Shown piece after piece: positions 1 to 64,000 of a DNA stretch of 64,000 bases. The notes beneath the pieces are model-generated. The model worked only from the letters and a program-made list of their open reading frames with translations, was not told the origin of the DNA and did no database searches. Numbering within the stretch: the stretch's first letter is position 1; each line of letters starts with the position of its first letter. The DNA lies in assembly GCA_944382835.1 (NCBI GenBank), contig CALWNP010000001.1:44324-108323 (forward strand). Direction: 5' to 3'. The position numbers and the translations under genes were made by a program. The stretch is from an uncultured Gemmiger sp. (GTDB taxonomy: Bacteria > Bacillota > Clostridia > Oscillospirales > Ruminococcaceae).

Positions 1-1
1 C

Positions 2-46
2 GCCACCGGCGGCCTTTCGCTGCTCATCAAGGACGTTCTGGTATAA
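2..46 (+). CDS. C-terminal tail of a gene entering from the left (partial)
   Basis: An open frame runs in from the window edge and stops with TAA at 44-46. Only fourteen residues are visible, reading ATGGLSLLIKDVLV. The frame ends just before a strong hairpin terminator, as expected for a real gene end. The product cannot be identified from so little sequence. Confidence 0.4.
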   Translation, partial: ATGGLSLLIKDVLV

Positions 47-48
47 AA

Positions 49-95
49 ACAGGCCGCAGTCCTCACAAAAGGGGGCTGCGGCCTGTACTGTTTTA
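49..95. terminator. Bidirectional intrinsic terminator
   Basis: ACAGGCCGCAG (49-59) pairs perfectly with CTGCGGCCTGT (76-86). It is followed by a T-rich tract on the + strand and by TTTT on the - strand. It sits between two convergent genes and can serve both. Confidence 0.8.
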
Positions 96-596
96 CTGGA
101 TGGATTCGATCTCGTCCTCGTCGGTCTGCCCGGCTTCCTCCTCCATGTGGGAACGGCCGGAGCCGAAGGAGGGCACAAAACAGAACTTGCGGATCAGGAA
201 AATCAGCCCGATGGCGGCAACCCCCAGCAGGTTGTCCACCGCGGTGCCGTGGCCCAGAATCATATAGCGGGCAATGGCGTAGAGCAGCACCTCCAGCGCG
301 CTGCCAGGGCTGTGCTTGGCCAGCATCTTGATGAACTCGATGCCAATGACCAGGTTGAAGGCGTGCCCCAGAAAGGTCTGGAAGGTATCGGTGTTGTCGC
401 TGCTCCAGAGGGTGAGCATCTCCCGGGCCACCGGAACGGCGCTGATCAGCAGGCCGATCAGCACCAGGCAGGAGAGCACCACCTCCAGCAGGCTGGCGGC
501 TTCGGCGATCTGGTCCCGCAGGGCATGTTTGATCCGCTCCTCCATATTATGTACCCGGATCCGGGTAATGCGTCTTGTTTGAGGGGTGGTTTTCAT
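93..596 (-). CDS. PsiE-like four-helix membrane protein
   Basis: A 167-residue inner-membrane protein with hydrophobic segments at about 36-56, 72-92, 100-114 and 121-138, a basic N-terminus and an acidic C-terminal tail. The pattern NLVIGIEFIKML, then EVLLYAIARYMI, then GVAAIGLIFLIRKF matches my memory of the phosphate-starvation-inducible PsiE family, which is often annotated simply as 'transporter'. No biochemical function is established for the family. The start has an AGAAAGGA ribosome site. It is convergent with the gene to its left and divergent from ktrB, so it is probably a single-gene transcript. Family assignment is moderately sure; function is unknown. Confidence 0.6.
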   Translation of the reverse strand: MKTTPQTRRITRIRVHNMEERIKHALRDQIAEAASLLEVVLSCLVLIGLLISAVPVAREMLTLWSSDNTDTFQTFLGHAFNLVIGIEFIKMLAKHSPGSALEVLLYAIARYMILGHGTAVDNLLGVAAIGLIFLIRKFCFVPSFGSGRSHMEEEAGQTDEDEIESIQ

Positions 597-799
597 GGGC
601 AGTCCTTTCTTCTCTTAGCCGGCAAACGGTTGCCGCCCGCAGGCGGACCTGTTGTTTATTATACTAGATTCCCTGTGGCCTTGTCACCCGAAATTTGCCT
701 TTCCCGCGAAAGTTTTCCCTTTGTTGCCCGAGTCTTTCCCTGTTCTGGCCTTCTCCCCAAAAAGAAAGTCACACTTTTTTCTTTCTTCTTTCCTTTTGG

Positions 800-820
800 G
801 ACGGAATATGATACAATAGA
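800..820 (+). promoter_or_regulatory. Candidate -10 region of the ktrB-ktrA operon
   Basis: TATGATACAAT lies about 30 bases upstream of the ktrB start in an otherwise T/C-rich stretch. A good -35 box at 17 bp is not obvious. The rest of 597-847 holds no gene, and I see no ydaO-type c-di-AMP riboswitch in it. Confidence 0.4.
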
Positions 821-847
821 CTGAATGAACACACCGGAGGCTTTTTT

Positions 848-2206
848 ATGTCACCACGCAAAGTTTCCCATCGCCGGAGATGGTTTACCCCGTCCCGGGT
901 CATCGCTCTGGGATTTCTGGTCATCATCCTGCTGGGCGGGCTGCTGCTCAGTCTGCCCATCTCCAGCCGGGACGGCAGCTTTACCCCCTTTATCGAGTCC
1001 CTCATGACCGCCACCTCGGCCACCTGCGTCACCGGCCTGGTGGCCTACGACACCTACACCCACTGGTCGCTGTTCGGCCAGATGGTGATTCTGGTGCTGA
1101 TCCAGGTGGGCGGTCTGGGGTTTGTGACCATCGCCATCCTCATCAACATGCTGCGGGGCTCCAAGATCGGGCTGCGGCAGCGGTTCCTGATGCAGGAGTC
1201 GGTGGGCCTGCCCCAGATAGCCGGCATCCTGCGGGCCACCAGCTTCATCCTGCGCTGCGCCGCCCTCTTTGAGGGGATTGGTGCTTTGCTGCTGGCCACC
1301 CAGTTTGTGCCGCGCTACGGGCTGCTGCGGGGGGTGTGGTTTTCCATCTTTCACAGCATCTCGGCCTTCTGCAACGCCGGGTTTGACCTGATGGGCCGGG
1401 ATGTCCCCTACTCCTCCCTCACCGATTTTGTGGCCAACCCGCTGGTCAACCTGACCATCATGGCCCTCATCATCATCGGCGGCCTGGGCTTTGCGGTCTG
1501 GACCGATGTCTACGAGCGCCGCACCCGTCTGCACACCTACCGGCTGCAGACCAAGCTGGTGCTTTCCACCACCGCCATCCTGCTGGTCTTTCCCTTCCTC
1601 TTCTTTTTGCTCTACGAGTTCCAGCTGCCCCAGTGGATGGGGATGAGCATCGGGGACAAAATCTGGGCATCCCTGTTCCAGTCGGTCACCCCCCGCACCG
1701 CCGGTTTCAACACGGTGGATTATGCGACCTTCAGCGGCACCAGCCTGATGCTGACCATCGTCCTGATGCTCATTGGCGGTTCCCCGGGGTCCACCGCCGG
1801 CGGCGTCAAGACCACCACGGTGGCGGCGATCTTCCTCTCCATCCGGTCGGTGCTGCGCCGCAAGCCGGACACCGAGGCCTTCGGCCGCCGGCTGGACGAG
1901 GAGGTGCTGGGCCGTGCCACCGTGCTGGTCTTCCTCTACCTGGTGCTGTTCCTGGCCGGCGGCGCGGCGCTCTCCATGCTGGAAGCCGTTCCGCTGAACC
2001 AGGCCCTGTTTGAGTGCGCCAGCGCCATCGGTACCGTCGGACTTTCCCTGGGGCTGACCCCCACCCTGTCCGCTCCCTCCCATCTGATTCTGACCTTCCT
2101 GATGTATTTCGGCCGTGTGGGCGGTCTGACCATGATCTACGCCCTGGCCAACCCCAACGAGACTTCGCCCCGCCGTCTGCCGGTGGAGCGGGTCATCATC
2201 GGCTGA
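848..2206 (+). CDS. ktrB: TrkH/KtrB-family potassium channel subunit
   Basis: A 452-residue membrane subunit of a Ktr/Trk potassium uptake system. Four pore-loop repeats each keep the selectivity-filter glycine: TATSATCVTGL (about 54-64), SAFCNAGF, TPRTAGFN and SAIGTVGLS. This is the hallmark of TrkH/KtrB/HKT channels. The length suits KtrB rather than the longer proteobacterial TrkH. The start is fixed by CCGGAGG upstream. The regulatory partner ktrA follows after 30 bp, so the pair should form a KtrAB-type complex in the cytoplasmic membrane, gated by nucleotide binding to KtrA. Function is known for the family and inferred here. Confidence 0.92.
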   Translation: MSPRKVSHRRRWFTPSRVIALGFLVIILLGGLLLSLPISSRDGSFTPFIESLMTATSATCVTGLVAYDTYTHWSLFGQMVILVLIQVGGLGFVTIAILINMLRGSKIGLRQRFLMQESVGLPQIAGILRATSFILRCAALFEGIGALLLATQFVPRYGLLRGVWFSIFHSISAFCNAGFDLMGRDVPYSSLTDFVANPLVNLTIMALIIIGGLGFAVWTDVYERRTRLHTYRLQTKLVLSTTAILLVFPFLFFLLYEFQLPQWMGMSIGDKIWASLFQSVTPRTAGFNTVDYATFSGTSLMLTIVLMLIGGSPGSTAGGVKTTTVAAIFLSIRSVLRRKPDTEAFGRRLDEEVLGRATVLVFLYLVLFLAGGAALSMLEAVPLNQALFECASAIGTVGLSLGLTPTLSAPSHLILTFLMYFGRVGGLTMIYALANPNETSPRRLPVERVIIG

Positions 2207-2236
2207 GAGACAGCCATCGAAAGGAGAACATTATTT

Positions 2237-2881
2237 ATGAAATCCATTCTGCTGATCGGCCTGGGCCGCTTCGGCCGTTACATGGCGCTGAAGCTGCAGG
2301 AGCTGGGCCACGACGTCCTGGCGGTGGACATTGACGAGGAACGGGTCAACGAGGCCCTGGCCGATGTGACCGACGCCCAGATCGGGGACGCCACCAACGA
2401 AGCCTTTATCAAGACGCTGGGGGCCCGCAACTTTGATCTCTGTGTGGTGGCCATTGGGGATGATTTCGAGAGCTCCCTGGAAGCCACCGCCCTGCTCAAG
2501 GACAACGGCGCCCAGGTGGTGCTGGCCCGCGCCGCCACCGACATCCACGCCAAGCTGCTGCTGCGCAACGGCGCCGACCATGTGATCTACCCGGTTCAGC
2601 AGGCGGCCAACTACGCGGCGGTGCGCTACACCACCGACCATGTGCTGGACTTCACCGCCTTGGGGGAGGATTACTCCATCTGCGAGATCGACGTTCCCGA
2701 AGAGTGGGTGGGCAAAAGCATCCTGGAGCTGAAGGTGCGCACCCGGTACCAGCTCAACGTCACCGCCATCAAGCAGAACGGCAAGCTGCAGCCCATGCCC
2801 AACCCCGAACACGTCTTTACCAAGGACCAGACCGTGCTGGTCATGGGCCGCAACGACGACCTGCGGAAGTTCCTGCAATGA
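2237..2881 (+). CDS. ktrA: KtrA/TrkA-type RCK regulatory subunit
   Basis: A 214-residue cytosolic protein with an N-terminal Rossmann/RCK domain (GLGRFGRYMA, glycine motif at about 9-14, and the acidic VDIDEERV at the end of strand 2) and a C-terminal RCK_C domain from about 135. In the family it forms an octameric ring that binds ATP/ADP or NAD(H), and often c-di-AMP through RCK_C, to gate KtrB. It sits 30 bp after ktrB behind GAAAGGAG, so the two are co-transcribed. Confidence 0.92.
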   Translation: MKSILLIGLGRFGRYMALKLQELGHDVLAVDIDEERVNEALADVTDAQIGDATNEAFIKTLGARNFDLCVVAIGDDFESSLEATALLKDNGAQVVLARAATDIHAKLLLRNGADHVIYPVQQAANYAAVRYTTDHVLDFTALGEDYSICEIDVPEEWVGKSILELKVRTRYQLNVTAIKQNGKLQPMPNPEHVFTKDQTVLVMGRNDDLRKFLQ

Positions 2882-2899
2882 GAAGCAAACAGAAAGGCG

Positions 2900-4135
2900 G
2901 TGGTCTTTCTGCGCCCACCTTTTGACCGGGAATCCAGGCTCCGCTGGGGCGAACCGGTGTTCTGCCTGGGCATGGCGCTGCTGCTGGTGCTGTCCGAGGT
3001 GTTCAGCTCCAACCTCCAGAGCACCCTGCCCGGCTTCAGCCATCTGGCCCGGCTGGCCCTCACCGGCGGCGGCGTCCTGCTGCTGGGGGGCAAGTGCCTG
3101 TTTCTGACCCGGTACGCCGCCCGCTGGCAGCCCGCCGTGATCGCTGTCTGCCTGGCCTATGCCGGGTTTGCGTCCTGGTACGGGGATGACATCTGGTTCT
3201 TTCTGGTAATGCTGGCCGGATTTGCCGCCTACGGGGTGAACCTGCGCCGTGCACTGCAGGTCTATCTGGCGGTAGCGGTGGTCGGGCTGCTGCTGGTGCA
3301 ACTGCTCCATCTGCTGACCCCGCTGGTGCCCTTCGGCTTCTACTGCCGCAACTGGGATTACGGCTACGGCCACTACAACGGCTACGGCGCCCGGCTGTGG
3401 GGCATCTTCCTGGCCTGGGGCTGGCTGCGCTGGCCGCGGCTGCGGTGGTTTGACTGGGCCGGGATGGCTGCGCTGCTGCTCTACACCACCCTGGGTCCCG
3501 GAGCCCGGGGCGCCATGGGCGCCATGTTGCTGCTGTTGCTGCTCTTTGTGCTGAGCCTGCTTCTGCCCCGGTGGTTTGAGAGCAAACTCTGGGGCGGGCT
3601 GGTCCTGCTGCTGGCGCCGCTGTTCACCCTCTTCAGCGGGATCACCGGCTACCTCTTTGATCCCGAACAGCCGGCCGTCACCCCGCTGCTGGCCAGGATC
3701 AACAGCCTGTTGTCGGGACGGCTGGAAATCTGGCACCACGTTTTCTGGGCCTTTCCCTATACCCATCCCGAGGAAGACGGGGTAGCCGCCTGGTATCACG
3801 GCGACATGCCCAACACCTTGACCCTGCTGGGCGGGCTGGCCACCGACTCCGATGTCCACCACGCCATGGACAACACCTTCCTAGGCCAGATCATGAACAA
3901 GGGGCTATTGGGCGCTGTGCTGCTGCTGGCGGGTCTGCTGCTGCTGATCGGGCGGCTGGCCCGGCGGCGCCGCACCGGGGAGCTGCTCTGCCTGGCCGCC
4001 CTACTGGCCTATCTGGTCATGGAGAACAAGCTCTTCCTGATCTCGGCCAACCCGATGTTTCTGCTGCTGCCGGTGCTGCTGGTGCCCCGCGGGGCGCCGT
4101 TGCCTCTCTTGCCCGGCGATTCCAAGACCTCCTGA
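2900..4135 (+). CDS. Polytopic membrane protein, O-antigen ligase/polymerase-like
   Basis: A 411-residue protein made of about ten to twelve hydrophobic helices rich in Leu, Trp and Gly. An extracytoplasmic loop between about 250 and 325 contains the GRLEIWHHVFWAFPYTHP segment followed by VHHAMDNTFLGQI. That late loop, with its R...W and H/N residues, resembles the Wzy/WaaL-type O-antigen ligase superfamily, but the match is from memory of the pattern only. The start is GTG at 2900 with AGAAAGG close upstream; it lies 18 bp behind ktrA, so it may be read as the third gene of that operon. No glycosyltransferase neighbours exist here, so the substrate is unknown. Confidence 0.55.
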   Translation: MVFLRPPFDRESRLRWGEPVFCLGMALLLVLSEVFSSNLQSTLPGFSHLARLALTGGGVLLLGGKCLFLTRYAARWQPAVIAVCLAYAGFASWYGDDIWFFLVMLAGFAAYGVNLRRALQVYLAVAVVGLLLVQLLHLLTPLVPFGFYCRNWDYGYGHYNGYGARLWGIFLAWGWLRWPRLRWFDWAGMAALLLYTTLGPGARGAMGAMLLLLLLFVLSLLLPRWFESKLWGGLVLLLAPLFTLFSGITGYLFDPEQPAVTPLLARINSLLSGRLEIWHHVFWAFPYTHPEEDGVAAWYHGDMPNTLTLLGGLATDSDVHHAMDNTFLGQIMNKGLLGAVLLLAGLLLLIGRLARRRRTGELLCLAALLAYLVMENKLFLISANPMFLLLPVLLVPRGAPLPLLPGDSKTS

Positions 4136-4139
4136 AAAG

Positions 4140-4178
4140 ACAAGAGCCTCCGTGCTGCACGCACGGAGGCTCTTTTGT
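4140..4178. terminator. Bidirectional intrinsic terminator
   Basis: GAGCCTCCGTG (4144-4154) pairs with CACGGAGGCTC (4162-4172), with TTTT on the + side and CTTGTCTTTT on the - side. It ends both the ktr operon and the convergent opp operon. Confidence 0.85.
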
Positions 4179-4180
4179 GT

Positions 4181-5017
4181 TTAGAAGTAGCTGCCCACCG
4201 CCGTGATCTGTTCGGGCAGATCGGCGCGGTAGAGGGGGGACTTTTTGTCAAAGCTGTTGATGGTAACCCCGTTGTCCCCGGCCCGGCCGGTGGAGTGGAT
4301 GTACTTTCCGCCGCCCAGATACATGGCCACATGCCCGGGGAAAAAGATCAGGTCCCCTTCCCGCATCTCGGAAAGAGGGATTTCATGGAGGGCAAAACCC
4401 TCCCGGATGGAGGCGTCCCGCCAGATGATGATGCCGCAGAGCAGGTAGGCCATGCTGCAAAGGCCGGAACAATCGATGCCGGCGGGGGTCTTGCCACCCC
4501 AGCGGTACTGGGTGCCCAGATACAGCCGGGCGGTGTCGGTCAGGGCACGGCGCAGGGCCGGGGCTTCCTCCTGGCAGGGCTGTTCCCACAGCGGGGCCAG
4601 GGCGCTGGCGCAGAGATACCCGCTGCGGCCGTCGGGCAGGGTTGCCTTCTGCCAGCCGTCCACCGGGTCTCCCTCCACCGCCACGCAGGCTCCCATGGGC
4701 AGGGCCGCCTCCACAAAGGCGCCCTGCACCTTGGGCTGGGCCAGGAGATCCACGCAGTGCTTGTTGCGGATGACCTTTTTGGGCAGGCTGCGCCACTTTT
4801 CCGCCCCTTCCCCGGTGACCAGGGCCGAGGCGGGCACCCAGCCCTCGTATCGGTAAAAGGTACGCACCGGCACCCAGCCGTCCACTGTCTCACCGGTGAT
4901 CTCCACCGGCATGCCCAGCAGCACCTCGTCCTCCAGGCAGGAGAGGGACGGCGACTGGTTCTGCTGTTCCACCGGCTGTTTGAGGGGGCAGATCGGAAGA
5001 TTGATGATTGCTTGCAT
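4181..5017 (-). CDS. NlpC/P60 endopeptidase with SH3 domains (YkfC-like)
   Basis: A 278-residue protein with two SH3-like stretches (about 25-140, including YEGWVPASAL and RSGYLCASAL) and a C-terminal NlpC/P60 cysteine-peptidase domain (about 158-278). The catalytic Cys183 lies in DCSGL, His229 in GHVAMYLG and the polar third residue position is His241. Relatives such as YkfC cleave gamma-D-Glu-diamino-acid bonds in muropeptides. No signal peptide is visible, so it should act in the cytoplasm on imported peptides. It is the last gene of the opp operon, 19 bp after oppF, behind GGAAGGAG. This strongly suggests uptake and breakdown of wall peptides. Exact bond specificity is inferred. Confidence 0.88.
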   Translation of the reverse strand: MQAIINLPICPLKQPVEQQNQSPSLSCLEDEVLLGMPVEITGETVDGWVPVRTFYRYEGWVPASALVTGEGAEKWRSLPKKVIRNKHCVDLLAQPKVQGAFVEAALPMGACVAVEGDPVDGWQKATLPDGRSGYLCASALAPLWEQPCQEEAPALRRALTDTARLYLGTQYRWGGKTPAGIDCSGLCSMAYLLCGIIIWRDASIREGFALHEIPLSEMREGDLIFFPGHVAMYLGGGKYIHSTGRAGDNGVTINSFDKKSPLYRADLPEQITAVGSYF

Positions 5018-5036
5018 GGACGACTCCTTCCCAGAT

Positions 5037-5975
5037 TCAGCGTGTCAGCATCTTGCGGTAGCCTTCCAGCTCCCGCTGGTTGCCCAGCACGAAATGGCCC
5101 GGCTCCACCTCGGTCCACACCGGCTTGTCCACCCGATAATCGTGGCAGGACGGGTCGTAGACCAGCAGTTTTTTCTGCCGCTCGGCAATGGGGTCGGGCT
5201 GGGGAATGGCCGAGAGCAGTGCCTGGGTATAGGGATGCAGCGGATGGGCAAAGAGCTGTTCGCTCTCGGCCAGCTCCACAATATCCCCCTTGTGGATGAC
5301 CGCGATGCGGTCGCAGATGAACCGCACCACCGAAAGGTCATGGGCGATGAAGAGATAGGTCAGCCCCCGCTCCTTCTGCAGCGCAGCCAGCAGGTTGAGC
5401 ACCTGGGCCCGGATGGAGACATCCAGCGCCGAGATGGGCTCATCCGCCACAATGAGCTTGGGCTCCAGGATCAGCGCCCGGGCGATGCCGATGCGCTGGC
5501 GCTGCCCACCCGAAAACTCGTGGGGGAAGCGGGAGGCGAATTCGGGCAGCAAACCCACATCCGAGAGGGCCTTGGCCACCTTCTGCCGCCGTTCCTCCTC
5601 GGAGCAGTGGCGGCCGGGAGCGTACAGGCCCTCCGCCACGATGTACCCCACCTTGGCTCGCTCGTTCAGTGAGCTCATGGGGTCCTGAAAGATCATCTGG
5701 ATGTCCCGGGTCACCTGGCGGTCCCGGGCGGCACTCAGACGGCCCGAAATCCTCTGTCCTTCAAAACGGATCTCCCCCGCCGCCAGCGGGTTGGCCCGGA
5801 TGATGGCCCGGCCGATGGTGGTTTTGCCCGAGCCGGACTCCCCCACCAAGCCGAAGGTTTCCCCCTTGTAGATGTCAAAGGAGACATCCCGCACCGCCAC
5901 AAAGGGATGGCGCTTTTTGCCGAACTGGACCCGGATGTGGTCCACTTCCAGCATCTTTTCCCGCGGATCAGCCAT
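5037..5975 (-). CDS. oppF: Oligopeptide ABC transporter ATP-binding protein OppF
   Basis: A 312-residue ABC ATPase with Walker [10 protein letters not shown] (about 45-53), signature [15 protein letters not shown], Walker B LIVADEP and the C-terminal extension [16 protein letters not shown] typical of the OppF/DppF family. It pairs with OppD to drive peptide import. The ATG has GGGGAGGTG upstream and overlaps the end of oppD by 8 nt, so translation is coupled. The NlpC/P60 gene follows directly, parallel to the Bacillus ykf cluster for murein-peptide use. Confidence 0.93.
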
Positions 5976-7044
5976 GGGATGTCACCTCCCCCTGTTGTCT
6001 CAGTGCGCGGCCCCGCTCCCGCAGGGCGCGGATGTGTTCGGGCGGTTCCACCTTGGGGGCCCGGGGGTCCAGCAGCCAGGTGCGGGCGCTGTGGGTGGGG
6101 CTGACCGCCAGCATGGGCGGCCGCTTGACAAAATCAATCTTGAGGGCCTGGGGATTGCGGGGGGCAAAGGCATCCCCCTTGACCTCGTGGAAGAGGTTGG
6201 GCGGGGTGCCCTGGATGGCGTAAAGCGGCTGCCCCTTGACCCCCAGCTGGGGCAGGCTGGAGAGCAGCGCCCAGGTGTAGGGGTGGCGTGGGTCGTAAAA
6301 AACCTCCTCGCACCGGCCGATCTCCACAATGTCGCCGGCATACATCACCGCGATGCGGTCGGCCACATTGGCCACCACCCCCAGGTCGTGGGTGATGTAG
6401 ATGGTGGTCAGATCGTATTTCTTCTGCATCTCCTTGATCAGCCCCAGAATCTGGGCCTGGATGGTCACATCCAGGGCGGTGGTGGGCTCGTCGCAGATCA
6501 GGATTTTGGGCCGGCAGGCCATGGCGATGGCAATGACCACCCGCTGGCGCATGCCGCCGGAGAACTCGTGGGGATACTGTTTGTACCGCCGCTCGGGGTC
6601 GGAGATGCCCACCTCGGCCAGCATCTCGCAGGCCGCCTTGCGGGCCGCCTCGCCGTGCAGATTCTGGTGCAGCTCCACCGCCTCCCGGATCTGCCAGCCG
6701 ATGGTCTTGAGAGGGTTGAGGCTGGTCATGGGGTCCTGGAGCACCATGGCGATCTCCCGCCCGCGGATGCTCTGCCATTCGGCATCGGTGTGCAGAGTGG
6801 CCAGGTCCCGGCCGCCATAGAGGATCTGCCCGCTCTCGATGAAGCCGTTCTGGTCGTTGAGGCCCATGAGGGTCTTGACCAGAACGCTCTTGCCAGAGCC
6901 GGATTCCCCGACGATGGCCAAGCTCTCCCCCCGCATCACGTCCAGCGAGATGCCCCGGATGGCGTGGAGCACCTGGCCGCGGAGGGTGAATTTGAAATGG
7001 AGATCCCGGATGGAAAGGAGGACTTCGCTCTGTTGAGTTTCCAT
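5968..7044 (-). CDS. oppD: Oligopeptide ABC transporter ATP-binding protein OppD
   Basis: A 358-residue ABC ATPase: Walker [13 protein letters not shown], signature [15 protein letters not shown], Walker B ILICDEP and a C-terminal oligo_HPY-type tail ([16 protein letters not shown]). The ATG at 7044 is chosen because AAAGGAGGT stands seven bases before it. A longer in-frame reading back to 7110 would overlap oppC and has no ribosome site. It lies 13 bp after oppC and overlaps oppF. It forms the ATPase heterodimer with OppF on the cytoplasmic side of the OppBC channel. Confidence 0.93.
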
Positions 7045-7057
7045 GGCGATACCTCCT

Positions 7058-8086
7058 TTACACATGGTTTTTGGGGTCGGCAGCGTCGGCAAAGGCGTTG
7101 CCCACCACATACAGACTGATGGTGATGATGGCCAGCACGGTGGTGGGGAAAAGCAGCTGATACCGCAGGCTGGGCTGGCTCATGAGCAGACGGCCGGCCT
7201 GGACCAGGTTGCCCAGCGAAGGGATGTCGGTGGGCAGGCCAATGCCGATGTAGGTGACAAACACCTCGTTGCCGATGGCTGCCGGGATGGCCAGAGACAT
7301 CCGCAGGGCGATGACCGACACCAGGTAGGGCAGCAGATTCTTGGTGACGATGCGGCCGGTGGTGGTGCCCAGGCAGCGGGAGGCAAGGTTATAGTCCCGG
7401 TCCCGGATAATGACAATCTGGTTGCGGATGAAGCGGGCCATGTCCAGCCAGCCGGTGAGGCAGAGGGCGAAGATGATGGTGCCGATGCTGGGGTGCATGA
7501 TGTAGGAGACCAGGATCAGCACCAGGGTCTGGGGCACATTGTCAAAGATGTTGTACAGCTCGGTGAAAAAGCCGTCCAGCTTGCGCACATAGCCCCACAG
7601 CACCCCCACCAGGGTGCCCACCACCGCCTCGAAGCAGGCCACCGCAAAGCCGATGCCCAGCGAGGTACGGGTGCCGGCCCAGGTGCGGGCCCACAGGTCC
7701 TGGCCGATGGAGTTGGTGCCGAACCAGAACTCAGAGTCGGGGGAACGGTTGATGATCTGTACCCCGGTCAACGGGTCGTTGTTGATGGTCTTGGGGTCGT
7801 GCTGGTTGGGCAGCAGCGGCTGAATGAAGGTAAAGAGCAGTACCACCGCAATCAGGCAGAGGAAAAACACCGCAATGCGGTTTTTGAAGAAGGCCCGCAG
7901 GGTGGCCCCCCAGTAGGAATAGTTGGAGTAACCGCCCCGCTCGGCCTGGCTGTGGTCGAAATCGGCCAGGGTGAACAGCTCCTCCTCCGGTAGATCCGCA
8001 TAGGCTGCGGCGGGGTCCAGCTGCTGTTCCAGCGCCCGGTTCAGGCTGTCCTCCAGCTGACCGGCTTTCATCTTGCGATAGGTCAT
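7058..8086 (-). CDS. oppC: Oligopeptide ABC transporter permease OppC
   Basis: A 342-residue permease with a long cytoplasmic N-terminus (about 85 residues), a first helix near 92-115, an extracytoplasmic loop and five further helices. The BPD_transp_1 coupling loop (VIIRDRDYNLASRCLG) is present. The start is ATG at 8086, placed as TGATG over the stop of oppB, with GGAAGGAGG upstream. It is the second channel half of the Opp importer. Confidence 0.92.
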   Translation of the reverse strand: MTYRKMKAGQLEDSLNRALEQQLDPAAAYADLPEEELFTLADFDHSQAERGGYSNYSYWGATLRAFFKNRIAVFFLCLIAVVLLFTFIQPLLPNQHDPKTINNDPLTGVQIINRSPDSEFWFGTNSIGQDLWARTWAGTRTSLGIGFAVACFEAVVGTLVGVLWGYVRKLDGFFTELYNIFDNVPQTLVLILVSYIMHPSIGTIIFALCLTGWLDMARFIRNQIVIIRDRDYNLASRCLGTTTGRIVTKNLLPYLVSVIALRMSLAIPAAIGNEVFVTYIGIGLPTDIPSLGNLVQAGRLLMSQPSLRYQLLFPTTVLAIITISLYVVGNAFADAADPKNHV

Positions 8087-9036
8087 CAGCGTGCACCCTC
8101 CTTCCCGGTAAAGCTGATCCGCGGGTCCACCAGCGCCATGAGCAGGTCGCCGAAGAGCAGCCCCAGCACCGAGACGGCGGCGTAGAGCAGCACCAGCGCC
8201 TGGACCATGGTGTTGTCCTGGAGCTTGATGACCTGCACCAACAGGCCCCCCATGCCCGGGATGGAATAAAGGCTTTCCACATAGAGGGAGCCCATCAGGG
8301 TGAAGAGGATGGAGTTGGGGATGTACTGGACCAGCGGCACCACCGCGTTGCGGAAGACATGGCGGCGGCTGATGACGGCGGCCGGCACTCCTTTGGCCCG
8401 GGCCAGCCGGATGTAGTCCTTGTTGGCCTCGTCCACCATGTAGCGGCGCAGCCACATGGCGTAGTAGGCAATGTTGCCGATGGAGAGGGAGAAGATGGGC
8501 AGGATCCAGGTGGCGGGGCGGTCATCCTTGAAGAGCATGGAGACCCCCAGCAGCTCGCTGCCGTAGAGCTGGATCAGCAGGTGGTAGACCGCCGAGGGCA
8601 CCGCCTGGACAATGACGATGATGACGGTGCCGAACTTGTCCCAGAGCTTCCACCGGGTGCGGGTGGAACGGGCCATCAGGATGCCCAGCGGCATGCCGAT
8701 GGCCAGCGAGATCACAAAGCTGATCAGGCCGATCTCGATGGAGATGGGGGCCTTCTGGGCGATGATCTTGGCAATGGAATAGCCCTGCCGGTATTTGTTG
8801 GAGACCCCCAGATCCCCCTGGAGCAGCTGCAGGAAGTAGTTGAGAATCTGCTGCGGGATGGGCTGGGTCAGGCCAAGCTTTTGCAGGCCGGCCTGGATCT
8901 GGGCGTCGGTGAGCTTTTCAAAGTTATTGAAATAGCCCTCGATGGGCATCTGGCGCAGCAGCACAAAGACGATAATGATGATCACGCAGAGTGCAATCAA
9001 CGCGTGCAGCACCCGTTTGAGGATGTATTTGGCCAA
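8086..9036 (-). CDS. oppB: Oligopeptide ABC transporter permease OppB
   Basis: A 316-residue permease with six predicted helices. It begins AKYILKRVLHALIALCVI, the usual OppB first helix, and carries the EAA-type loop EANKDYIRLARAKG. TTG at 9036 is preferred as start: AGGGGAAGGA precedes it, and 22 residues upstream of it are not OppB-like. It is coupled to oppC by TGATG. A terminator hairpin lies between oppA and this gene, so B-C-D-F may be expressed below oppA. Confidence 0.9.
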   Translation of the reverse strand: MAKYILKRVLHALIALCVIIIIVFVLLRQMPIEGYFNNFEKLTDAQIQAGLQKLGLTQPIPQQILNYFLQLLQGDLGVSNKYRQGYSIAKIIAQKAPISIEIGLISFVISLAIGMPLGILMARSTRTRWKLWDKFGTVIIVIVQAVPSAVYHLLIQLYGSELLGVSMLFKDDRPATWILPIFSLSIGNIAYYAMWLRRYMVDEANKDYIRLARAKGVPAAVISRRHVFRNAVVPLVQYIPNSILFTLMGSLYVESLYSIPGMGGLLVQVIKLQDNTMVQALVLLYAAVSVLGLLFGDLLMALVDPRISFTGKEGAR

Positions 9037-9113
9037 TGGGTCCTTCCCCTTTCCTGTGGATTTTACGGTCTTGCCGGGGGGTCCGTACCGCCACAGCCGC
9101 ACGGGCCGCCCGG

Positions 9114-9171
9114 CAAAACCGCAGACACCGCGCCGGCATCGGGACGCCGGCGCGGTCGGAATGCGGTTTTG
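9114..9171 (-). terminator. Nested hairpin between oppA and oppB (partial terminator)
   Basis: An inner stem of ACCGCGCCGGC (9127-9137) with GCCGGCGCGGT (9146-9156) lies inside an outer CAAAACCGCA (9114-9123) with TGCGGTTTTG (9162-9171). On the - strand it follows the oppA stop. Such intercistronic hairpins protect and over-express the binding-protein message relative to permease genes. Confidence 0.75.
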
Positions 9172-9189
9172 TTGTAGAGGAATCGGAGG

Positions 9190-11145
9190 TTATTCGGCAG
9201 CCTCTGCGATGGACTTGGTCCGGGCCTCCTCCCACTCAGCGTAGGCGGTGTCAAACTCCTCCATGCTCATCGAGGTGTCGTAGAGCTTCTGGTACTTATA
9301 GCGCTGCAGCGCCACACCGTAGGGAGCGAACTCCCCTTCCATGGGGTTCAGGTCGGAGATCAGGTACCCGTCGCCGCTGGAGATGCTGAAGGGGATCACC
9401 ACGGCGTGGTCGATCAGCAGGGCCTCGGCCTGGGCAAAGGCGTTGTAGCGGGCCTGGTCGTCGTCATAGATGGAAGCGGCCTGATCCACCATCGAGATGT
9501 ACTGGTTGTACAGATCCTGGGTGGTGGGATCCTCGCTCAGATCCCAGAACATGTAGGTGCCGTCGGCCACAAAGGGCTCGGTCCAGGTCTGGGGATCGGC
9601 GTAGTCAGCGCCCCAGTTGCACTTCATCAGGGCGTAGTCGCCGCTGCTGCGGACCGCGGACAGGAAGCCGGTTTCGGGGCCTGCTTCCACAATGATGTCG
9701 ATGAAGTCGCTGCCCAGCACCCCTTCAATCTGCTGTTCCACAACCTGGCACTCCTTGTCCCAGTTGGCGGTGGAGGGGTTGTAGGGCATCAGCACCTTGA
9801 TGGGGAAGGTGGCGCCTTCGGCCTCCAGCTCGGCCCGGGCGGCGTCGCGGTACTCCACCGCCTTGGTGGCGTCAAAGCTGTCGCCGTCGGTGTAGCCTTT
9901 CAGCGGCTCGTACTGGGTGTAGTCCAGGCCGGCCGCAGTGGCAAAGTTGGCGGGGGTGATGGTGTTGTTCAGCAGGGATTCGGGGTCATAGGGCTGCAGG
10001 ACGGTCAGAGCCTTGACCCGGTCCAGCGAAGCCATGACAGCCTTGCGGAAGTTTTCGTTGTTGACGGCCAGCTTCCAGTTTTCCGGCTCGTAGGCCTCGT
10101 CGAAGTTGGGGTCAAAGTTGAAGCAGTAGAAGTAGCTGAAGGAGTTGTCGGGGCGGGAGCCATGGACCAGGTTCTTGGTGCTCTCGTCGGCCAGCATGGA
10201 ATCCAGCAGATCGGCGCTGACCTGGGCATAATCCACCTCGCCGCTCTGGTACATCGAGACGCCCACGCTCAGGGCCTCGGCGTTGTAGATGGAGTCGATC
10301 TCATCGATGAAGACGTTGTCCTTGTCCCAGTAGCTCTGGTTCTTGGTCAGCACCCGCTCCTGCTGGGGCTCGTAGCTGGAGAGGATGTAGGCGCCGTTGT
10401 AGAGCAGGTTCTCGTTGTCCAGACCGAACTGGTCACCGCACTCCTCCAGGAAGGGGCCGTACACCGGCATGTAGGAGGTGTAGGACAGCACGCTGAGGAA
10501 GAAGGGGCAGGGCTGATCCAAGGTGTAGACCAGGGTGTAGTCATCCTTGGCGGTGACGCCGATGCTGCTGGCGTCCACCGGATCCACCACCTCGATGGGC
10601 TCGCCGTCCTCGTCCACGGCATTCTCACCGGTGGAGATGCCCAGGGTTTCCAGGGTCAGCAGATAGGCGGTGTAGTCGTAATAGGCCTCGGCGTTGTGGA
10701 CCACGGCGCCGGTGTTGTACATGTACTGGGTGGAGGAATCGTTGCGGGCGTCGTTGACGTATTGGGCAGTGGAGACCCAGTCATTGGCGGTGACATCGGC
10801 CACCTCCTTGCCGTCCTTGTCCACCCATTTGACCCCCTGGCGAATGTGGAAGGTCCACTCGGTCATATCCTCGTTGTGCTCCCAGCTCTCGGCCAGGGAG
10901 GGAATGATGTTGCCGTAGTTGTCGTACTCCACAAGGCAGTCCACCACGTTGGCGCCCACCTTGTATTCCACCTGCTTGGAGGTGATGAGGTAGTTCAGGG
11001 TGGTTACCTCACTGGAATACAGTTCCCGGTAGACGCTGGCGTTCTCGGCGGTGGCATCGTCGCTGCCGGCGCCGCCGCATCCTGCCAGCGAAAGCGCCAT
11101 GGCGCCTGCCAGCCCCAGGGCGGTCAGTTTCCTACTTACATTCAT
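9190..11145 (-). CDS. oppA: Oligopeptide-binding lipoprotein OppA
   Basis: A 651-residue solute-binding protein of family 5. A lipoprotein signal peptide ends in the lipobox LAGC with Cys23, followed by a short Gly/Ser/Asp linker, so it is anchored to the outer face of the membrane. The body shows the SBP_bac_5 layout (VYRELYSSEVTTLNYL near the start, WTFHIRQGVKWVDKDGKEV, NENFRKAVMASLDR). ATG at 11145 is chosen from AAGGAAG upstream and because the signal peptide starts there. It captures peptides for OppBCDF; wall-derived peptides are likely, given the linked NlpC/P60 gene. Confidence 0.93.
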   Translation of the reverse strand: MNVSRKLTALGLAGAMALSLAGCGGAGSDDATAENASVYRELYSSEVTTLNYLITSKQVEYKVGANVVDCLVEYDNYGNIIPSLAESWEHNEDMTEWTFHIRQGVKWVDKDGKEVADVTANDWVSTAQYVNDARNDSSTQYMYNTGAVVHNAEAYYDYTAYLLTLETLGISTGENAVDEDGEPIEVVDPVDASSIGVTAKDDYTLVYTLDQPCPFFLSVLSYTSYMPVYGPFLEECGDQFGLDNENLLYNGAYILSSYEPQQERVLTKNQSYWDKDNVFIDEIDSIYNAEALSVGVSMYQSGEVDYAQVSADLLDSMLADESTKNLVHGSRPDNSFSYFYCFNFDPNFDEAYEPENWKLAVNNENFRKAVMASLDRVKALTVLQPYDPESLLNNTITPANFATAAGLDYTQYEPLKGYTDGDSFDATKAVEYRDAARAELEAEGATFPIKVLMPYNPSTANWDKECQVVEQQIEGVLGSDFIDIIVEAGPETGFLSAVRSSGDYALMKCNWGADYADPQTWTEPFVADGTYMFWDLSEDPTTQDLYNQYISMVDQAASIYDDDQARYNAFAQAEALLIDHAVVIPFSISSGDGYLISDLNPMEGEFAPYGVALQRYKYQKLYDTSMSMEEFDTAYAEWEEARTKSIAEAAE

Positions 11146-11245
11146 ACGCACGTCTTCCTTTCTGTGCCGGATTTCCCGGCGTAGTGAAGCAGCCCGGCGC
11201 CGCAGAACAACAGGGAGGCGGTCACCGGCGCCCCATACCTTTGCC

Positions 11246-11297
11246 CAAATAAAGCAAAAGGCAAACAAGCCACCGCATTGTGGAGGTTTGTTTGCCT
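11246..11297 (-). promoter_or_regulatory. Hairpin with T-rich tail in the opp leader (candidate attenuator)
   Basis: AGGCAAACAA (11259-11268) pairs exactly with TTGTTTGCCT (11288-11297). On the - strand the stem is followed by TTTGCTTTATTTG, which looks like an intrinsic terminator inside the roughly 200-nt untranslated leader of oppA. A smaller GGGGT/ACCCC stem lies just upstream. No T-box or known riboswitch motif was recognised. Confidence 0.5.
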
Positions 11298-11354
11298 GGG
11301 GTGAGATACCCCGCAACGTGGGTTGTACTTCATTGTGCAAAAGTGAATATTGAC

Positions 11355-11383
11355 AGTATACCAAATCCCACCTGAACTGTCAA
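11355..11383 (-). promoter_or_regulatory. Sigma-A promoter of the opp operon
   Basis: On the - strand TTGACA (11383-11378) and TATACT (11360-11355) are separated by exactly 17 bp. Transcription would start near 11348 and give a leader of about 200 nt before oppA. Confidence 0.85.
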
Positions 11384-11384
11384 C

Positions 11385-11432
11385 GAAAAAGCGCCCCTCG
11401 GGCGGCGGGAAGCCGGACCCGAAGGGCGCTGG
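11385..11432 (-). terminator. Terminator of the IMP dehydrogenase gene
   Basis: On the - strand AGCGCCCTTCGGG (11430-11418) pairs with CCCGAGGGGCGCT (11402-11390), then TTTTCG. It abuts the oppA promoter. Confidence 0.85.
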
Positions 11433-11436
11433 AAGA

Positions 11437-12939
11437 TCAGTTGTTGGGGTTGTTTTTCAGGATGACATCGTGGCTGCCGCCCTCCACAATGGAGGTGGAG
11501 GAGACCACCGTCAGACGGGCCTTCTGCTGCAGCTCGGGGATGGACCGGGCACCGCAGTTGCACATGGTGGAGCGCACCTTGTACAGGGTGGTCTGGACGC
11601 CGTCGGCCAGCGGACCGGCGTAGGGCACGTAGCTGTCCACGCCTTCCTCGAAGCTCAGCTTCTGGGCGCCGCCCAGGTCATAGCGCTGCCAGTTGCGGGC
11701 GCGGTTGGAACCTTCGCCCCAGTACTCCTTGACGTAGTTGCCGCCGATGCGCAGCTTGTTGGTGGGGCTTTCGTCAAAGCGGGCGAAGTAACGGCCCAGC
11801 ATGACGAAGTCGGCGCCCATGGCCAGGGCCAGGGTGATGTGATAGTCGTGGACGATGCCGCCGTCGGAGCAGATGGGCACATAGATGCCGGTCTGGCGGT
11901 AGTACTCGTCCCGGGCCTGGGCCACCTCGATGACGGCAGTGGCCTGGCCGCGGCCAATGCCCTTGGTCTCGCGGGTGATGCAGATGGAACCGCCGCCAAT
12001 GCCGATCTTGACAAAGTCGGCGCCGGCCTTGGCCAGGAAGAGGAAGCCGTCGCGGTCCACCACGTTACCGGCGCCCACCTTGACCTTGTCGCCGTAATGT
12101 TCCCGAATCCAGTCCAGGGTGCGGGACTGCCACTCGCTGAAGCCCTCGGAGGAGTCGATGCAGAGCACGTCCACACCGGCCTCCACCAGAGCAGGCACCC
12201 GCTCGGCATAGTCCCGGGTGTTGATGCCGGCGCCCACCACATAGCTCTTGTTGGCGTCCAGCAGCTCGTTGACGTTTTCCTTGTGGCTGTCGTAGTCCTT
12301 GCGGAAGACCATATACTGCAGGCGGCCTTCCTCGTCAACCAGGGGCAGGGAGTTGATCTTGTTGTCCCAGATGATGTCGTTGCAGTCATGCAGACTGGTG
12401 GTGGCCGGCGCGGTGATCAGCTTGTCCAGCGGAGTCATGAACTCGGTGACCTTGAGGTCGGTGGACATCCGGGAGAGGCGGTAATCACGGGAGGCCACAA
12501 TGCCCAGCAGCTTGCCGTGGGCGGTGCCGTCGTCGGTGACGGCAACGGTGGAATGGCCGGTGCGGGCCTTCAGGTCCAGTACATCGGCCAGGGTTGCCTC
12601 GGGGGGCAGGTTGGAATCGCTGGTGACAAAGCCCTTCTTGTAGGCTTTGACACGGCGGACCATATCGGCCTCATCCTGGATGCTCTGGGAGCCGTAAATG
12701 AAAGACACGCCGCCCTGCTTGGCGAGGGCAATGGCCAGTTTTTCACCCGAAACAGACTGCATGATGGCACTGACCATCGGGATGTTCATTTCGAGGGGGC
12801 ACTCTTCCTCCCCTTTGCGGAACTTGACCAGCGGGGTCTTGAGGCTGACCGAGTTGGGCACGCATTCCGAAGAGGAATAGCCCGGGACCAGCAGATACTC
12901 ACCAAAGGTACGGGACGGTTCCGAAAAATAATACGCCAT
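11437..12939 (-). CDS. guaB: IMP dehydrogenase, Tritrichomonas/clostridial type
   Basis: A 500-residue enzyme converting IMP to XMP with NAD+, the committed step of GMP synthesis. Two CBS domains (about 103-225) are inserted in a TIM barrel. The catalytic Cys320 is in [11 protein letters not shown], where most bacterial enzymes have GPGSICTTR. Arg419-Tyr420 in RNWQRYD correspond to the Arg-Tyr pair of the Tritrichomonas foetus enzyme. The C-terminal third closely follows that protozoal protein as I remember it ([30 protein letters not shown]). The start at 12939 follows AAAGGAG. It is a single-gene transcript with its own promoter and terminator. Confidence 0.95.
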
Positions 12940-13020
12940 ACGATATTCTCCTTTACCCATTTTGTGTTGCAGGATACCCGCGCGGCGGCAAGACCTTGCT
13001 ACACCTTACTCTTAGATTTT

Positions 13021-13049
13021 ATTGTATCATACCCGGTACAGAAATACAA
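13021..13049 (-). promoter_or_regulatory. Promoter of guaB
   Basis: On the - strand TTGTAT (13049-13044), a 17-bp spacer and TACAAT (13026-13021) precede the gene by about 80 bp. The leader shows no recognised riboswitch. Confidence 0.75.
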
Positions 13050-13143
13050 AATTTTTCAGTATAGAATCTGCTGAACCACCCGCCGAAAAAGTTGGGTATT
13101 TTGCATGATTTTTGACGAAAAAAGTCGTACTATCTCCTCTGTT

Positions 13144-14217
13144 TCAACTCTGGAAGGTGATTTCGCCCTTTCCGGTGCCGATCTCCACCTGGATTTTGCG
13201 GGGCTGGTCTCCATTCTTTTGGTAACTTCCGACCGGGACCGGCTGCCCGTCGATCTGCAGTGCCCCGGTATTGCAGGTCGAGTCCACCGCATACTGGCTG
13301 GCGCCCCCTTCCAGCTCTGCCTGCAAAGTTCCCACCTCACAGCTCAGCTCCACACCCTCGGCGCCGGCAATCCGGTCGATGTCCACCTGCCCCAGCAGAT
13401 TGTCCACCGTCACTTCGCTGGCGGTGAGAACGCCGGCTTTCAGGGTGCCGGTCTGCACCTCCACCGAGATGTCCTCCGCCTGCAGGTCCCCCAGTGTCAC
13501 CCTGCCCACAGCCATCTGGATGTCCAGTGTTTCCAGGCCGGCATCGGCGGGCAGGGTCACCTCGATGCGGGGATTCTTTCCCTCCTCATGGTTGCTCCCG
13601 GTATAGCGGATGGCATAGCCGTCGGTCTTCTGTTCCACCGTAAAACGCCCGGGCTGCAGGTCCTCGGTACGGACCTCCATCTGGGTCAGACTGGGGTCCT
13701 GTTCCACGATCAGAGTCCCCTCCTGGACCTCCATCGACAGGGTGTTTTTCTGCCCCTGCATGGGATACAGCCCGTTCCCTTCCTCCGACGCCGCAGGTTC
13801 TGACGACGCGGTGGGAAGCGGCCCCTCGGCGGTGCCCGAAGGCTCTGCAGGCAGGCTGCCGGCCGCCGGCGGGGTGATGGATTTCCCGGAAGATTGTCCG
13901 GTGACCAGGCCGGCCCCCAGTGCCACCACAAGCAGCAGAAGGGCCAGCACCACCACCCCGAAAATCACCCCAAAAAAGAGGCGGCGGTCCGGGTTGCCAG
14001 CGGCGGGCAGGGCGACGGCGGCGTTGAGACCGGCCCCCTCCAGAATCTTCTGGGCCACCTGTTCGGGGCTTCCCAGCTCCTCCATCGTCTGTTGTTCCTT
14101 GTCCAGGCCGGCTGCGTCAAAATAATCTTCATAATAGTTCATCGCATCCTGGCGCTCCTGCTCCGGCAGTGCTGCCAGCAGCGCTTCCAGGCGATTCAGA
14201 TACTCCCGTCTTCTCAT
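13144..14217 (-). CDS. DUF1700 (HAAS) membrane protein with DUF4097 beta-repeat domain
   Basis: A 357-residue protein. Residues 1-60 form a HAAS/DUF1700-type helical segment (RREYLNRLEALLAALPEQE, then DAMNYYEDYFDAAG). A single membrane helix lies at about 92-118, then a Ser/Pro/Glu-rich linker, then a DUF4097-type beta-helix of short repeats to the end (LDIQMAVGRVTLGDLQAEDI, GTLKAGVLTASEVTVDNLLG). The beta domain should lie outside the cell. It overlaps padR as ATGA, so the two are translationally coupled. PadR plus HAAS pairs are common stress or envelope modules in Firmicutes; the exact role is unknown. Confidence 0.8.
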   Translation of the reverse strand: MRRREYLNRLEALLAALPEQERQDAMNYYEDYFDAAGLDKEQQTMEELGSPEQVAQKILEGAGLNAAVALPAAGNPDRRLFFGVIFGVVVLALLLLVVALGAGLVTGQSSGKSITPPAAGSLPAEPSGTAEGPLPTASSEPAASEEGNGLYPMQGQKNTLSMEVQEGTLIVEQDPSLTQMEVRTEDLQPGRFTVEQKTDGYAIRYTGSNHEEGKNPRIEVTLPADAGLETLDIQMAVGRVTLGDLQAEDISVEVQTGTLKAGVLTASEVTVDNLLGQVDIDRIAGAEGVELSCEVGTLQAELEGGASQYAVDSTCNTGALQIDGQPVPVGSYQKNGDQPRKIQVEIGTGKGEITFQS

Positions 14218-14534
14218 GGTTGTTCCCCTCCCAACAAACTGTTCACCGCCCGGGTGTAGGCCTGCCAGGTACGGCGGCATTCCTCCAACTGGGTTCTTCC
14301 TTTTTCGGTCACCTGATAGTAGCGGCGGTTGCGGCCGTTGCAGGGCTGGTCATACACCGACAGGCAACCGTCCTTCTGCAGCCGCCGCAGCACCGGATAG
14401 AGGGTGGATTCCGAGACATCCAGGACCTGCTTGATCTCCTGGGTGATCCGATACCCGTAGGTTCCCTGCGCCTCCCGGCTGACGACGGCCAGGACAATGC
14501 CGTCCAGCAGCGCCGCACTGGTTGTAAATCCCAT
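14214..14534 (-). CDS. PadR-family transcriptional regulator
   Basis: A 106-residue winged-helix repressor of the short PadR type: GTYGYRITQEIKQVLDVSESTLYPVLRRLQ is split over helix 2, the recognition helix (SESTLYPVLRRL) and the wing, with a C-terminal dimer helix. ATG at 14534 is preferred because GGGAGG stands seven bases before it; a start 18 nt upstream lacks a site. It probably represses itself and the DUF4097 gene through the palindrome just upstream, with an unknown inducer. Confidence 0.9.
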   Translation of the reverse strand: MGFTTSAALLDGIVLAVVSREAQGTYGYRITQEIKQVLDVSESTLYPVLRRLQKDGCLSVYDQPCNGRNRRYYQVTEKGRTQLEECRRTWQAYTRAVNSLLGGEQP

Positions 14535-14569
14535 AGGTCCTCCCTTCCGCATATGTTGTATGGTCTTAT

Positions 14570-14590
14570 ATATTATATATCATATAATAT
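14570..14590. promoter_or_regulatory. PadR operator: 21-bp AT-only palindrome
   Basis: ATATTATAT (14570-14578) and ATATAATAT (14582-14590) form a perfect inverted repeat around three bases. It lies 36 bp upstream of padR and overlaps possible -10 elements for the - strand. The sequence class matches AT-rich palindromes bound by PadR proteins. Confidence 0.65.
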
Positions 14591-14634
14591 TATTGATTGC
14601 AATGGGTCATGGCAAAAATGCCCGGAAAAACAGC

Positions 14635-14667
14635 GAAAACCCCGCCTGAGGGAAAGGCGGGGTTTTC
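14635..14667. terminator. Perfect bidirectional terminator
   Basis: AAAACCCCGCCT (14636-14647) pairs with AGGCGGGGTTTT (14655-14666). It could end the thioesterase transcript read leftward, or a short transcript from the padR intergenic region. Confidence 0.8.
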
Positions 14668-14687
14668 TGAAAGGAGGAGAAGAACAC

Positions 14688-14750
14688 ATGAAAAAGTGGG
14701 AAATGTTTTGTTTAAGGGTTTTACTTGGGGTTTGTTTAGCTTGCAATTAA
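14688..14750 (+). CDS. Possible 20-residue peptide with a strong ribosome site
   Basis: ATG at 14688 is preceded by AAAGGAGGAG and opens a frame of 20 codons (MKKWEMFCLRVLLGVCLACN) ending in TAA. The peptide has a basic start, a hydrophobic core and three Cys residues. No neighbour on the + strand explains such a strong ribosome site, but a terminator lies just upstream, so its transcription is unclear. The remainder of 14751-14822 is AT-rich with nothing recognised. Confidence 0.3.
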   Translation: MKKWEMFCLRVLLGVCLACN

Positions 14751-14822
14751 ATTGTAACCATTTTGAAACCAATTGTCAAGGGTGATTTGTTAATAAGTTG
14801 TAACTTTTACAGGACAAATCTC

Positions 14823-15566
14823 TCATTGCCGGGGACAAAAGGTCAGACTGGTTTCAAAACAGATCTTCTCCTCCCGCATCCCACAGAAATACCACTGGTT
14901 GGGGGCAGTCTGGACACGGTAGAGTGCAAAACTCTCCCCCCGCGGGACCTCCTTGTGATAATAGATCACCAGATCCTCCAGCCGCCATTGGTCCCACCAG
15001 TCCCAGGGCAGGGCATCGCAGACCACATCGATGTACCGGGTGTTGTTCATATGGCCGTTCATGTCGCACAGGCTGTACACCGCGGTCCGGGTGCCCAAAG
15101 GCTCGCAGCTCTCAAACTTGGCCTTGGTCATCTTCATGGAAAGGGAGCGCTCCACGTCGTGGTCCCACAGGGCAATCTCGGGGGGATGCTTGCGCAGAAT
15201 CATCCGCTTGTCCACGTCGATGAGGACCCAGCGGCTGTCCACCACCGCCTCCTCCTGGCCCTGGGCGTCACAGAGGGTGGTGATCCGCTTGTTCACCGCA
15301 TGTTTCAGCCGTTCCGGCTCGGTGATCAGGGTCACCGTCTCGTCCACGTGGGGCATCCGGGTGATGTGCATGGCAATCTTGGCCAGCACATAGGCGGTGT
15401 GGGTGCGGGCGTAGACCTCATCGGTGACCCCCATATGGTAGGCATGGGCGGTGGACACCTGCTGCACATACCGCAGGATGGAGGCCGGCTTGATGTCGCC
15501 GTAAAAATCGCCGTCGTGGCGGTTGACCAGCCACTGTTCGGAATACTGGTTTGTTGTCAGTTCCAT
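14823..15566 (-). CDS. Acyl-ACP thioesterase (FatA-like)
   Basis: A 247-residue double hot-dog protein of the acyl-ACP thioesterase family, which releases fatty acids from acyl carrier protein. The second hot-dog has the NGHMNNTRYID motif (Asn and His of the active site) and a downstream E/C region. The N-terminal hot-dog runs over about 1-130. ATG at 15566 is chosen from AGAAGGGA. Bacterial members are believed to set fatty-acid pools or membrane composition. It follows the exonuclease gene behind a terminator, so it likely has its own promoter. Confidence 0.88.
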   Translation of the reverse strand: MELTTNQYSEQWLVNRHDGDFYGDIKPASILRYVQQVSTAHAYHMGVTDEVYARTHTAYVLAKIAMHITRMPHVDETVTLITEPERLKHAVNKRITTLCDAQGQEEAVVDSRWVLIDVDKRMILRKHPPEIALWDHDVERSLSMKMTKAKFESCEPLGTRTAVYSLCDMNGHMNNTRYIDVVCDALPWDWWDQWRLEDLVIYYHKEVPRGESFALYRVQTAPNQWYFCGMREEKICFETSLTFCPRQ

Positions 15567-15605
15567 GATGGTTCCCTTCTCTCTGATGATCCGCCCGCAG
15601 GCGGG

Positions 15606-15639
15606 GCAAAACAACAAAGCCCGGCAGGTTCCGGGCTTT
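15606..15639 (-). terminator. Terminator of the exonuclease-HAD operon
   Basis: On the - strand AAAGCCCGG (15639-15631) pairs with CCGGGCTTT (15624-15616), followed by GTTGTTTTG. Confidence 0.8.
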
Positions 15640-15646
15640 GGATGGT

Positions 15647-16612
15647 TCAGGTGGTTTCGGCGGCCTTTTCGGCCCGTTTGCGGATGCGTTCCCGCTGGGC
15701 AGCTTCCTGGCGTTTCCACCGGGCCAGGGTTTCGGGGCGGACCGTCTCCAGGCAGCGGGCAAAGTTCCAGTGCAGCCCGTCCCGGCGGGAGAGCTTGAAC
15801 CGCAGGAACCAGTCCCCATGGGCGGGGCAGTGGGCCAGGGTGTAATACCCGGTGTTGCCCCGCTTGAGCCAGATGTCCCCCACCGTCAGCGGCGCGCCGC
15901 AGACCGGGCAGTGCACCGTGAACAGGGTGGGGTCGGTTTTGTAATCGTCGTGCTCCATCCGGCCCAGGAAGGTCTGGACATCATGGTATTCCGCCTCGGG
16001 GTCGGTGAGCAGCGCCTCGATGAGCTGGCTTTCCTCGTCGGGATAGGCGGCCAGCCCCTTGGCCAGGGGCAGCTCCCGGCAGATCTTGACGGTGTAGAGG
16101 GCATCGTCCAAGGCGTTGTGGAAGGGCTCCTCCTTGGGGATGCCCAGACGGTCCACCACGCTCTCCAGCGTCATGCCCTCCCCTTCCTTGCGGGGATAAT
16201 ACTGCAAAAAGATCCGCTGCAGGTCGTACCAGCGGTTGGGCCAGCTCTCGTCCAGGCCGTAGAGGAAGAGGTTCTGTTTCAGCACCGGCACATCGTCCAG
16301 TCCCCACTCGGCAAACTCGGCGTCGGGACCGGCCCACTCCACAAAGCGGGTCAGACCTTCCTTCATGGGCACCCCAGCCTCCAGGTCCCCCTGGGAAAGT
16401 CCGGTCACCTGGGCAATGCGGTGCTGCAGCTTGCGGAAGATACGGGGCCGGAGGTTGATTTCAAAGGTATCCAGCACCTCGCCGCGGTCGTCAATCTTGA
16501 CGGCGCCGATCTGGATGATCTCCCCCCGCAGGGTCAGCTCCACACCATGGTACTGAAAGGTCTTGGGCTGGTACCCGATGTTCCACTCCAGGTCAAAAAC
16601 GATCAAACTCAC
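15647..16612 (-). CDS. DEDDh 3'-5' exonuclease
   Basis: A 321-residue protein of the RNase T/DnaQ exonuclease superfamily. The four acidic motifs are visible: FDLEW (Exo I, Asp7 and Glu9), the aspartate in LDDVPVL (Exo II), and HNALDDALYT (Exo III, catalytic His and Asp). Residues beyond about 200 hold a CPVC...C-type pair and may bind metal or nucleic acid. The start is GTG at 16612, overlapping the HAD gene stop as GTGA, so it is coupled to it. Substrate (RNA or DNA) is not evident. Confidence 0.85.
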   Translation of the reverse strand: MSLIVFDLEWNIGYQPKTFQYHGVELTLRGEIIQIGAVKIDDRGEVLDTFEINLRPRIFRKLQHRIAQVTGLSQGDLEAGVPMKEGLTRFVEWAGPDAEFAEWGLDDVPVLKQNLFLYGLDESWPNRWYDLQRIFLQYYPRKEGEGMTLESVVDRLGIPKEEPFHNALDDALYTVKICRELPLAKGLAAYPDEESQLIEALLTDPEAEYHDVQTFLGRMEHDDYKTDPTLFTVHCPVCGAPLTVGDIWLKRGNTGYYTLAHCPAHGDWFLRFKLSRRDGLHWNFARCLETVRPETLARWKRQEAAQRERIRKRAEKAAETT

Positions 16613-17430
16613 CGTGCATCCTCCTGCAGAATAAACTTCTCCACCGCCAGACCCACGCCGTCGTGGTCATTGTCTGCGGTGACATAGTTGGCGGCCGCCT
16701 TCACCGGCGGAACCGCGTTGCCCATGGCCACCCCCATGCCGGCGAACTGGATCATGGGCAGATCGTTCCAGCCATCGCCGCAGGCCATCAGGTTCTGGGG
16801 GCCCAGCTGCATCTTCTTGAGCAGCAGATCCAGCGAGGCCGCCTTCTCCACCCCCAGGGGCATGGTCTCGATAAAGAAGGGCTGGGAGCGGTAGATGGAG
16901 AGCTTGCCGGCAAATTCCTGCTGCATCAGCTCCTCCACATGGGGCATGTCCACCGGGTCCCCCACCAGCAGCAGCTTGTTGATGGGATAGGTGACCTCGG
17001 CGGGCAGGTCGGGCACCTGGCGCACTGGGATGCCGTTGATCCGGGCTTCCTCCTGCACATAGGGATTGTCCGCCACCTCGGTGACGATGCCGTTGGCATC
17101 ATAGGTCAGGGCTACCGCATTCCAGTAACGGGCAAAGGTACAGACTGGCCCGATCAGCTCAGGGGGAAAGGGGTGCTGTACCAAGGTCTCGCCACTGGCG
17201 CAGTCCAGGATCTTGCCCCCGTTGTAGCTCAGGATACAGCCGCCCCGGCGATCCAGTTCCAGCTGCTGAGCCAGCGGGCGGATGCCCACGGTGGGGCGGC
17301 CGCTGGCCAGCACAATCCGTACCCCCTGGTCGGCCGCCCGACACAGGGCTTCCCGGGTGCGCGGGGTGATGATCTTCTCGCTGTTGGTCAGAGTTCCGTC
17401 CAGATCCAACGCCAGGACCTTGTATTGCAT
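16609..17430 (-). CDS. Cof-type HAD-IIB phosphatase
   Basis: A 273-residue HAD hydrolase: motif I ALDLDGTLTN (nucleophile Asp9, acid Asp11), motif II VLASGRP, motif III Lys in the region near VEKAASLD, and motif IV GDGWNDLPM. The C2B cap (about 85-190) marks the Cof/YidA group, which dephosphorylates sugar phosphates and nucleotides. The start at 17430 follows GAGAGGAACG; the frame could extend upstream into non-coding sequence of the divergent riboswitch, which is not real coding. It is co-transcribed with the exonuclease. Confidence 0.88.
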   Translation of the reverse strand: MQYKVLALDLDGTLTNSEKIITPRTREALCRAADQGVRIVLASGRPTVGIRPLAQQLELDRRGGCILSYNGGKILDCASGETLVQHPFPPELIGPVCTFARYWNAVALTYDANGIVTEVADNPYVQEEARINGIPVRQVPDLPAEVTYPINKLLLVGDPVDMPHVEELMQQEFAGKLSIYRSQPFFIETMPLGVEKAASLDLLLKKMQLGPQNLMACGDGWNDLPMIQFAGMGVAMGNAVPPVKAAANYVTADNDHDGVGLAVEKFILQEDAR

Positions 17431-17502
17431 CGTTATCGTTCCTCTCCGAATATTTGCATCTATTGTACCCCAAAGCGACGTTTTGTGCAACGGTATTTCT
17501 GC

Positions 17503-17532
17503 TTGACATCCGCGCCGCGGCCATGGTATGAT
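17503..17532 (+). promoter_or_regulatory. Promoter of the mntP transcript
   Basis: TTGACA (17503-17508) and TATGAT (17527-17532) are spaced by 18 bp, so transcription would start just before the riboswitch. Confidence 0.8.
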
Positions 17533-17540
17533 AGGCAGCA

Positions 17541-17640
17541 ATAAGGGAGTAGTCGGCGCAGGGATCTCGGAGGAAACCTGCGCAACATCGCCAACACAAT
17601 GGGTTTTTCCCTGGCTTTGTTTTAATTGACGAGACTTATC
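17541..17640 (+). ncRNA. yybP-ykoY manganese riboswitch
   Basis: The leader begins AATAAGGGAGTAG, later reads CAACATCGCCAACA, and closes with the TTGACGAGACTTATC segment. These are the conserved blocks of the yybP-ykoY Mn2+-sensing aptamer. It sits between a good promoter and an intrinsic terminator and is followed by mntP, the classic manganese-exporter target. High Mn2+ should stabilise the aptamer and prevent termination, turning mntP on. Confidence 0.88.
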
Positions 17641-17672
17641 CGCCTGCGGGCCGGATAGGTCTCGTTTTTTGT
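17631..17672 (+). terminator. Riboswitch expression-platform terminator
   Basis: GAGACTTATCCG (17631-17642) pairs with CGGATAGGTCTC (17652-17663), then GTTTTTTG. The 5' arm overlaps the 3' end of the aptamer, so terminator and aptamer closing stem are mutually exclusive. Confidence 0.85.
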
Positions 17673-17719
17673 TGTCTGTTCCCTTGTGGTACTTATTTAA
17701 AAAAGGAAGGACAGATTGT

Positions 17720-18280
17720 ATGGATGCGCTGGATTTGTTTTTGATCGGGGTGGCCCTGTCCATGGATGCCTTTGCGGTGTCCATCTGCAAGGGGCTTTCG
17801 GTGCGGCGGCTCCGGCCGCGGCACGCCGCCCTCTGCGGACTGTATTTCGGGCTGTTCCAGATGCTGATGCCGCTGCTGGGGTATTTTCTGGGCAGCCGCT
17901 TTGCCGACATCATCACCCGGGCCGGCTGCTGGATTGCCTTTGTACTGCTGGCCCTCATCGGCAGCAACATGATCCGGGAGAGTTTCGGGGAGGAGGAAGA
18001 GCTCAACGATGACTTCTCCCCCGCCGCCATGCTGCCGCTGGCTGTGGCCACCTCCATCGACGCCCTGGCCGTGGGGGTCAGCTTTGCCGCCCTGCAGGTG
18101 CAGATTCTGCCCGCCGCCTCGCTGATCGGCTGCACCACCTTTGTGCTGTCGGCGGTGGGGGTCAAGGTGGGCGCATTGTTCGGCGCCCGGTACCGGGCCC
18201 TGGCCGAGCGGGTGGGCGGCGTCGTCCTGCTGCTGATCGGGGTGAAAACCCTGCTCAGCGGGCTGGGAATCCTGGGCTGA
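17720..18280 (+). CDS. mntP: Manganese efflux pump MntP
   Basis: A 186-residue, six-helix membrane protein of the MntP (YebN) family. Both half-repeats keep the acidic membrane motif: ALSMDAFAVSICKG near the start and ATSIDALAVGVSFA in the fourth helix. A charged cytoplasmic loop (GEEEELNDD) separates the halves. It exports Mn2+ to avoid toxicity. AAAGGAAGG precedes the ATG. The manganese riboswitch upstream makes the assignment and the regulation very consistent. Confidence 0.95.
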   Translation: MDALDLFLIGVALSMDAFAVSICKGLSVRRLRPRHAALCGLYFGLFQMLMPLLGYFLGSRFADIITRAGCWIAFVLLALIGSNMIRESFGEEEELNDDFSPAAMLPLAVATSIDALAVGVSFAALQVQILPAASLIGCTTFVLSAVGVKVGALFGARYRALAERVGGVVLLLIGVKTLLSGLGILG

Positions 18281-18350
18281 CCAAATTCTGCGCTTTCCAC
18301 AAAGGAGTTGTAAATTTTTACCACAACTGGATGATTTTCCGGTTTTTCGC

Positions 18351-18379
18351 TTGTCCTTTTGCCGAGGACCCGGTATAAT
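18351..18379 (+). promoter_or_regulatory. Promoter of the DUF4214/CAP gene
   Basis: TTGTCC (18351-18356), 17-bp spacer, and a perfect TATAAT (18374-18379). Start of the gene is about 50 bp downstream. Confidence 0.8.
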
Positions 18380-18436
18380 GGGGACATACGTCGGGTTCAA
18401 GTGAACCGTTTCCACATCCCGAAAGGAGCGATTGTT

Positions 18437-19933
18437 TTGAAAAAGTTTTTATCCCTGTTGCTCGCTGCGGCGCTGGCCATGTCCTGCGCGGCAACGGCAT
18501 TTGCCGAGGATACCGGCCTGGAGCTCAACGCCTCCGGCCCCGATGGCCAGACCAGTGAGACCACCGATCTCCCCGACGACAACAGCCTCCTGCCTGCCAT
18601 TGAAGATTACTCTGCATACAGCGATCCCACGCTGCAGGCGGAGATTGACGCGCTGCTGAGCAGCCTGAGCACCGAGGAGGAGTCCTCGGACAGCTACAAC
18701 GCCGACGCTTACACGGCCCAGACCTACGATGCCAACCTGGATCAGTATTCCAAGGATCTGCAGGGTTTTGTCACCCGGATGTACAAGCTGGTTCTGAACC
18801 GTGATCCGGACAAGGCCGGCCTGGACCACTGGGTCACCACCCTGCGCAACGGCACCGACAAGGGCGCCGACATCATCAACGGCTTCTTCAACTCCAACGA
18901 GTACAAGAGCCGCAACCGCACCAATGAGCAGACCGTCACCGACTGCTACAACGCCATCCTGGGCCGCAGCCCTGACGCTTCCGGCATGAAGGACTGGTGC
19001 GACGCCATGGCCTGCGGTGCCACCGCCATGGGCATTGCCAACGGCTTTGTGGGCAGCCAGGAGTTCATCAAGCTCTGCGCCAGCTACGGCATCACCGCCG
19101 GCAGCATCCCCACCGAGCGGCTGGAATGGCGTGACCGCAACACCGGCGTGACCAAGTTTGTCTCCCGCCTGTACACCAAGTGCCTGGGCCGTTCCTACGA
19201 TGTGGCCGGCCTGAACAACTGGACCCAGCAGCTGATCACCGGCGCTTCCACCGGTGCCAGCGTGGCCTCCGGCTTTGTCTTCAGCAGCGAATATCTGAGC
19301 AAGCATGTCTCCAACCTGGATTACGTGGTCATGCTCTACTCCACCTTCTTTGACCGCAGCCCCGACAGTGCCGGTCTGATGGACTGGGTCACCAAGCTGA
19401 ACTACACCAGCAGCCGTGAGTCGGTTCTGAACGGCTTCCTGGGCAGCCAGGAGTTCGCCACCCTCTGCCGTCAGGCCGGGATCGCGGTGGGCAACATGAT
19501 TTCCACCCCCGACGGCAGCGATGCCTGGAAGGCCAACATCAGCATGCTGGCCCTGATCAACGGCCAGCGCGTGGGCGCCGGTCTGTCCATGCTGACCCTG
19601 CGCCAGGATCTGTACGACGTGGCCAGCCTGCGCGCCAGCGAGCTGCCCACCCGCTACAAGAGCAGCGGCAAGAACGACGAATGGCGTCCCAACGGGCAGA
19701 ACTTCCAGACTGCCTACAACGACAAGGGCCTGGGCAACGCCCCCGAAAAGTACGAAGCCCGCGTCCGTGACACCAGCGGCAGCGGCCTAGATGCCATTGT
19801 CAATGCTCTGCTGAGCAACAACTCCATTGCCTCTCGCTCCATGCTGATGAGCGGCTCGGTCAACACCTTCGCGGTGGGCTACATCGAGCAGGACGGCGCC
19901 AAGTGGTACGCCGTTGAAGTGGCTCGCATCTGA
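18437..19933 (+). CDS. Secreted DUF4214-repeat protein with C-terminal CAP-like domain
   Basis: A 498-residue exported protein. The signal peptide (KKFLSLLLAAALAMSCAATAFA) ends near residue 24 and is followed by an acidic linker. Two DUF4214 units occupy roughly 110-225 and 235-350; each has paired repeats of the type FVTRMYKLVLNRDPDKAG ... GFVGSQEF. The last 140 residues resemble a CAP/SCP domain (MLALINGQRVGAGLSMLTL, then RASEL). DUF4214 is common in cell-surface and S-layer-type proteins; its ligand is unknown. The start is TTG at 18437 behind GAAAGGAG. It stands alone between its own promoter and terminator. Confidence 0.85.
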   Translation: MKKFLSLLLAAALAMSCAATAFAEDTGLELNASGPDGQTSETTDLPDDNSLLPAIEDYSAYSDPTLQAEIDALLSSLSTEEESSDSYNADAYTAQTYDANLDQYSKDLQGFVTRMYKLVLNRDPDKAGLDHWVTTLRNGTDKGADIINGFFNSNEYKSRNRTNEQTVTDCYNAILGRSPDASGMKDWCDAMACGATAMGIANGFVGSQEFIKLCASYGITAGSIPTERLEWRDRNTGVTKFVSRLYTKCLGRSYDVAGLNNWTQQLITGASTGASVASGFVFSSEYLSKHVSNLDYVVMLYSTFFDRSPDSAGLMDWVTKLNYTSSRESVLNGFLGSQEFATLCRQAGIAVGNMISTPDGSDAWKANISMLALINGQRVGAGLSMLTLRQDLYDVASLRASELPTRYKSSGKNDEWRPNGQNFQTAYNDKGLGNAPEKYEARVRDTSGSGLDAIVNALLSNNSIASRSMLMSGSVNTFAVGYIEQDGAKWYAVEVARI

Positions 19934-19947
19934 GTTTCCTTACATTG

Positions 19948-19980
19948 AAAAAGACGCCTCCTCCGGGAGGCGTCTTTTTT
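19948..19980. terminator. Bidirectional terminator
   Basis: AAAAAGACGCCTCC pairs with GGGAGGCGTCTTTTTT over a three-base loop region; T tracts flank both sides. Confidence 0.9.
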
Positions 19981-19991
19981 GATGGAGTCGC

Positions 19992-20030
19992 AAAAAGATC
20001 CCCCGCAGGGCACAAACACCTGCGGGGGAT
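19992..20030 (-). terminator. Terminator of the ricin-domain gene
   Basis: ATCCCCCGCAGG (19998-20009) pairs with CCTGCGGGGGAT (20019-20030); on the - strand it continues into CTTTTTG. Confidence 0.85.
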
Positions 20031-20049
20031 TGGCTGTTTCAAGGATCAA

Positions 20050-20814
20050 TTACTTCTTGGTGGTCTTTTTGGCGGCCGGCTTTTTGGCAGCGGTGCTCTT
20101 GGCAGCCGGAGCCTTGGCAGCGGTCTTGGCCGGAGCAGTCTCCGCCTTGGCCGGGGCCTTCTTGGCAGCAGTCTTGGGAGCAGCGGCCTTGGCGGCAGTC
20201 TTTTTGGCAGCCGTCTTGGCGGCGGTCTTGGCCACCGTCTCCACCGCTTTGGCAGTGGCTTCCACAACGCTGCTGGCCACATCGGCGGCCGCCTTCTTGG
20301 CCTTGGCCGCGGTCTGCTTGGCAGCGGTGGCCTTGGCGCTGGTCTTGGGCTTGCGGGTCACCTCGGAGATGGTCCAGTACTGGTTCTCCCCGTTGACATC
20401 GGTCCAGATCTGCAGGGCAGCGCCGTTCTCCTGGCTCATGCCCACAATGTCCAGGCACTTGCCGGCCAGGTTGGACTTGATCTTGACCCGGCCGTCATTG
20501 GCGGGTTCCACCACCCACAGCTGGCTGCTGGCGGGGTCGCCCTGCCACTGATGCACCCGGGTGCCGTCGGTCACGCCGCTGCAATCCAGATCCATCATCT
20601 TCTCGGTGAAGCGGTTCTTGATGCGGTAGACGCCCTCGCCCGCCCGGACGAAGCTCCACTGCTGCCATTCGGCGTTGGCATTGTCCCACAGCTGGATGCG
20701 GGCACCATTGTCAATGTTGTAATCGGCAACCTCAACGACCTTGCCGTTGGCGGCGCTGATGGTGTAGAATTTGTCCTCGGTAATAACAGTCTGTGCTACT
20801 TTCTTTGCAGCCAT
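20050..20814 (-). CDS. Ricin-B-lectin domain fused to a Lys/Ala/Pro-rich histone-H1-like tail
   Basis: A 254-residue protein without a signal peptide or membrane segment. Residues about 12-150 form a beta-trefoil of the RICIN type with three QxW-like elements (IQLWDNANAEWQQW, WQGDPASSQLW, LQIWTDVNGENQYW). From about 155 to the end it is almost only Ala, Lys, Pro and Thr in AAKKTAAK-like repeats, as in histone H1 and bacterial AlgP/HctB proteins. The tail should bind nucleic acid or other polyanions. The ATG at 20814 follows AAGGAGGAA. The promoter is strong. What a cytoplasmic lectin fold does with a DNA-binding-like tail is unknown. Confidence 0.85.
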   Translation of the reverse strand: MAAKKVAQTVITEDKFYTISAANGKVVEVADYNIDNGARIQLWDNANAEWQQWSFVRAGEGVYRIKNRFTEKMMDLDCSGVTDGTRVHQWQGDPASSQLWVVEPANDGRVKIKSNLAGKCLDIVGMSQENGAALQIWTDVNGENQYWTISEVTRKPKTSAKATAAKQTAAKAKKAAADVASSVVEATAKAVETVAKTAAKTAAKKTAAKAAAPKTAAKKAPAKAETAPAKTAAKAPAAKSTAAKKPAAKKTTKK

Positions 20815-20917
20815 CTTGGATTCCTCCTTGTAAAGCGGCCTGCCGATGCAGAAGATTCTGCCTGTCACCCCTCCCGGCGGCCCATGTGTTACGGCAAATT
20901 TCCGTTCCAACGAGATT

Positions 20918-20946
20918 ATTATAAACAGTATTTACCAAAACGTCAA
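20918..20946 (-). promoter_or_regulatory. Strong promoter of the ricin-domain gene
   Basis: On the - strand TTGACG (20946-20941), 17-bp spacer, TATAAT (20923-20918). Confidence 0.82.
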
Positions 20947-20975
20947 GTTTTGTACATTTTTACGTCATTTGGATA

Positions 20976-21009
20976 CAAAAACACCGGGATAACCCACAGT
21001 TATCCCGGT
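20976..21009 (-). terminator. Terminator of the MarR-ABC operon
   Basis: ACCGGGATAAC (20983-20993) pairs with GTTATCCCGGT (20999-21009); the - strand continues GTTTTTGT. Confidence 0.88.
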
Positions 21010-21014
21010 AAAAC

Positions 21015-22937
21015 TTAGGAATTTTCAGCAAAATTGCCGGTGTACAGGCGATAGTAGCGGCCCTTCTGGGCGATCAGTTCGTCGTGGGTTCCGCGCTCGA
21101 TGATCCGGCCCTGTTCCAGAACCATGATGCAGTCGGCGTTGCGGACGGTGGACAGACGGTGGGCGATCACAAAGGTGGTGCGCCCGTACATCAGACCGTC
21201 CATGCCCTGCTGCACCAGGGTCTCGGTGCGGGTGTCGATGGAGGAGGTGGCCTCATCCAGGATCAGCACCGGCGGGTCAGCCACGGCAGCGCGGGCGATG
21301 GCCAGCAGCTGGCGCTGGCCCTGGCTCAGGTTGGTGCCATCGCCGGTGAGCATGGTGTTGTAGCCGTCGGGCAGGTGGCGGATGAATCCGTCGGCGTTGG
21401 CCAGGCGGGCGGCTGCGATGCACTCCTCATCGGAGGCATCCAGCCGGCCATAGCGGATGTTGTCCATCACGGTACCGGTGAACAGATGAGTGTCCTGCAG
21501 CACGATACCCAGGGAGGAGCGCAGCGCCTTCTTGTCCAGGCTGGTGATGTCCAGACCGTCGTAGCGGATGCTGCCCTTCTGGATGTCGTAGAAGCGGTTG
21601 ATCAGGTTGGTGATGGTGGTCTTGCCGGCGCCGGTGGAACCGACGAAGGCGATCTTCTGGCCCGGACGGCCGTACAGGTTGATGTCGTGCAGCACAATCT
21701 TCTTGGGATCGTAGCCGAAATCCACATCGGTGAAGACGATGTCGCCCTTGAGCTCGGTGTACCGCTTGGAACCGTCGGGCAGATCCTCACGCCAGGCCCA
21801 CAGGCCGGTGCGCTCGGTGGTCTCGGTCACGCTCTCGTCGTCCAGCCGCTTGGCGTTGACCAGGGTGACGGTGCCCTCGTTGGTCTCGGGTTTTTCGTCC
21901 AGCAGTTCAAAGATACGCTGGCCGCCGGCCAAAGCCATGATGATGGAGTTGAACTGCATACTGACCTGGCTGATGGGCATGTTGAAGCTGCGGTTGAAGG
22001 TCAGGAAGCTGGCCAGACGGCCCAGGGTCAGGCCGGTGAGGCCGGACAGAGCCAGCATGCCGCCCACAATGGCGCAGAGCACATAGCTCAGGTTGCCCAG
22101 CTGGCCGTTGAAGGGCATGGCCATGAGGGCGTAGGTGTTGGCCTTGTCGGCGCTGTTGAAGAGTTCATCGTTGATCTTGTCGAACTGCTCGATGGCCTCC
22201 TCCTCATGGCAGAAGACCTTGACCACCTTCTGGCCGTTCATCATCTCCTCGATGAAGCCGTTGACGATGCCCAGGTCCTTCTGCTGTTTGACGAAGTAAA
22301 GGCCGGAGCGCTTGGTCAGGAAACGGGTGACCAGCAGCATGACGCCCACCATCAGCAGGGTCAGCAGGGTCAGCGGGATGCTCAGGAAGATCATCGAAGC
22401 CAGCACGCTGATGATGGTGATGGCGCTGTTGAGCATCTGGGGGATGCTCTGGCTGATCATCTGGCGCAGGGTATCGATATCGTTGGTGTAGACCGACATG
22501 ATGTCGCCGTGGGCGTGGGTGTCGAAATACTTGATGGGCAGGGTCTGCATGTGGGTGAAGAGCTCGTCACGGAGCTGCTTCAGGGTGCCCTGGGTGATGT
22601 AGGCCATCAACCGGCTCTGGGTGAAGGTGGCCACAATGCCGATGCCATAGAAGCCGGCGGTGCGCAGGATGGCCATGAGCAGGCCGGAGAAGTCGTTGCT
22701 CTTTTCCGAGAGCAGGGGCAGGATGTAGCTGTCGATCAGGGTCTGCATAAAGAGGGTTCCCTGGACGTTGGCCAGGACGCTGATCAGGATGCAGACGATG
22801 ACGATGATGTACTGGACCTTATAGAACTGCATCACATAGCCCATGATGCGCCGGAGCAGCAGACCGGGGTTTTCCACACGGGGACGCGGACCGCGCATGC
22901 CACGACCGGCATGAACCACTTTTGCATTCTGTGCCAT
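21015..22937 (-). CDS. ABC exporter half-transporter, second subunit of a heterodimer
   Basis: A 640-residue fused membrane/ATPase protein. Six helices lie over about 35-330, followed by an ATPase domain with Walker A GSTGAGKTT, signature LSQGQRQLLAIARA and Walker B VLILDEATSSID. The ATPase has an extra insertion before Walker A (about 355-400), typical of the YheH/BmrD-type partner. It overlaps the first subunit as TAATG, so the two make a heterodimeric exporter (BmrCD/TM287-288 class) for drugs, lipids or peptides. GAAAGGAGG precedes the start. Confidence 0.93.
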   Translation of the reverse strand: MAQNAKVVHAGRGMRGPRPRVENPGLLLRRIMGYVMQFYKVQYIIVIVCILISVLANVQGTLFMQTLIDSYILPLLSEKSNDFSGLLMAILRTAGFYGIGIVATFTQSRLMAYITQGTLKQLRDELFTHMQTLPIKYFDTHAHGDIMSVYTNDIDTLRQMISQSIPQMLNSAITIISVLASMIFLSIPLTLLTLLMVGVMLLVTRFLTKRSGLYFVKQQKDLGIVNGFIEEMMNGQKVVKVFCHEEEAIEQFDKINDELFNSADKANTYALMAMPFNGQLGNLSYVLCAIVGGMLALSGLTGLTLGRLASFLTFNRSFNMPISQVSMQFNSIIMALAGGQRIFELLDEKPETNEGTVTLVNAKRLDDESVTETTERTGLWAWREDLPDGSKRYTELKGDIVFTDVDFGYDPKKIVLHDINLYGRPGQKIAFVGSTGAGKTTITNLINRFYDIQKGSIRYDGLDITSLDKKALRSSLGIVLQDTHLFTGTVMDNIRYGRLDASDEECIAAARLANADGFIRHLPDGYNTMLTGDGTNLSQGQRQLLAIARAAVADPPVLILDEATSSIDTRTETLVQQGMDGLMYGRTTFVIAHRLSTVRNADCIMVLEQGRIIERGTHDELIAQKGRYYRLYTGNFAENS

Positions 22938-24694
22938 TACTCTTCGCCTCCTTTCTCATCGAAGTCTCCGCCGCCCTTGGTCTGGCTGTTGTAGACTTCC
23001 TGGTAAATGGCATTGGTACGGAGCATCTCCTCGGGGGTGCCAAAGCCGCTGATCTTGCCGTTGTCCAGCACCAGCACATGGTCGGCGTTCTCCACGCTGG
23101 AGATTCGCTGGGCGATGATGAAGACGGTGGTGCCGGGGATCTTTTCGGCAAAGCTCTTGCGGATCTTGGCATCGGTGGCGGTATCCACCGCGCTGGTGGA
23201 GTCGTCCAGAATCAGGATCTTGGGCTTTTTCAGCAGGGCACGGGCGATGCACAGACGCTGTTTCTGGCCGCCCGAGACGTTGGTGCCGCCCTGCTCGATG
23301 TGGGTGTTGTAGCCATCGGGGAAGCGGTCGATGAACTCATCGGCGCAGGCCTGCTGGCAGGCGGCCTTCAGCTCCTCGTCGGTGGCATCCTTGTTGCCCC
23401 AGCGCAGGTTTTCGGCGATGCTGCCGCTGAACAGCTCGTTCTTCTGCAGCACCATGGCCACGCTGTTGCGCAGGGTTTCAATGTCGTACTTGCGCACATC
23501 CACCCCGCCGATGGAAACGCTGCCGGCGGTCACATCGTAAAGACGGGGCAGCAGCTGGACCAGGCTGGTCTTGGCGCTGCCGGTGCCGCCGAGGATGCCG
23601 ATGGTCTCACCGGACTTAATGTCCAGGTTGATGTCGCTGAGGACCTGTTCCCCGCCCTTCTTATAGGAGAAGCAGGCATGGTCGAAGCGGACGCTGCCGT
23701 CCTTGACCTCCATCACGGGGTTTTCGGGGTTGTGCAGGTCGGTCTTTTCGTCCAGGACCTCGGCCACACGGCGGGCGCTGGCGGCGGACATGGTGACCAT
23801 GACGAAGACCATGGAGAGCATCATCAGGCTCATCAGGATGTTCATGCAGTAGGTCAGCATGCTCATCAGTTCGCCGGTGGTCAGCTGGGTGCCGCCGCTG
23901 GAGACGATCATCCGGGCACCCAGCCAGGAGATCAGCAGAATGCAGGAGTAGACGGTAATCTGCATCAGGGGAGCGTTGCCGGACAGGATCAGTTCGGCGC
24001 GCAGCAGCAGGCGCTGGACGTTGCCGCTGGCCTTCTTGAACTTTTCGCTCTCAAAGGCTTCCCGGACATAAGCCTTGACCACCCGAATGGCCGAGACGTT
24101 TTCCTGCACGCTCTCGTTCAGGTCGTCGTACTTGCGGAAGGCCTCGCCGAAGTAGCGGACCGCGTGGGTCATAATGAAGATCAGGCAGCCGCCCAGCAGG
24201 ATGACCGCTACCAGGTAGACCATGGCCAGTTCGGGGCAGATCAGGAAGGACATGACCATGGCGCAGATCAGGCTGGCCGGGGCACGGACAAACATCCGCA
24301 GAATCATCTGGTAGGCGTTCTGGATGTTGGTGACGTCGGTGGTCATACGGGTAACCAGGCCGGCGGTGGAGTACTTGTCGATGCTGGCAAAGCTGAAGGT
24401 CTGGATGTTGCGGTACATCGACCGGCGCAGGTTGCGGGCATAGCCGGTGGCGGCGTGGGAGCCGAACACCGCACCCATCACGCCAAAGAACAGGCCCACA
24501 ATGGCGGCCACGATCATCCAGCCGCCCACCACATAGATGTGGTGCAGGTCGCCGGCGGTGACGCCATCATCAATGATGGAGGACATCAGACGAGGCACGA
24601 TCATCTCCATGACCACCTCGCCAACCATGCAGATCGGCGTCAGGACCGACACCAGCCGGAATCCTGCGGTTTCTCTGCCAAGTGCTTTCATCAT
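22937..24694 (-). CDS. ABC exporter half-transporter, first subunit of a heterodimer
   Basis: A 585-residue half-transporter with six helices (about 15-310) and an ATPase domain: Walker A GGTGSAKTS, signature VSGGQKQRLCIARAL and Walker B ILILDDSTSAVD. The residue after Walker B is Asp instead of the catalytic Glu, so this subunit carries the degenerate ATP site usual in heterodimeric exporters. Start is at 24694 or one codon later (two ATG codons in tandem) after GAAGGGAAG. It is preceded by the marR gene and coupled to the second subunit. Confidence 0.92.
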   Translation of the reverse strand: MMKALGRETAGFRLVSVLTPICMVGEVVMEMIVPRLMSSIIDDGVTAGDLHHIYVVGGWMIVAAIVGLFFGVMGAVFGSHAATGYARNLRRSMYRNIQTFSFASIDKYSTAGLVTRMTTDVTNIQNAYQMILRMFVRAPASLICAMVMSFLICPELAMVYLVAVILLGGCLIFIMTHAVRYFGEAFRKYDDLNESVQENVSAIRVVKAYVREAFESEKFKKASGNVQRLLLRAELILSGNAPLMQITVYSCILLISWLGARMIVSSGGTQLTTGELMSMLTYCMNILMSLMMLSMVFVMVTMSAASARRVAEVLDEKTDLHNPENPVMEVKDGSVRFDHACFSYKKGGEQVLSDINLDIKSGETIGILGGTGSAKTSLVQLLPRLYDVTAGSVSIGGVDVRKYDIETLRNSVAMVLQKNELFSGSIAENLRWGNKDATDEELKAACQQACADEFIDRFPDGYNTHIEQGGTNVSGGQKQRLCIARALLKKPKILILDDSTSAVDTATDAKIRKSFAEKIPGTTVFIIAQRISSVENADHVLVLDNGKISGFGTPEEMLRTNAIYQEVYNSQTKGGGDFDEKGGEE

Positions 24695-24716
24695 ACTCTT
24701 GCATTCTTCCCTTCTG

Positions 24717-25151
24717 TCAGTTATTTTTTTCCATGACGGCCTGGGCATTGTGCATGAACTTTTCCAGGGTATTCTGGAAAGCCTGCAGCTCCTGCTCGGT
24801 GACGCCGGCACTTAACTGTTGTTCAAAATCATTGATACAGCGCTCAATATGTTCAAAGCAGGCCATACCCTTTTCGGTGGCGGTCAGGCTCTTCAGCCTG
24901 GCGTCCCGGGCCACCGGGCACCGCTTGACAAACCCGGCTTGCTCCATCCCCTGCAGCAGGTTGGTGACGCTGGAACGGCGGATGTGCAACCAGTTTTCCA
25001 GATCCCGCTGGTAGACCGCACCATCATTCTGGGTGTTGCGGACCACATACCCCAGCACCAGCCCCCGCATGCCGGTCAGCTCGGGGCTGACCTCGGCGGC
25101 AATGCAGGCATCCAGCGCCCGGGAAATCTGGTGGGATGTCCAGTTGATCAT
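24717..25151 (-). CDS. MarR-family regulator of the ABC exporter
   Basis: A 144-residue winged-helix repressor: the recognition helix lies in LHIRRSSVTNLLQGMEQAGF and the wing in RDARLKSLTATEKG. ATG at 25151 gives the normal family length; the frame is open up to a TTG at 25214 and the ribosome site is not clear for either, so the start is tentative. It is the first gene of the operon with both exporter subunits and should repress it until a ligand binds. Confidence 0.85.
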   Translation of the reverse strand: MINWTSHQISRALDACIAAEVSPELTGMRGLVLGYVVRNTQNDGAVYQRDLENWLHIRRSSVTNLLQGMEQAGFVKRCPVARDARLKSLTATEKGMACFEHIERCINDFEQQLSAGVTEQELQAFQNTLEKFMHNAQAVMEKNN

Positions 25152-25219
25152 CCGGCCCACATGGCGGATATTGCACTCTTTTTCCTCCGTGAAGATCCCC
25201 TCTTTCCGAAACAAAACTG

Positions 25220-25266
25220 CGGCCAGATGGTTCGCAATCTAATTGTTTGATGTCTAACTGTTTCAT
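25220..25266. promoter_or_regulatory. Direct repeats in the marR leader (candidate operator)
   Basis: On the - strand the motif AAACARTTAGA occurs twice, 15 bp apart, between the promoter and marR. Spacing and AT content suit a MarR dimer site, but this is inference. Confidence 0.4.
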
Positions 25267-25280
25267 ATCGTACAGAATTG

Positions 25281-25309
25281 ATTATAGAAAAAAAGCACCC
25301 GGTTGTCAA
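25281..25309 (-). promoter_or_regulatory. Promoter of the marR-ABC operon
   Basis: On the - strand TTGACA (25309-25304), exactly 17 bp, TATAAT (25286-25281): a consensus promoter. Its -35 lies in the loop of the upstream gene's terminator hairpin. Confidence 0.9.
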
Positions 25310-25324
25310 CAGGTGCTTTTTCTA
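25288..25324. terminator. Terminator overlapping the marR promoter
   Basis: AAAAGCACC (25291-25299) pairs with GGTGCTTTT (25312-25320), with T tracts on both strands. It ends the leftward membrane-protein gene. Confidence 0.82.
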
Positions 25325-25394
25325 CATTTTGCTCTATTTTTGGCCTGTTTTTTTGTCAGATTTTTTCCAGCTAGCAGGGCTGCACGCTGGGCTG

Positions 25395-26999
25395 TCAAAA
25401 AGCGGAAAACCCGCAGGCCTGCCGCATGGCGGCGTCACTCTCAAAGCCGTAAATTTTATGGTCCTCGTCCTCATAGATCAGCGCCGACTCCGGCATGGCG
25501 TCGGCCAGACCCTGGGTGGTGGGCTGCCGCTCCCCCCAGGCCTCCCACTTGGAAATGACAAAAAAGACCTTGCCCTGGGGCGGCTGTTCCAGATGCGCCT
25601 TCTCCTGCAGCCAGGCCCGCAGCTCGGGCACCGTGTTCTGGGCCAGGGTCCAGACCTGGATGCTGCCGTTGGAGAGTTCAGTCATCACGTTGCCGTCCCA
25701 GAAGGAGGCATAGCCCTGGGTGTAGCCGTTTTCCACCAGGAACCGGGTGGTGGCCAGGTTGGGGTTGGTCTCCCCCGCCGCCTGGGCATAGGCCAGCCCG
25801 CCCCGCAGCGTCAGCGCCAGCAACAGGGCGCCGCAGACCAGCACGCTCCGCCCCCGGGGGGCCAGGTCCATCCGCCAGATTTCCAGCAGCGGGATAGCCA
25901 GTACCGTCAGAGGCAGCAGATACCGCTCGGAGTAACCGCTGTTGGTGAAGGCGTAGAGAAAGACAAAGCAGCCCCCCGCGGCCAGGTACAGCGCCCCCAC
26001 CAGCCGGTGCTCCGGCCGGATGTCCCGCGCCGTCACCAGCCGCACCGAAACCCAGACGCTGGCCGCCGCAAAGCCCAGGGCCAGCAGGTTGAAGAGGGTG
26101 CGCAGGGAAAAGACCGAACCCTGCTCCCACCCGAAGGCCGCCAGCCAGGCGGCCAGCAGGTCCTGGATGCGGGTCAGGCTCAGGCTGCTGTATGCCAGAT
26201 ACCCCTGGGTTTCAAAGAGATAGGTCTTGCTCAGCACTAGGGCGTTGACCAGGTAGCCCAGCCCGGCGCAGAGATCCGCCGCCAGGGCAAAAACGGTGGC
26301 GGGGCCGTAGGGGCTTGTCATGGCCAGGGCCAGGGTGCGGCTGCCCCGGCGGTCCCGGGGGCAGTAGAGCCAGGCCAGCCCTCCGGCGGCCAGGGTGAAG
26401 GGCAGATAGAGGACAAAGAGCTGGCGCGGGCCGCCCAGCCCCGCCCCAAAGGCCACCAGGCAGAGCAGCACCACCGCGGCCACCTGGGACGGGCCGCGCC
26501 GGCGCAGGGCCCAGAACACACAGCCCAGGCTGAAAAAGCTGATGGCAATGTGGGGGATGTAATACAGCCCCGCCAGCACATACTGGCGATAGAGAGGCCC
26601 CAGGGGGAGCAGCAACAACACCGCCCCCAGCAGACCGCCCAGCCGCAGCCCCGCCCGCCGGGCGAAGAAAAACCAGGCAGCCAGGTAGAGCAGCATGAGG
26701 ATCAGGCTGCCCAGCACCCGCACCAAATGCCAGTTGTCCAGCAGCCGGAACAGCGGCGCCATGACCAGCTGGGTGTTGAGCACCCGCAGCTCGGTGGAGT
26801 AGCACCAGTCGGTGCTCAGGGGGGAGAAGCCGGGGCTGTGGGCCAACAGATGGGCCAGCACCTGCTCCGAGGCCATATCCGCGTCCAGCTGGTTGGGCAT
26901 CCAGAGCGCCCAGTAGGCAATCAGCGCCCCAAAGGCCGCCGCAAACCAGAGTGCCAGCACCGGAATGCCCACCCCTATCCTTTGTTTTTGCCGCAACAC
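25395..26999 (-). CDS. Polytopic membrane protein, GT-C-like
   Basis: A 534-residue protein with about eleven to twelve hydrophobic helices and a soluble C-terminal domain (about 395-534) after the last helix. The first extracytoplasmic loop has acidic residues (QLDADMASEQ) and the motif FSPLSTDWCYSTEL, a position where GT-C glycosyltransferases carry catalytic acids. No specific family is recognised; an integral-membrane glycosyltransferase is a guess. Start is GTG at 26999 behind GGGGAGG. It is a single-gene transcript. Alternative: a transporter-like DUF protein. Confidence 0.55.
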   Translation of the reverse strand: MLRQKQRIGVGIPVLALWFAAAFGALIAYWALWMPNQLDADMASEQVLAHLLAHSPGFSPLSTDWCYSTELRVLNTQLVMAPLFRLLDNWHLVRVLGSLILMLLYLAAWFFFARRAGLRLGGLLGAVLLLLPLGPLYRQYVLAGLYYIPHIAISFFSLGCVFWALRRRGPSQVAAVVLLCLVAFGAGLGGPRQLFVLYLPFTLAAGGLAWLYCPRDRRGSRTLALAMTSPYGPATVFALAADLCAGLGYLVNALVLSKTYLFETQGYLAYSSLSLTRIQDLLAAWLAAFGWEQGSVFSLRTLFNLLALGFAAASVWVSVRLVTARDIRPEHRLVGALYLAAGGCFVFLYAFTNSGYSERYLLPLTVLAIPLLEIWRMDLAPRGRSVLVCGALLLALTLRGGLAYAQAAGETNPNLATTRFLVENGYTQGYASFWDGNVMTELSNGSIQVWTLAQNTVPELRAWLQEKAHLEQPPQGKVFFVISKWEAWGERQPTTQGLADAMPESALIYEDEDHKIYGFESDAAMRQACGFSAF

Positions 27000-27103
27000 C
27001 GCATTTCCTCCCCTGCCGTTTTGGTTTGATTATAGCGCATTTGGCCGCCGGGTTCAAGGCAAAGGGGCGCCCGACACAAGGCCGGACGCCCCTGGATGGT
27101 GGG

Positions 27104-30100
27104 TTATTCGGGTGCTTTCATGCTCTCCACCATCGAAATTTTTTTCAGTTTGCGGCCCATGACCAGGTTGACAATGGTACTGAACAACATGGTGAGCAGC
27201 GCCGCATAGACAAAGCTGATGGGATGGATTTGTCGGCCGAACATCACCGCATCCACCTCCACCGTGACGATGATGAACCGGTGCAGCCCGATGCCAGCCA
27301 CCAGCCCCACCAGGGTGCCGATGACGCTGAGGGCAATGCTCTCCCGATTGACGTAGGCATCCACCTCCCGGTCATAGAAGCCCAGCACCTTGATGGTGGC
27401 GATCTCCTTGACCCGCTCGGCAATGTTGATGTTGGTCAGGTTGTAGAGCACCACAAAGGCCAGCCCGGCGGCGCAGATGATGATGAGCACCACCACCGCG
27501 TCGATGGCGTTGAGCATGTTGAGCACCATCGCCATATTGTCCTCGGTGAAGTTCAGACTGGCCACCTCGTCCATGGCCAGGAGGGTGGCGGAGACCCGGT
27601 CGTGCCCTTCCTGAGAAAGGTCGGACAGCTGGCTGAGGACGGTGTTCCACTCGGGATCGGTGCCAAAGCCCTGGCGGTAGGTCTCTGCGCTCATGTAAAT
27701 GTAATTATAGACATAGTGCTCGCAGACGCCGGCCACCGTGAACTGGGCCGCGTCTCCGTCGCTGTCGTAGAGGGTGACGGTGTCCCCCGCCTTGACCCCC
27801 ATCAGGGAGGCCAGCTTTTCGGTGAGGATGACCCCCTCCTCCCCCAGGGGGGTGGGTTTGCGGGAGATCCGCTCGTGGAGATCGGCAAAGTTGGCGAACT
27901 CGGTCACATCCTGGGGCACCATGAGATAGGTGTCCACCCGGTCCCCGTTGGCATCAAACTGGTCCACCTTTTCGGTGCAGGTGACCAGGGACGCCTTGAA
28001 GTCGTCGCTGTGGAAGAGGTAGTCATAAGCCTCGCCGCTTTCCAGATCCTCCGGCTTGGTCACTGCCGTCATCAGGTCGTAGTGGTAGATTTCCTCATAC
28101 TGTTTGGTGATGATGGCGTTGAGGGAGTCCGAGATGCCGAAACCGGTGACCAGCAGCGCGGTGCAGCCGGCCACCCCCAGCACCGTCATCCAGAACCGCT
28201 TTTTGTAGCGAAGCAGGTTGCGGCAGGTGACCTTGTAGCTGAAGGGCAGCCGCCGCCAGAGGAAGCCGATCCGCTCCAGCAGAATCCGCTTGCCCGCCTT
28301 GGGGGCCCGGGGCCGCATGAGCTCGGCGGGGTTTTCCCGCAGGGTGGCCCGGCAGGAGAACCAGGTCACCGCCAGGGCACAGGCGGTCAGCGAACCGCCG
28401 GCCAGCAGGGCATAGTTCCAGTGCCAGACAGGGTAGAGCTTGGGCATGTAGTACATCATGGCGTAGGCCGACCAGATGACCCGTGGGAAGACGCTGAACC
28501 CGATGACCAGCCCCACCACCGCGCCGGCCAGCGCCGCGGTGAGGGCGTAGAGGATGTATTTCTGCATGATGGCGCCCTGGGTGTAGCCCAGCGCCTTCAT
28601 GGTGCCGATCTGCAGCCGTTCCTCTTCCACCATCCGGCTCATGGTGGTGGAGACCACCAGCGCCGCCACCAGGAAGAAGAAGACCGGGAACACGGTGGTC
28701 AGGGCAGACAGCTTGAGCATATTACTCTCAAAGGAGTTGAAGCTGACGTTGTCGCCCCGGTCCCAGACATACCATTCCGGCTGCTCGATGTCGGCAACCT
28801 CCTGCTCGGCTTCCTGGATCTCGGCCCGGGCATCAGCGAGCTCCTGCTCCGCCTCCGCCTTGGCGTCGGCATATTCAATCTCGCCGTCGGCCAGCTCCTG
28901 CTTCTTCTCGGCGATGGTCTGCCGGGCGTCGTCCAGCTCCTGGGCCGCATCGGCCAGTTCCTGCCGGGCATCGGCGATCTGCTGCTGGGCGTCGGCCAGC
29001 TCGATCTGCTTGTCGGTGAGCTGGGCAAAGCCGTCATCCAGCTGTCGTTTGCCGTCGGTCAGGGTGCGTTTGGCGGCGTAGAGTTCCTCCGCCCCGCTGT
29101 TGTACTGGGCCCAGCCCTCATCCAGCTGGCGCTTGGCGCTTTCCAGGGTGGGTTTGCTGGCCTCCAGCTGGGCACGGGCATCGGCCAGCTGGGCGGCGTT
29201 GGCATTGTACTCGGCCCAGCCGGCATCCAGCTGCGCCTTGCCCTCTTCCAGCTCGGGCAGTTTGGCCTCCAACTGGGCGCGGGAATCCGCCAGCAGGGCG
29301 GCGTTCTCCTCGTACTCGGCCCAGCCTTGGTCCAGCTGGTCCTTGCCCTCCGCCAGCTGCTGGCGGGCGGCCTCGATCTGGGCTTCCCCGTCGGTGAGCT
29401 GGGCGTCCAAAGCGGCCAGGCTCTCCGCCGAGAAGAGGGCGCGGGCCTCCTCCTCGGTCAACGTCTTGCCCTGCTGGGCATACTGGGCGATGATCCCCTG
29501 GATGCCCGTTTCCAGGTATCCCTTGGCCACCACAAGCTGCTGCATCCCGGCAAACAGTTGCTGGAACTGGTCGGGCAGCTCCGCCACCGGCAGCTGGGCC
29601 ATGGCGGTGATCAGCCCTTCCAGGTCCGACCGCTGCACCGCGGCGGGGTCCAGTGCCGCGAACCGGGCCAGCGCCAGAATGCAGTTTTGCATCTCCTCGC
29701 TGGGCTGGACGGCGGCGGATTCGGGGGTGCTGACAGCCGGATAGAGGCTTTGCAGCAGATAGTAAAGGGTACCCGCCGAGGTCTGGGCGGTGGCTACCTG
29801 GTCAGCGCTGAGGGTTTCGGGCAGAATGGCCTGGAGATACCCGGCGATGGCTGCCGGCATCCCGGCCCCGTCCACCGGCTGGCTTTCCGCCGGCTGGGAG
29901 GCAATCCAGCCAAACATCCGGTCCAGCCCTTCGCTGGTGGCGGTGAATCCGGCCTCGGTGCACTGCTGGGCCATCTGGTCAACGCCCTCGGTGTAGCTGG
30001 TGTTCAGTGCATTGAGCTGTTCAAGCTGGTTGTACTGGTCACGGGCGGTTTCCAGGGTGGCGGCCTGTTCTTCCAGCTGGGCGGCGCCGGCGTCATATTC

Positions 30101-31453
30101 CGCCTGCTTTTCCTCCAGCAGCGCCTTGCCCTGGACCAGCTCCTGCTCCCCGGCCTCGATCTGGGCCAGGCCCTGGTCGTAGGCCTGTTTGCCGGCGTCA
30201 TACTGGGCCTGGGCCTCATCCAGCTGTTCTTTGCCTGCGGCCAGCTGGGCTTCGCCGTCCTCAATCAGCGCCAGATTATCGTCGTAGGTCTTTTTGCCGG
30301 CGTCGTACTTGGCCTGGGCCTCGTCCAGCTGCCGCTTGCTGTCGCTCAGCTGGGCCTCGCCGTCCTGGACCTGGCGCATTCCTTCTTCGTAATCGGCCTG
30401 GGACTGGACCAGCTCGGCCATGGCGCTGTCCAGCGCCGTGATGCCGTCCCGGACCTTGGCCTCGTTTTCCTCCACCTGGGACAGCCCGTCCTGGTAGTCC
30501 GCCTCCCCGTCGGCCAGCTCCTGCTCGCCGTCGGCCAGCGCCTGGCGGCCGTCCTCAATCTCCTGGGCCGCATCCCCCAGTTCCTGGTTGGCCTCGGCCT
30601 CGGCGTCGTAGTATTCGGCCCAGGCGTCGTCGATCTCCTGCTGGGCCTCCGAGACAATCTCGGTATACCGGGCATCACACCGGCTGTCCTGGATCCCCTC
30701 CACTTCGTCCACCGTCCCGGCCACCAGGTCCTTGTAGGACTGGTCCAGGCTGGAAAGCTCGGCTGCGCCGTCCACCGTCAGGTAGATTTCGGTATAGCTC
30801 TCATAAGCGAAATCTTCGGGCAGGATATAAAAAACCAGGTCCACCGTGCCGCTGCCCACGCTGGCGGGTTCCCGCTCGTAGGAGAAATAATAGGCATTGT
30901 GAACCTTCCCCACCACCGTGTAGGTGGTGGAGTTCAATGTGGTATCCAGGTCTTCGTTGTCCTTGGTGGCGGTGAAGGTATCCCCGATGCCGAAGCCCCG
31001 GGTAATGCCGGTGGTGCTGTCCTCCACCACGCACTCGCCGGGCTGCTGGGGCCAGCGGCCCTCCACCAGGGTCAGATGGTTGATGACGTTCTCCCCTTCC
31101 AGGTTGCCCTGGGCATCGGTGGAGAGGCTGTGGGCCCGGCCCACCACCACATCGGTGTCCGAGGTCTGGACCAGCAGGTCCGCCGAGTAGCCCGGCTGGG
31201 CCTGCCTGACCCCCGGGACCTGTTCCAGGGCCTGAACGTCGGCATCGGTGAGGCCCATGGTGGAGACCACACGGATATCAAAGAGGTTGGCCTGGTCCAG
31301 GTAAACCTCCATGGAATCTTCCATATCCGGCGGCGAGGCCATCAGCCCCGCCAGGAACCCCACCCCCAGCGCCACAATGGAAAAAATGGCGACAAAGCGG
31401 TTGAAGGTACTGCGGAAGGTGCGCCGGATGTTTTTTTGGTAGCTGCGCGGCAT
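27104..31453 (-). CDS. Giant FtsX-type ABC permease with long extracytoplasmic coiled coil
   Basis: A 1449-residue permease. One helix near 18-40 is followed by an extracytoplasmic region of about 900 residues, then the FtsX core with three helices, a second FtsX/MacB-type repeat and a C-terminal helix. The large region is dominated by heptad-like Ala/Gln/Leu/Asp repeats (AQLADARAQLEASK and variants), predicted as two long coiled-coil arms around a globular part, as in YhgE/Pip-like proteins. The start overlaps the ATPase stop as TAATG. It should form a mechanotransmission or export complex with that ATPase; the substrate is unknown. Confidence 0.88.
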   Translation of the reverse strand: MPRSYQKNIRRTFRSTFNRFVAIFSIVALGVGFLAGLMASPPDMEDSMEVYLDQANLFDIRVVSTMGLTDADVQALEQVPGVRQAQPGYSADLLVQTSDTDVVVGRAHSLSTDAQGNLEGENVINHLTLVEGRWPQQPGECVVEDSTTGITRGFGIGDTFTATKDNEDLDTTLNSTTYTVVGKVHNAYYFSYEREPASVGSGTVDLVFYILPEDFAYESYTEIYLTVDGAAELSSLDQSYKDLVAGTVDEVEGIQDSRCDARYTEIVSEAQQEIDDAWAEYYDAEAEANQELGDAAQEIEDGRQALADGEQELADGEADYQDGLSQVEENEAKVRDGITALDSAMAELVQSQADYEEGMRQVQDGEAQLSDSKRQLDEAQAKYDAGKKTYDDNLALIEDGEAQLAAGKEQLDEAQAQYDAGKQAYDQGLAQIEAGEQELVQGKALLEEKQAEYDAGAAQLEEQAATLETARDQYNQLEQLNALNTSYTEGVDQMAQQCTEAGFTATSEGLDRMFGWIASQPAESQPVDGAGMPAAIAGYLQAILPETLSADQVATAQTSAGTLYYLLQSLYPAVSTPESAAVQPSEEMQNCILALARFAALDPAAVQRSDLEGLITAMAQLPVAELPDQFQQLFAGMQQLVVAKGYLETGIQGIIAQYAQQGKTLTEEEARALFSAESLAALDAQLTDGEAQIEAARQQLAEGKDQLDQGWAEYEENAALLADSRAQLEAKLPELEEGKAQLDAGWAEYNANAAQLADARAQLEASKPTLESAKRQLDEGWAQYNSGAEELYAAKRTLTDGKRQLDDGFAQLTDKQIELADAQQQIADARQELADAAQELDDARQTIAEKKQELADGEIEYADAKAEAEQELADARAEIQEAEQEVADIEQPEWYVWDRGDNVSFNSFESNMLKLSALTTVFPVFFFLVAALVVSTTMSRMVEEERLQIGTMKALGYTQGAIMQKYILYALTAALAGAVVGLVIGFSVFPRVIWSAYAMMYYMPKLYPVWHWNYALLAGGSLTACALAVTWFSCRATLRENPAELMRPRAPKAGKRILLERIGFLWRRLPFSYKVTCRNLLRYKKRFWMTVLGVAGCTALLVTGFGISDSLNAIITKQYEEIYHYDLMTAVTKPEDLESGEAYDYLFHSDDFKASLVTCTEKVDQFDANGDRVDTYLMVPQDVTEFANFADLHERISRKPTPLGEEGVILTEKLASLMGVKAGDTVTLYDSDGDAAQFTVAGVCEHYVYNYIYMSAETYRQGFGTDPEWNTVLSQLSDLSQEGHDRVSATLLAMDEVASLNFTEDNMAMVLNMLNAIDAVVVLIIICAAGLAFVVLYNLTNINIAERVKEIATIKVLGFYDREVDAYVNRESIALSVIGTLVGLVAGIGLHRFIIVTVEVDAVMFGRQIHPISFVYAALLTMLFSTIVNLVMGRKLKKISMVESMKAPE

Positions 31454-32166
31454 TACCACTCGATCCTTTCAACGGGTGTGGGGTTGGGATTGCAGGTCTG
31501 CTCCACCACACGGCCGCTGTTGATGCGGATGACCCGATCCGCCATGGCGGCCAGGGCGCTGTTGTGGGTGATTACAATGACGGTGCGTCCCTTCTGGCGG
31601 CAGGTATCCTGCAGCAGGGCCAGCACCTGTTTGCCGGTCTTGTAATCCAGCGCGCCGGTGGGCTCGTCGCAGAGCAGGATCTTGGGGTTTTTGGCCAGGG
31701 CCCGGGCGATGGCCACCCGCTGCTGCTCGCCGCCCGAAAGCTGGGCCGGGAAGTTGTTTTTCCGGTTGGCCAGCCCCACCTCGTCCAGCACCAGGTCGGC
31801 GTCCAGCGGCTCGCGGCAGATTTCGCTGGCCAGCTCCACGTTTTCCCGGGCGGTCAGGTTCTGCACCAGGTTGTAAAACTGGAAGACAAAGCCCACATCA
31901 TAGCGGCGGTATTCGGTGAGCCGCCGGGCGTTGAAATCGCTGACCCGTTCCCCGTCCAGCAGGATGGTGCCCTCGTCGCAGGTGTCCATCCCGCCCAGCA
32001 TGTTCAGCACGGTGGTTTTGCCCGCGCCGGAGGGGCCCAGGATGATGCAGAACTCCCCTTTCTCGATGGTGAAGGAGACGTGATCGGCGGCTGCAATGCG
32101 GGTTTCCCCCATCTGATAATATTTGCAGACATTGTCAAACTGAACAAAGGCAGAAGACTGTGCCAT
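31453..32166 (-). CDS. ABC transporter ATPase, MacB/LolD type
   Basis: A 237-residue ATPase: Walker [10 protein letters not shown], signature [15 protein letters not shown], Walker [13 protein letters not shown]. The pattern is that of MacB/LolD/FtsE ATPases that drive FtsX-type permeases. It is coupled by TAATG to the giant permease. Start ATG 32166 follows GAGG. Confidence 0.92.
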
Positions 32167-32220
32167 AATCCATATCCTCGTTGCCAAAAAATGGCATTGA
32201 TCATGTAACCAACAAATACT

Positions 32221-32241
32221 ATTCTCATTATAACAGAGAAT
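32221..32241 (-). promoter_or_regulatory. -10 box inside an inverted repeat, ATPase-FtsX operon
   Basis: TATAAT on the - strand (32232-32227) lies inside ATTCTC (32221-32226) ... GAGAAT (32236-32241), an inverted repeat that could be an operator. The -35 is weak, consistent with a regulated promoter. Confidence 0.5.
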
Positions 32242-32320
32242 CTATGGAAATTGTGTACGATTTCTTTCTATTTCATGATATTTTTATTTTTTCACTCTTT
32301 TTCCGCCGGGCTTGCGGGCA

Positions 32321-32338
32321 GCAAAAAGGCGGAGCGCC
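32321..32338 (-). terminator. Short hairpin after the PBP C-terminal part
   Basis: On the - strand GGCG-CTC-CGCC is followed by TTTTT. It is short but well placed to end the PBP transcript. Confidence 0.45.
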
Positions 32339-32394
32339 CTTGCCCGGCATTGCCGCTGCAAAGGCGCCCCGCAGGCGCAAGATGATTCTGTTGT

Positions 32395-33124
32395 TCACTC
32401 GTCGGCGGCGGCATCATAGCTGCCGGTGGTGTCCAGCACGATGGTGGAGCCCCGCCGCACCTGGGTGCCGGCCTGGGGATACTGGCTGGTCACCCGTTCC
32501 TCGGTGCCGTTGATCTGCACCGTCAGCTCGAACTCTGCCATCTTCTGTTTGGCGGCGGTGGCCCGCCAGCCGGTCACATCGGGGACGGTGGCAAAGTATT
32601 TTTCCTGTTCCTCAGGGGTGTACTGGGGCTGGATGCCCAGATAGGGCAGGCTTTTTTCCAGCACCTCGGCACAGACCGGCGCCGAGAGGGAGCCGCCGCT
32701 GGTGGTCCAGCTGTGGGGCTCATCCAGGCAGACCAGCACCGCCAGCTTGGGGTCCTCGATGGGGGCCACCGCCACAAAGCTGGCGATCCGGGCACTGGGG
32801 TCCTCGCTGTCCAGCTTCTGGCTGGTGCCGGACTTGCCCCCCACCCGGTATCCCGGCACCGAGGCATTTTTGCCGGTGCCGGTCTGGACGACCCCCTCCA
32901 TCAGCTCCCGCATCACCGCCGAGGTCTCCTCCGAGATCACCCGGCGCTTGACGGTGGGCTGGATTTCCCTGACCAGCTGGCCATCCGCATCGGTGATTTT
33001 GCTGACCAGATAGGGCTGCATCAGGTTGCCCCCGTTGACCACCGCCGCCACCGCGGTGATCATCTGCAGATAGCTGACCTTGCTGCTCTGGCCGAAGGAG
33101 CAGCTGGCCAGTTCCACCGGGCCC
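32395..33124 (-). pseudogene. C-terminal part of a split class B penicillin-binding protein (with PASTA)
   Basis: About 243 codons of a PBP2x/SpoVD-type transpeptidase. It starts abruptly at GPVELASCSFGQSSKVSYLQ, continues through GGKSGTSQK (the KTG-box equivalent) and ends with one PASTA domain (VPDVTGWRATAAKQKM ... TSQYPQAGTQV). The region before residue GPV is foreign: the frame continues into element DNA. The missing N-terminal part lies on the same strand at 58318-59658. Joined at the shared GGG (minus strand) the two give one open frame of 680 residues. Alone it lacks SxxK and SxN and cannot act. Confidence 0.92.
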
Positions 33125-33148
33125 GGCCGGTGCATTGTTTTGGACCAT
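33111..33148. other. Left attachment site of the element (attR/attL half-sites)
   Basis: The outer arm is PBP coding sequence (33111-33121). The core CCC is at 33122-33124 (GGG on the minus strand). The inner arm GCCGGTGCATTGTTTTGGAC continues to CAT at 33148. That 23-bp inner arm is the inverted counterpart of the arm at 58320-58342, with 20 of 23 bases matching. Confidence 0.85.
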
Positions 33149-33201
33149 GGCAACCTACACGAACAATGCGGGAGGTGATTTCCGCAGGACATCAATCCGT
33201 G

Positions 33202-33408
33202 TTACATGCGGAATAGGATGCTTCTCATTCGACTCATTGTATTATTGTAAAATGCTCTGTATCTTGTCGACGACAGCACTGTAACCATCAAAACTGCTGC
33301 CGGAACTGACAATACCAAATACACCACATCTGGCATTGGCCTCATAAAAGCAATTTTACTGTTTCCTGCCAGTTTTTCTATTTTGTACGAACACAAGCCC
33401 TCTGCCAT
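33202..33408 (-). CDS. Small ORF at the left end, one hydrophobic segment
   Basis: A 68-codon frame whose ATG overlaps the SDR stop as TGATG. It has a basic/neutral N-terminus and one hydrophobic stretch (PMPDVVYLVLSVPAAVLMVTVL), then a basic tail. No family is recognised. It may be a real small membrane protein ending the capsule operon or a remnant truncated by the element end, which is only 54 bp further on. Confidence 0.35.
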   Translation of the reverse strand: MAEGLCSYKIEKLAGNSKIAFMRPMPDVVYLVLSVPAAVLMVTVLSSTRYRAFYNNTMSRMRSILFRM

Positions 33409-34247
33409 CAGTAATCAACATCATCAAAGGTTAAAACCCCTGCTCCCCCGCTGAGGCTGATGATTTCACCAACCAGCATTCGCCCGCAGCTGGAAACCAT
33501 ATATTTTGCCAACTCGGCTACTTCTTCCACCGTTGCCATGCGGCCGGACGGATTTCTTGCCCAGGAAAGGTCTTCATTGGATGCCGACAACATTCCTGTG
33601 GCTGTCGGTCCGGGAGCAATTCCATTCACCACAATTCCATACCGAATCAAGCTTTTGGCCATTCCCAATGTCAACCCCCGCAACCCCCATTTGGAGATTC
33701 TGTATGCCGTATCAGCAGGCCGGAACGAACCTGTAGAAGCAATGTTTAGAATATTGCCTTTGATGGAATTTTCTTTCATGTAATTGGCAATGGTCTGGGA
33801 CAGGAACAGAGTTCCCTTCAGGTTGGTATCCAGCACACGGTCATACATTTCCTCCGAAATCGTGCCAAATTTTTCAGAGGAATTGGTGCCGGCCGAATTG
33901 ATAAGGATATCAATTCTAGGTTTTTGCTCCGAGAGGAATTTCTGCAGGACACCCTCCATTTCAGGTATATTTGCCACATCAAATGCCAACCCGGACACCG
34001 CACCAAAACTGCTAAGCTCCCGAATTGCAGCGTTCAGTTTTTCGGGATTGCGTCCACAGACAATCACAGTGGCTCCCGATTTCAGAAAGGTTTTTGATAT
34101 TTCCAAGCCGATTCCGCTTGTTCCCCCACTGATCAGTGCTGTCTTGCCCTGTAAAGTCTGATCTTTTGCAATTTCAATGACCACCGGAACGGTTTTCGGT
34201 TGGGGGGAAATTTTCTTGATCAACTTTTTGATGATTTTCCGGACCAC
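33408..34247 (-). CDS. SDR-family oxidoreductase of the capsule operon
   Basis: A 279-residue short-chain dehydrogenase. After a basic N-terminal helix (about 1-25) come the cofactor motif GGTSGIG (41-47), the NSAG motif, the catalytic Ser in NIASTGS and YRISK. The substrate is not visible. It lies 6 bp after the ThDP enzyme gene, start GTG behind AGAAGGTGA, so the two probably act in sequence, for instance making a modified sugar or acyl donor for the polysaccharide. Last clear enzyme of the operon. Confidence 0.85.
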   Translation of the reverse strand: MVRKIIKKLIKKISPQPKTVPVVIEIAKDQTLQGKTALISGGTSGIGLEISKTFLKSGATVIVCGRNPEKLNAAIRELSSFGAVSGLAFDVANIPEMEGVLQKFLSEQKPRIDILINSAGTNSSEKFGTISEEMYDRVLDTNLKGTLFLSQTIANYMKENSIKGNILNIASTGSFRPADTAYRISKWGLRGLTLGMAKSLIRYGIVVNGIAPGPTATGMLSASNEDLSWARNPSGRMATVEEVAELAKYMVSSCGRMLVGEIISLSGGAGVLTFDDVDY

Positions 34248-34253
34248 TCAGCT

Positions 34254-35987
34254 TCACCTTCTATTCAGAAAATTTTTGACACATTTCACTCCGTCTTTTC
34301 CGAGAATGCTTTTAGCAAGCTGTTTGGCACCTTTTTCATGAAGAATGTTGCTCATCATTTCCAAAGCTTTTCTCTCCCCTTCTGTCTCGGTAAACACTTC
34401 TATCAGCATGGGTTTATCCTGCGCCTCGGGCGAAAGAAGCTGGTCCTCCAGCTGTATAAATTCTTCTTTTGTGGAGGCCGAAGCATAATGGAACCCCAAA
34501 TCTGTCACATAGTGTCTGACCAAATCTGCGGATTGGTTTCCAAAATGCCCCGCTGCCGCCATATACAAATCTGCATCTTCTCCAAATGCCGCGGACGGAT
34601 GCCGATAATTTCTGAATTCCACCCCGCGCCCATTGTTCACGAGTATGATTCTGATATTTTTGGGCAGGTGACGATTGCCCAACGAGTTCAAATCATAGAA
34701 AAAGGCCAGATCACCGAGCACAACATAATGGATTGTAGCAGGGTCTGCAATCGCAGCGCCAATGGTGGTGGATAAAAGCCCGTCAATGCCGAACCCGCCT
34801 GTGTTTGACCAACATGTAATCCCGTTAGGGATGGCAAAGAAGTTCCAGTTGCGAAGGGAATTCAAAATTCCCAGCATCAAGAAAGAGTTTTCCGGAATGC
34901 GGTCGGATACCTGTCCGGCAATCCAAGCATTGGAAAACGGAAGCGCATTGGCATCAAATACCAATTTCTCACATTCTGTTTTCCATTCATCCAGATAAGC
35001 CGTCTTCTCGGGTCGGTCACAAGCACGGTCCGAATACGTCTTAAAGAAGAAGTACTCCGACATTTCAAAAACCGAATCCAATGTTTTAAAAGTATCTCTG
35101 ACCTCACCGTCGGGATTGACACGCCAGACTTTCTTTGCATTGAGGGCAATGTACGAACCGCTGACATCGCCAATGTGTATTGCCAGATCCATGTCGAACA
35201 TCTTGGATTTGGTCTGCACCTGTGCACTTAAAAGCGAAGGACAGACACGATATTTCCCGTAATAGTTGCTGGTATTGTCGCACAGGACAACCCCGTTGTA
35301 TCTGGCGCAAAACGCATCCACCGCAGCTGTCAGCTTATCGCTGAACGGTCTGTGGATACCCACAAACACCGCAACAGATGCTGCGGTGATGGACGGAAGT
35401 TCATCTTCATATCCATAGCGGGAAATCTTGCGGGCCTGTACAAGGGTATCGGTGAACTCTGTTAAATTACTGCCAATCAGATTGATCAGCACAGGTCCCC
35501 CGTTTTTGTGTCTCAGTTCCAGCAGGGCCCGATTCAGCTTCACATTTGCATCCCATTCATCCTTCGATGTATGAATGGTGTCAATCTGCACATGAGCTTT
35601 TACAATATCTTTCAAAGGAGAGCTTCTGTCAATAATCTGCGGGATCAGGTGCCCTATTTCACCGGGATGGGACATCGAGGTAATTGCCAGGATGGGAATG
35701 TTGTTATAATAGGCCTCGGTCATCGCGGAAATATAGTTTCTGGATGCCGTCGCTCCCGTACAGGACAAGGCCACCGGCTCCCCGCTCTGCACCGACAAAC
35801 CGCAGGCCATATATGCCGCCGACCGCTCGTCCACACAGGAATATACCTCAAAAAAAGGATCATACTGTACACTGGCAATAAAGGGCATGTTTTTCATGCC
35901 GGGGCTTACAATCACCTTGCGGATATTGTGCTGTTTCATAAGAGAAATTAACAACTGTACATTCTTTTCTGCAGAATATCGTCCCAT
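34254..35987 (-). CDS. Thiamine-diphosphate-dependent enzyme (MenD-like fold)
   Basis: A 577-residue ThDP enzyme. The N-terminal PYR domain has the activating Glu54 in VDERSAAYMACG and the conserved TGATASRNYISAMTEA. The C-terminal PP domain has the diphosphate-binding motif GDLAFFYDLNSLGN. Length and PYR sequence resemble MenD, but no other menaquinone gene is near, and placement in a capsule operon beside an SDR suggests a role in a sugar or acyl precursor. ATG at 35987 follows AAGGAGG. The reaction is unknown. Confidence 0.82.
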   Translation of the reverse strand: MGRYSAEKNVQLLISLMKQHNIRKVIVSPGMKNMPFIASVQYDPFFEVYSCVDERSAAYMACGLSVQSGEPVALSCTGATASRNYISAMTEAYYNNIPILAITSMSHPGEIGHLIPQIIDRSSPLKDIVKAHVQIDTIHTSKDEWDANVKLNRALLELRHKNGGPVLINLIGSNLTEFTDTLVQARKISRYGYEDELPSITAASVAVFVGIHRPFSDKLTAAVDAFCARYNGVVLCDNTSNYYGKYRVCPSLLSAQVQTKSKMFDMDLAIHIGDVSGSYIALNAKKVWRVNPDGEVRDTFKTLDSVFEMSEYFFFKTYSDRACDRPEKTAYLDEWKTECEKLVFDANALPFSNAWIAGQVSDRIPENSFLMLGILNSLRNWNFFAIPNGITCWSNTGGFGIDGLLSTTIGAAIADPATIHYVVLGDLAFFYDLNSLGNRHLPKNIRIILVNNGRGVEFRNYRHPSAAFGEDADLYMAAAGHFGNQSADLVRHYVTDLGFHYASASTKEEFIQLEDQLLSPEAQDKPMLIEVFTETEGERKALEMMSNILHEKGAKQLAKSILGKDGVKCVKNFLNRR

Positions 35988-36051
35988 TACCCTTGCCTCC
36001 TTCAGGTTTATGATCGGATGCGGACACATCGCCGTCTTGTTTGCAGCCGGA

Positions 36052-37458
36052 TCAGCCGGCTTTGAATCGGAGCAAAAATTTGTTGATGATCACCTTCAGC
36101 AATTTTCTGTTCATCAAGACTGCCAGCACAACCCCAACTACAAAATTGATTCCATTAAAGAACAGTGTGTTGATGTGAGACAAAACACTCATGACCACCA
36201 GAACGGCACCGCATCCAAAAATCAGGGAAAAATCATATGACATTTTCTGAAATTTTCTGATATCGAACATGCGAAATATCACCAGAAGAAAATAACTGAT
36301 AAAGGTTGAAAAAGATGCCGCATACAGTCCTATGGACCGAATCAACGCAAAATTTACGAGGAAATTGCAGATTGCCGCCAAAGATGTTGTCACACCGACA
36401 GACTTCGTCCGCTTGTGCGCGGCATAAATGCCGCCCAGAAACGACGCCAAAGTGGAGAAAAACATTGCGGCAAAAAGCCAGGGCATCTGGTAATAAGCAG
36501 CTTCATAATCGGCATTGATCAATATGGCAAACAGCAAAGGAGTTATGCCGATCAAAAGGCTTGTGGCCCCCACAAGGATCCGGAACAAGGCATCAAACAT
36601 GGCGCTGTAATAGGCCCCTGTATCTTTGGAATTGACCGTCAAAGATGCGTTTTCCTGCCATGCTGCCGAAAAGCTGGACTGAACGATGGTAAGAAGATTG
36701 GGGATCTTGTTGGCCACCGCGTAAATCGCATTCACCTCAACACCCAGTATGGCAGTGACAATAATTCTGTCGGAAAGATTCATCACCCAAGACGACAGTG
36801 AATTGGGAATCAGCGGCCATGAATAGGACAGCATCCTTTTTAACAACGGTCGGGAAAAGACCAGGTGCACATCTTTCCATACCCCACTGGCCGCAAGCAA
36901 AAACAAGGTTGCCACCGCTGATCCGATGATCATGGACAGCAGAAGGCCGTTTAATCCATCGTTTTTCAAACGGACCAGCAAAATAATAAAACACATATTG
37001 AGTACAGCATATAAAATGGAGCTTGCCGCGTAGGCAACGTTTCGGGACAATCCCCGAACCATCTGCTGTGTGGTGATGTAGATAATATCCAGAATAAAGT
37101 AGATGCAGATCAGAAATTTGGTGAGTGGCTCAATGCCCTGCAATACAAAAAACATGACCAGGGTACTGAGCGTCGCGGTTCCCAAGATGAAAATATAGGT
37201 GGTAGAGATCACATCCACACGCTGGTCATGATCATTTCGGCATTCAATCAAAAAGCGGAATACCCCCATATCCAGTTTCAAGACAATGATGGGGATAATC
37301 AGCGAGACCAAGGTATTGATCAAATCATAGGTTCCGTATTCTGCCTTGGTCAAATAGGTGGTCAGAATGGGCAGGGTAACCAATGTTGTCAGCTTCGGCA
37401 GCAACTGTCCAAAGGATATAATGATGGTATTTTTGGCTAATTCTTTTTCCCTCTTCAT
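36052..37458 (-). CDS. Polysaccharide flippase (Wzx-type)
   Basis: A 468-residue MOP-superfamily transporter with about 12 to 14 helices. It begins KNTIIISFGQLLPKLTTLVT, typical of polysaccharide/lipid II flippases, and has the Wzx-like TYLTKAEYGTYDL segment near 38-50. It moves the undecaprenyl-linked repeat unit across the membrane. The start overlaps the pyruvyltransferase gene as ATGA. Confidence 0.88.
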   Translation of the reverse strand: MKREKELAKNTIIISFGQLLPKLTTLVTLPILTTYLTKAEYGTYDLINTLVSLIIPIIVLKLDMGVFRFLIECRNDHDQRVDVISTTYIFILGTATLSTLVMFFVLQGIEPLTKFLICIYFILDIIYITTQQMVRGLSRNVAYAASSILYAVLNMCFIILLVRLKNDGLNGLLLSMIIGSAVATLFLLAASGVWKDVHLVFSRPLLKRMLSYSWPLIPNSLSSWVMNLSDRIIVTAILGVEVNAIYAVANKIPNLLTIVQSSFSAAWQENASLTVNSKDTGAYYSAMFDALFRILVGATSLLIGITPLLFAILINADYEAAYYQMPWLFAAMFFSTLASFLGGIYAAHKRTKSVGVTTSLAAICNFLVNFALIRSIGLYAASFSTFISYFLLVIFRMFDIRKFQKMSYDFSLIFGCGAVLVVMSVLSHINTLFFNGINFVVGVVLAVLMNRKLLKVIINKFLLRFKAG

Positions 37459-38696
37459 AAACTGCCTGCCTCGCATTGTTTGATGGCCTGATCTACTGCA
37501 TCAAAGCAGCTGCACTTTTGAAGCTGCGAAACCGTCTGCAGAATCTGGTTTTTCTTTTCCTCTCCATAGGTACAGTACAGACGGATGGCCTCGCACATTT
37601 TCCCGGTGTCCAGCGTCTTTCTCACATCAAATACGAAGGCTTCGTCTCCGAACAATCGGAATAGCTCCAGGTATTTGTCTGCCCATCCAATTGCAATACA
37701 AGGGACCCCCGCTTTAAACGCATGAACCAAGGAATGGTATCTGGCACCAATGATAAAATCCAGCTTTTGGACCAGCGCATCATAGGAAAAGCAATCAAAG
37801 TCGTCGGGCAAAAGCTGCACATGGGCCTCTTGGGCAAACATGGCTTTGATTTCTCTGCAGAACGACAGATCTTCACGGGAATGCCGAATCAGAACCACAT
37901 TTTTCTGTTGATCCAGCACCGTCTCTATGATTTTTTTGTAAAAATCCAGCAGTTCACTTTTGTTGTGACCGGACAGGGTCCGTATATTGGGGATCACGCC
38001 AACCGTGTTGTCGGGAATCTCCGGAATCTGTGCCGGCTTCACAGCTTCCGCATTCCGATAGATCACACTTTTTTCAGGTGTGGGATGACACAAAACCAGA
38101 TCCGGGCTCAGAGAGACGTTTTTGCAGTGATACCGCTCCTGCAGTAAATCTGCTCCCACCTTTTCTCTGGCGAAGATGGCCTTGGGATAGATTAGATTTT
38201 CCCGGATCAGCCGATCCATTTTTTCCTGATCCCGGCCATAGGAAAAGGGTCCAAAAGACTGCGGCATAAGTACCACTGGAATATTTCTCTGCTTTGCTTC
38301 AGAAATAATACGCAGATAATCGCTAGATTTTTTTTCTCCCCAAGAAGAAGAAAGCGCAAAGCCGCTGATATCAATGACGCAACTGATCTCTGGATAAATC
38401 GCCGCCAGAGTAGATTTTTTCTTGTATCCTGTGGGTCTTCCCAATAGTGTTTTCACCGCATCCTTTGCCAGGATCACCCCGGCGCCGAGCACGGGGTGGT
38501 TTACCATGCGATGCGCATCTTCATCCTCAAACACAATCTGAAAGGAATACGGCTGGTCTTCTGCATAATCAAAAGCAGAAAGCATGTAAATCTCACAATC
38601 AGGATATCTTTTGCGCAGTTGATCCACTGTAACAAACAGCATGGATTGTGCCCCTTTATTGATAAAATTGGAGCCGGTAATTAAGAATTTATACAT
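37455..38696 (-). CDS. Polysaccharide pyruvyltransferase family protein
   Basis: A 413-residue GT-B-like protein of the CsaB/WcaK family, which adds ketal pyruvate to sugars. It starts YKFLITGSNFINKGAQSML, has VIDISGFALSS and VVLMPQSFGPF, and a C-terminal half with VIRHSRED and FIIGARYHSLVHAFKAGVPC, all family hallmarks. Start ATG 38696 follows AGGTGAAAGG. The polymer made here is thus probably pyruvylated and acidic. Confidence 0.88.
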   Translation of the reverse strand: MYKFLITGSNFINKGAQSMLFVTVDQLRKRYPDCEIYMLSAFDYAEDQPYSFQIVFEDEDAHRMVNHPVLGAGVILAKDAVKTLLGRPTGYKKKSTLAAIYPEISCVIDISGFALSSSWGEKKSSDYLRIISEAKQRNIPVVLMPQSFGPFSYGRDQEKMDRLIRENLIYPKAIFAREKVGADLLQERYHCKNVSLSPDLVLCHPTPEKSVIYRNAEAVKPAQIPEIPDNTVGVIPNIRTLSGHNKSELLDFYKKIIETVLDQQKNVVLIRHSREDLSFCREIKAMFAQEAHVQLLPDDFDCFSYDALVQKLDFIIGARYHSLVHAFKAGVPCIAIGWADKYLELFRLFGDEAFVFDVRKTLDTGKMCEAIRLYCTYGEEKKNQILQTVSQLQKCSCFDAVDQAIKQCEAGSL

Positions 38697-38831
38697 ACCT
38701 TTCACCTGACATTTATGTTTCTTCTGGAGAATTCATCCTTTAAAGAGCTTTGTGATCTTCGTAGGTTTTCGGACGGTTCAAAACTTTATAATCGCAGCTT
38801 TTCTCACTTCACTGGTAACATCAACATACAC

Positions 38832-39743
38832 TTATTTCCGATTTTTCAGACAATAATATTGTCTCCACAGCCATGGACAGCCAAATGCAACTTTCTCTTT
38901 TATGGTCAAGGGACGGACCGCCTGAAGTTCTTTTGCGGCAAGCTGAATCTCCCCTCTTGTTCCGCCTGACAAGGCACTGTGGTAGAGCACACTATAATGA
39001 AAGTCGAAGAAGCTTCTTTTTTCCTGTTCTGTCAGCTGAGAAATCAGATCGGAAAACTTTTGGAACAATGCAATTTTATTTTCTCGGTACTTTTTGTAAG
39101 GCGGAATATTGCGCTCCAAAATATTTTTGCGAACCAGAATCTCATCCAATGCCTGCAGGTTATGTTCTTTCAGAATCCGCAGCATAAATTCAACGTCCTG
39201 ATAACGGATGAAACTTTCATCAAAACCGTTGACCGATTCAATCGCTTCCTTTTTGAGGAAGAGGTTGCTGCCTGTGCCCAGCATTCCTTCATTTAACAGC
39301 AAAGAACGCCATGCCTTTCCCTGTGCCGCAGGATGTACTTCTCCCCTTTTTTTGCCCTGAACATACAAATCCACCCCGGTATAAACCGCATCACACTGTG
39401 GATTTTCAGCAAACACATCCATACATCTGCGGACTCTGTCGGGATAATAGATGTCGTCATCATCCAGGAATGCGACAAAGCTGCCGGATGCAGCGCGAAT
39501 TCCTGTATTCCGTGCAGCCGCACCGTTCTTGTTATGAGCATGCTTGAGATATTTGACCCGCTGCTCCTCGGCAAACCGCTGCATGAGTGTTTCGGTACGT
39601 TTTCTTCCTATGGACCCCGGTTCATTATCATCAACGACAATGACTTCCACTTCGGGATATGTCTGCCCCAGCACGGATTCAATCGCCCTTTGTAACCCTT
39701 CATCTGCATTGTAACTTGGGATAACAACTGTAACCAAATCCAT
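38832..39743 (-). CDS. Family 2 glycosyltransferase
   Basis: A 303-residue GT-A enzyme: VTVVIPSYNADEGLQRAIES at the start, VIVVDDNEPGS, GAAARNTGIRAASGSFVAFL and the metal-binding DDDD in LDDDDIYYPDR. ATG at 39743 behind GGAAAGGAAACG. Its start lies inside the end of the neighbouring GT4 gene. A non-coding stretch of about 130 AT-rich bases (38697-38831) separates it from the next gene. Confidence 0.88.
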   Translation of the reverse strand: MDLVTVVIPSYNADEGLQRAIESVLGQTYPEVEVIVVDDNEPGSIGRKRTETLMQRFAEEQRVKYLKHAHNKNGAAARNTGIRAASGSFVAFLDDDDIYYPDRVRRCMDVFAENPQCDAVYTGVDLYVQGKKRGEVHPAAQGKAWRSLLLNEGMLGTGSNLFLKKEAIESVNGFDESFIRYQDVEFMLRILKEHNLQALDEILVRKNILERNIPPYKKYRENKIALFQKFSDLISQLTEQEKRSFFDFHYSVLYHSALSGGTRGEIQLAAKELQAVRPLTIKEKVAFGCPWLWRQYYCLKNRK

Positions 39744-39762
39744 TTTCGTTTCCTTTCCTGAC

Positions 39763-40971
39763 TCAGGACTTGTAGACATCATAATATTGTCTTGCAACCG
39801 CCTCATTGGAAAACTTCACACATGCTGTTTTTCGTGCCGCTGCGCCAAAATCAGGGTTTGACACACACAGTTCAATGCCGGCAGCAAGGTCGCTGCTGTC
39901 AAAGGGGTTGGCAAGATATCCGTTGGTGTTTGATTGAATCATATCAACCATCCCCCCGATGCGGAACGCCACCACCGGAACGCCGCAGGACAGGCTTTCC
40001 ACTACAGAGTTTGCCAGATTTTCCTGCACAGAGGGTGCCACAAAAACGTCTGCCACGTTATACACCTCTGCCAAAACAGAATCATCCGAGATTGTCCCCA
40101 TTACTTTCACCGGAATGGCAAGATCCTCCCCCTTGAAATCACTGCTGTTGCCAAAAATCACAGCAATGTATTTTTGGGGATCCAACAGGCTCAGCGCATT
40201 TCGCAGATACGGGTATCCTTTTCTTTGATCCGAGTTCGAGGACAGAGCACCGAACAGCACCACTTTTTTCTCCTGGGGGATCCCATATTTCCTCCGCAGT
40301 TCCGCCTGATCCATCGGCTGAAACAGCGCTAAATCAATGGGATTCGGGATTGTGGCAAATTTGCAGTGCGATGAAATTTTGCTTTCGGAAGCACATTGGG
40401 TAATCCAGTGGCTACATCCCACCATTGTAATGGTGCACTGGTCATAAATGCACTTTTTCCTTTTGGCCTGTTGCGCCACAAACTCTTTGGAAACACCTGT
40501 GCAAAGTTTACAATCTGTACAACCGTCTGTATAACCACCACAATTTTGGTCATAGTAACAGCCAGCTGTGAAAGGCCACATATCATGCAGGGTCCACACA
40601 ACCTTTTTCTGTTTGCTGATTTTACAGATTTCCTCCATGGAAAGGTAGCAATGATTGACCCAGTGCAGATGGATGACATCTGCCTCCCGGACCTGTTGAT
40701 TCTTCATCAGAGTTACCCCCAGGCGGGACGCATAAAACACATTGTCCCTCTGGTTGCGACAAAGGATTTTCCGGTAAAGCTTTCTGCAAACCTTAAATCC
40801 AAATTTACACAGCCGGGATTTCCAAAATTCCTGGACATTGTCATCCTGTGTCATTTTGTCCAGGACAATCACCGAGGAGTCCACCCCATATTCACACAAA
40901 GCATGGCTGATCCGCCGCGCAGCCCGTCCAGCACCCGCAACGTCTTCCGTCGTTAAATGCACTACCTTCAT
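39763..40971 (-). CDS. Family 4 glycosyltransferase
   Basis: A 402-residue GT-B enzyme. It begins MKVVHLTTEDVAGAGRAARR, with the GxGRAAR loop, has HLHWVNHCYLS and WTLHDMWPFTAGC in the N-domain, and the GT4 E-x7-E motif in FVAPSVQENLANSVVESLSC. A CxxC-rich stretch (CGGYTDGCTDCKLC) suggests a metal or structural Cys cluster seen in a subgroup of capsular GT4 enzymes. Sugar specificity is unknown. Confidence 0.88.
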   Translation of the reverse strand: MKVVHLTTEDVAGAGRAARRISHALCEYGVDSSVIVLDKMTQDDNVQEFWKSRLCKFGFKVCRKLYRKILCRNQRDNVFYASRLGVTLMKNQQVREADVIHLHWVNHCYLSMEEICKISKQKKVVWTLHDMWPFTAGCYYDQNCGGYTDGCTDCKLCTGVSKEFVAQQAKRKKCIYDQCTITMVGCSHWITQCASESKISSHCKFATIPNPIDLALFQPMDQAELRRKYGIPQEKKVVLFGALSSNSDQRKGYPYLRNALSLLDPQKYIAVIFGNSSDFKGEDLAIPVKVMGTISDDSVLAEVYNVADVFVAPSVQENLANSVVESLSCGVPVVAFRIGGMVDMIQSNTNGYLANPFDSSDLAAGIELCVSNPDFGAAARKTACVKFSNEAVARQYYDVYKS

Positions 40972-40987
40972 TTGCCCTTTACCCCAT

Positions 40988-42181
40988 TTACCTTTTTGTT
41001 GTTTTTTTGCAATATCCGTATAAGCACGGGATTAAAAAGAACGGCATAAGGATCATATTCTGGGTACACAAAATGACCAGCATCAGACATACATGCAGGA
41101 TTTTGACCACTTTTTTGCATTTCAAAGACCATATCCAGTTGAGCAATCCGATCACAATGAGCGAAGTGAAAAAGATCCCATATTTTCCCAGCAAATCCAC
41201 AAAAGAGTTGGCACTGGTACCGATAACCGCTTCCAGATATCTGGTACATCCCACCCCAAAGAAGGGATTGTTGATCCAGCTGTTCAGACCGCTCCAGATA
41301 CCATCCGACCGCTCTTTGAACGACACATAACTGTCCGAACCGGCCATAAATTTGCCAAACAGAAAGTCCCAGTTGGAAATTACCAGCCACACTGCTGCGA
41401 TCATAATAATGGCAAACCAGAAAATCGTGCGCTTACGCGCCCCTTGGGCCATCAGGAACGCCAAGAAACAGATCCCCAACCCCAAGATTGCGGTGGTGGA
41501 AAAGGTAGACAGAACCCCTACAAGCAGGATCAGCAAGCCCAGCATTTCGTTCCGCGTTATTGCTTTTCTCTTCAATTGAACTATCTTCAAAAAGAGTGTG
41601 GTACATACAATTGCTCCCCACACGCCGGGTTCCCGGAAGCACGCGGAATTTCTGATCAATCGCAGCCATTCATTCCACCCCCACAGGAAGTAGATGTTGA
41701 AAAAGCTGCGCCAGCTACTGCCTGCAGGCGATTCGATGATCGGCAGGGTTCCGCAAAACGATTTGTTAATATTGCAGTAAAGGGTCAGGATCACCGAATA
41801 GATACAGATAATCATCACCAAACGGTAAAGGATTTCCTGGAACCTCTCATATCCTATGACATTGACATACAGAACAGCGGCAGCCAACTGGATGATAACG
41901 CCCAGATAGTGCCCGGTGTCCGGGTCCTTATTGATGACCATTGTCGCCATAAGGGATATCAAGCATATCAAAAAGAAAACACCGTGCGCCTGTTTGATCC
42001 GGTAGGACTTGCGCCTGCTCTTACCGCAAAAATACAGCAATGCCGTCATCGCCAGATACAGCACGATTGTCAATCCATAATACACCGAATTCAGCGGGGT
42101 TCCGCTGACAACAAGCAAAGCAACGGATGTTGCATATTGTAATACGGTTTCTATATCACTGAGTTTGATCCTAGTCTTCAT
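40988..42181 (-). CDS. O-antigen/capsule polymerase (Wzy-type)
   Basis: A 397-residue polytopic protein with about ten to eleven helices and a larger extracytoplasmic loop (about 150-180) bearing WGWNEWLRLIRNSACFREPG, where the R...FREPG pattern is typical of Wzy/O-antigen ligase-like polymerases. A later loop has KERSDGIWSGLNSWINNPFFG, another Wzy-like signature. It joins repeat units outside the membrane. The start at 42181 is tentative; the ribosome site is weak. Confidence 0.82.
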   Translation of the reverse strand: MKTRIKLSDIETVLQYATSVALLVVSGTPLNSVYYGLTIVLYLAMTALLYFCGKSRRKSYRIKQAHGVFFLICLISLMATMVINKDPDTGHYLGVIIQLAAAVLYVNVIGYERFQEILYRLVMIICIYSVILTLYCNINKSFCGTLPIIESPAGSSWRSFFNIYFLWGWNEWLRLIRNSACFREPGVWGAIVCTTLFLKIVQLKRKAITRNEMLGLLILLVGVLSTFSTTAILGLGICFLAFLMAQGARKRTIFWFAIIMIAAVWLVISNWDFLFGKFMAGSDSYVSFKERSDGIWSGLNSWINNPFFGVGCTRYLEAVIGTSANSFVDLLGKYGIFFTSLIVIGLLNWIWSLKCKKVVKILHVCLMLVILCTQNMILMPFFLIPCLYGYCKKTTKR

Positions 42182-42211
42182 ACTGCTTTCCCACAAAGTC
42201 AAGATGTCCGG

Positions 42212-42928
42212 TTACCGTTTCCGAAAACACCGTTTTATGATAAGCCACCATCTGGTCAAGGGGCCGCCATAATGACAAGAAATGGCCATGGATTCTTTTT
42301 CAAACATTTCATATTCAGAGCTGATTCCATCTGTTTCAAAATTGCAAACCGTCACCGGAAGATGCTCCACACTTACGCCCCTTTTTAAAACGCGGATCAG
42401 CCATTCTCTGTCTGCACAGACATGGTAGATGGTATGGAACGGTTCTGCCAGCAAAAGAGACCGTTTGGCAAACAGGGATTGGTGAGAAATCATATACTCC
42501 CTGTAGATGGCCCATTTCAATGAGGCTTTTCCCTTTTGATCAATTTCTTTTCCATCCGACCGGCAAACATTCCCATAGTACAGATCCTTTTCATCGCCCA
42601 TGGCTTTTGCAAAGCTGGATAAAACATGGCGATCAAAGAAGGTATCCCCCATGTTTAAGAAAAACAGATATTTTCCCGATGCCGCCTGAACCCCTTTATT
42701 CATCGCATCATAGATTCCACTGTCTTTTTCGGATATCACCACAACCCGTTCCATATCGGCGGTGGCCGCTTTAACCCGTTCCAGCGTCTGGTCTGTGCTG
42801 GCACCGTCAACCACCAGGTATTCATAATCCGAAAAATCCTGTTCCTTTAAACTGCGGATGGTTTTGATCACCTTATCCTGACAGTTATAGCAAACAGAAA
42901 TGATCGAAAACAACGGTACATGATTCAT
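42212..42928 (-). CDS. Family 2 glycosyltransferase
   Basis: A 238-residue GT-A enzyme: FSIISVCYNCQDKVIKTIRS, YLVVDGASTDQTLE, ISEKDSGIYDAMNKGV and the DxD-equivalent LNMGDTFFD. This is the WcaA-like subgroup that adds one sugar during repeat-unit synthesis. ATG at 42928 follows GAGGTGGG. The C-terminus is basic and may contact the membrane. Confidence 0.88.
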   Translation of the reverse strand: MNHVPLFSIISVCYNCQDKVIKTIRSLKEQDFSDYEYLVVDGASTDQTLERVKAATADMERVVVISEKDSGIYDAMNKGVQAASGKYLFFLNMGDTFFDRHVLSSFAKAMGDEKDLYYGNVCRSDGKEIDQKGKASLKWAIYREYMISHQSLFAKRSLLLAEPFHTIYHVCADREWLIRVLKRGVSVEHLPVTVCNFETDGISSEYEMFEKESMAISCHYGGPLTRWWLIIKRCFRKR

Positions 42929-42947
42929 CTTGATTTTCCCACCTCTG

Positions 42948-44147
42948 TCAGCTTCCATCGCCTAAAATCTGCTTGTAAAGTTGTAGATAAGCCTCATACT
43001 TGACATTTTTGTCATATTGACGGCTGCATTCTCGCAGCGACTCCGCCGTTGGCATCTTATCCATCAGTTCCAGGACCCTGTGCTTCACTCCCAGAACATC
43101 ATGAGGCTCCACCACAAAACCGTTTCCGGGGGAAATGACTTCCGGAAGTGCCGTTGCCCGGTAGACAATGGATGGGGTGCCACAGGCCATTGCCTCAACT
43201 GTCGGCAGCCCAAACGTCTCCTCAACGCTGGCATTGACATACACATCCGCAGTGGAATACAGCCCCGCCAGCTCTTGAACAGAAGAGGTTCTGGGCAGAC
43301 CGATAATATTCCCCGGCAGCTGCCTGCGTTGTCTGTCGTCCAGCCCAACCAGGACAATCTGCAGAGGAGGGGCTATTATCTTGGACAATTCAATGAAATC
43401 CTGCAGCCCTTTTCTTTCATCCCACGTGCTTGCCACCCCAAGAATGATCACGGCTTGCTCCAGATCATACCGTTTGCGAAATTCCGAAGGTGTGGGTTTG
43501 AACACATCGAGATCAATCCCGTTTTGAATCACAACCGAAGGGATCTCTTTCAGAAAGGATTGTTTCAGCTCATTTCCCAGCCAGTAGGAAACGGGAACCA
43601 GCACCATATTTTTCAGCGAGCAAAACAGTGCCCTCTTGCGATGATAATTTTGCCGGGAATGATCCACCATACTGGCAGGATAGGAGCCCAGGTACTGACA
43701 ATCTCGGCACTCATTCTGCCATTTTTGGCAGCCGTTCCTGCTGTAATAACAGCAATGTCCCGTGTAGCTCCAGCAATCATGAAGGGTCCAGACCACGGGG
43801 ATCATGCTTTTCTGCAGATAACGGAACAGTACTTCATAATTCAGATAATACCCATGTAAATTGTGAAGATGGATCAAGTCAGGCCGGAACGCCTGGATAT
43901 CGTGGAGCAGGGCGTGGGTGGCATGGGTTGAAAAGCCCCCTGTTCGGTCGGTAATCCTGGACAAGCCCGCATGAAGATACAAATCCACTGTCGATCCGAT
44001 CCGATAGCTGGAGATATCCTCTGCCACCTTCCCTCTGGCATATGCCAATCTGGCCTGATGTCCTGTGCGGTTCAGCAGTCTTGCAATATCCACCGCGATG
44101 GTTCCCGTGCTCAAATTGCCAAAGCTGTTGATAGAATATACTCTCAT
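42948..44147 (-). CDS. Family 4 glycosyltransferase
   Basis: A 399-residue GT-B enzyme with HLHNLHGYYLNYEVL and WTLHDCWSYTGHCCYYS in the N-domain, a Cys-rich stretch (CQKWQNECRDCQYLG) as in the neighbouring GT4, and the donor-site motif ASVEETFGLPTVEAMACGTP. Together with the gene at 39763 it looks like a diverged paralogue. ATG overlaps the acetyltransferase stop as ATGA. Confidence 0.9.
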   Translation of the reverse strand: MRVYSINSFGNLSTGTIAVDIARLLNRTGHQARLAYARGKVAEDISSYRIGSTVDLYLHAGLSRITDRTGGFSTHATHALLHDIQAFRPDLIHLHNLHGYYLNYEVLFRYLQKSMIPVVWTLHDCWSYTGHCCYYSRNGCQKWQNECRDCQYLGSYPASMVDHSRQNYHRKRALFCSLKNMVLVPVSYWLGNELKQSFLKEIPSVVIQNGIDLDVFKPTPSEFRKRYDLEQAVIILGVASTWDERKGLQDFIELSKIIAPPLQIVLVGLDDRQRRQLPGNIIGLPRTSSVQELAGLYSTADVYVNASVEETFGLPTVEAMACGTPSIVYRATALPEVISPGNGFVVEPHDVLGVKHRVLELMDKMPTAESLRECSRQYDKNVKYEAYLQLYKQILGDGS

Positions 44148-44731
44148 AGCTCTTTCCCATGTAGCTTTCTGATCACTTTTGCAGGGTTGCCGGCAATCAC
44201 ACAGTTTTCCTCAAACGTACCGCAAACCACAGCACCAGCCCCCACAACACATCCATCGCCCAGGACAGTGCCTTTCAGGATGATGCTGTTGCAGCCGATG
44301 AAGCAATTTTTTCCTATATGGATAGCTTTGCTGGGTACGGCATCGCTGTCGCCGCCGTGAACATCCTGCAGCAGCTTGTTTCTTGTCTCTGCCTCCAGTG
44401 GGTGAAAATCATTGTCCAGAATCTTGCAGTTTCCCCCGATACAGGTATGGTCACCGATGGTGATTTCCTTGCGGGCATAAATGGTGGCGCCTGAAATTCC
44501 CACGTCGTTTCCGATCTCAAGGATTGCGCCCGGTGCACGGGTCACCAGAATGGTGCGGCTGTAAAGCCCCACCAGATTGCTGAGAAAGCTGCTTTTTATC
44601 GCCACGTTGTCGCCGATCCGGAGCGTGGCACCGCTCTTGTTAAAAATCACCGGCACACCCTTTAGCAAAAGGTTTTTTCCGTATTGTACTTTTGTCATCT
44701 TCATAACCAGTTTGAACCAATTGCTATTCAT
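44144..44731 (-). CDS. Hexapeptide-repeat acyltransferase
   Basis: A 195-residue left-handed beta-helix protein of the CatB/LacA-like acetyltransferase group. Hexapeptide turns are clear (IGNDVGISGATIYARKEI, IGDHTCIGGNCKIL, IGKNCFIGCNSIIL), and the tail GNPAKVIRKL is typical. The likely catalytic His is in NDFHPLE. It probably O-acetylates a sugar of the polymer. AAAGGAG precedes the ATG. Confidence 0.9.
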   Translation of the reverse strand: MNSNWFKLVMKMTKVQYGKNLLLKGVPVIFNKSGATLRIGDNVAIKSSFLSNLVGLYSRTILVTRAPGAILEIGNDVGISGATIYARKEITIGDHTCIGGNCKILDNDFHPLEAETRNKLLQDVHGGDSDAVPSKAIHIGKNCFIGCNSIILKGTVLGDGCVVGAGAVVCGTFEENCVIAGNPAKVIRKLHGKEL

Positions 44732-44758
44732 CGTAACTCCTTTTACAGCTTTCGGGTT

Positions 44759-46024
44759 TTACAGTTTCAGGATTTCATCTGCATATCTCTGGATACTCAC
44801 ATTTCTGGTCAAATCGTTTTCCAGTTTTTCCCGGCCTCGAATTCCCATCTGTTTGACAGCATCCGTTCCGGCATTTTCAATAAACCAGCGGATATTTTCC
44901 TCCACCTTGTCGTAACTACCCGGCTCACAGCATAAGCCGTCGCGGGTTCCCTCGATCAGGCACCGGACCTCGGAGCCGGATTCCAGCATCCCCAAGATCG
45001 GTTTTGCCGCAGCCATAATTCCATATACCTTGGAGGGACAGCTTACCCCCTTGATTCCCTTGGCATTGACACACCAGTGGACATCTCCGGCATTCAGGGA
45101 ATAGATAAGTTCTGCTTTTTCCTGGTAGGGAATAAACACCACGTTTTCCATATGGTGTTGCTTTGCATACCGGACCAGGTTATCCCGCACAGAACCAGCC
45201 CCCACAAAAGCAAAAACCACCTCACGTCCATCATCCGTCCGGGTTCCGGCCTTGAATTTCTCTATGACCTTCATCAAGTTTTCAAGGTCGTAATACAGGC
45301 CGATATTGCCCGAATACATGATCACGAACTTGCCATCCAGCCCGTATTTTCTCTTAAAGGACATCACTTCGGGATGCTCTGCCGGCAACGGATAGATCTC
45401 GGTTTCATCAATCCAGTTGTTGATCATGACCGTTCTTGGCATCTTCGCACCGGAGAAACGTTTCTCAACCGTTTCCACCAGGTCCCGTCCCACAGTAATC
45501 AGAAGGTCACTTTGTCTGCAGCTGAATTTATCCAGCCGCATCATCAGATCTGTGACTGCCCTGTTATTCACGTAGTGAACCGCCATTGCCTGCTCGGGAT
45601 TAAAATCCTGGACGTTGTAAATAAACTTGGCATGCTTTACCCATTTTCCCCATACCCCCAGCAGACCACCAAGGATCGGGGGCTGGGAGATGGAAAAAAC
45701 ATAGTCCATTTTTCCCACTTGAAAAGTGGCACAGACTGCTCCGAAAAAGTACGAGACAATATTTTTGATACGGCTTTTTTTATTCGATTTGCTGAATTCC
45801 GGCACCCGGATGCGCAAAACTTGCACGCCGTTGATGGTTTCCCAGTAATACTTTTGCGTTTGATAGCGTTCCTCCACTGTTCCCAGGTAGCTGGGAACAA
45901 CGCAAATCACCGTGACATCAAACTGTTCCAGCAGGCCCTCCGCCAGTTCTTTCAGGATCTGGCCCGTCGATGCAGTATCCGGGATATAGTAATGCGCATA
46001 GATTAAAAGTTTCTTTTTCCCCAT
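44759..46024 (-). CDS. Family 4 glycosyltransferase (WbuB-like)
   Basis: A 421-residue GT-B enzyme. N-domain: LIYAHYYIPDTASTGQILKE and SQPPILGGLLGVWGKWV; C-domain: MYSGNIGLYYDLENLM and VSCPSKVYGIMAAAKPILGM, close to the WbuB/Fnl2 group that transfers N-acetylated 6-deoxy sugars. Specificity is inferred only. It is followed by the acyltransferase gene. Confidence 0.88.
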   Translation of the reverse strand: MGKKKLLIYAHYYIPDTASTGQILKELAEGLLEQFDVTVICVVPSYLGTVEERYQTQKYYWETINGVQVLRIRVPEFSKSNKKSRIKNIVSYFFGAVCATFQVGKMDYVFSISQPPILGGLLGVWGKWVKHAKFIYNVQDFNPEQAMAVHYVNNRAVTDLMMRLDKFSCRQSDLLITVGRDLVETVEKRFSGAKMPRTVMINNWIDETEIYPLPAEHPEVMSFKRKYGLDGKFVIMYSGNIGLYYDLENLMKVIEKFKAGTRTDDGREVVFAFVGAGSVRDNLVRYAKQHHMENVVFIPYQEKAELIYSLNAGDVHWCVNAKGIKGVSCPSKVYGIMAAAKPILGMLESGSEVRCLIEGTRDGLCCEPGSYDKVEENIRWFIENAGTDAVKQMGIRGREKLENDLTRNVSIQRYADEILKL

Positions 46025-46054
46025 TCCACGTTTCCTCTTTTGGTGGCATCTGCA

Positions 46055-47302
46055 TCAGTCACGCCGGAAAATATCCCGGGTATAGACCTTTTCCCGTACA
46101 TCATCCAGGCAGGGATCATAGCGGTTTGCAATAATGGCACAGGACATCTGCTTAAATTTTTCCAGATCATTCACCACAACGCTGCCGAAAAAGGTTTCCC
46201 CATCTTTGAGCGTGGGCTCATAGATCACGACGGTTGCCCCTTTTGCCTTGATGCGCTTCATAACCCCCTGAATGCTGCTTTGACGGAAGTTATCACTGTT
46301 GCTCTTCATGGTCAGGCGATATACCCCGACAGTGGCCGGGGCTTTTTCGCTCTGGCTGAACTGGTTGTCCTCTTCGTAGCCATAGTAGCCGGCCATCCGC
46401 AGTACCCGGTCTGCAATAAAGTCTTTCCGGGTCCGGTTGCTCTCCACGATGGCCTGGATCAGGTTTTCCGGCACATCTTTATAGTTTGCCAAAAGCTGTT
46501 TGGTGTCTTTGGGCAGGCAATATCCCCCATAACCAAAGCTGGGGTTATTGTAATGGGTTCCGATGCGGGGGTCAAGGCATACCCCATCAATGATCTGACG
46601 GGTGTTGAGGCCTTTCATTTCGGCATAGGTATCCAGCTCGTTGAAATAGGAAACACGCAGTGCCAGATAGGTATTGGCGAATAGCTTAACCGCCTCGGCC
46701 TCGGTAAAGCCCATGAACAGAGTATCAATGTTCTGCTTGATCGCCCCCTGCTGCAACAGTGCGGCAAACTCGTGGGCCTTTTCCACCAGCCGCGCATCCT
46801 CCATGTCGGTACCGACAATGATGCGGCTGGGATACAGGTTGTCATACAGCGCCTTGGATTCCCGCAGGAATTCGGGGCTGAACAGGATGTTCTTGCTGCC
46901 GAACTTTTCCCGGATGCTCTTGGTGTACCCCACCGGAATGGTGGACTTGATGACAATAATGGCATCCCGGTTGCACTCCATGACCAGCTTGATGACCGTT
47001 TCGACCGCAGAGGTATCGAAGAAGTTTTTTTGAGAATCATAGTTGGTGGGTGCCGCAATCACAACAAAATCCGCCTGGCTGTAAGCAAACTTTGCATCCA
47101 GCGTAGCGGTCAGATCCAGGTCTTTTTCGGCGAGATATTTTTCGATATACTCGTCCTGAATGGGGGATTTTCTCTGGTTGATCAGCTCCACCTTTTCCGG
47201 AATGATATCCACCGCATACACTTTATGATGTTGGCTCAGCAGCGTCGCAATGGAAAGGCCAACATAGCCGGTGCCAGCCACCGCGATTGTAACATTCTTC
47301 AT
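46055..47302 (-). CDS. ugd: UDP-glucose 6-dehydrogenase family protein
   Basis: A 415-residue nucleotide-sugar dehydrogenase. The NAD motif is [15 protein letters not shown] near the start, the middle has [14 protein letters not shown] and SPEFLRES, and the catalytic Cys is in GGYCLPKDT. The short C-terminal domain fits Ugd, which makes UDP-glucuronate from UDP-glucose. This predicts a uronic-acid-containing polymer. Start ATG 47302 behind AGAGG; a GTG one codon earlier is possible. UDP-ManNAc dehydrogenase is a less likely alternative. Confidence 0.88.
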
Positions 47303-47352
47303 CACACTTTACCTCTTTTCCTGTTTCCACCTGTTGCAGATTTCCCACAAGC

Positions 47353-48819
47353 TCATTTTGCGCCCTTGTGTACAAACACCACAAAAACTGTCTTGAACAG
47401 AATCTTGATGTCCAGCCAGATACTCCAATGATCGATATAGTAAACATCCAGTTGGACAACTTCCTCAAAATCCTCGATATTGCTGCGCCCGCTGACCTGC
47501 CACATTCCGGTGATGCCCGGCTTCATGGACAGCCGCCGCTTGTGGTGGCTTTCATACCGGTTATACTCATCCAACGTGGGGGGACGGGTGCCCACCAGGC
47601 TCATATCCCCTTTCAGCACATTCCAGAACTGCGGCAGTTCATCAATGGACGTCCGGCGGATGAATTTGCCCACCTTGGTAATCCGCGGATCATCGGTAAT
47701 CTTGAACATCAGGCCATTCATCTCATTGCGGGCCATCAGATCCTTTTTCCGTTCCTCGGCATCGGCATACATGCTGCGCAGTTTATAGATCTCAAACACA
47801 CGGCCGTTGAGCCCCACCCGCTTCTGTTTGAAAAAAAGCGGCCCCGGGGACTCCAGTTTGAGGGGGATGGCAGTGATGGCCACAATCGGCACGCTGATCA
47901 CCAACCCCACCAGGCTGCCGGCAATGTCCACACAGCGCTTGAGCACCATATCCCGCAAGCTGCGCCGGGTGGCCTTCAGGGTAATCATGGTGATGTCGCC
48001 ATACTCCGCCACGCTTTTGGCCGGGTGGGGGTACCAGGCCGCCTCGGGGCTGTCCTTCCGGTCACGGAGCCGTTCCAGTAGGGGGACATTCAGATGGATG
48101 GTCACCCCCATACTCTCCAGCTCTGCCAGGTAGGGCAACAGGGAGGCGCCGCTGTCGTAGGGGATGTCGATGTAAATTTCATCCAGCGAATCCCGCCGGA
48201 TCCAATCCATGAAGTTTTTGCCGGCGGCCTCCACCGGAATGCCGCGGTACAAGGTTCCCACCCGGTCCCGGCCCACATCCAGCAGGGCAATGCCCCGGAT
48301 GTTTTTGGTCCAGTCCTTGTCCAGTTCCTCCAGCAGGGCATCAATCCGATCGGTGGTGGACACCACCCCGGCCAGGGTGGCCAGGCTGCGCATCCGGTCG
48401 GAATGGTTGAGGCGGTGTTTCAGCGCCTGATGCAGCAAAAACATCCCCACCATGTTGCACAGCACAATCCCCAGGACCTGGTAGCGAGAATCCGCCATGG
48501 CCGCCTTGGTGAGCACCATCAAGGTGGTCAGCACCGCCAGCAGGATGACATTAAACAGAAAGACAGCCTTGATTTCTGCCTGCCAGTTCCGCCGGGCGAT
48601 GTTTTCTGTCTGATCAAAGCACAAAAAGGTGGCCAGAAAAGCCAGAACCAGCAGTGCATAAAAATGGACCTTGTCCATCCGCAAATAGTCGGGAACCAGA
48701 TCCAGTGCTTTGTCAAAGACCAGAAGGGTGAAAAAAACGCTGCACAGCAAGCTGAGCGCATCTGTGATCAGGGTCAGCACATACTGCAGCTTTTCCCGAT
48801 TTGACATGGCTCTGCCCAA
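47353..48819 (-). CDS. Undecaprenyl-phosphate sugar phosphotransferase, initiating enzyme
   Basis: A 488-residue polyprenyl-phosphate hexose-1-phosphate transferase. About four to five N-terminal helices are followed by a Rossmann-like CoA-binding region (about 130-270) and the catalytic sugar-transferase domain (about 300-488) with KLESPGPLFFKQKRVG, FRRT-like FIRRTSIDELPQFW and KPGITGMWQVSGR. It starts repeat-unit assembly, so it is the first gene of the capsule operon. TTG at 48819 is preferred because AGGAGGTG stands nine bases upstream; ATG at 48807 lacks a site. Confidence 0.9.
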   Translation of the reverse strand: MGRAMSNREKLQYVLTLITDALSLLCSVFFTLLVFDKALDLVPDYLRMDKVHFYALLVLAFLATFLCFDQTENIARRNWQAEIKAVFLFNVILLAVLTTLMVLTKAAMADSRYQVLGIVLCNMVGMFLLHQALKHRLNHSDRMRSLATLAGVVSTTDRIDALLEELDKDWTKNIRGIALLDVGRDRVGTLYRGIPVEAAGKNFMDWIRRDSLDEIYIDIPYDSGASLLPYLAELESMGVTIHLNVPLLERLRDRKDSPEAAWYPHPAKSVAEYGDITMITLKATRRSLRDMVLKRCVDIAGSLVGLVISVPIVAITAIPLKLESPGPLFFKQKRVGLNGRVFEIYKLRSMYADAEERKKDLMARNEMNGLMFKITDDPRITKVGKFIRRTSIDELPQFWNVLKGDMSLVGTRPPTLDEYNRYESHHKRRLSMKPGITGMWQVSGRSNIEDFEEVVQLDVYYIDHWSIWLDIKILFKTVFVVFVHKGAK

Positions 48820-48916
48820 ACCGTCTTCACCTCCTCTGTGGTTTCTTCCCGTGACACAGGCCGGCAACAACTTTTCCGCCTGGCTGCGTGGCACGGCGCC
48901 GCGCCCCATAGATATG

Positions 48917-48963
48917 ACAAAGACCCAGCGGCATTACACAATACATACTGCCTCACTGGGTCT
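48917..48963 (-). promoter_or_regulatory. Long hairpin in the leader of the capsule operon
   Basis: AAGACCCAG (48919-48927) pairs with CTGGGTCTT (48955-48963), extended by CGGCA/TGCC. On the - strand it is followed by TTTGTCAT. It may be a weak terminator or an antitermination site, as found in leaders of long capsule operons. Confidence 0.5.
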
Positions 48964-49432
48964 TGACCACAAACCAGCATACCATAAGCGCAGGTCGGGG
49001 AAATTTTCTATTCATCTTCGGAAAGCACCGCCATCTCTTCGGTAAACTATTCTGTGGCTGTTCCACAACAATCACCCCAACAATGCGGTCTCCCGGCACC
49101 GAATTTCGGCCAAATATTCCCGCCATCGTCCTTTTCTATCACAACAGGACACTGTCACGCCAGCCATGAAACGTTATCATTATACCGCTGTTTCACATTT
49201 TTTTCAATAAGGGGGTCTCCAAAAGTAGAATTTGGCAGTTCTTTTTCGTACAGCAAACAAAAGCCATTCCTAAATTTAGATGAAATTTCTATATGTTTGG
49301 CATATTGTCCGAACAGGAAAAATGATTTTTGTCGAATTTTGTCCTTGACTTTCTTCTGCGTTTGATTCCTGAAGCCAAAATCGACCAGGGATGCTGTGTA
49401 AAGTCAAGACCAGCTGCCCGTTGCCCGCCGGC
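48964..49432. other. Intergenic region before the capsule operon
   Basis: Together with the leader hairpin these about 600 bases between the capsule operon and the recombinase stop hold no convincing gene. The frames crossing it are short and without ribosome sites. A -10-like GTATGCT lies near 48976-48982 (minus strand), without a good -35. A short hairpin GCCCGCCGGCTCAGCCGGCGGG follows the recombinase as possible terminator at 49423-49444. Confidence 0.5.
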
Positions 49433-50974
49433 TCAGCCGGCGGGACCCGGATCGGTGAAGTCAAAGAAGATCACGATGTTCTTGCTGCGGTCCACCTCCA
49501 CCCGGCGCACCAGCAGCTGGAGCTGGGTCTTTTCCAGATGGTCGAACCGGAGGAAGGCACGGATAGCCTCCTCTCTCCGGGCAAGCCGGTCGGGTTCGTC
49601 CTCTTCCCGGGCCAGCCGGGCCAGCTGGCCGGTGCACCGCGCCTCCTCCCGGCGCAGGTCCCGGGCAACCTGGGCGAACTCCTCGGGGGTGAGCAGGCCG
49701 GCGGCCCTGTCCTTGCAGGCGGTCAGCCGGGTGCGGCGGAGCTGTTCCCGCTGCTGTTCCAGCCGGCGGCGCTGGCGGTCAGCATCGGCCCGGCCGGGGC
49801 AGTGGTCCGCCCAGCGGCGGGCCAGGGCCCGGGGGTCCACCCGGTCCCGGACCAGGGCGCGCAGGGCCTGGATGATGGCCCCCAGCACCCGGTCCTCCCG
49901 GATGCTGTGGGAGGTGCATCGCCCCAGGGCGGGGTCCCGGTAGTAGCCGTAGCAGTTGAGATACCAGTACGGCCCCCGTTTTTTGGCGTAGAGGGGGCTG
50001 CCGCAGTCGGCACAGAAGGCGATGCCGGTGAGCAGGTGGGGGTGTCCGGCGGTGCCGCAGCCCCGCACCGTCAGCATCTGACGGGCCAGGGCAAAATCCT
50101 GACGGGTAACCAGGGGCGGGTGGGTGTTTTCCACCACAATCCAGTCGGCGGGGTCCAGACGGCGGCGGGTGTGGACCTTGTAGCTGACGGTGCGGGTGAA
50201 CTGCTGGGCCATGTCCCCCCGGTAGACCGGATGGGACAGAATCCGCCGGATGGTCTCGGCGTTCCACAGCCCGGTAAAGGTGCGGCTTTTGTCGGTCAGC
50301 CCCTTCTGCCGGGCTGGGGAGGGCAACCCCTCCTGGTTGAGGGCCGCCGCGATGGCAGTGCGGCTGGCCCCGCCCAGAAACAGTCCAAAGATCCGCTGCA
50401 CCACCGGGGCGGTCTCCTCGTCGGGCAGCAGGTGGTAGCGGTCGGCGGGGTCGATGCGGTAGCCGTAGGGGGCCTGACGTCCCAGGAACTTGCCCTGCCG
50501 CTTGAGGATGCCCAGCGAGGTGCGCACCTTGGCGCTGGCGTCGGCGGCGTAGAAGTCGTTGAAGACATTCTTGAAGACCGCCATCTGCTGGGCGGCATCG
50601 GTGTTGCGGGCCGAGTCGTACTGGTCATTCACCGCGATGAACCGCACCCCCCACCGGGGAAAGAGCTGTTCCAGATACAGCCCGGTCTCGGCGTAGTTGC
50701 GGCCCAGGCGGGAGAGGTCCTTGACCAGGACGCAGCGGATGCTGCCCGCCCGCAGGCAGTCGTTGAGGGCCCGGAAGCCGGGGCGGTCAAAGTCGGTGCC
50801 GGTGTGGCCGTCGTCCACAAACTCCCGGGTGAGGACAAAGCCGTGATCCGCCGCCCAGGCGCCGAGAAAGCTGCGCTGGTTCTGGATGGAGTCCGACTCT
50901 CCCCCCGGCCCGTCCGCCGAGGAGAGCCGCAGGTAGCAGGCGGCCTCCACCGGGCAGCCATCGTTCCGGTTCAT
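49433..50974 (-). CDS. Large serine recombinase
   Basis: A 513-residue site-specific recombinase. The resolvase domain (about 10-155) has the nucleophile in CYLRLSS (Ser18), SIQNQRSFLGAWA, VDDGHTGTDFDRPGF and VKDLSRLGRNY. The recombinase domain follows (about 170-280: GRQAPYGYRI, LWNAETIRRIL). A zinc-ribbon (CADCGSPLYAK ... CYGYY ... C) and a C-terminal coiled coil (about 380-480) complete the TnpX/TndX/integrase layout. It could integrate and excise the surrounding element. Start overlaps a small ORF as ATGA. It lies about 7.3 kb from the right att site. Confidence 0.93.
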   Translation of the reverse strand: MNRNDGCPVEAACYLRLSSADGPGGESDSIQNQRSFLGAWAADHGFVLTREFVDDGHTGTDFDRPGFRALNDCLRAGSIRCVLVKDLSRLGRNYAETGLYLEQLFPRWGVRFIAVNDQYDSARNTDAAQQMAVFKNVFNDFYAADASAKVRTSLGILKRQGKFLGRQAPYGYRIDPADRYHLLPDEETAPVVQRIFGLFLGGASRTAIAAALNQEGLPSPARQKGLTDKSRTFTGLWNAETIRRILSHPVYRGDMAQQFTRTVSYKVHTRRRLDPADWIVVENTHPPLVTRQDFALARQMLTVRGCGTAGHPHLLTGIAFCADCGSPLYAKKRGPYWYLNCYGYYRDPALGRCTSHSIREDRVLGAIIQALRALVRDRVDPRALARRWADHCPGRADADRQRRRLEQQREQLRRTRLTACKDRAAGLLTPEEFAQVARDLRREEARCTGQLARLAREEDEPDRLARREEAIRAFLRFDHLEKTQLQLLVRRVEVDRSKNIVIFFDFTDPGPAG

Positions 50975-51093
50975 GGCGCGTCCTCCTCCCCTGCCGGGTT
51001 CCAGTGGCGCAGCAGCGCCTCCAGGCAGGCCTCCAGGGTGGGGGCATCCGCCTCCCCGGCAAACCGGATGCAAACAGGGTTCTCTTCTTCCAT
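50971..51093 (-). CDS. Small 40-residue ORF coupled to the recombinase (TnpW-like?)
   Basis: A 40-codon frame with AAAGGGAGG upstream, ending CCATGA so that its stop overlaps the recombinase start. The sequence VCIRFAGEADAPTLEACLEA LLRHW has the pattern of small TnpW-type proteins encoded beside Firmicutes serine recombinases, judged by memory of their layout only. A role in recombination direction or translational coupling is inference. Confidence 0.5.
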   Translation of the reverse strand: MEEENPVCIRFAGEADAPTLEACLEALLRHWNPAGEEDAP

Positions 51094-51155
51094 GGCAGCC
51101 GCCTCCCTTTCCTGCCCCATTCTATGCGGCGGGGGGCGGGATTTTTCTGCCGTAC

Positions 51156-51189
51156 GAAAAAACCGGCACCGCCATGGCAGCGGTGCCGG
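51156..51189 (-). terminator. Terminator of the murQ-murP operon
   Basis: CCGGCACCGC (51163-51172) pairs with GCGGTGCCGG (51180-51189); on the - strand it runs into TTTTTTCG. Confidence 0.88.
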
Positions 51190-51203
51190 GGAAAAGGACC
51201 GGT

Positions 51204-52652
51204 TCAGGCCCGGGCGACTTCCTCCCGGGAGACAAAGGCGTTGGTGATCAAAAAGCCCATGACATAGCTGATGCCCAGCCCGATGCCGTAGGAGATCATG
51301 GACAGCACTGCCCCGCTGGGCCCGGCGGTCATCACCGGGAAGGCCAGAAGCCCCGAGGGGCCCCAGGTGGTGGAGGCCACCTCCATGGCCATGACAAAGG
51401 CACCGCCGAAGGCCGCCCCGAAGCCGGCGGTGAAGAAGGGCTTGCCCATGGGCAGGGTGACGCCGTAGATCAGCGGTTCCCCCACCCCCAGGAAGCCGGC
51501 GGGCAGGGCGCCGCCGATCACCGAGCACAGCCGCCGGTTGCCGGTCTTTTTGGCTTTCAGATAGATGGCAATGGCTGCCCCCACCTGTCCGGCCCCGGCC
51601 ATGGCCAGCGCCGGATAGAGGGTGACAAAGCCGATGGTTTCCAGCTGGACGGTGTAAAGGGCCACCAGCCCGTGGTGCATCCCCATGGCCACCATGGGCA
51701 GGAAGAGAGCCGCTGAGATAAACCCGGCCACAATCCGGATCAGCGGGTGGGGGCTCATGCAGATGGCCTCCACCACCCCGCAGAGCCCGGTGGAGACAAT
51801 GCCGGTCAGCGGCATGATGACAAAGACATAGGGGATGGCGCAGAGCACCAGGGTAAGCAGCGGGGTGACCATGACATCCAGGTTGTTGGGCACCCGGCGG
51901 TGGAGCGCCTTTTCCACCTTGGCCAGGACCCACACCCCGATGACAACCGCCAGCACGCCGCCGCGCCCGGCGCGCAGGATGGCCTCCAGCGGCTGCTCTT
52001 CATTATACAGTCCCACCACCTTGGCGATGGCATCGATGTTGCCCATGGTGGTCATCATGCCCAGCATCCCGCCCAGAATGGGGGTGGTGCCGAACCGCTC
52101 GGCGGCCCGGTAGCCGGCCCAGGCGGTCAGATAGGTCATGAAGGAGGCGTAGATCAGCGACAGCAGGTTGTAGACGATATTCCAGAATCCGTTGTCGGCA
52201 TAGCCCGGGTAGACCTGGGCCAGAAGGTTGGCCAGGCCGGAACAAAGCCCTGCCGCGATGATGCCTGGGATCAGCGGGACAAAGATTTCCCCGAAGGTCT
52301 TGAGCATGGATTTGATCCGGTTGTCCTTCTGCCCTGCCTGGACCGCCGCCTTGTTGGCCTGCCAGCCCTGCTCGGTGGAGAGGGCGGGCCCGGTGCCGGC
52401 AGGGATGCCCAGTTCTGCGCAGACTTCGGCGCACTGGCGGCTCTTGCCGGGGCCCACCACCACCTCGATGTGATTGGGGCGGTCATGGACCACCCCCAGT
52501 ACCCCATCCAGCTGCTTGAGGGCTTCCGACTGGAGCAGAGAATCGTCGCGGAGCTGTATCCGCAGCCGGGTCATACAGTGGGTGGCCAAGGTGACATTGT
52601 CCCGACCGCCGCAATGGGTAAGGATGCTTTGCACCAGTTCCTGAGTTGTCAT
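51204..52652 (-). CDS. murP: PTS EIIBC permease, MurNAc type
   Basis: A 482-residue sugar PTS permease. The EIIB domain (about 1-80) has the phosphorylated Cys26 in HCMTRLR; the EIIC domain (about 110-475) has ten or so helices with GxGEPLIYG-like [14 protein letters not shown]. No EIIA domain is present, as in MurP and sucrose-type EIIBC. The linked murQ makes N-acetylmuramic acid the likely substrate, imported as MurNAc-6-phosphate. It overlaps murQ as ATGA. Confidence 0.88.
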
Positions 52653-53569
52653 AATGATCGCCTCCTGTCCGTATCTTCCATCCGCAGGGCGTCGCGGATC
52701 CGCCCTCCGGCTTTGTCCAACAGTTGCCGGGCCCCGGCCGCATCCCGGCCGGTGAGAATCATGGTGATGGCCAGCTTGACCCCACCCCCTGCCCCGTCGA
52801 TGGCACGGCGGGCCTCGGCACGGGACACTCCGGTGGCCTCCATGACAATGTTCTCGGCCCGGGTCTTCAGCTTTTCATTGCTCTGCACCACATCCACCAT
52901 CAGGTTCTGGTAGGCCTTGCCCAGCCGGACCATGGCCGCGGTGGAGATCATGTTGAGAATCATCTTCTGGGCAGTACCCGCCTTGAGCCGGGTGGAGCCG
53001 GTGAGCACCTCGGGCCCCACCTCCACCTCGATGGCGATGTCGGCGGCCCTGCCCAGGGCGCTGCCCCGGTTGCAGGCAACGGCCACGGTGGTGCAGCCCA
53101 GGCTGCGGGCATAGTCCAGCGCCCCCAGCACATAGGGGGTTCGGCCCGAGGCGGCGATGCCCACCACCAGATCGGCCGGGCGCAGGTCATGATCCATCAG
53201 ATTCTGTCGGCCCAATGCCCGGTCATCCTCGGCTCCCTCCACCGGGAACCGCAGTGCCCGGTCGCCGCCGGCAATCAGCCCCACCACCAGGTCGGGGTCC
53301 ACCCCGAAGGTGGGCGGACATTCTGAGGCATCCAGCACCCCCAGCCGTCCGCTGGTGCCGGCCCCCAGGTAGAACAGCCGACCGCCTTTGCGGAAGGCAG
53401 TCTCGGCGGCTTCGGCCGCAGCGGCGATTTCGGGCAGCCGGGCGGCAATGGCCCGGGGGACCTTGCCATCCTCCCGGTTCATGGCGGTGACAATCTCCAA
53501 CGCGCTCATCCGGTCCAGCTCGGTGGTGGCAGGGTTGCGGGTTTCGGTCGTCAGCCGGTTCAGCTCCAT
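52649..53569 (-). CDS. murQ: N-acetylmuramic acid 6-phosphate etherase
   Basis: A 306-residue lyase of the SIS family that cleaves the lactyl ether of MurNAc-6-phosphate, giving GlcNAc-6-phosphate and D-lactate. It has the MurQ signatures [39 protein letters not shown] (phosphate-binding and catalytic Glu), [13 protein letters not shown] and [21 protein letters not shown] at 53569 follows AGGAGGTGA. The operon, with murP, recycles wall sugars, complementing the opp/NlpC operon at 4-11 kb. Confidence 0.95.
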
Positions 53570-53611
53570 CCGGTCACCTCCTGATCTCAAATGGTTTGTT
53601 CTCCTGCTTTC

Positions 53612-53675
53612 AGAATACGAGGCAGCAAGGCAGCTTGTCAACAAAATTGACAAATTTCATCCTTTGTCCCATAAT
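53612..53675. promoter_or_regulatory. Divergent promoters sharing one inverted-repeat operator (murQP / methyltransferase)
   Basis: On the - strand TTGACA (53641-53636) and TATTCT (53617-53612), spaced 18 bp, drive murQ-murP. On the + strand TTGACA (53647-53652) and CATAAT (53670-53675), 17 bp apart, face the methyltransferase. The two -35 boxes form TTGTCAA (53635-53641) and TTGACAA (53647-53653), a perfect 7-bp inverted repeat over five bases, a natural operator for both. Confidence 0.7.
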
Positions 53676-53822
53676 AATTGCGGTGGAAATGGTGAATCGG
53701 CCCCAAAACGGAGCCGGGCTCCTTCCCGCAAGGCGTATGGCTGCCCCCGGGGCCCATATGCTTTTTTCTTTGGGGAAGGGCCAGTTCCGCCGCAAGATCA
53801 AGGTTTGGGGAGAGGAAGTTTT

Positions 53823-54448
53823 ATGGAAACCAACTGCATCAATCCGGGGCAACCCGGCATCCGCAAGGGGGATGTCATCGCCTTTTTCGATCGCCTTGCC
53901 CCCGGCTGGGAGAAGGACCTGGTGGTGGATACGGCCAAGATCAACGCCATTCTGGACGCCGCCGGGGTAGGGCCCGGCAGCAGGGTGCTGGATGTGGCCT
54001 GCGGCACCGGGGTTCTCTTTTCCTTCTATCGGCAGCGTCAGGCGGCCGAGGTGTTGGCGGTGGATATTTCGCCCGAGATGGCCAGGATCGCGGCATCCAA
54101 CGCCCGGCCCCCCATCCGGGTGCTCTGCCACGACATCGAGACGCTGGACCCCGACGGCCGCTACGACTGCTGTGTGGTCTACAACGCCTTTCCCCATTTC
54201 CCCGACCCGGCCGGTCTGGTGGGGAATCTGGCCCACTGGCTGGTCCCGGGGGACGGCTGACGGTGGCCCACAGCATGGGCATCGGTCAGCTCAACCACCA
54301 CCACGCCGGCTGTGCCGCCAGCGTCTCACTGGCCATGCTGCCTGCCCAGGAACTGGCCGCCCTCTTTGAACAGTGGTTCACGGTGGACACGGTGGTGTCG
54401 GACGAGGGAGAATACATCGTCTCGGGCCGGCGGAAAGACCGGACATAA
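53823..54448 (+). pseudogene. Class I SAM methyltransferase with a frameshift
   Basis: The reading frame starts METNCINPGQPG, has the SAM motif VLDVACGTGVLF, AVDISPEMARIA and YNAFPHFPDP, then stops at 54260 in LVPGDG. The next frame continues exactly where the family would: LTVAHSMGIGQLN to a stop at 54448. One extra G in the G5 run at 54248-54252 would restore LVPGGRLTVAHS. So it is a single-base lesion in a homopolymer, which could be a sequencing slip, a phase-variable tract or an early pseudogene. The substrate of the methyltransferase is not visible. GAGAGGAAG precedes the ATG. Confidence 0.85.
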
Positions 54449-54461
54449 GAATCAGAAAAGC

Positions 54462-54516
54462 AAAAAGACATGGCTGCTGCCTGCGGGGCAGATCGGCCAT
54501 GTCTTTTGTTGTTTTG
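54462..54516. terminator. Bidirectional terminator
   Basis: AAAAGACATGGC (54463-54474) pairs with GCCATGTCTTTT (54496-54507), then GTTGTTTT. It ends the methyltransferase and the convergent VOC gene. Confidence 0.85.
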
Positions 54517-54525
54517 GGCAACGGC

Positions 54526-54909
54526 TCACTCGTGAAGTTCCAGCGGCAGGCCGTCGGGGTCAAAGAAGAAGGTCATGCTGGCACCGGTGTAGTCGTCCCG
54601 GCGGATGGGCTCACATCGGATGCCCAGTCCTTCCAGCTCCCGGACGGTGTCCTCCACGCTGTCCACCCGGAAGGCCAGGTGCCGCAGGCCGCAGGCTTCG
54701 GGACGGTTCACCCGTTTGGGCGGGTTGGGCTCCACAAAAATTTCCAGTTCGGTGTCATCGTTCACCCGCAGGTCCAGCTTCCAGTCCCCCCGGTCGGAGC
54801 GGTAGTTTTCCCGGATGACCGCAAAGCCCAGCTTGTCCACATAGAACTGCCGGGCAGCCTCGAGATCGGAAACAATAATGGCAACGTGGTGAATGGAATT
54901 CAACTTCAT
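54526..54909 (-). CDS. VOC-family (glyoxalase/dioxygenase-like) protein
   Basis: A 127-residue vicinal-oxygen-chelate protein: IHHVAIIVSDLEAARQFYVD at the start, LRHLAFRVDSVED in the middle and FFFDPDGLPLELHE at the end. Putative metal ligands are His7 or 8, Glu of LELEIFVE-type strand, His of LRHLAF and Glu126. Members of this short group include lactoylglutathione-lyase-like proteins of unknown substrate. ATG at 54909 behind GAAGGAGGTG. It has no obvious partner. Confidence 0.85.
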   Translation of the reverse strand: MKLNSIHHVAIIVSDLEAARQFYVDKLGFAVIRENYRSDRGDWKLDLRVNDDTELEIFVEPNPPKRVNRPEACGLRHLAFRVDSVEDTVRELEGLGIRCEPIRRDDYTGASMTFFFDPDGLPLELHE

Positions 54910-55019
54910 CTTCAACACCTCCTTCATCCATATTCGGGGCAATGCAGCCGCTGCGGGCTGTTGCTCTCTTCATTTCAGGCTGATTTCTTTCCGCAGTCCT
55001 GCGCGACGGGATTGCCGGA

Positions 55020-58000
55020 TCAGGACTGCCGGTAGTCATACACCGCATCGTACTCGTCGGCATCGGCGTTCAGGATCGCGCTGTTGCCCACCGTCGCCAC
55101 CTTCATCTGATCCAGCAAAATGCGCAGTATGGCCACTGCATCCTGCTGATCCTCCACGGTGGTGGCCTTGACCTGCTGAATCCACCGGTTCATCTGGTCC
55201 ACATCAAATCCACGCAGATCGTCCGTCATCGCGTTAATGGCTTCCTGGGTCTCGGTGGAGGGGGTTGTGATGATGCTGTACGCACTGATGATGTAGCTGT
55301 CCAGCTCTTCCTGGGTCAGTTCCATCTGTTCCAGCGCATCCGCCATTCCGCGAATGACCTCCACCGAGGCAGAGGCCCGTTGATCCGCATAACTGTAAAC
55401 ATAGACCTGTTCCAGGCTGTCGGCGAAGGAACACTCGGCCGAATAAGCCCATCCTGGATACCGCAGTTCCGGCAGCAGATATTGATCGCTCAGCGCCATC
55501 AGATAGGGGAATATCACGCCGGAAATCCCCTCCAGATTGTTGAGATACACCTCGCCATAGGTGTAGCAGAGAGACTCTTCGGTGATAATGCCGGTGCAGT
55601 CCGGGAAGACAGGCAGATCATAGTCTGGCACCTCTGCCGGATGGGAAGGCAGCGCTTCCAGAATCTTGCGGGTCGCAGCCTGGGTCGCCTCCAGTTCCCC
55701 ATCCGTCGTCACCAGCATGGAAATCATATGATCGCGCTGGCACAGCGTTTGGCCGATCGCATTCATTTTTTCCTGCAGCTCTTGCAGGGCATCGGGGTCA
55801 TCTTCCAGCTGCTGGTGCAGCCCGGACAAGAACTCGTAGCTCTCCGCGCCGGTCAGATAGGCGCTGTATTCCTGATTTCTGTCGGATGCGGTCCCCACCA
55901 CCGTCTGGGCCAGGTCCAGGGCGTTTCTTCTGGCCGGGTTTCGTTCCGCCAGCAGGGCATCCAGCCGCAGCAAAAGCGCATCCCTGTCATCCAACCGGAG
56001 GTTCTGGAAAAGATCCAGCAGCAGATTCAGGCTTTTCTCCTGATCGGCGGGATCATTGATCCAGGAGATCCGCACATAGGGGCGGGAAAAGTCCCCCGCG
56101 TTGGATGTCGGATAATAGTTCTCGATCCAGAAGCCGTTCAGGTATTCCTGTTTCAGCCCCTCGAGTTCGGCGGTGCTGTGTTCCTCCGTTCCCATATTTC
56201 CCACCAATCGGAGGTAGAGATCCAGATACTGGAGGTCTTGCCGGGAGATGCCGCTGGCATCCAGCAGAAGTTTGTTGTAGGCAATCCCCTCTGTGCCCAC
56301 ATCGGAGGAATAGTAGGTGATTCCCACCTCCGTCTGCCGGTTGTATTCCGGCCGGGGTGCGGGGTCGGGCAGATCGCTCACGGGAATGGTGAAATCATCA
56401 TTTGTCACATCCTCCTCCGCCCAGCTCTCATAGGCCTGGGTGTCCCGGATCAGCTGGTCCAGCTCCTCCTCCGACATCGAAGCCTTCATCTGCACCAGAT
56501 CGTCCTGCCGTTGGGACTCGATCTGTTCCGCCAGCCCCGGCTGAGGGACCGTGGTAACCAGCGCCGTGTTGGTACAATCCTGCAGGCCGCCGGCCAGCTG
56601 CCGGAACAGTGCCTGCCCTTCCGGTCCCGCCAAACGTTCCAGCGTGCTTTGCTCCTGGGCGAAGTAGTCGGTGCTGCCGTCAACGGCCCACTGGACCAGA
56701 ATATTGGTGAAATAGATTTCAATGGCTTTGCTGTTGGATTCCTGGGACAGATATTGGGTAAACCGGTTGATCTTGAGGGTCCGCTCCACCAAAGCGCTGT
56801 CCAGGCCATCCGCAGCGATGGATGCAAGGGTATCCTCCACCACCCGGCGGAAGGTCTGGGCATCCGCCGGATCCGCATTGTCCAATCCAAACATCAGCAC
56901 CGGTTTGAGGGCATCCGCCGCCAGAGATGCGGTGGCATTTCCCAGCCCGGCGCTTTTCATGTTTTGCTGAAGGACAGAATCGTTGGCATTGAGCAGGTCG
57001 CACAGCACACTGTACTGGTGCAGTGTCTCCATATTTTGGCCGTCCAGATCAAAGGCGTAATAGAGAACCGAGGCATCCTGGGTGGAATCCCCCTCATAGG
57101 CAGGAGCATCGCATTCCACCTCTTTGTATCCGGACTGGACCGAAGGCTGATCATAGGCCGACAAATCGGTGTGCTGATTGGGTTCCTGGGAGAGGTACTC
57201 GCTGTCCAGGAAGGTCAGGAAGCTCTCATAATCCAGATCCCCGTACAGCAGCAAAAGAGCGTTGTCAAAGTGATAGCACCGTTCATACAGCTGCATCACC
57301 TTGTCATAAGTCAGTTCGCGGTAGTTTTCCCAGGCCCGGCCAATCATGTTTGAGGCATATTCCCCCGGGTACAGGGTATCCATCACGTTGTTCCGTGCGT
57401 TTCCCCCAATGTCGGTCATATAGGACAGATCCTCGGTGAAGACCGTACCGCTCATGGTAATGTCGTCCTGGGGATCGGAAAGGGTGTAGCGCAGGGCTTC
57501 CCGCTTGAAAAAGTTCTCATCCGTAAGCACGCCGGGGCTGACCATACAGCTCAGGATTGCATCCGCCATATTGCGCAGCTGTTCCTCGCTCTGGCTGGCC
57601 ACCGGATACATGGTGAAGGTCTGGTAGGTAAAGGCATTGACATAGGTACTGTAGGTCTTGCCCATCAGATCATACATCAGGGTGTGGCTGGGGTATTTTT
57701 CCGACGAGCCCAGAATGGCATGTTCAAACACATGGTTGATGTCCGACTCATCGGCCATCGGGGTGCGGTACCCGATGGAAAACGCCCGGTTGGTATCCTC
57801 ATTTTGAATGTAGCAGAGCGTCGCCCCGCTCACCTCATGGCGGAAGGTGATGATGGTGCCCTTTGCCTCGGGGAAATCCTCCACATCCTCCACCACAAAC
57901 CCTGCGATGACCTGCCCCGGCACGGGCAGGTCCCCGGTTTGTGCCTCTTGCTCCGCGGAGGATGGAACGGATGTCAGACGTACTGCGGCCAGAATGACCA

Positions 58001-58052
58001 GAATCAGAATCACCAGCGCACCTGCCACGACAGAGACTCGTTTTTGCTTCAC
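55020..58052 (-). CDS. Membrane-anchored M16C metalloprotease (PreP/insulinase-like)
   Basis: A 1010-residue zinc protease. One N-terminal helix (about 9-26) without a lipobox anchors it, with the body outside. The inverted zinc motif HVFEH (107-111) is followed by AILGSSEKYP and the usual M16C region YSTYVNAFTYQTFTMYPV. The length and the four-domain layout fit presequence protease/falcilysin types that degrade short peptides in a closed chamber. ATG at 58052 follows GAGGAGC. Presence in a mobile element suggests a surface peptide-degrading or defence role; this is inference. Confidence 0.9.
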   Translation of the reverse strand: MKQKRVSVVAGALVILILVILAAVRLTSVPSSAEQEAQTGDLPVPGQVIAGFVVEDVEDFPEAKGTIITFRHEVSGATLCYIQNEDTNRAFSIGYRTPMADESDINHVFEHAILGSSEKYPSHTLMYDLMGKTYSTYVNAFTYQTFTMYPVASQSEEQLRNMADAILSCMVSPGVLTDENFFKREALRYTLSDPQDDITMSGTVFTEDLSYMTDIGGNARNNVMDTLYPGEYASNMIGRAWENYRELTYDKVMQLYERCYHFDNALLLLYGDLDYESFLTFLDSEYLSQEPNQHTDLSAYDQPSVQSGYKEVECDAPAYEGDSTQDASVLYYAFDLDGQNMETLHQYSVLCDLLNANDSVLQQNMKSAGLGNATASLAADALKPVLMFGLDNADPADAQTFRRVVEDTLASIAADGLDSALVERTLKINRFTQYLSQESNSKAIEIYFTNILVQWAVDGSTDYFAQEQSTLERLAGPEGQALFRQLAGGLQDCTNTALVTTVPQPGLAEQIESQRQDDLVQMKASMSEEELDQLIRDTQAYESWAEEDVTNDDFTIPVSDLPDPAPRPEYNRQTEVGITYYSSDVGTEGIAYNKLLLDASGISRQDLQYLDLYLRLVGNMGTEEHSTAELEGLKQEYLNGFWIENYYPTSNAGDFSRPYVRISWINDPADQEKSLNLLLDLFQNLRLDDRDALLLRLDALLAERNPARRNALDLAQTVVGTASDRNQEYSAYLTGAESYEFLSGLHQQLEDDPDALQELQEKMNAIGQTLCQRDHMISMLVTTDGELEATQAATRKILEALPSHPAEVPDYDLPVFPDCTGIITEESLCYTYGEVYLNNLEGISGVIFPYLMALSDQYLLPELRYPGWAYSAECSFADSLEQVYVYSYADQRASASVEVIRGMADALEQMELTQEELDSYIISAYSIITTPSTETQEAINAMTDDLRGFDVDQMNRWIQQVKATTVEDQQDAVAILRILLDQMKVATVGNSAILNADADEYDAVYDYRQS

Positions 58053-58131
58053 ATGGTTGCTCCTCTTGCATAGAAAAATCGTGATCCCATTATATCAGGA
58101 AATTCGGGAGGCACAAAGCGTTCTTCACAAG

Positions 58132-58187
58132 AAAAACAACAAAAAGGATCCCCGCCAGAGCTTTTCCTGTAACTCCGGCGGGGATCC
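58132..58187 (-). terminator. Strong terminator near the right end of the element
   Basis: GGATCCCCGCC (58146-58156) pairs with GGCGGGGATCC (58177-58187); the - strand then runs TTTTTGTTGTTTTTC. It lies between the split PBP and the M16 gene and could block read-through from the PBP promoter. Confidence 0.85.
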
Positions 58188-58312
58188 CCTATCCCATGAA
58201 CCGTTCTGCCCCATAGCGACCAAGGGACCAAACAGCTCATGGGTTTCCCCGGCAGACTGTAAGAACGAGCCCGACGGGCCTGTGGCCTTTTGTTTTTTAT
58301 CGTTATTATGTT
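58188..58312 (-). ncRNA. Candidate structured RNA at the right element end
   Basis: Between the att site and the terminator, the - strand can fold GCCCGACGGGC-type and ACCCATGAGC/GTTCATGGGAT stems, the latter enclosing about 40 nt. With the terminator it has the form of a small RNA or leader of the M16 gene. No known family is recognised. There is no ORF here. Confidence 0.3.
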
Positions 58313-58317
58313 CTATT

Positions 58318-59658
58318 TTATGGTCCAAAATTCTGCACCGGCCCCATCCGGTCGGCGGTATAATACTCGCTGCGTTTGATCTCGCCGGGCAGGTCGATGC
58401 CGGTGGCCTCGGTGAGGCCGAAGGCGGCAAAGTAGTTGCAGAAGTTCTGCTGCCCCAGCCGCGCCCCCACCTGGATGAAGCAGGGGTTGCAGGAGGCGGC
58501 CAGCCCTTCGGCCAGGGTTTCCAGGCCGTGGATGTGGCCGTTGGCGCAGCGGAACCGGGTGCCCGCCACATTGATGGACCCGGCGCAGACAAAGGTGGAA
58601 TCCCGGGTGCAGACCCCGGTGTCCAGCGCCGCCGAACAGGTGATGAGCTTGAAGACGCTGCCCGGCTCGTAGAGGTCGCTGATGGCCTTGTTGCGCCACT
58701 GGGCCTGCTGGGCGGTCTGGAGGGCGGCGGTGCGTTCCTCCCCGGTCAGGGCGTCCACCTGGGCCCGCAGCTCCTCGTCCACGATGGTGCGGGGGTTGTT
58801 GGGGTCGTAGTCCGGCTTGGTGGTCATGGCCAGGATCGCCCCGGTCTGGACATCCATCACGATGCCCACCCCTCGGGCCGCCACCTTGTGCTCCTGCACC
58901 GCGGCGGCCAGGGCGCTCTCCAGATACCGCTGGATGTTGGCGTCGATGGTCAGGGTCAGGCTGTTGCCCTGGGCCGGCGCCACCAGGGTGTTGTACTGGG
59001 TGGGCATGTCGTAGCCCCAGGCGTTCTTGGCGGTCAGCACCCGGCCGTTTTCCCCGGTCAGTTCCTCGTCATATTCCAGCTCCAGCCCCCACAGCCCGGC
59101 GTTGTCCACGTCGGTGAAGCCCAGCAGCACCCCCATGAAGTCCCCCTGGGGGTAGACCCGTCTGGTGTCCTGCCGGATCTGGATGCCCTCGGCCCCGTGC
59201 TCGCTGCACCAGCGGCGCACCGCGTCGGCCATCTCCTTGTTCACCCGGCGGCGGAGCAGGCAGTCGTTGGAGCTGCGCTGGCTGAACTTTTCCAGCGTCT
59301 CGGCGTAGTCCAGCTCCAGGATCTCGCTCATGGCCCGGGCGGTCTCCTCCACCAGGCTGTCGTCCAGCTCCCGGGGGGCGGCCCGGATGGTCCAGCAGGT
59401 CTCGCTGGCCGCCAGCAGGGTGCCGTCGGCCGAGGTGATCTCCCCCCGGGCGGCGGGGATCACGGTGTCCCGCAGCTGCTGGTCGGCGGCCCGGGCGGCG
59501 TAGCCTTCGGGGTCGGCCAGCTGCAGCCAGGCCAGCCGTCCCAGCAGCCCTCCAAAACAAACCACCGAAAACACCGCCGCCAACACCCGTACCCGACGCC
59601 CCATCCCCCGGTCCTGGGCCGGGCTGAGATGGCGCTTGGCTTGCCTTCTTGTTTTCAC
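58318..59658 (-). pseudogene. N-terminal part of a split class B penicillin-binding protein
   Basis: A 446-codon fragment of a PBP2x/SpoVD-like transpeptidase. A membrane helix lies at about 24-44, a dimerisation domain follows, and the transpeptidase domain begins with SVFK (Ser334, Lys337) and SCN (389-391). It runs to GIDLPGEIKRS and YTADRMGPV, then nine foreign bases-worth of residues and a stop in element DNA. The KSG box and PASTA domain are in the other fragment at 32395. GTG at 59658 is chosen from the GGGGGTG site. The fragment is anchored but catalytically incomplete. Confidence 0.92.
58320..58358. other. Right attachment site of the element
   Basis: The inner arm runs ATGGTCCAAAATTCTGCACC to GGC at 58342. 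The core CCC is 58343-58345, then PBP coding sequence. With the left site it shares the core, and the inner arms are inverted copies. Together they recreate a dyad attP. Confidence 0.85.
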
Positions 59659-59741
59659 ACAAACACCCCCGCATTCCATGATTTCGGTATCACGGTATGC
59701 GGGGGCGCTTTCCTTTTATGTGGCCCACCGCCCCCGGGCGG

Positions 59742-59770
59742 TTGACAGAGAGCGGTCTATCATGATAGAC
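59742..59770 (+). promoter_or_regulatory. blaI promoter with 16-bp operator palindrome
   Basis: TTGACA (59742-59747) is followed by GTCTATCA-TGATAGAC (59755-59770), a perfect 16-bp palindrome covering the expected -10 region. It lies in the gap between blaI and the divergent PBP gene, where BlaI/MecI repressors bind. A GC stem CCGCCC/GGGCGG is at 59729-59742. Confidence 0.7.
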
Positions 59771-59803
59771 TTTTCTCAGAAACAAGGAAAAGAGGGATGC
59801 AGC

Positions 59804-60172
59804 ATGCAGAGATTGCGTCTGGCCGAAGGAGAATACCGCTTTGCCACCCTGGTGTGGGACAACGAGCCACTGCCCAGCGGCCAGCTGGTGGCGCTGGCCA
59901 GCGAGGCCCTGGGCTGGAAGAAGAGCACCACCTACACCGTGCTGAAAAAGCTCTGCCAGCGGGGGATTTTGCAGAACCAGGACGGGGTGGTCACCGCCCT
60001 GGTGAAGCAGGAGGCGGTGCAGCAGCAGGAGAGCGCCGCGGTGGTGGACAAGACCTTTGGGGGCAGCCTGCCCCGGTTTGTGGCGGCCTTTCTCAACGCC
60101 AAGCCCATCAGCGAGGAGGAGGCGGCCGAGATCCGGGCGATGCTGGACGCCGCCCGGCGGGAAGGAGAGTGA
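59804..60172 (+). CDS. BlaI/MecI-family repressor
   Basis: A 122-residue winged-helix repressor. The recognition helix is in KSTTYTVLKKLCQRGIL and the C-terminal dimer/cleavage segment is VDKTFGGSLPRFVAAFLNAK, where BlaI proteins are cut (normally near N-F in that region). It should bind the palindrome upstream and repress itself and the divergent PBP. GAGGGATG precedes ATG 59804. The M56 gene follows after 4 bp. Confidence 0.92.
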   Translation: MQRLRLAEGEYRFATLVWDNEPLPSGQLVALASEALGWKKSTTYTVLKKLCQRGILQNQDGVVTALVKQEAVQQQESAAVVDKTFGGSLPRFVAAFLNAKPISEEEAAEIRAMLDAARREGE

Positions 60173-60176
60173 CCCC

Positions 60177-61532
60177 ATGCCCACCCTGATGCTCTACGGC
60201 CTGCGGGCGGGGCTTGCCGGGGGGCTGGCCGCCCTGGGGATGCTGCCGGTCTGTGCCCTGCTGCGCAAAGGCCGGGCGCCGGAATGGCTGCTCTGTGCCC
60301 TGTGGGGGGCGGTGGGGCTGCGGTTTGTGCTGCCCGGGGGGCTCCTGCCCCTGCCGCTGCCCGCTGCTTCCGGCGCCGACATCACCGCCCCGGGGGAAAT
60401 GCTGGGGGCCCTCTCCCCCGCCGCCCTGCCCGCGGCGGCGGCCCCGGCCCAGGAATCCGGCCCCGGGCTGTGGCGGGTGCTGGGGGCGGTGTGGCTGGCC
60501 GGGGCGGCGGTGCTGGTGCTGCGGGAGCTGGCGTGCTACCTGCGGCTGCGCCGCACCCTGGCCCTGGCCTGCAGAACCCCCGACGGGGCCTACAGCTGCC
60601 CGGCGGTGGGGGCGCCCTTCACCCTGGGGCTGCTGCGGCCCCGGGTCTACCTGCCCGACAGCCTGCAGGGCCCCGCCCGGGCGGCGGTGCTGCGCCACGA
60701 GCAGGCCCACATCCGCCGGCGGGACCCGCTGACCAAGCCGCTGTTCTATCTGGTGGCCTGTCTGCACTGGTGGAACCCCCTGGTCTGGCTGGCCTTTTCC
60801 CGGTTTGAGCTGGCCATGGAGTACGCCTGCGACGAGGCCGCCATCCGGGCGCTGAGCCCCGCCCGGCGTGCCCTCTACTGCGAAAGCCTGCTCCGGTTTG
60901 CGGTGGGCGGGCCCCGGGCGGGGTGCCTGGCCTTCGGCCAGCGGGGGGTGCAGCGGCGCATCCGGCATCTGCTGGGCTACCGCAGGCCGGCGGCGGTCCG
61001 GCTGGGGCTTTGCCTGGCGGGGGCCTTTCTGGCCGCCACCGTCTGTCTGGCGGCCCCCCGGCAGCAACAGGCCGCCCTGCCCGAAGAAGCCTCCCTGCCC
61101 GCTGCCGAACCGGCCGAGGACACCGCCTTCTCCCCCCAGGAACTCACCAGCCCGCTGGACTTCTACCTTTATATAAGCCGGCGGTATACCGCCAACGCCC
61201 ACCGGGGGGATGACCTCATCGCCCCCACCGGCACGACGGTTTCTGCCGCCGCCGGGGGCACCGTGCTGGTGGCCCAGTTCCACCAGAGCTACGGCAACTA
61301 CGTCCTCATCGACCACGGCGCCGACCGCTGGGGCCGGGACTGGCAGACCCTCTATGCCCATCTGGACACCCTGGCGGTGGCCGCCGGGGACACCGTCACC
61401 GCCCACCAGGCCATCGGGACGGTGGGCAGCACCGGCACCTCCACCGGGCCCCACCTCCATCTGGAGCTGCTCTGCGCCGATCAGCCCCTGGCCCCCAGCG
61501 CCTGGATCAGTTACCGCGGCGGCGCTTCCTGA
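60177..61532 (+). CDS. M56 (BlaR1-type) membrane protease fused to an M23/LytM peptidase domain
   Basis: A 451-residue protein. Residues about 1-290 are the M56 antirepressor domain: helices at 5-27, 36-56, 100-120 and near 275-293, and the cytoplasmic zinc motif HEQAH (174-178) with the downstream Glu in YACDE. After the last helix, a linker leads to an extracellular M23 domain (about 320-451) with ligands His342, Asp346 and the HLH motif 426-428, plus YAHLD. In BlaR1 the sensor is a penicillin-binding domain; here it is replaced by a LytM-type domain that looks catalytically complete. It should sense wall material and cleave BlaI. Confidence 0.9.
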   Translation: MPTLMLYGLRAGLAGGLAALGMLPVCALLRKGRAPEWLLCALWGAVGLRFVLPGGLLPLPLPAASGADITAPGEMLGALSPAALPAAAAPAQESGPGLWRVLGAVWLAGAAVLVLRELACYLRLRRTLALACRTPDGAYSCPAVGAPFTLGLLRPRVYLPDSLQGPARAAVLRHEQAHIRRRDPLTKPLFYLVACLHWWNPLVWLAFSRFELAMEYACDEAAIRALSPARRALYCESLLRFAVGGPRAGCLAFGQRGVQRRIRHLLGYRRPAAVRLGLCLAGAFLAATVCLAAPRQQQAALPEEASLPAAEPAEDTAFSPQELTSPLDFYLYISRRYTANAHRGDDLIAPTGTTVSAAAGGTVLVAQFHQSYGNYVLIDHGADRWGRDWQTLYAHLDTLAVAAGDTVTAHQAIGTVGSTGTSTGPHLHLELLCADQPLAPSAWISYRGGAS

Positions 61533-61540
61533 AGCCTTTT

Positions 61541-61571
61541 TCCCCTCCCCTTCCGGGAGGGGATTTTTTTG
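61541..61571 (+). terminator. Terminator of the blaI-M56 operon
   Basis: CCCCTCCC (61542-61549) pairs with GGGAGGGG (61555-61562), then ATTTTTTT. Confidence 0.9.
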
Positions 61572-61581
61572 TCCGCGCCCC

Positions 61582-61628
61582 TTGACAACTGTGTATACTG
61601 TGTATATACTGTATATGTCGGATATAAA
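61582..61628 (+). promoter_or_regulatory. Promoter/operator of the GntR-ABC operon
   Basis: TTGACA (61582-61587), 17-bp spacer, TATACT (61605-61610). The spacer and -10 are built of repeated GTGTATA/TATACTG units that form overlapping palindromes (GTATAC), a likely autoregulation site for the GntR protein. Confidence 0.75.
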
Positions 61629-61655
61629 CAGTTGATGGTAAGGAGGGATGTTCCC

Positions 61656-62027
61656 TTGGAACTGTACATCTCCAACACCGGCCAGGAGCCCATCTATGCC
61701 CAGATCACCCGGCAGATCCGGGATCTGATTCTGGCGGGCAAGCTGGCCGAGGGGGAGGCGCTGCCCAGCATCCGGCTGCTGGCCAAGGAGCTGCGGATCA
61801 GCGTCATCACCACCAAGCGGGCCTACGAGGATCTGGAGGCCGCGGGATTCATCCGGACGGTGCCGGGACGGGGCAGCTTTGTGGCCCCCCGCAACCCGGC
61901 GCTCTACCGGGAGGAGAGCCTGAAAAAGATGGAGAGCCACCTGCAGGACGCCGTGGATGAGGCGCGCCGGGGGGGCATCGGCTACGAGGAACTGAGCGAG
62001 ACGCTTCGCCTGTTGTGGGAGGGTTGA
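61656..62027 (+). CDS. YtrA-type GntR regulator
   Basis: A 123-residue repressor: a GntR winged helix (IYAQITRQIRDLILAGKL, EGEALPSIRLLAKELRISVI, TTKRAYEDLEAAGFI, PGRGSFV) with only a short helical C-terminus, so the YtrA subfamily. TTG at 61656 is chosen since AAGGAGGG stands eight bases upstream. The ABC genes follow at 5 bp; YtrA regulators usually repress such linked transporters and respond to cell-wall stress. Confidence 0.9.
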   Translation: MELYISNTGQEPIYAQITRQIRDLILAGKLAEGEALPSIRLLAKELRISVITTKRAYEDLEAAGFIRTVPGRGSFVAPRNPALYREESLKKMESHLQDAVDEARRGGIGYEELSETLRLLWEG

Positions 62028-62032
62028 CCCAG

Positions 62033-62896
62033 ATGAAAACCAAACTTTCCGCCGCGCTGTGCGGCATCCAGAAGCACTACCCCGGCTTTGCCCTGGGGCC
62101 GGTGGATTTGCAGATTCCCGCCGGCGCCATTGTGGGGCTGGTGGGGGAAAACGGGGCGGGCAAAACCACCGCCCTCAAGATTCTCTGCGGGGTGAATCCC
62201 GCCGACGGCGGCCGGGTGGAGCTGCTGGGGGGCAGCCCCGGCGACCCGGCCATCCGGGCCCGGGTCGGGGTGGTGTTCGAGGACGCCTATTTCTACGAGA
62301 GCCTCACCGCCGCCCAGATCGGCCGGGCCATGGGGGGGATTTTCGGCCCCCGGTGGGACGGCGAACTCTATGACGGGTATCTCCACCGCTTCGGGCTGGA
62401 GCCCCGCAAAAAGGTCAAGGCCTACAGCCGGGGGATGCGGATGAAGCTGAGCCTGGCCACCGCCCTGGCCCACCGGCCCGAGCTGCTGGTGCTGGACGAG
62501 CCCACGGCGGGGCTGGACCCGGTGGTGCGGGGGGAGATTCTCGACCTGTTTCTGGACTTCATCCAGGACGAGGGGCACAGCATCATCCTGTCCAGCCACA
62601 TCACCGGGGATTTGGAACAGGTGGCGGATTCCATCGCCTACCTCCACCACGGCCAGCTGCTCTTCCAGGAGGACAAAGACCGGCTGCTGGAGGAGTACGG
62701 CCTGCTGCGGTGTGCCAGGGCCGACCTGGACAAACTGCCGGCGGGCTGTGCCGTCTTTACCCGGCAGGGGGCCTTCGGGTGCGAAACCCTGGTCAAGGGC
62801 CGGGGGGCGGTGCAGGCGGCGCTGCCGGGGGCGGTGTGCGACCCCGCCACCATCGACGACATCATGCGCTTTTACAGCGGGAGGGACAGACAATGA
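62033..62896 (+). CDS. ABC transporter ATPase
   Basis: A 287-residue ATPase: Walker A GENGAGKTT, a slightly altered signature YSRGMRMKLSLATAL and Walker B LLVLDEPTAGLD. The family with linked ABC-2 permease and YtrA regulator exports peptides or lipids, or confers resistance to wall-active agents. GGGAGGG precedes ATG 62033; its TGA overlaps the permease ATG as ATGA. Confidence 0.9.
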   Translation: MKTKLSAALCGIQKHYPGFALGPVDLQIPAGAIVGLVGENGAGKTTALKILCGVNPADGGRVELLGGSPGDPAIRARVGVVFEDAYFYESLTAAQIGRAMGGIFGPRWDGELYDGYLHRFGLEPRKKVKAYSRGMRMKLSLATALAHRPELLVLDEPTAGLDPVVRGEILDLFLDFIQDEGHSIILSSHITGDLEQVADSIAYLHHGQLLFQEDKDRLLEEYGLLRCARADLDKLPAGCAVFTRQGAFGCETLVKGRGAVQAALPGAVCDPATIDDIMRFYSGRDRQ

Positions 62897-63555
62897 AGGG
62901 TTTGCTTTACAAGGACAACGCCACCATCCTGACCAGCTACAAGAAAAACGCCCTGCTGGTGGTGATTCTGTACACCGCCATGGCGGTGATGCTGGAGATG
63001 AACTTTCTGTTTTTTGCCATGGTCTTTCTCTGCGGGATGTACACCCTGTCCACCCTGAGCTTTGACGAGTTCAGCCACTGGGACGCCTACGCCCGTACCC
63101 TGCCCCTGAGCCCCGGCGCGGTGGTGGGGGCCAAGTACCTGCTGGGGCTGCTGTGGATGCTGGGGGGCTTTGGGGTGGCGCTGGCGCTGGCCACCGGCAC
63201 CGACCTGGTGCGGGGGCTGGGGCTGGCCGCCCTGGGGGAAAACCTGATGGGCTGTCTGGCGGCGCTGGCGGTGGTGCTGGTCTACTACGGGGTGTCCTTT
63301 CCCCTGTCCTACCGGATGGGGGCCACCCAGGCCCGCAGCGCGGTGCTGCTGGTGATGGCCGCCCTGGCCCTGGGGATCTTTGCCGTGGTGACCCTGCTGG
63401 ACAAACAGGGCATCTCCGCCCCGCTGGAAGGGCTGCAGGCCGCCACCCCGGCCCATCTGCTGGGGGTTGTGGCCGGGGCGGCAGTGCTGGGGGCGCTGTG
63501 CTACCTGGCCAGCTGGCGGATCAGCACCGCCATCTACCGCCGCAAGGAATTTTGA
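62893..63555 (+). CDS. ABC-2 type permease
   Basis: A 220-residue membrane protein with six helices and a cytoplasmic segment FDEFSHWDAYARTLPLSPG, the coupling region of ABC-2 permeases. Partner of the preceding ATPase. Substrate unknown. Confidence 0.85.
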   Translation: MKGLLYKDNATILTSYKKNALLVVILYTAMAVMLEMNFLFFAMVFLCGMYTLSTLSFDEFSHWDAYARTLPLSPGAVVGAKYLLGLLWMLGGFGVALALATGTDLVRGLGLAALGENLMGCLAALAVVLVYYGVSFPLSYRMGATQARSAVLLVMAALALGIFAVVTLLDKQGISAPLEGLQAATPAHLLGVVAGAAVLGALCYLASWRISTAIYRRKEF

Positions 63556-63584
63556 CCCTCCTGCCAGAACTTGCCGTCCGGCCC

Positions 63585-63614
63585 TTGACAAGGCCGGCCA
63601 CCTGCGGGTATAAT
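63585..63614 (+). promoter_or_regulatory. Promoter of tRNA-Gly
   Basis: TTGACA (63585-63590), 18-bp spacer, TATAAT (63609-63614), consensus at both boxes, 13 bp before the tRNA. Confidence 0.88.
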
Positions 63615-63626
63615 AATGTGTACCGC

Positions 63627-63701
63627 GCAGGTGTCGTACAACGGCTAGTACATCAGCCTTCCAAGCTGAGGACGAGGGTTCGACTCCCTTCACCTGCTCC
63701 A
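63627..63701 (+). tRNA. tRNA-Gly (anticodon TCC)
   Basis: Acceptor GCAGGTG pairs with CACCTGC; the anticodon loop CTTCCAA gives TCC (glycine GGA codons); GGTTCGA marks the T loop; CCA is encoded at 63699-63701. Confidence 0.95.
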
Positions 63702-63707
63702 AAAAAT

Positions 63708-63741
63708 CCGGCGCTGTGGCGTATGCTGCGGCGCCTTTTTT
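63708..63741 (+). terminator. Terminator after tRNA-Gly
   Basis: GGCGC (63710-63714) pairs with GCGCC (63731-63735), then TTTTTT. Confidence 0.75.
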
Positions 63742-63771
63742 GTGGCAAAGTACACACTTTGGCACACACTT

Positions 63772-63807
63772 TGCGTCGGTCCCGGTGGGCCGGCGCTTTT
63801 TGTTTTG
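63772..63807 (+). terminator. Second terminator-like hairpin
   Basis: GCGTCGG (63773-63779) pairs with CCGGCGC (63790-63796), then TTTTTGTTTT. It would back up the tRNA terminator. Confidence 0.65.
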
Positions 63808-63808
63808 C

Positions 63809-64000
63809 TCAAAAGAGGTTCAGCTCCCGGCAGTAGTTGTAGATCAGCTTGCCGATCACCGTCTGGGTGGCGGTGGTGTAGTGGATGCCGTCCAGGGTGC
63901 ACTGGGGCGGGACGGTGCCGGTTCCGATGGCTTCCAGGTCCTGGGCGGTGGGGGTCAGGCCGGCGTCGGCCAGGCCGTAGCAGCTGACGATGTTCCCCGC
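63809..64000 (-). CDS. C-terminal end of an SGNH/GDSL hydrolase (partial)
   Basis: The frame enters from the right edge and ends in TGA at 63809-63811. The visible 63 residues include LDGIHYTTATQTVIGKLIYN, with the D-x-x-H motif (DGIH) that carries the last catalytic residues of SGNH hydrolases. The rest of the enzyme lies outside the window. Confidence 0.75.
   Translation of the reverse strand, partial: AGNIVSCYGLADAGLTPTAQDLEAIGTGTVPPQCTLDGIHYTTATQTVIGKLIYNYCRELNLF

Follow-up and report, generated by a model that had tools for sequence, protein, structure and literature searches.

The closest described systems, going by the papers cited here, are the skin, SP-beta, gin and yin elements. 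In B. subtilis and C. difficile, skin interrupts sigK, and an element-borne large serine recombinase (LSR) excises it and rebuilds this mother-cell gene; in C. difficile, a small RDF is under the control of sigma-E and SpoIIID (PMC5025042, PMC4191935, PMC517825). SP-beta lies in spsM of B. subtilis and is precisely excised in sporulation, with SprA and the 58-aa accessory protein SprB (PMC4191935). The 28.6-kb gin element, with three recombinases and GirX, lies in gerE of Bacillus cereus ATCC10987 (PMC5595907), and yin lies in yabG of C. botulinum (PMC10747680). Here, a spoVD-like gene was found split in two by an insert in an uncultured Gemmiger sp., within a window (the whole stretch of DNA analysed) of 64,000 nucleotides. 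No description of a split spoVD was found in the open-licence PMC literature by title, although one may still be in print, and nothing was found in that literature on Gemmiger serine recombinases or sporulation genes.

A spoVD-like gene in two parts

As listed in Table 1, the two parts of the gene flank the insert. The 5' part carries PF03717 and positions 2-141 of the 299 of PF00905, and its reading frame continues into the element arm up to a stop at 58318; the 3' part carries PF00905 positions 149-299 and PASTA. An earlier note on this DNA had read them as one PBP gene in two halves that join without a gap. This holds: the minus strand carries both frames, open and correctly ordered, and the lengths recomputed from the coordinates, 1313 nt (59658-58346) and 730 nt (33124-32395), give 2043 nt or 681 codons. 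The split is beyond chance, because a 33-nt inverted repeat (79%) stands exactly at both junctions (33116-33148 and 58320-58352) and because the homologue is unbroken through the junction codon in 23 of the 33 scorable Gemmiger genomes. An assembly misjoin, which the note had named as a possible error, is excluded because the identical split occurs in nine other genomes, two of them assembled as single contigs (G026, 2.99 Mb; G034, 3.24 Mb) and another belonging to an isolate, G. gallinarum DSM 109015 (L027, whose coordinates are those of G010). In 8 of 45 loci (L023-L067), the whole gene likewise has the MacB-like/FtsX-like host flank downstream of it, within 1 kb in six of these eight.

Table 1. 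Coordinates of the features discussed, numbered along the window
Feature	Position	Strand	Remarks
Host flank, MacB-like ATPase and FtsX-like permease	27104..32187	-	
3' part of spoVD-like gene	32395..33124	-	KSG box and PASTA
attR	33116..33150	-	Element arm ATGGTCCAAAACAATGCACCGGCC, then host GGGCCCGGTG
Putative intervening element	33125..58345	none	25,221 bp between equal bases of the GGG core
Polysaccharide locus, low G+C	33408..48909	-	
Large serine recombinase	49433..50974	- (strand of PBP gene)	PF00239, PF07508, PF13408
40-aa ORF, candidate directionality factor or leader	50971..51093	-	4-nt overlap with LSR start
Weak sigma-E-like block GAAAAAT-N14-CATAGAAT	51119..51147	-	Upstream of small ORF; matrix p=0.056
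Other cargo: PTS EIIBC, SIS-domain protein (read as MurQ-like), VOC protein, M16 peptidase	51204..58052	-	
attL	58313..58352	-	Host ATGGG, then element arm (..GCCGGTGCAGAATTTTGGACCAT)
5' part of spoVD-like class B PBP gene	58346..59658	-	PBP dimer domain and first half of transpeptidase domain

The note had called the joined length normal for PBP2x/SpoVD proteins. TIGR02214 was the best NCBIfam match (540 bits in the whole relative G017, 409 in the dcw PBP), with scores below the cut-off (688) in every protein tested, so that the gene is best matched as SpoVD-like but under the curated threshold. Essential FtsI was considered as the interrupted gene and ruled out: a separate class B PBP, flanked by mraW and murF, is encoded in the division cluster on contig 30, and the split gene is therefore not the division PBP. 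Of 16 loci from other genera (L050-L064, L071), eight have an FtsW/SpoVE-type gene next to spoVD; the one tested, from L054, scored 343 for spoVE vs 337 for ftsW. The search for sporulation genes covered SpoIVA, Spo0A, SigE-like and spoVE-type SEDS genes. SpoIVA was present in 34 of 35 genomes, as was a strong Spo0A_C match, and G000 bears a SigE-like gene and a third SEDS gene fitting spoVE best, both under cut-off. The species Gemmiger formicilis has been described as non-spore-forming.

The insert ends in inverted arms around a GGG core common to attL and attR, resembling LSR att sites, and the exact empty attB is present in the 23 whole Gemmiger genomes. The arms fit attP half-sites. Since the gene halves point one way on both sides, inversion would be unable to restore the gene, and an invertible segment was rejected in spite of the inverted arms. 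Polysaccharide genes make up most of the island that forms the window insert (sugar transferase, UDP-glucose dehydrogenase, glycosyltransferases, a weak Wzy_C match, Wzx-like, pyruvyl transferase, TPP enzyme and SDR). A broken methyltransferase frame lies on the plus strand within the other cargo region. No phage structural or replication genes were found by Pfam scan among the 18 genes of the window insert; the G025 element gave a weak phage replication-protein match, under cut-off. Neither a rebuilt attB in a split strain nor a circular form was seen. A scan of viral contigs for the attP pattern gave 0 matches, and exact-peptide seeds, which reach close relatives only, found none of the LSR in IMG/VR. 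Cargo varies between elements, with polysaccharide loci and CRISPR-Cas, and differs even among close relatives.

Distribution and preservation of the split gene

Among 35 Gemmiger genomes, the gene is whole in 23 and split at this codon in 10. Two were unscorable and left out of these counts: G021, in which the gene was not found, and G012, whose contig ends before the junction, about 30 nt before the core. An LSR orthologue (68-73%) occurs in 8 of the 10 split vs none of the 23 whole genomes. In seven of these eight, a single contig carries both halves with the LSR between them, the halves of G008 being on two contigs; in G034 the LSR is interrupted by an additional insert of about 66 kb. The LSR was not detected in the split genomes G002 and G003, in both of which the contig breaks off shortly past the junction. 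Among 396 sampled genomes of the family, six gave matches to the LSR at E<=1e-140, all of them Gemmiger. The arms are recognisable by eye, with substitutions, at 10 of 10 attL and 9 of 9 attR sites.

The 3' half of G003 was not recovered, and the 3' counts thus cover nine genomes. The frame is unbroken in the 5' part of all ten split genomes and in the nine recovered 3' parts; it is consistent across the halves in 9 of 9, with 3' lengths equal to those of whole relatives. In three whole genes (G009, 5'; G001 and G015, 3'), a single stop was flagged in the aligned stretch; the gene match of G009 contains no stop, and the other two stretches extend beyond the shortened 3' end. In G025 and G026, which share the insertion, 2 nonsynonymous changes were counted in the 5' part against 18.7 expected (p=3.5e-12), and 4 against 9.8 in the 3' part (p=0.0009). 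By such substitution counts, both halves are under purifying selection while split. The 3' half of G008, with 14 nonsynonymous codons vs 4 and 3 in its whole sisters, looks relaxed.

The same codon is split in six genomes of the Fournierella group, which brings the split genomes to 16 in two groups (10 Gemmiger, 6 Fournierella-group). The gene is split in the strain F. massiliensis DSM 100451. Their LSR is 43-50% identical and lies 157-224 nt beyond the junction. The 3' half was found in 6 of 6, on the same contig and about 12.2 kb off in four, and no 3' part has a broken frame. A TGA flagged for L203 lies within the arm, ahead of the junction. Close Fournierella pairs gave dN/dS of 0.04-0.12 in the gene halves; in the trio F424-F426, values were 0.036-0.082 (5') and 0.073-0.108 (3'), with dS of 0.30-0.40 for the LSR vs 0.25-0.37 for the halves. 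Across two subgroups, eight pairs gave 0.33-0.55 in the halves, which is still below 1 (p<=0.002).

On the trees, the split label clustered no better than shuffled labels (59 of 500 shuffles as low on the PBP tree, 220 of 500 on the rpoB tree, for which rpoB was not found in 8 of 35 genomes, G025 among them), which implies that gain or loss is frequent. Seven changes between the two states were counted, at least six of which are required by branches with good support, and sister species differ in turn as to whether the gene is whole or split. The LSR and PBP DNA trees of eight genomes are in no conflict at any resolved fork. Nevertheless, G034 differs from G025/G026 by a dS of 0.17-0.22 in the LSR vs 0.70-0.84 in the gene, and the LSR protein tree, from whose alignment the 5' LSR piece of G034 was excluded, weakly joins G026 and G034 (91/76), which suggests that elements also move.

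This scatter and the transfer in G034, like the unlike cargo of close relatives and the relaxed-looking half of G008, could be expected from an insertion hot spot, in which a mobile LSR island repeatedly disrupts a dispensable spoVD and the halves are intact only since the insertions are recent. We consider this improbable. Both halves are selected in the pair with the shared insertion and in the Fournierella pairs, where the LSR has diverged about as much as the gene, and no broken frame was seen in the recovered parts of either group. The two genera bear different islands at exactly the same site with both halves well preserved, which suggests that excision rebuilds the gene at spore formation.

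Proposed excision during sporulation

The split gene is, in our view, likely to be a spoVD with a skin/gin-type intervening element that is excised precisely, probably in the mother cell. The LSR island would sit in spoVD at a GG core within the codons Met-Gly, and growing cells would carry the split gene with its cargo. The recombinase would then drive excision, most probably within the mother cell, putatively helped by the small protein coupled to it. Joining of attL and attR would release the island as a circle and leave spoVD unscarred and in frame, so that the cortex transpeptidase could be made. The spore would retain the unexcised chromosome, by which gene and island would both be inherited.

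The 37-40-aa ORF coupled to the LSR is conserved in 8 of 8 Gemmiger elements having the LSR. The block upstream of it was significant in one of eight by a matrix built from spoVD sites, while MATA-N16-CATA, a pattern picked after viewing, occurs upstream in seven of eight (0.04 expected). The sigma-E consensus is worded KMATATT/CATACAMT. With up to four mismatches, sigma-E-like sites lie upstream of spoVD in 20 of 34 cases, where 6.0 were expected; in other genera, 5 of 7 whole loci have one, and none of the six split Fournierella loci does. These sites are patchy, and this was counted against the intervening-element reading, as were the unclustered split label, the relaxed-looking 3' half of G008, the interrupted LSR of G034 and the two split genomes in which the LSR was not detected. 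The spoIVA promoters were useless as a sigma-E yardstick, as the upstream gene abuts spoIVA.

Alternatively, the island might be a reversible switch, moving in and out in a growing subpopulation regardless of sporulation, with excised cells using the gene. Sister species alternating between whole and split, and the end of the G012 contig so near the core, are compatible with this, as is yin, whose excised form occurs alongside the integrated one at every time point (PMC10747680). It is an unlikely explanation here, given that a spore-type gene is targeted and that the set of sporulation genes is retained; moreover, an island-less chromosome would mean offspring without the island unless the circle persists. 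That the halves are produced separately and function together, as their open and selected frames might allow, is hardly credible, since the 3' half lacks an in-frame start before GPV in 3 of 9 genomes and, in all nine, does not begin with a hydrophobic segment (the most hydrophobic 19 residues, at 1.45-1.76, lie 121-173 residues in), whereas its partner acts outside the membrane.

A wider reading can be put forward tentatively, with slightly more doubt than confidence: spoVD would be an ancient docking site, with self-triggered repair, discard of the island by the mother cell and gating of the cortex step. One recombinase lineage would have docked at spoVD since before Gemmiger and Fournierella parted. 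In two Fournierella genomes, where 157-174 nt separate the recombinase from the junction ahead of it, no promoter for the recombinase itself is apparent; with the recombinase behind the 5' half and sometimes promoterless, transcribing the split spore gene would switch on its own repair. Vegetative cells would keep islands open to exchange (surface polysaccharide, CRISPR-Cas, PTS), to be discarded by the mother cell as it dies, and DNA excision would gate sporulation at the cortex step.

Comparison with known intervening elements

The likeness to skin and SP-beta proposed in the earlier note was borne out by the LSR, the att arms, the exact empty sites, the sporulation-type target and the preserved halves, with the correction that no phage genes were found among the 18 insert genes scanned. 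Skin is prophage-like and lies in a sigma factor gene, whereas the element described here is an LSR-bearing island in a cell wall enzyme gene, for which excision would be the counterpart. SP-beta is a live phage whose SprA and SprB may be compared with the LSR and the 40-aa ORF; here, no phage gene was found among the scanned genes of the window insert (PMC4191935). The yin element has a codirectional recombinase downstream of the 5' half and att repeats, as here, but it is prophage-like and reported from one strain, whereas the present split recurs across both groups (PMC10747680). The gin element also has serine recombinases, no phage genes, a short common junction sequence and a split sporulation gene (PMC5595907). 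It differs in its three recombinases with GirX and its target gerE, compared with one LSR, a 40-aa ORF and spoVD here, and the present element has mostly polysaccharide cargo and occurs in two genera.

PCR for gene repair would reveal any active sporulation in Gemmiger and its kin, and the cargo points to swapping of surface polysaccharide and defence loci at a fixed site that would be developmentally guarded. In the papers cited, the phenomenon is described for Bacillus, C. difficile and C. botulinum; the split spoVD would extend it to the gene of a cell wall synthase and to common commensals of the gut.

The split spoVD-like gene and the ends of its insert

The class B PBP gene of the window is present as two fragments, as the earlier note had claimed: the 5' part carries a PBP dimer domain and positions 2-141 of the transpeptidase profile, with the 3' part matching positions 149-299 and adding a PASTA domain. 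The fragments were confirmed to be codirectional, correctly ordered and in one exact frame (1313 + 730 nt, 681 codons), and the insertion of about 25.2 kb proposed between them is 25,221 bp long when measured between equal core bases. The top curated match of the split PBP was stage V sporulation protein D, with a score under the cut-off; the PBP of the division (dcw) cluster is a different gene, located on contig 30 between mraW and murF. Of 16 loci from other genera, 8 have an FtsW/SpoVE-type gene adjoining the spoVD-like gene, and the one that was scored fitted spoVE slightly better than ftsW. Spo0A (as a strong match) and SpoIVA were each found in 34 of 35 Gemmiger genomes, and the window's genome also has a SigE-like gene and a third SEDS gene.

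Read on the minus strand, the left and right ends of the window element are ATGGGGCCGGTGCAGAATTTTGGACCAT and ATGGTCCAAAACAATGCACCGGCCGGGCCCGGTGGAA, respectively; the two element ends are inverted repeats of one another. The left host flank is conserved up to ATGGG in 10 Gemmiger genomes, and GGG starts the right host flank in the nine that have the 3' half. By eye, arms of about GGTCCAAAA...TGYACC and their inverse recur with substitutions among the split Gemmiger. Inverted arms around a GG core are the trace expected from integration by a large serine recombinase (LSR).

Locations and lengths of the features
Feature	Location	Strand	Length
spoVD-like gene, 5' part	window 59658-58346	minus	1313 nt
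spoVD-like gene, 3' part	window 33124-32395	minus	730 nt
Recombinase gene	window 49433-50974	minus	
Methyltransferase frame	window 53388-54448, broken near 54260	plus	
VOC, methyltransferase or FadR-type genes	window 53676-54942; L119, L120, L110, L111		
Small ORF and M23/BlaR1-like gene	window 59797-61532	plus	
Type I-E CRISPR-Cas set (G022)	L107:4436-13690		
Nested insert (G034)	C1 about 2613376-2679823; L116, L117		about 66 kb
Element, G006	from coordinates		about 10.0 kb
Element, G025	from coordinates		about 20.9 kb
Element, G010 (isolate G. gallinarum DSM 109015)	from coordinates		about 21.2 kb
Element, G022	from coordinates		about 27.1 kb
Element, G026	from coordinates		about 29.3 kb
Element, G034	from coordinates		about 81.0 kb, nested insert included

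Distribution and gene content of the elements

The proposed search of relatives for an uninterrupted gene at this locus was performed on 35 Gemmiger genomes, including the window's own (G000), which is congeneric with G. gallinarum DSM 109015 (L027, with coordinates equal to those of the G010 match). The gene was whole in 23, split in 10 (G000, G002, G003, G006, G008, G010, G022, G025, G026 and G034) and unscorable in two. An orthologue of the recombinase was found in 8 of the 10 split genomes and in 0 of the 23 whole ones; among 396 sampled genomes of the family, six gave matches at E<=1e-140, all of the same genus. The split or whole state changes seven times on the PBP and rpoB trees, at least six of these changes being forced, and on both trees the split state was no more clustered than shuffled labels. 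The scattered split state reflects recurrent gain, recurrent precise loss, or a mixture of the two. One contig (G012 C101, L048) stops about 30 nt before the junction core, which a sample with both states present might explain. The PASTA domain is lost in one lineage (G002, G025, G026, G034 and others), in split and whole genomes alike, with 170-179 codons from junction to stop versus 242.

The recombinase and the small ORF preceding it were the only genes common to all eight LSR elements in an ORF comparison in which the elements of G008 and G034 were covered in part. The window element carries a low-G+C polysaccharide locus and PTS, SIS-domain, VOC and M16 genes. Polysaccharide genes also occur in the G025 and G026 elements and, at locus L057, about 6 kb past the junction. 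The type I-E CRISPR-Cas cargo of G022 encodes Cas3, Cse1, Cse2, a CT1975-like protein, Cas5, Cas1 and a fusion of Cas2 with an exonuclease domain. The elements of the window, G008 and G010 contain VOC, methyltransferase or FadR-type genes, and a VOC gene directly follows the whole spoVD in G017 and G019; gene exchange between island and host flank is our guess. The window's methyltransferase frame is broken, and its L119 homologue is not. In G034 the recombinase gene is cut by a nested insert whose right end carries three serine recombinases in tandem. Between spoVD and GntR/ABC genes of the window lie a small ORF and a gene whose product has M23-type matches and weak ones to BlaR1; the ORF was read as BlaI-like, with no NCBIfam match at 1e-10. 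A GntR gene lies near spoVD in several relatives.

The same codon is split in six Fournierella-group genomes (L052, L055, L056, L057, L060 and L071), recorded as Fournierella massiliensis, Gemmiger sp. An87/An50/An194 and uncultured Oscillospiraceae. Their recombinase, 43-50% identical to that of the window, starts 157-224 nt past the junction. The 3' half was recovered in all six, in four of them about 12.2 kb further on the same contig. Each genus forms one recombinase clade, in a tree for which the tool warned of meeting long branches. Two 5.9-kb arms in perfect inverted repeat make up the contig of L052, each with a 5' spoVD part and a recombinase; this contig is perhaps an assembly artefact.

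Divergence of the halves in the split state

Selection on the Fournierella halves was measured in 15 pairs, every member of which is split. In the four closest (F424/F425/F426 and F427/F428), dN/dS was 0.036-0.115 (5') and 0.073-0.120 (3'), with dS of 0.25-0.38 and 0.29-0.42, respectively, and 0.30-0.50 for the LSR. These low ratios and similar dS values show that recombinase and halves diverged jointly during the split state, with the halves kept constrained. Between F423 and the F424-F426 trio, dN/dS was 0.09-0.11 (5') and 0.12-0.15 (3'), with dS of 0.42-0.45, 0.65-0.76 and, for the LSR, 0.74-0.82. The eight pairs across two subgroups gave 0.33-0.55 in the halves, still below 1, and six whole-gene Gemmiger pairs gave 0.08-0.21 (5') and 0.07-0.33 (3'). 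G025 and G026, which have the insertion and its flanking cargo in common, differ by 23 synonymous versus 2 nonsynonymous changes in the 5' part (p=3.5e-12 against neutrality) and 9 versus 4 in the 3' part (p=0.0009). Two observations count against this picture, however: the 3' part of G008 has 14 nonsynonymous codons versus 4 and 3 in whole sisters, and the G034 element looks transferred, because its LSR dS to G025/G026 is 0.17-0.22 versus 0.70-0.84 for the PBP gene.

Candidate control signals and comparison with known elements

A sigma-E-like site (at most 4 of 15 positions off consensus) precedes spoVD in 20 of 34 genomes, against an expectation of 6.0 by shuffling, and the recombinase, at varying positions, in 7 of 8 (1.5 expected). 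A stricter pattern upstream of spoVD (17/34, 0.09 expected) and MATA-N16-CATA upstream of the recombinase (7/8, 0.04 expected) were picked after viewing the sequences, which are mutually related; a matrix test of the recombinase site was significant in 1 of 8. In Fournierella, four of six recombinases have such a site within 4 mismatches of the consensus, and the two site-less ones sit 157 and 174 nt past the split gene, codirectional with it. No such site was found upstream of the six split Fournierella spoVD genes (5-6 mismatches), and one was found upstream of whole spoVD in 5 of 7 loci of other genera, both without shuffle control. For B. subtilis, PMC517825 places spoVD among the SpoIIID-bound regions.

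Taken together, the insert in spoVD is most probably a further member of the known sporulation gene-intervening elements, with putative excision and timing; the suggested likeness to skin or SP-beta is supported. Its target gene is new among such elements, its hosts are a group of commensals and its cargo is that of an island. In C. difficile and B. subtilis, according to PMC5025042 and PMC4191935, small recombinase partners govern direction and timing; their candidate counterpart here is a preceding small ORF of 37-40 residues that touches or nearly touches the recombinase gene in all eight Gemmiger LSR elements.
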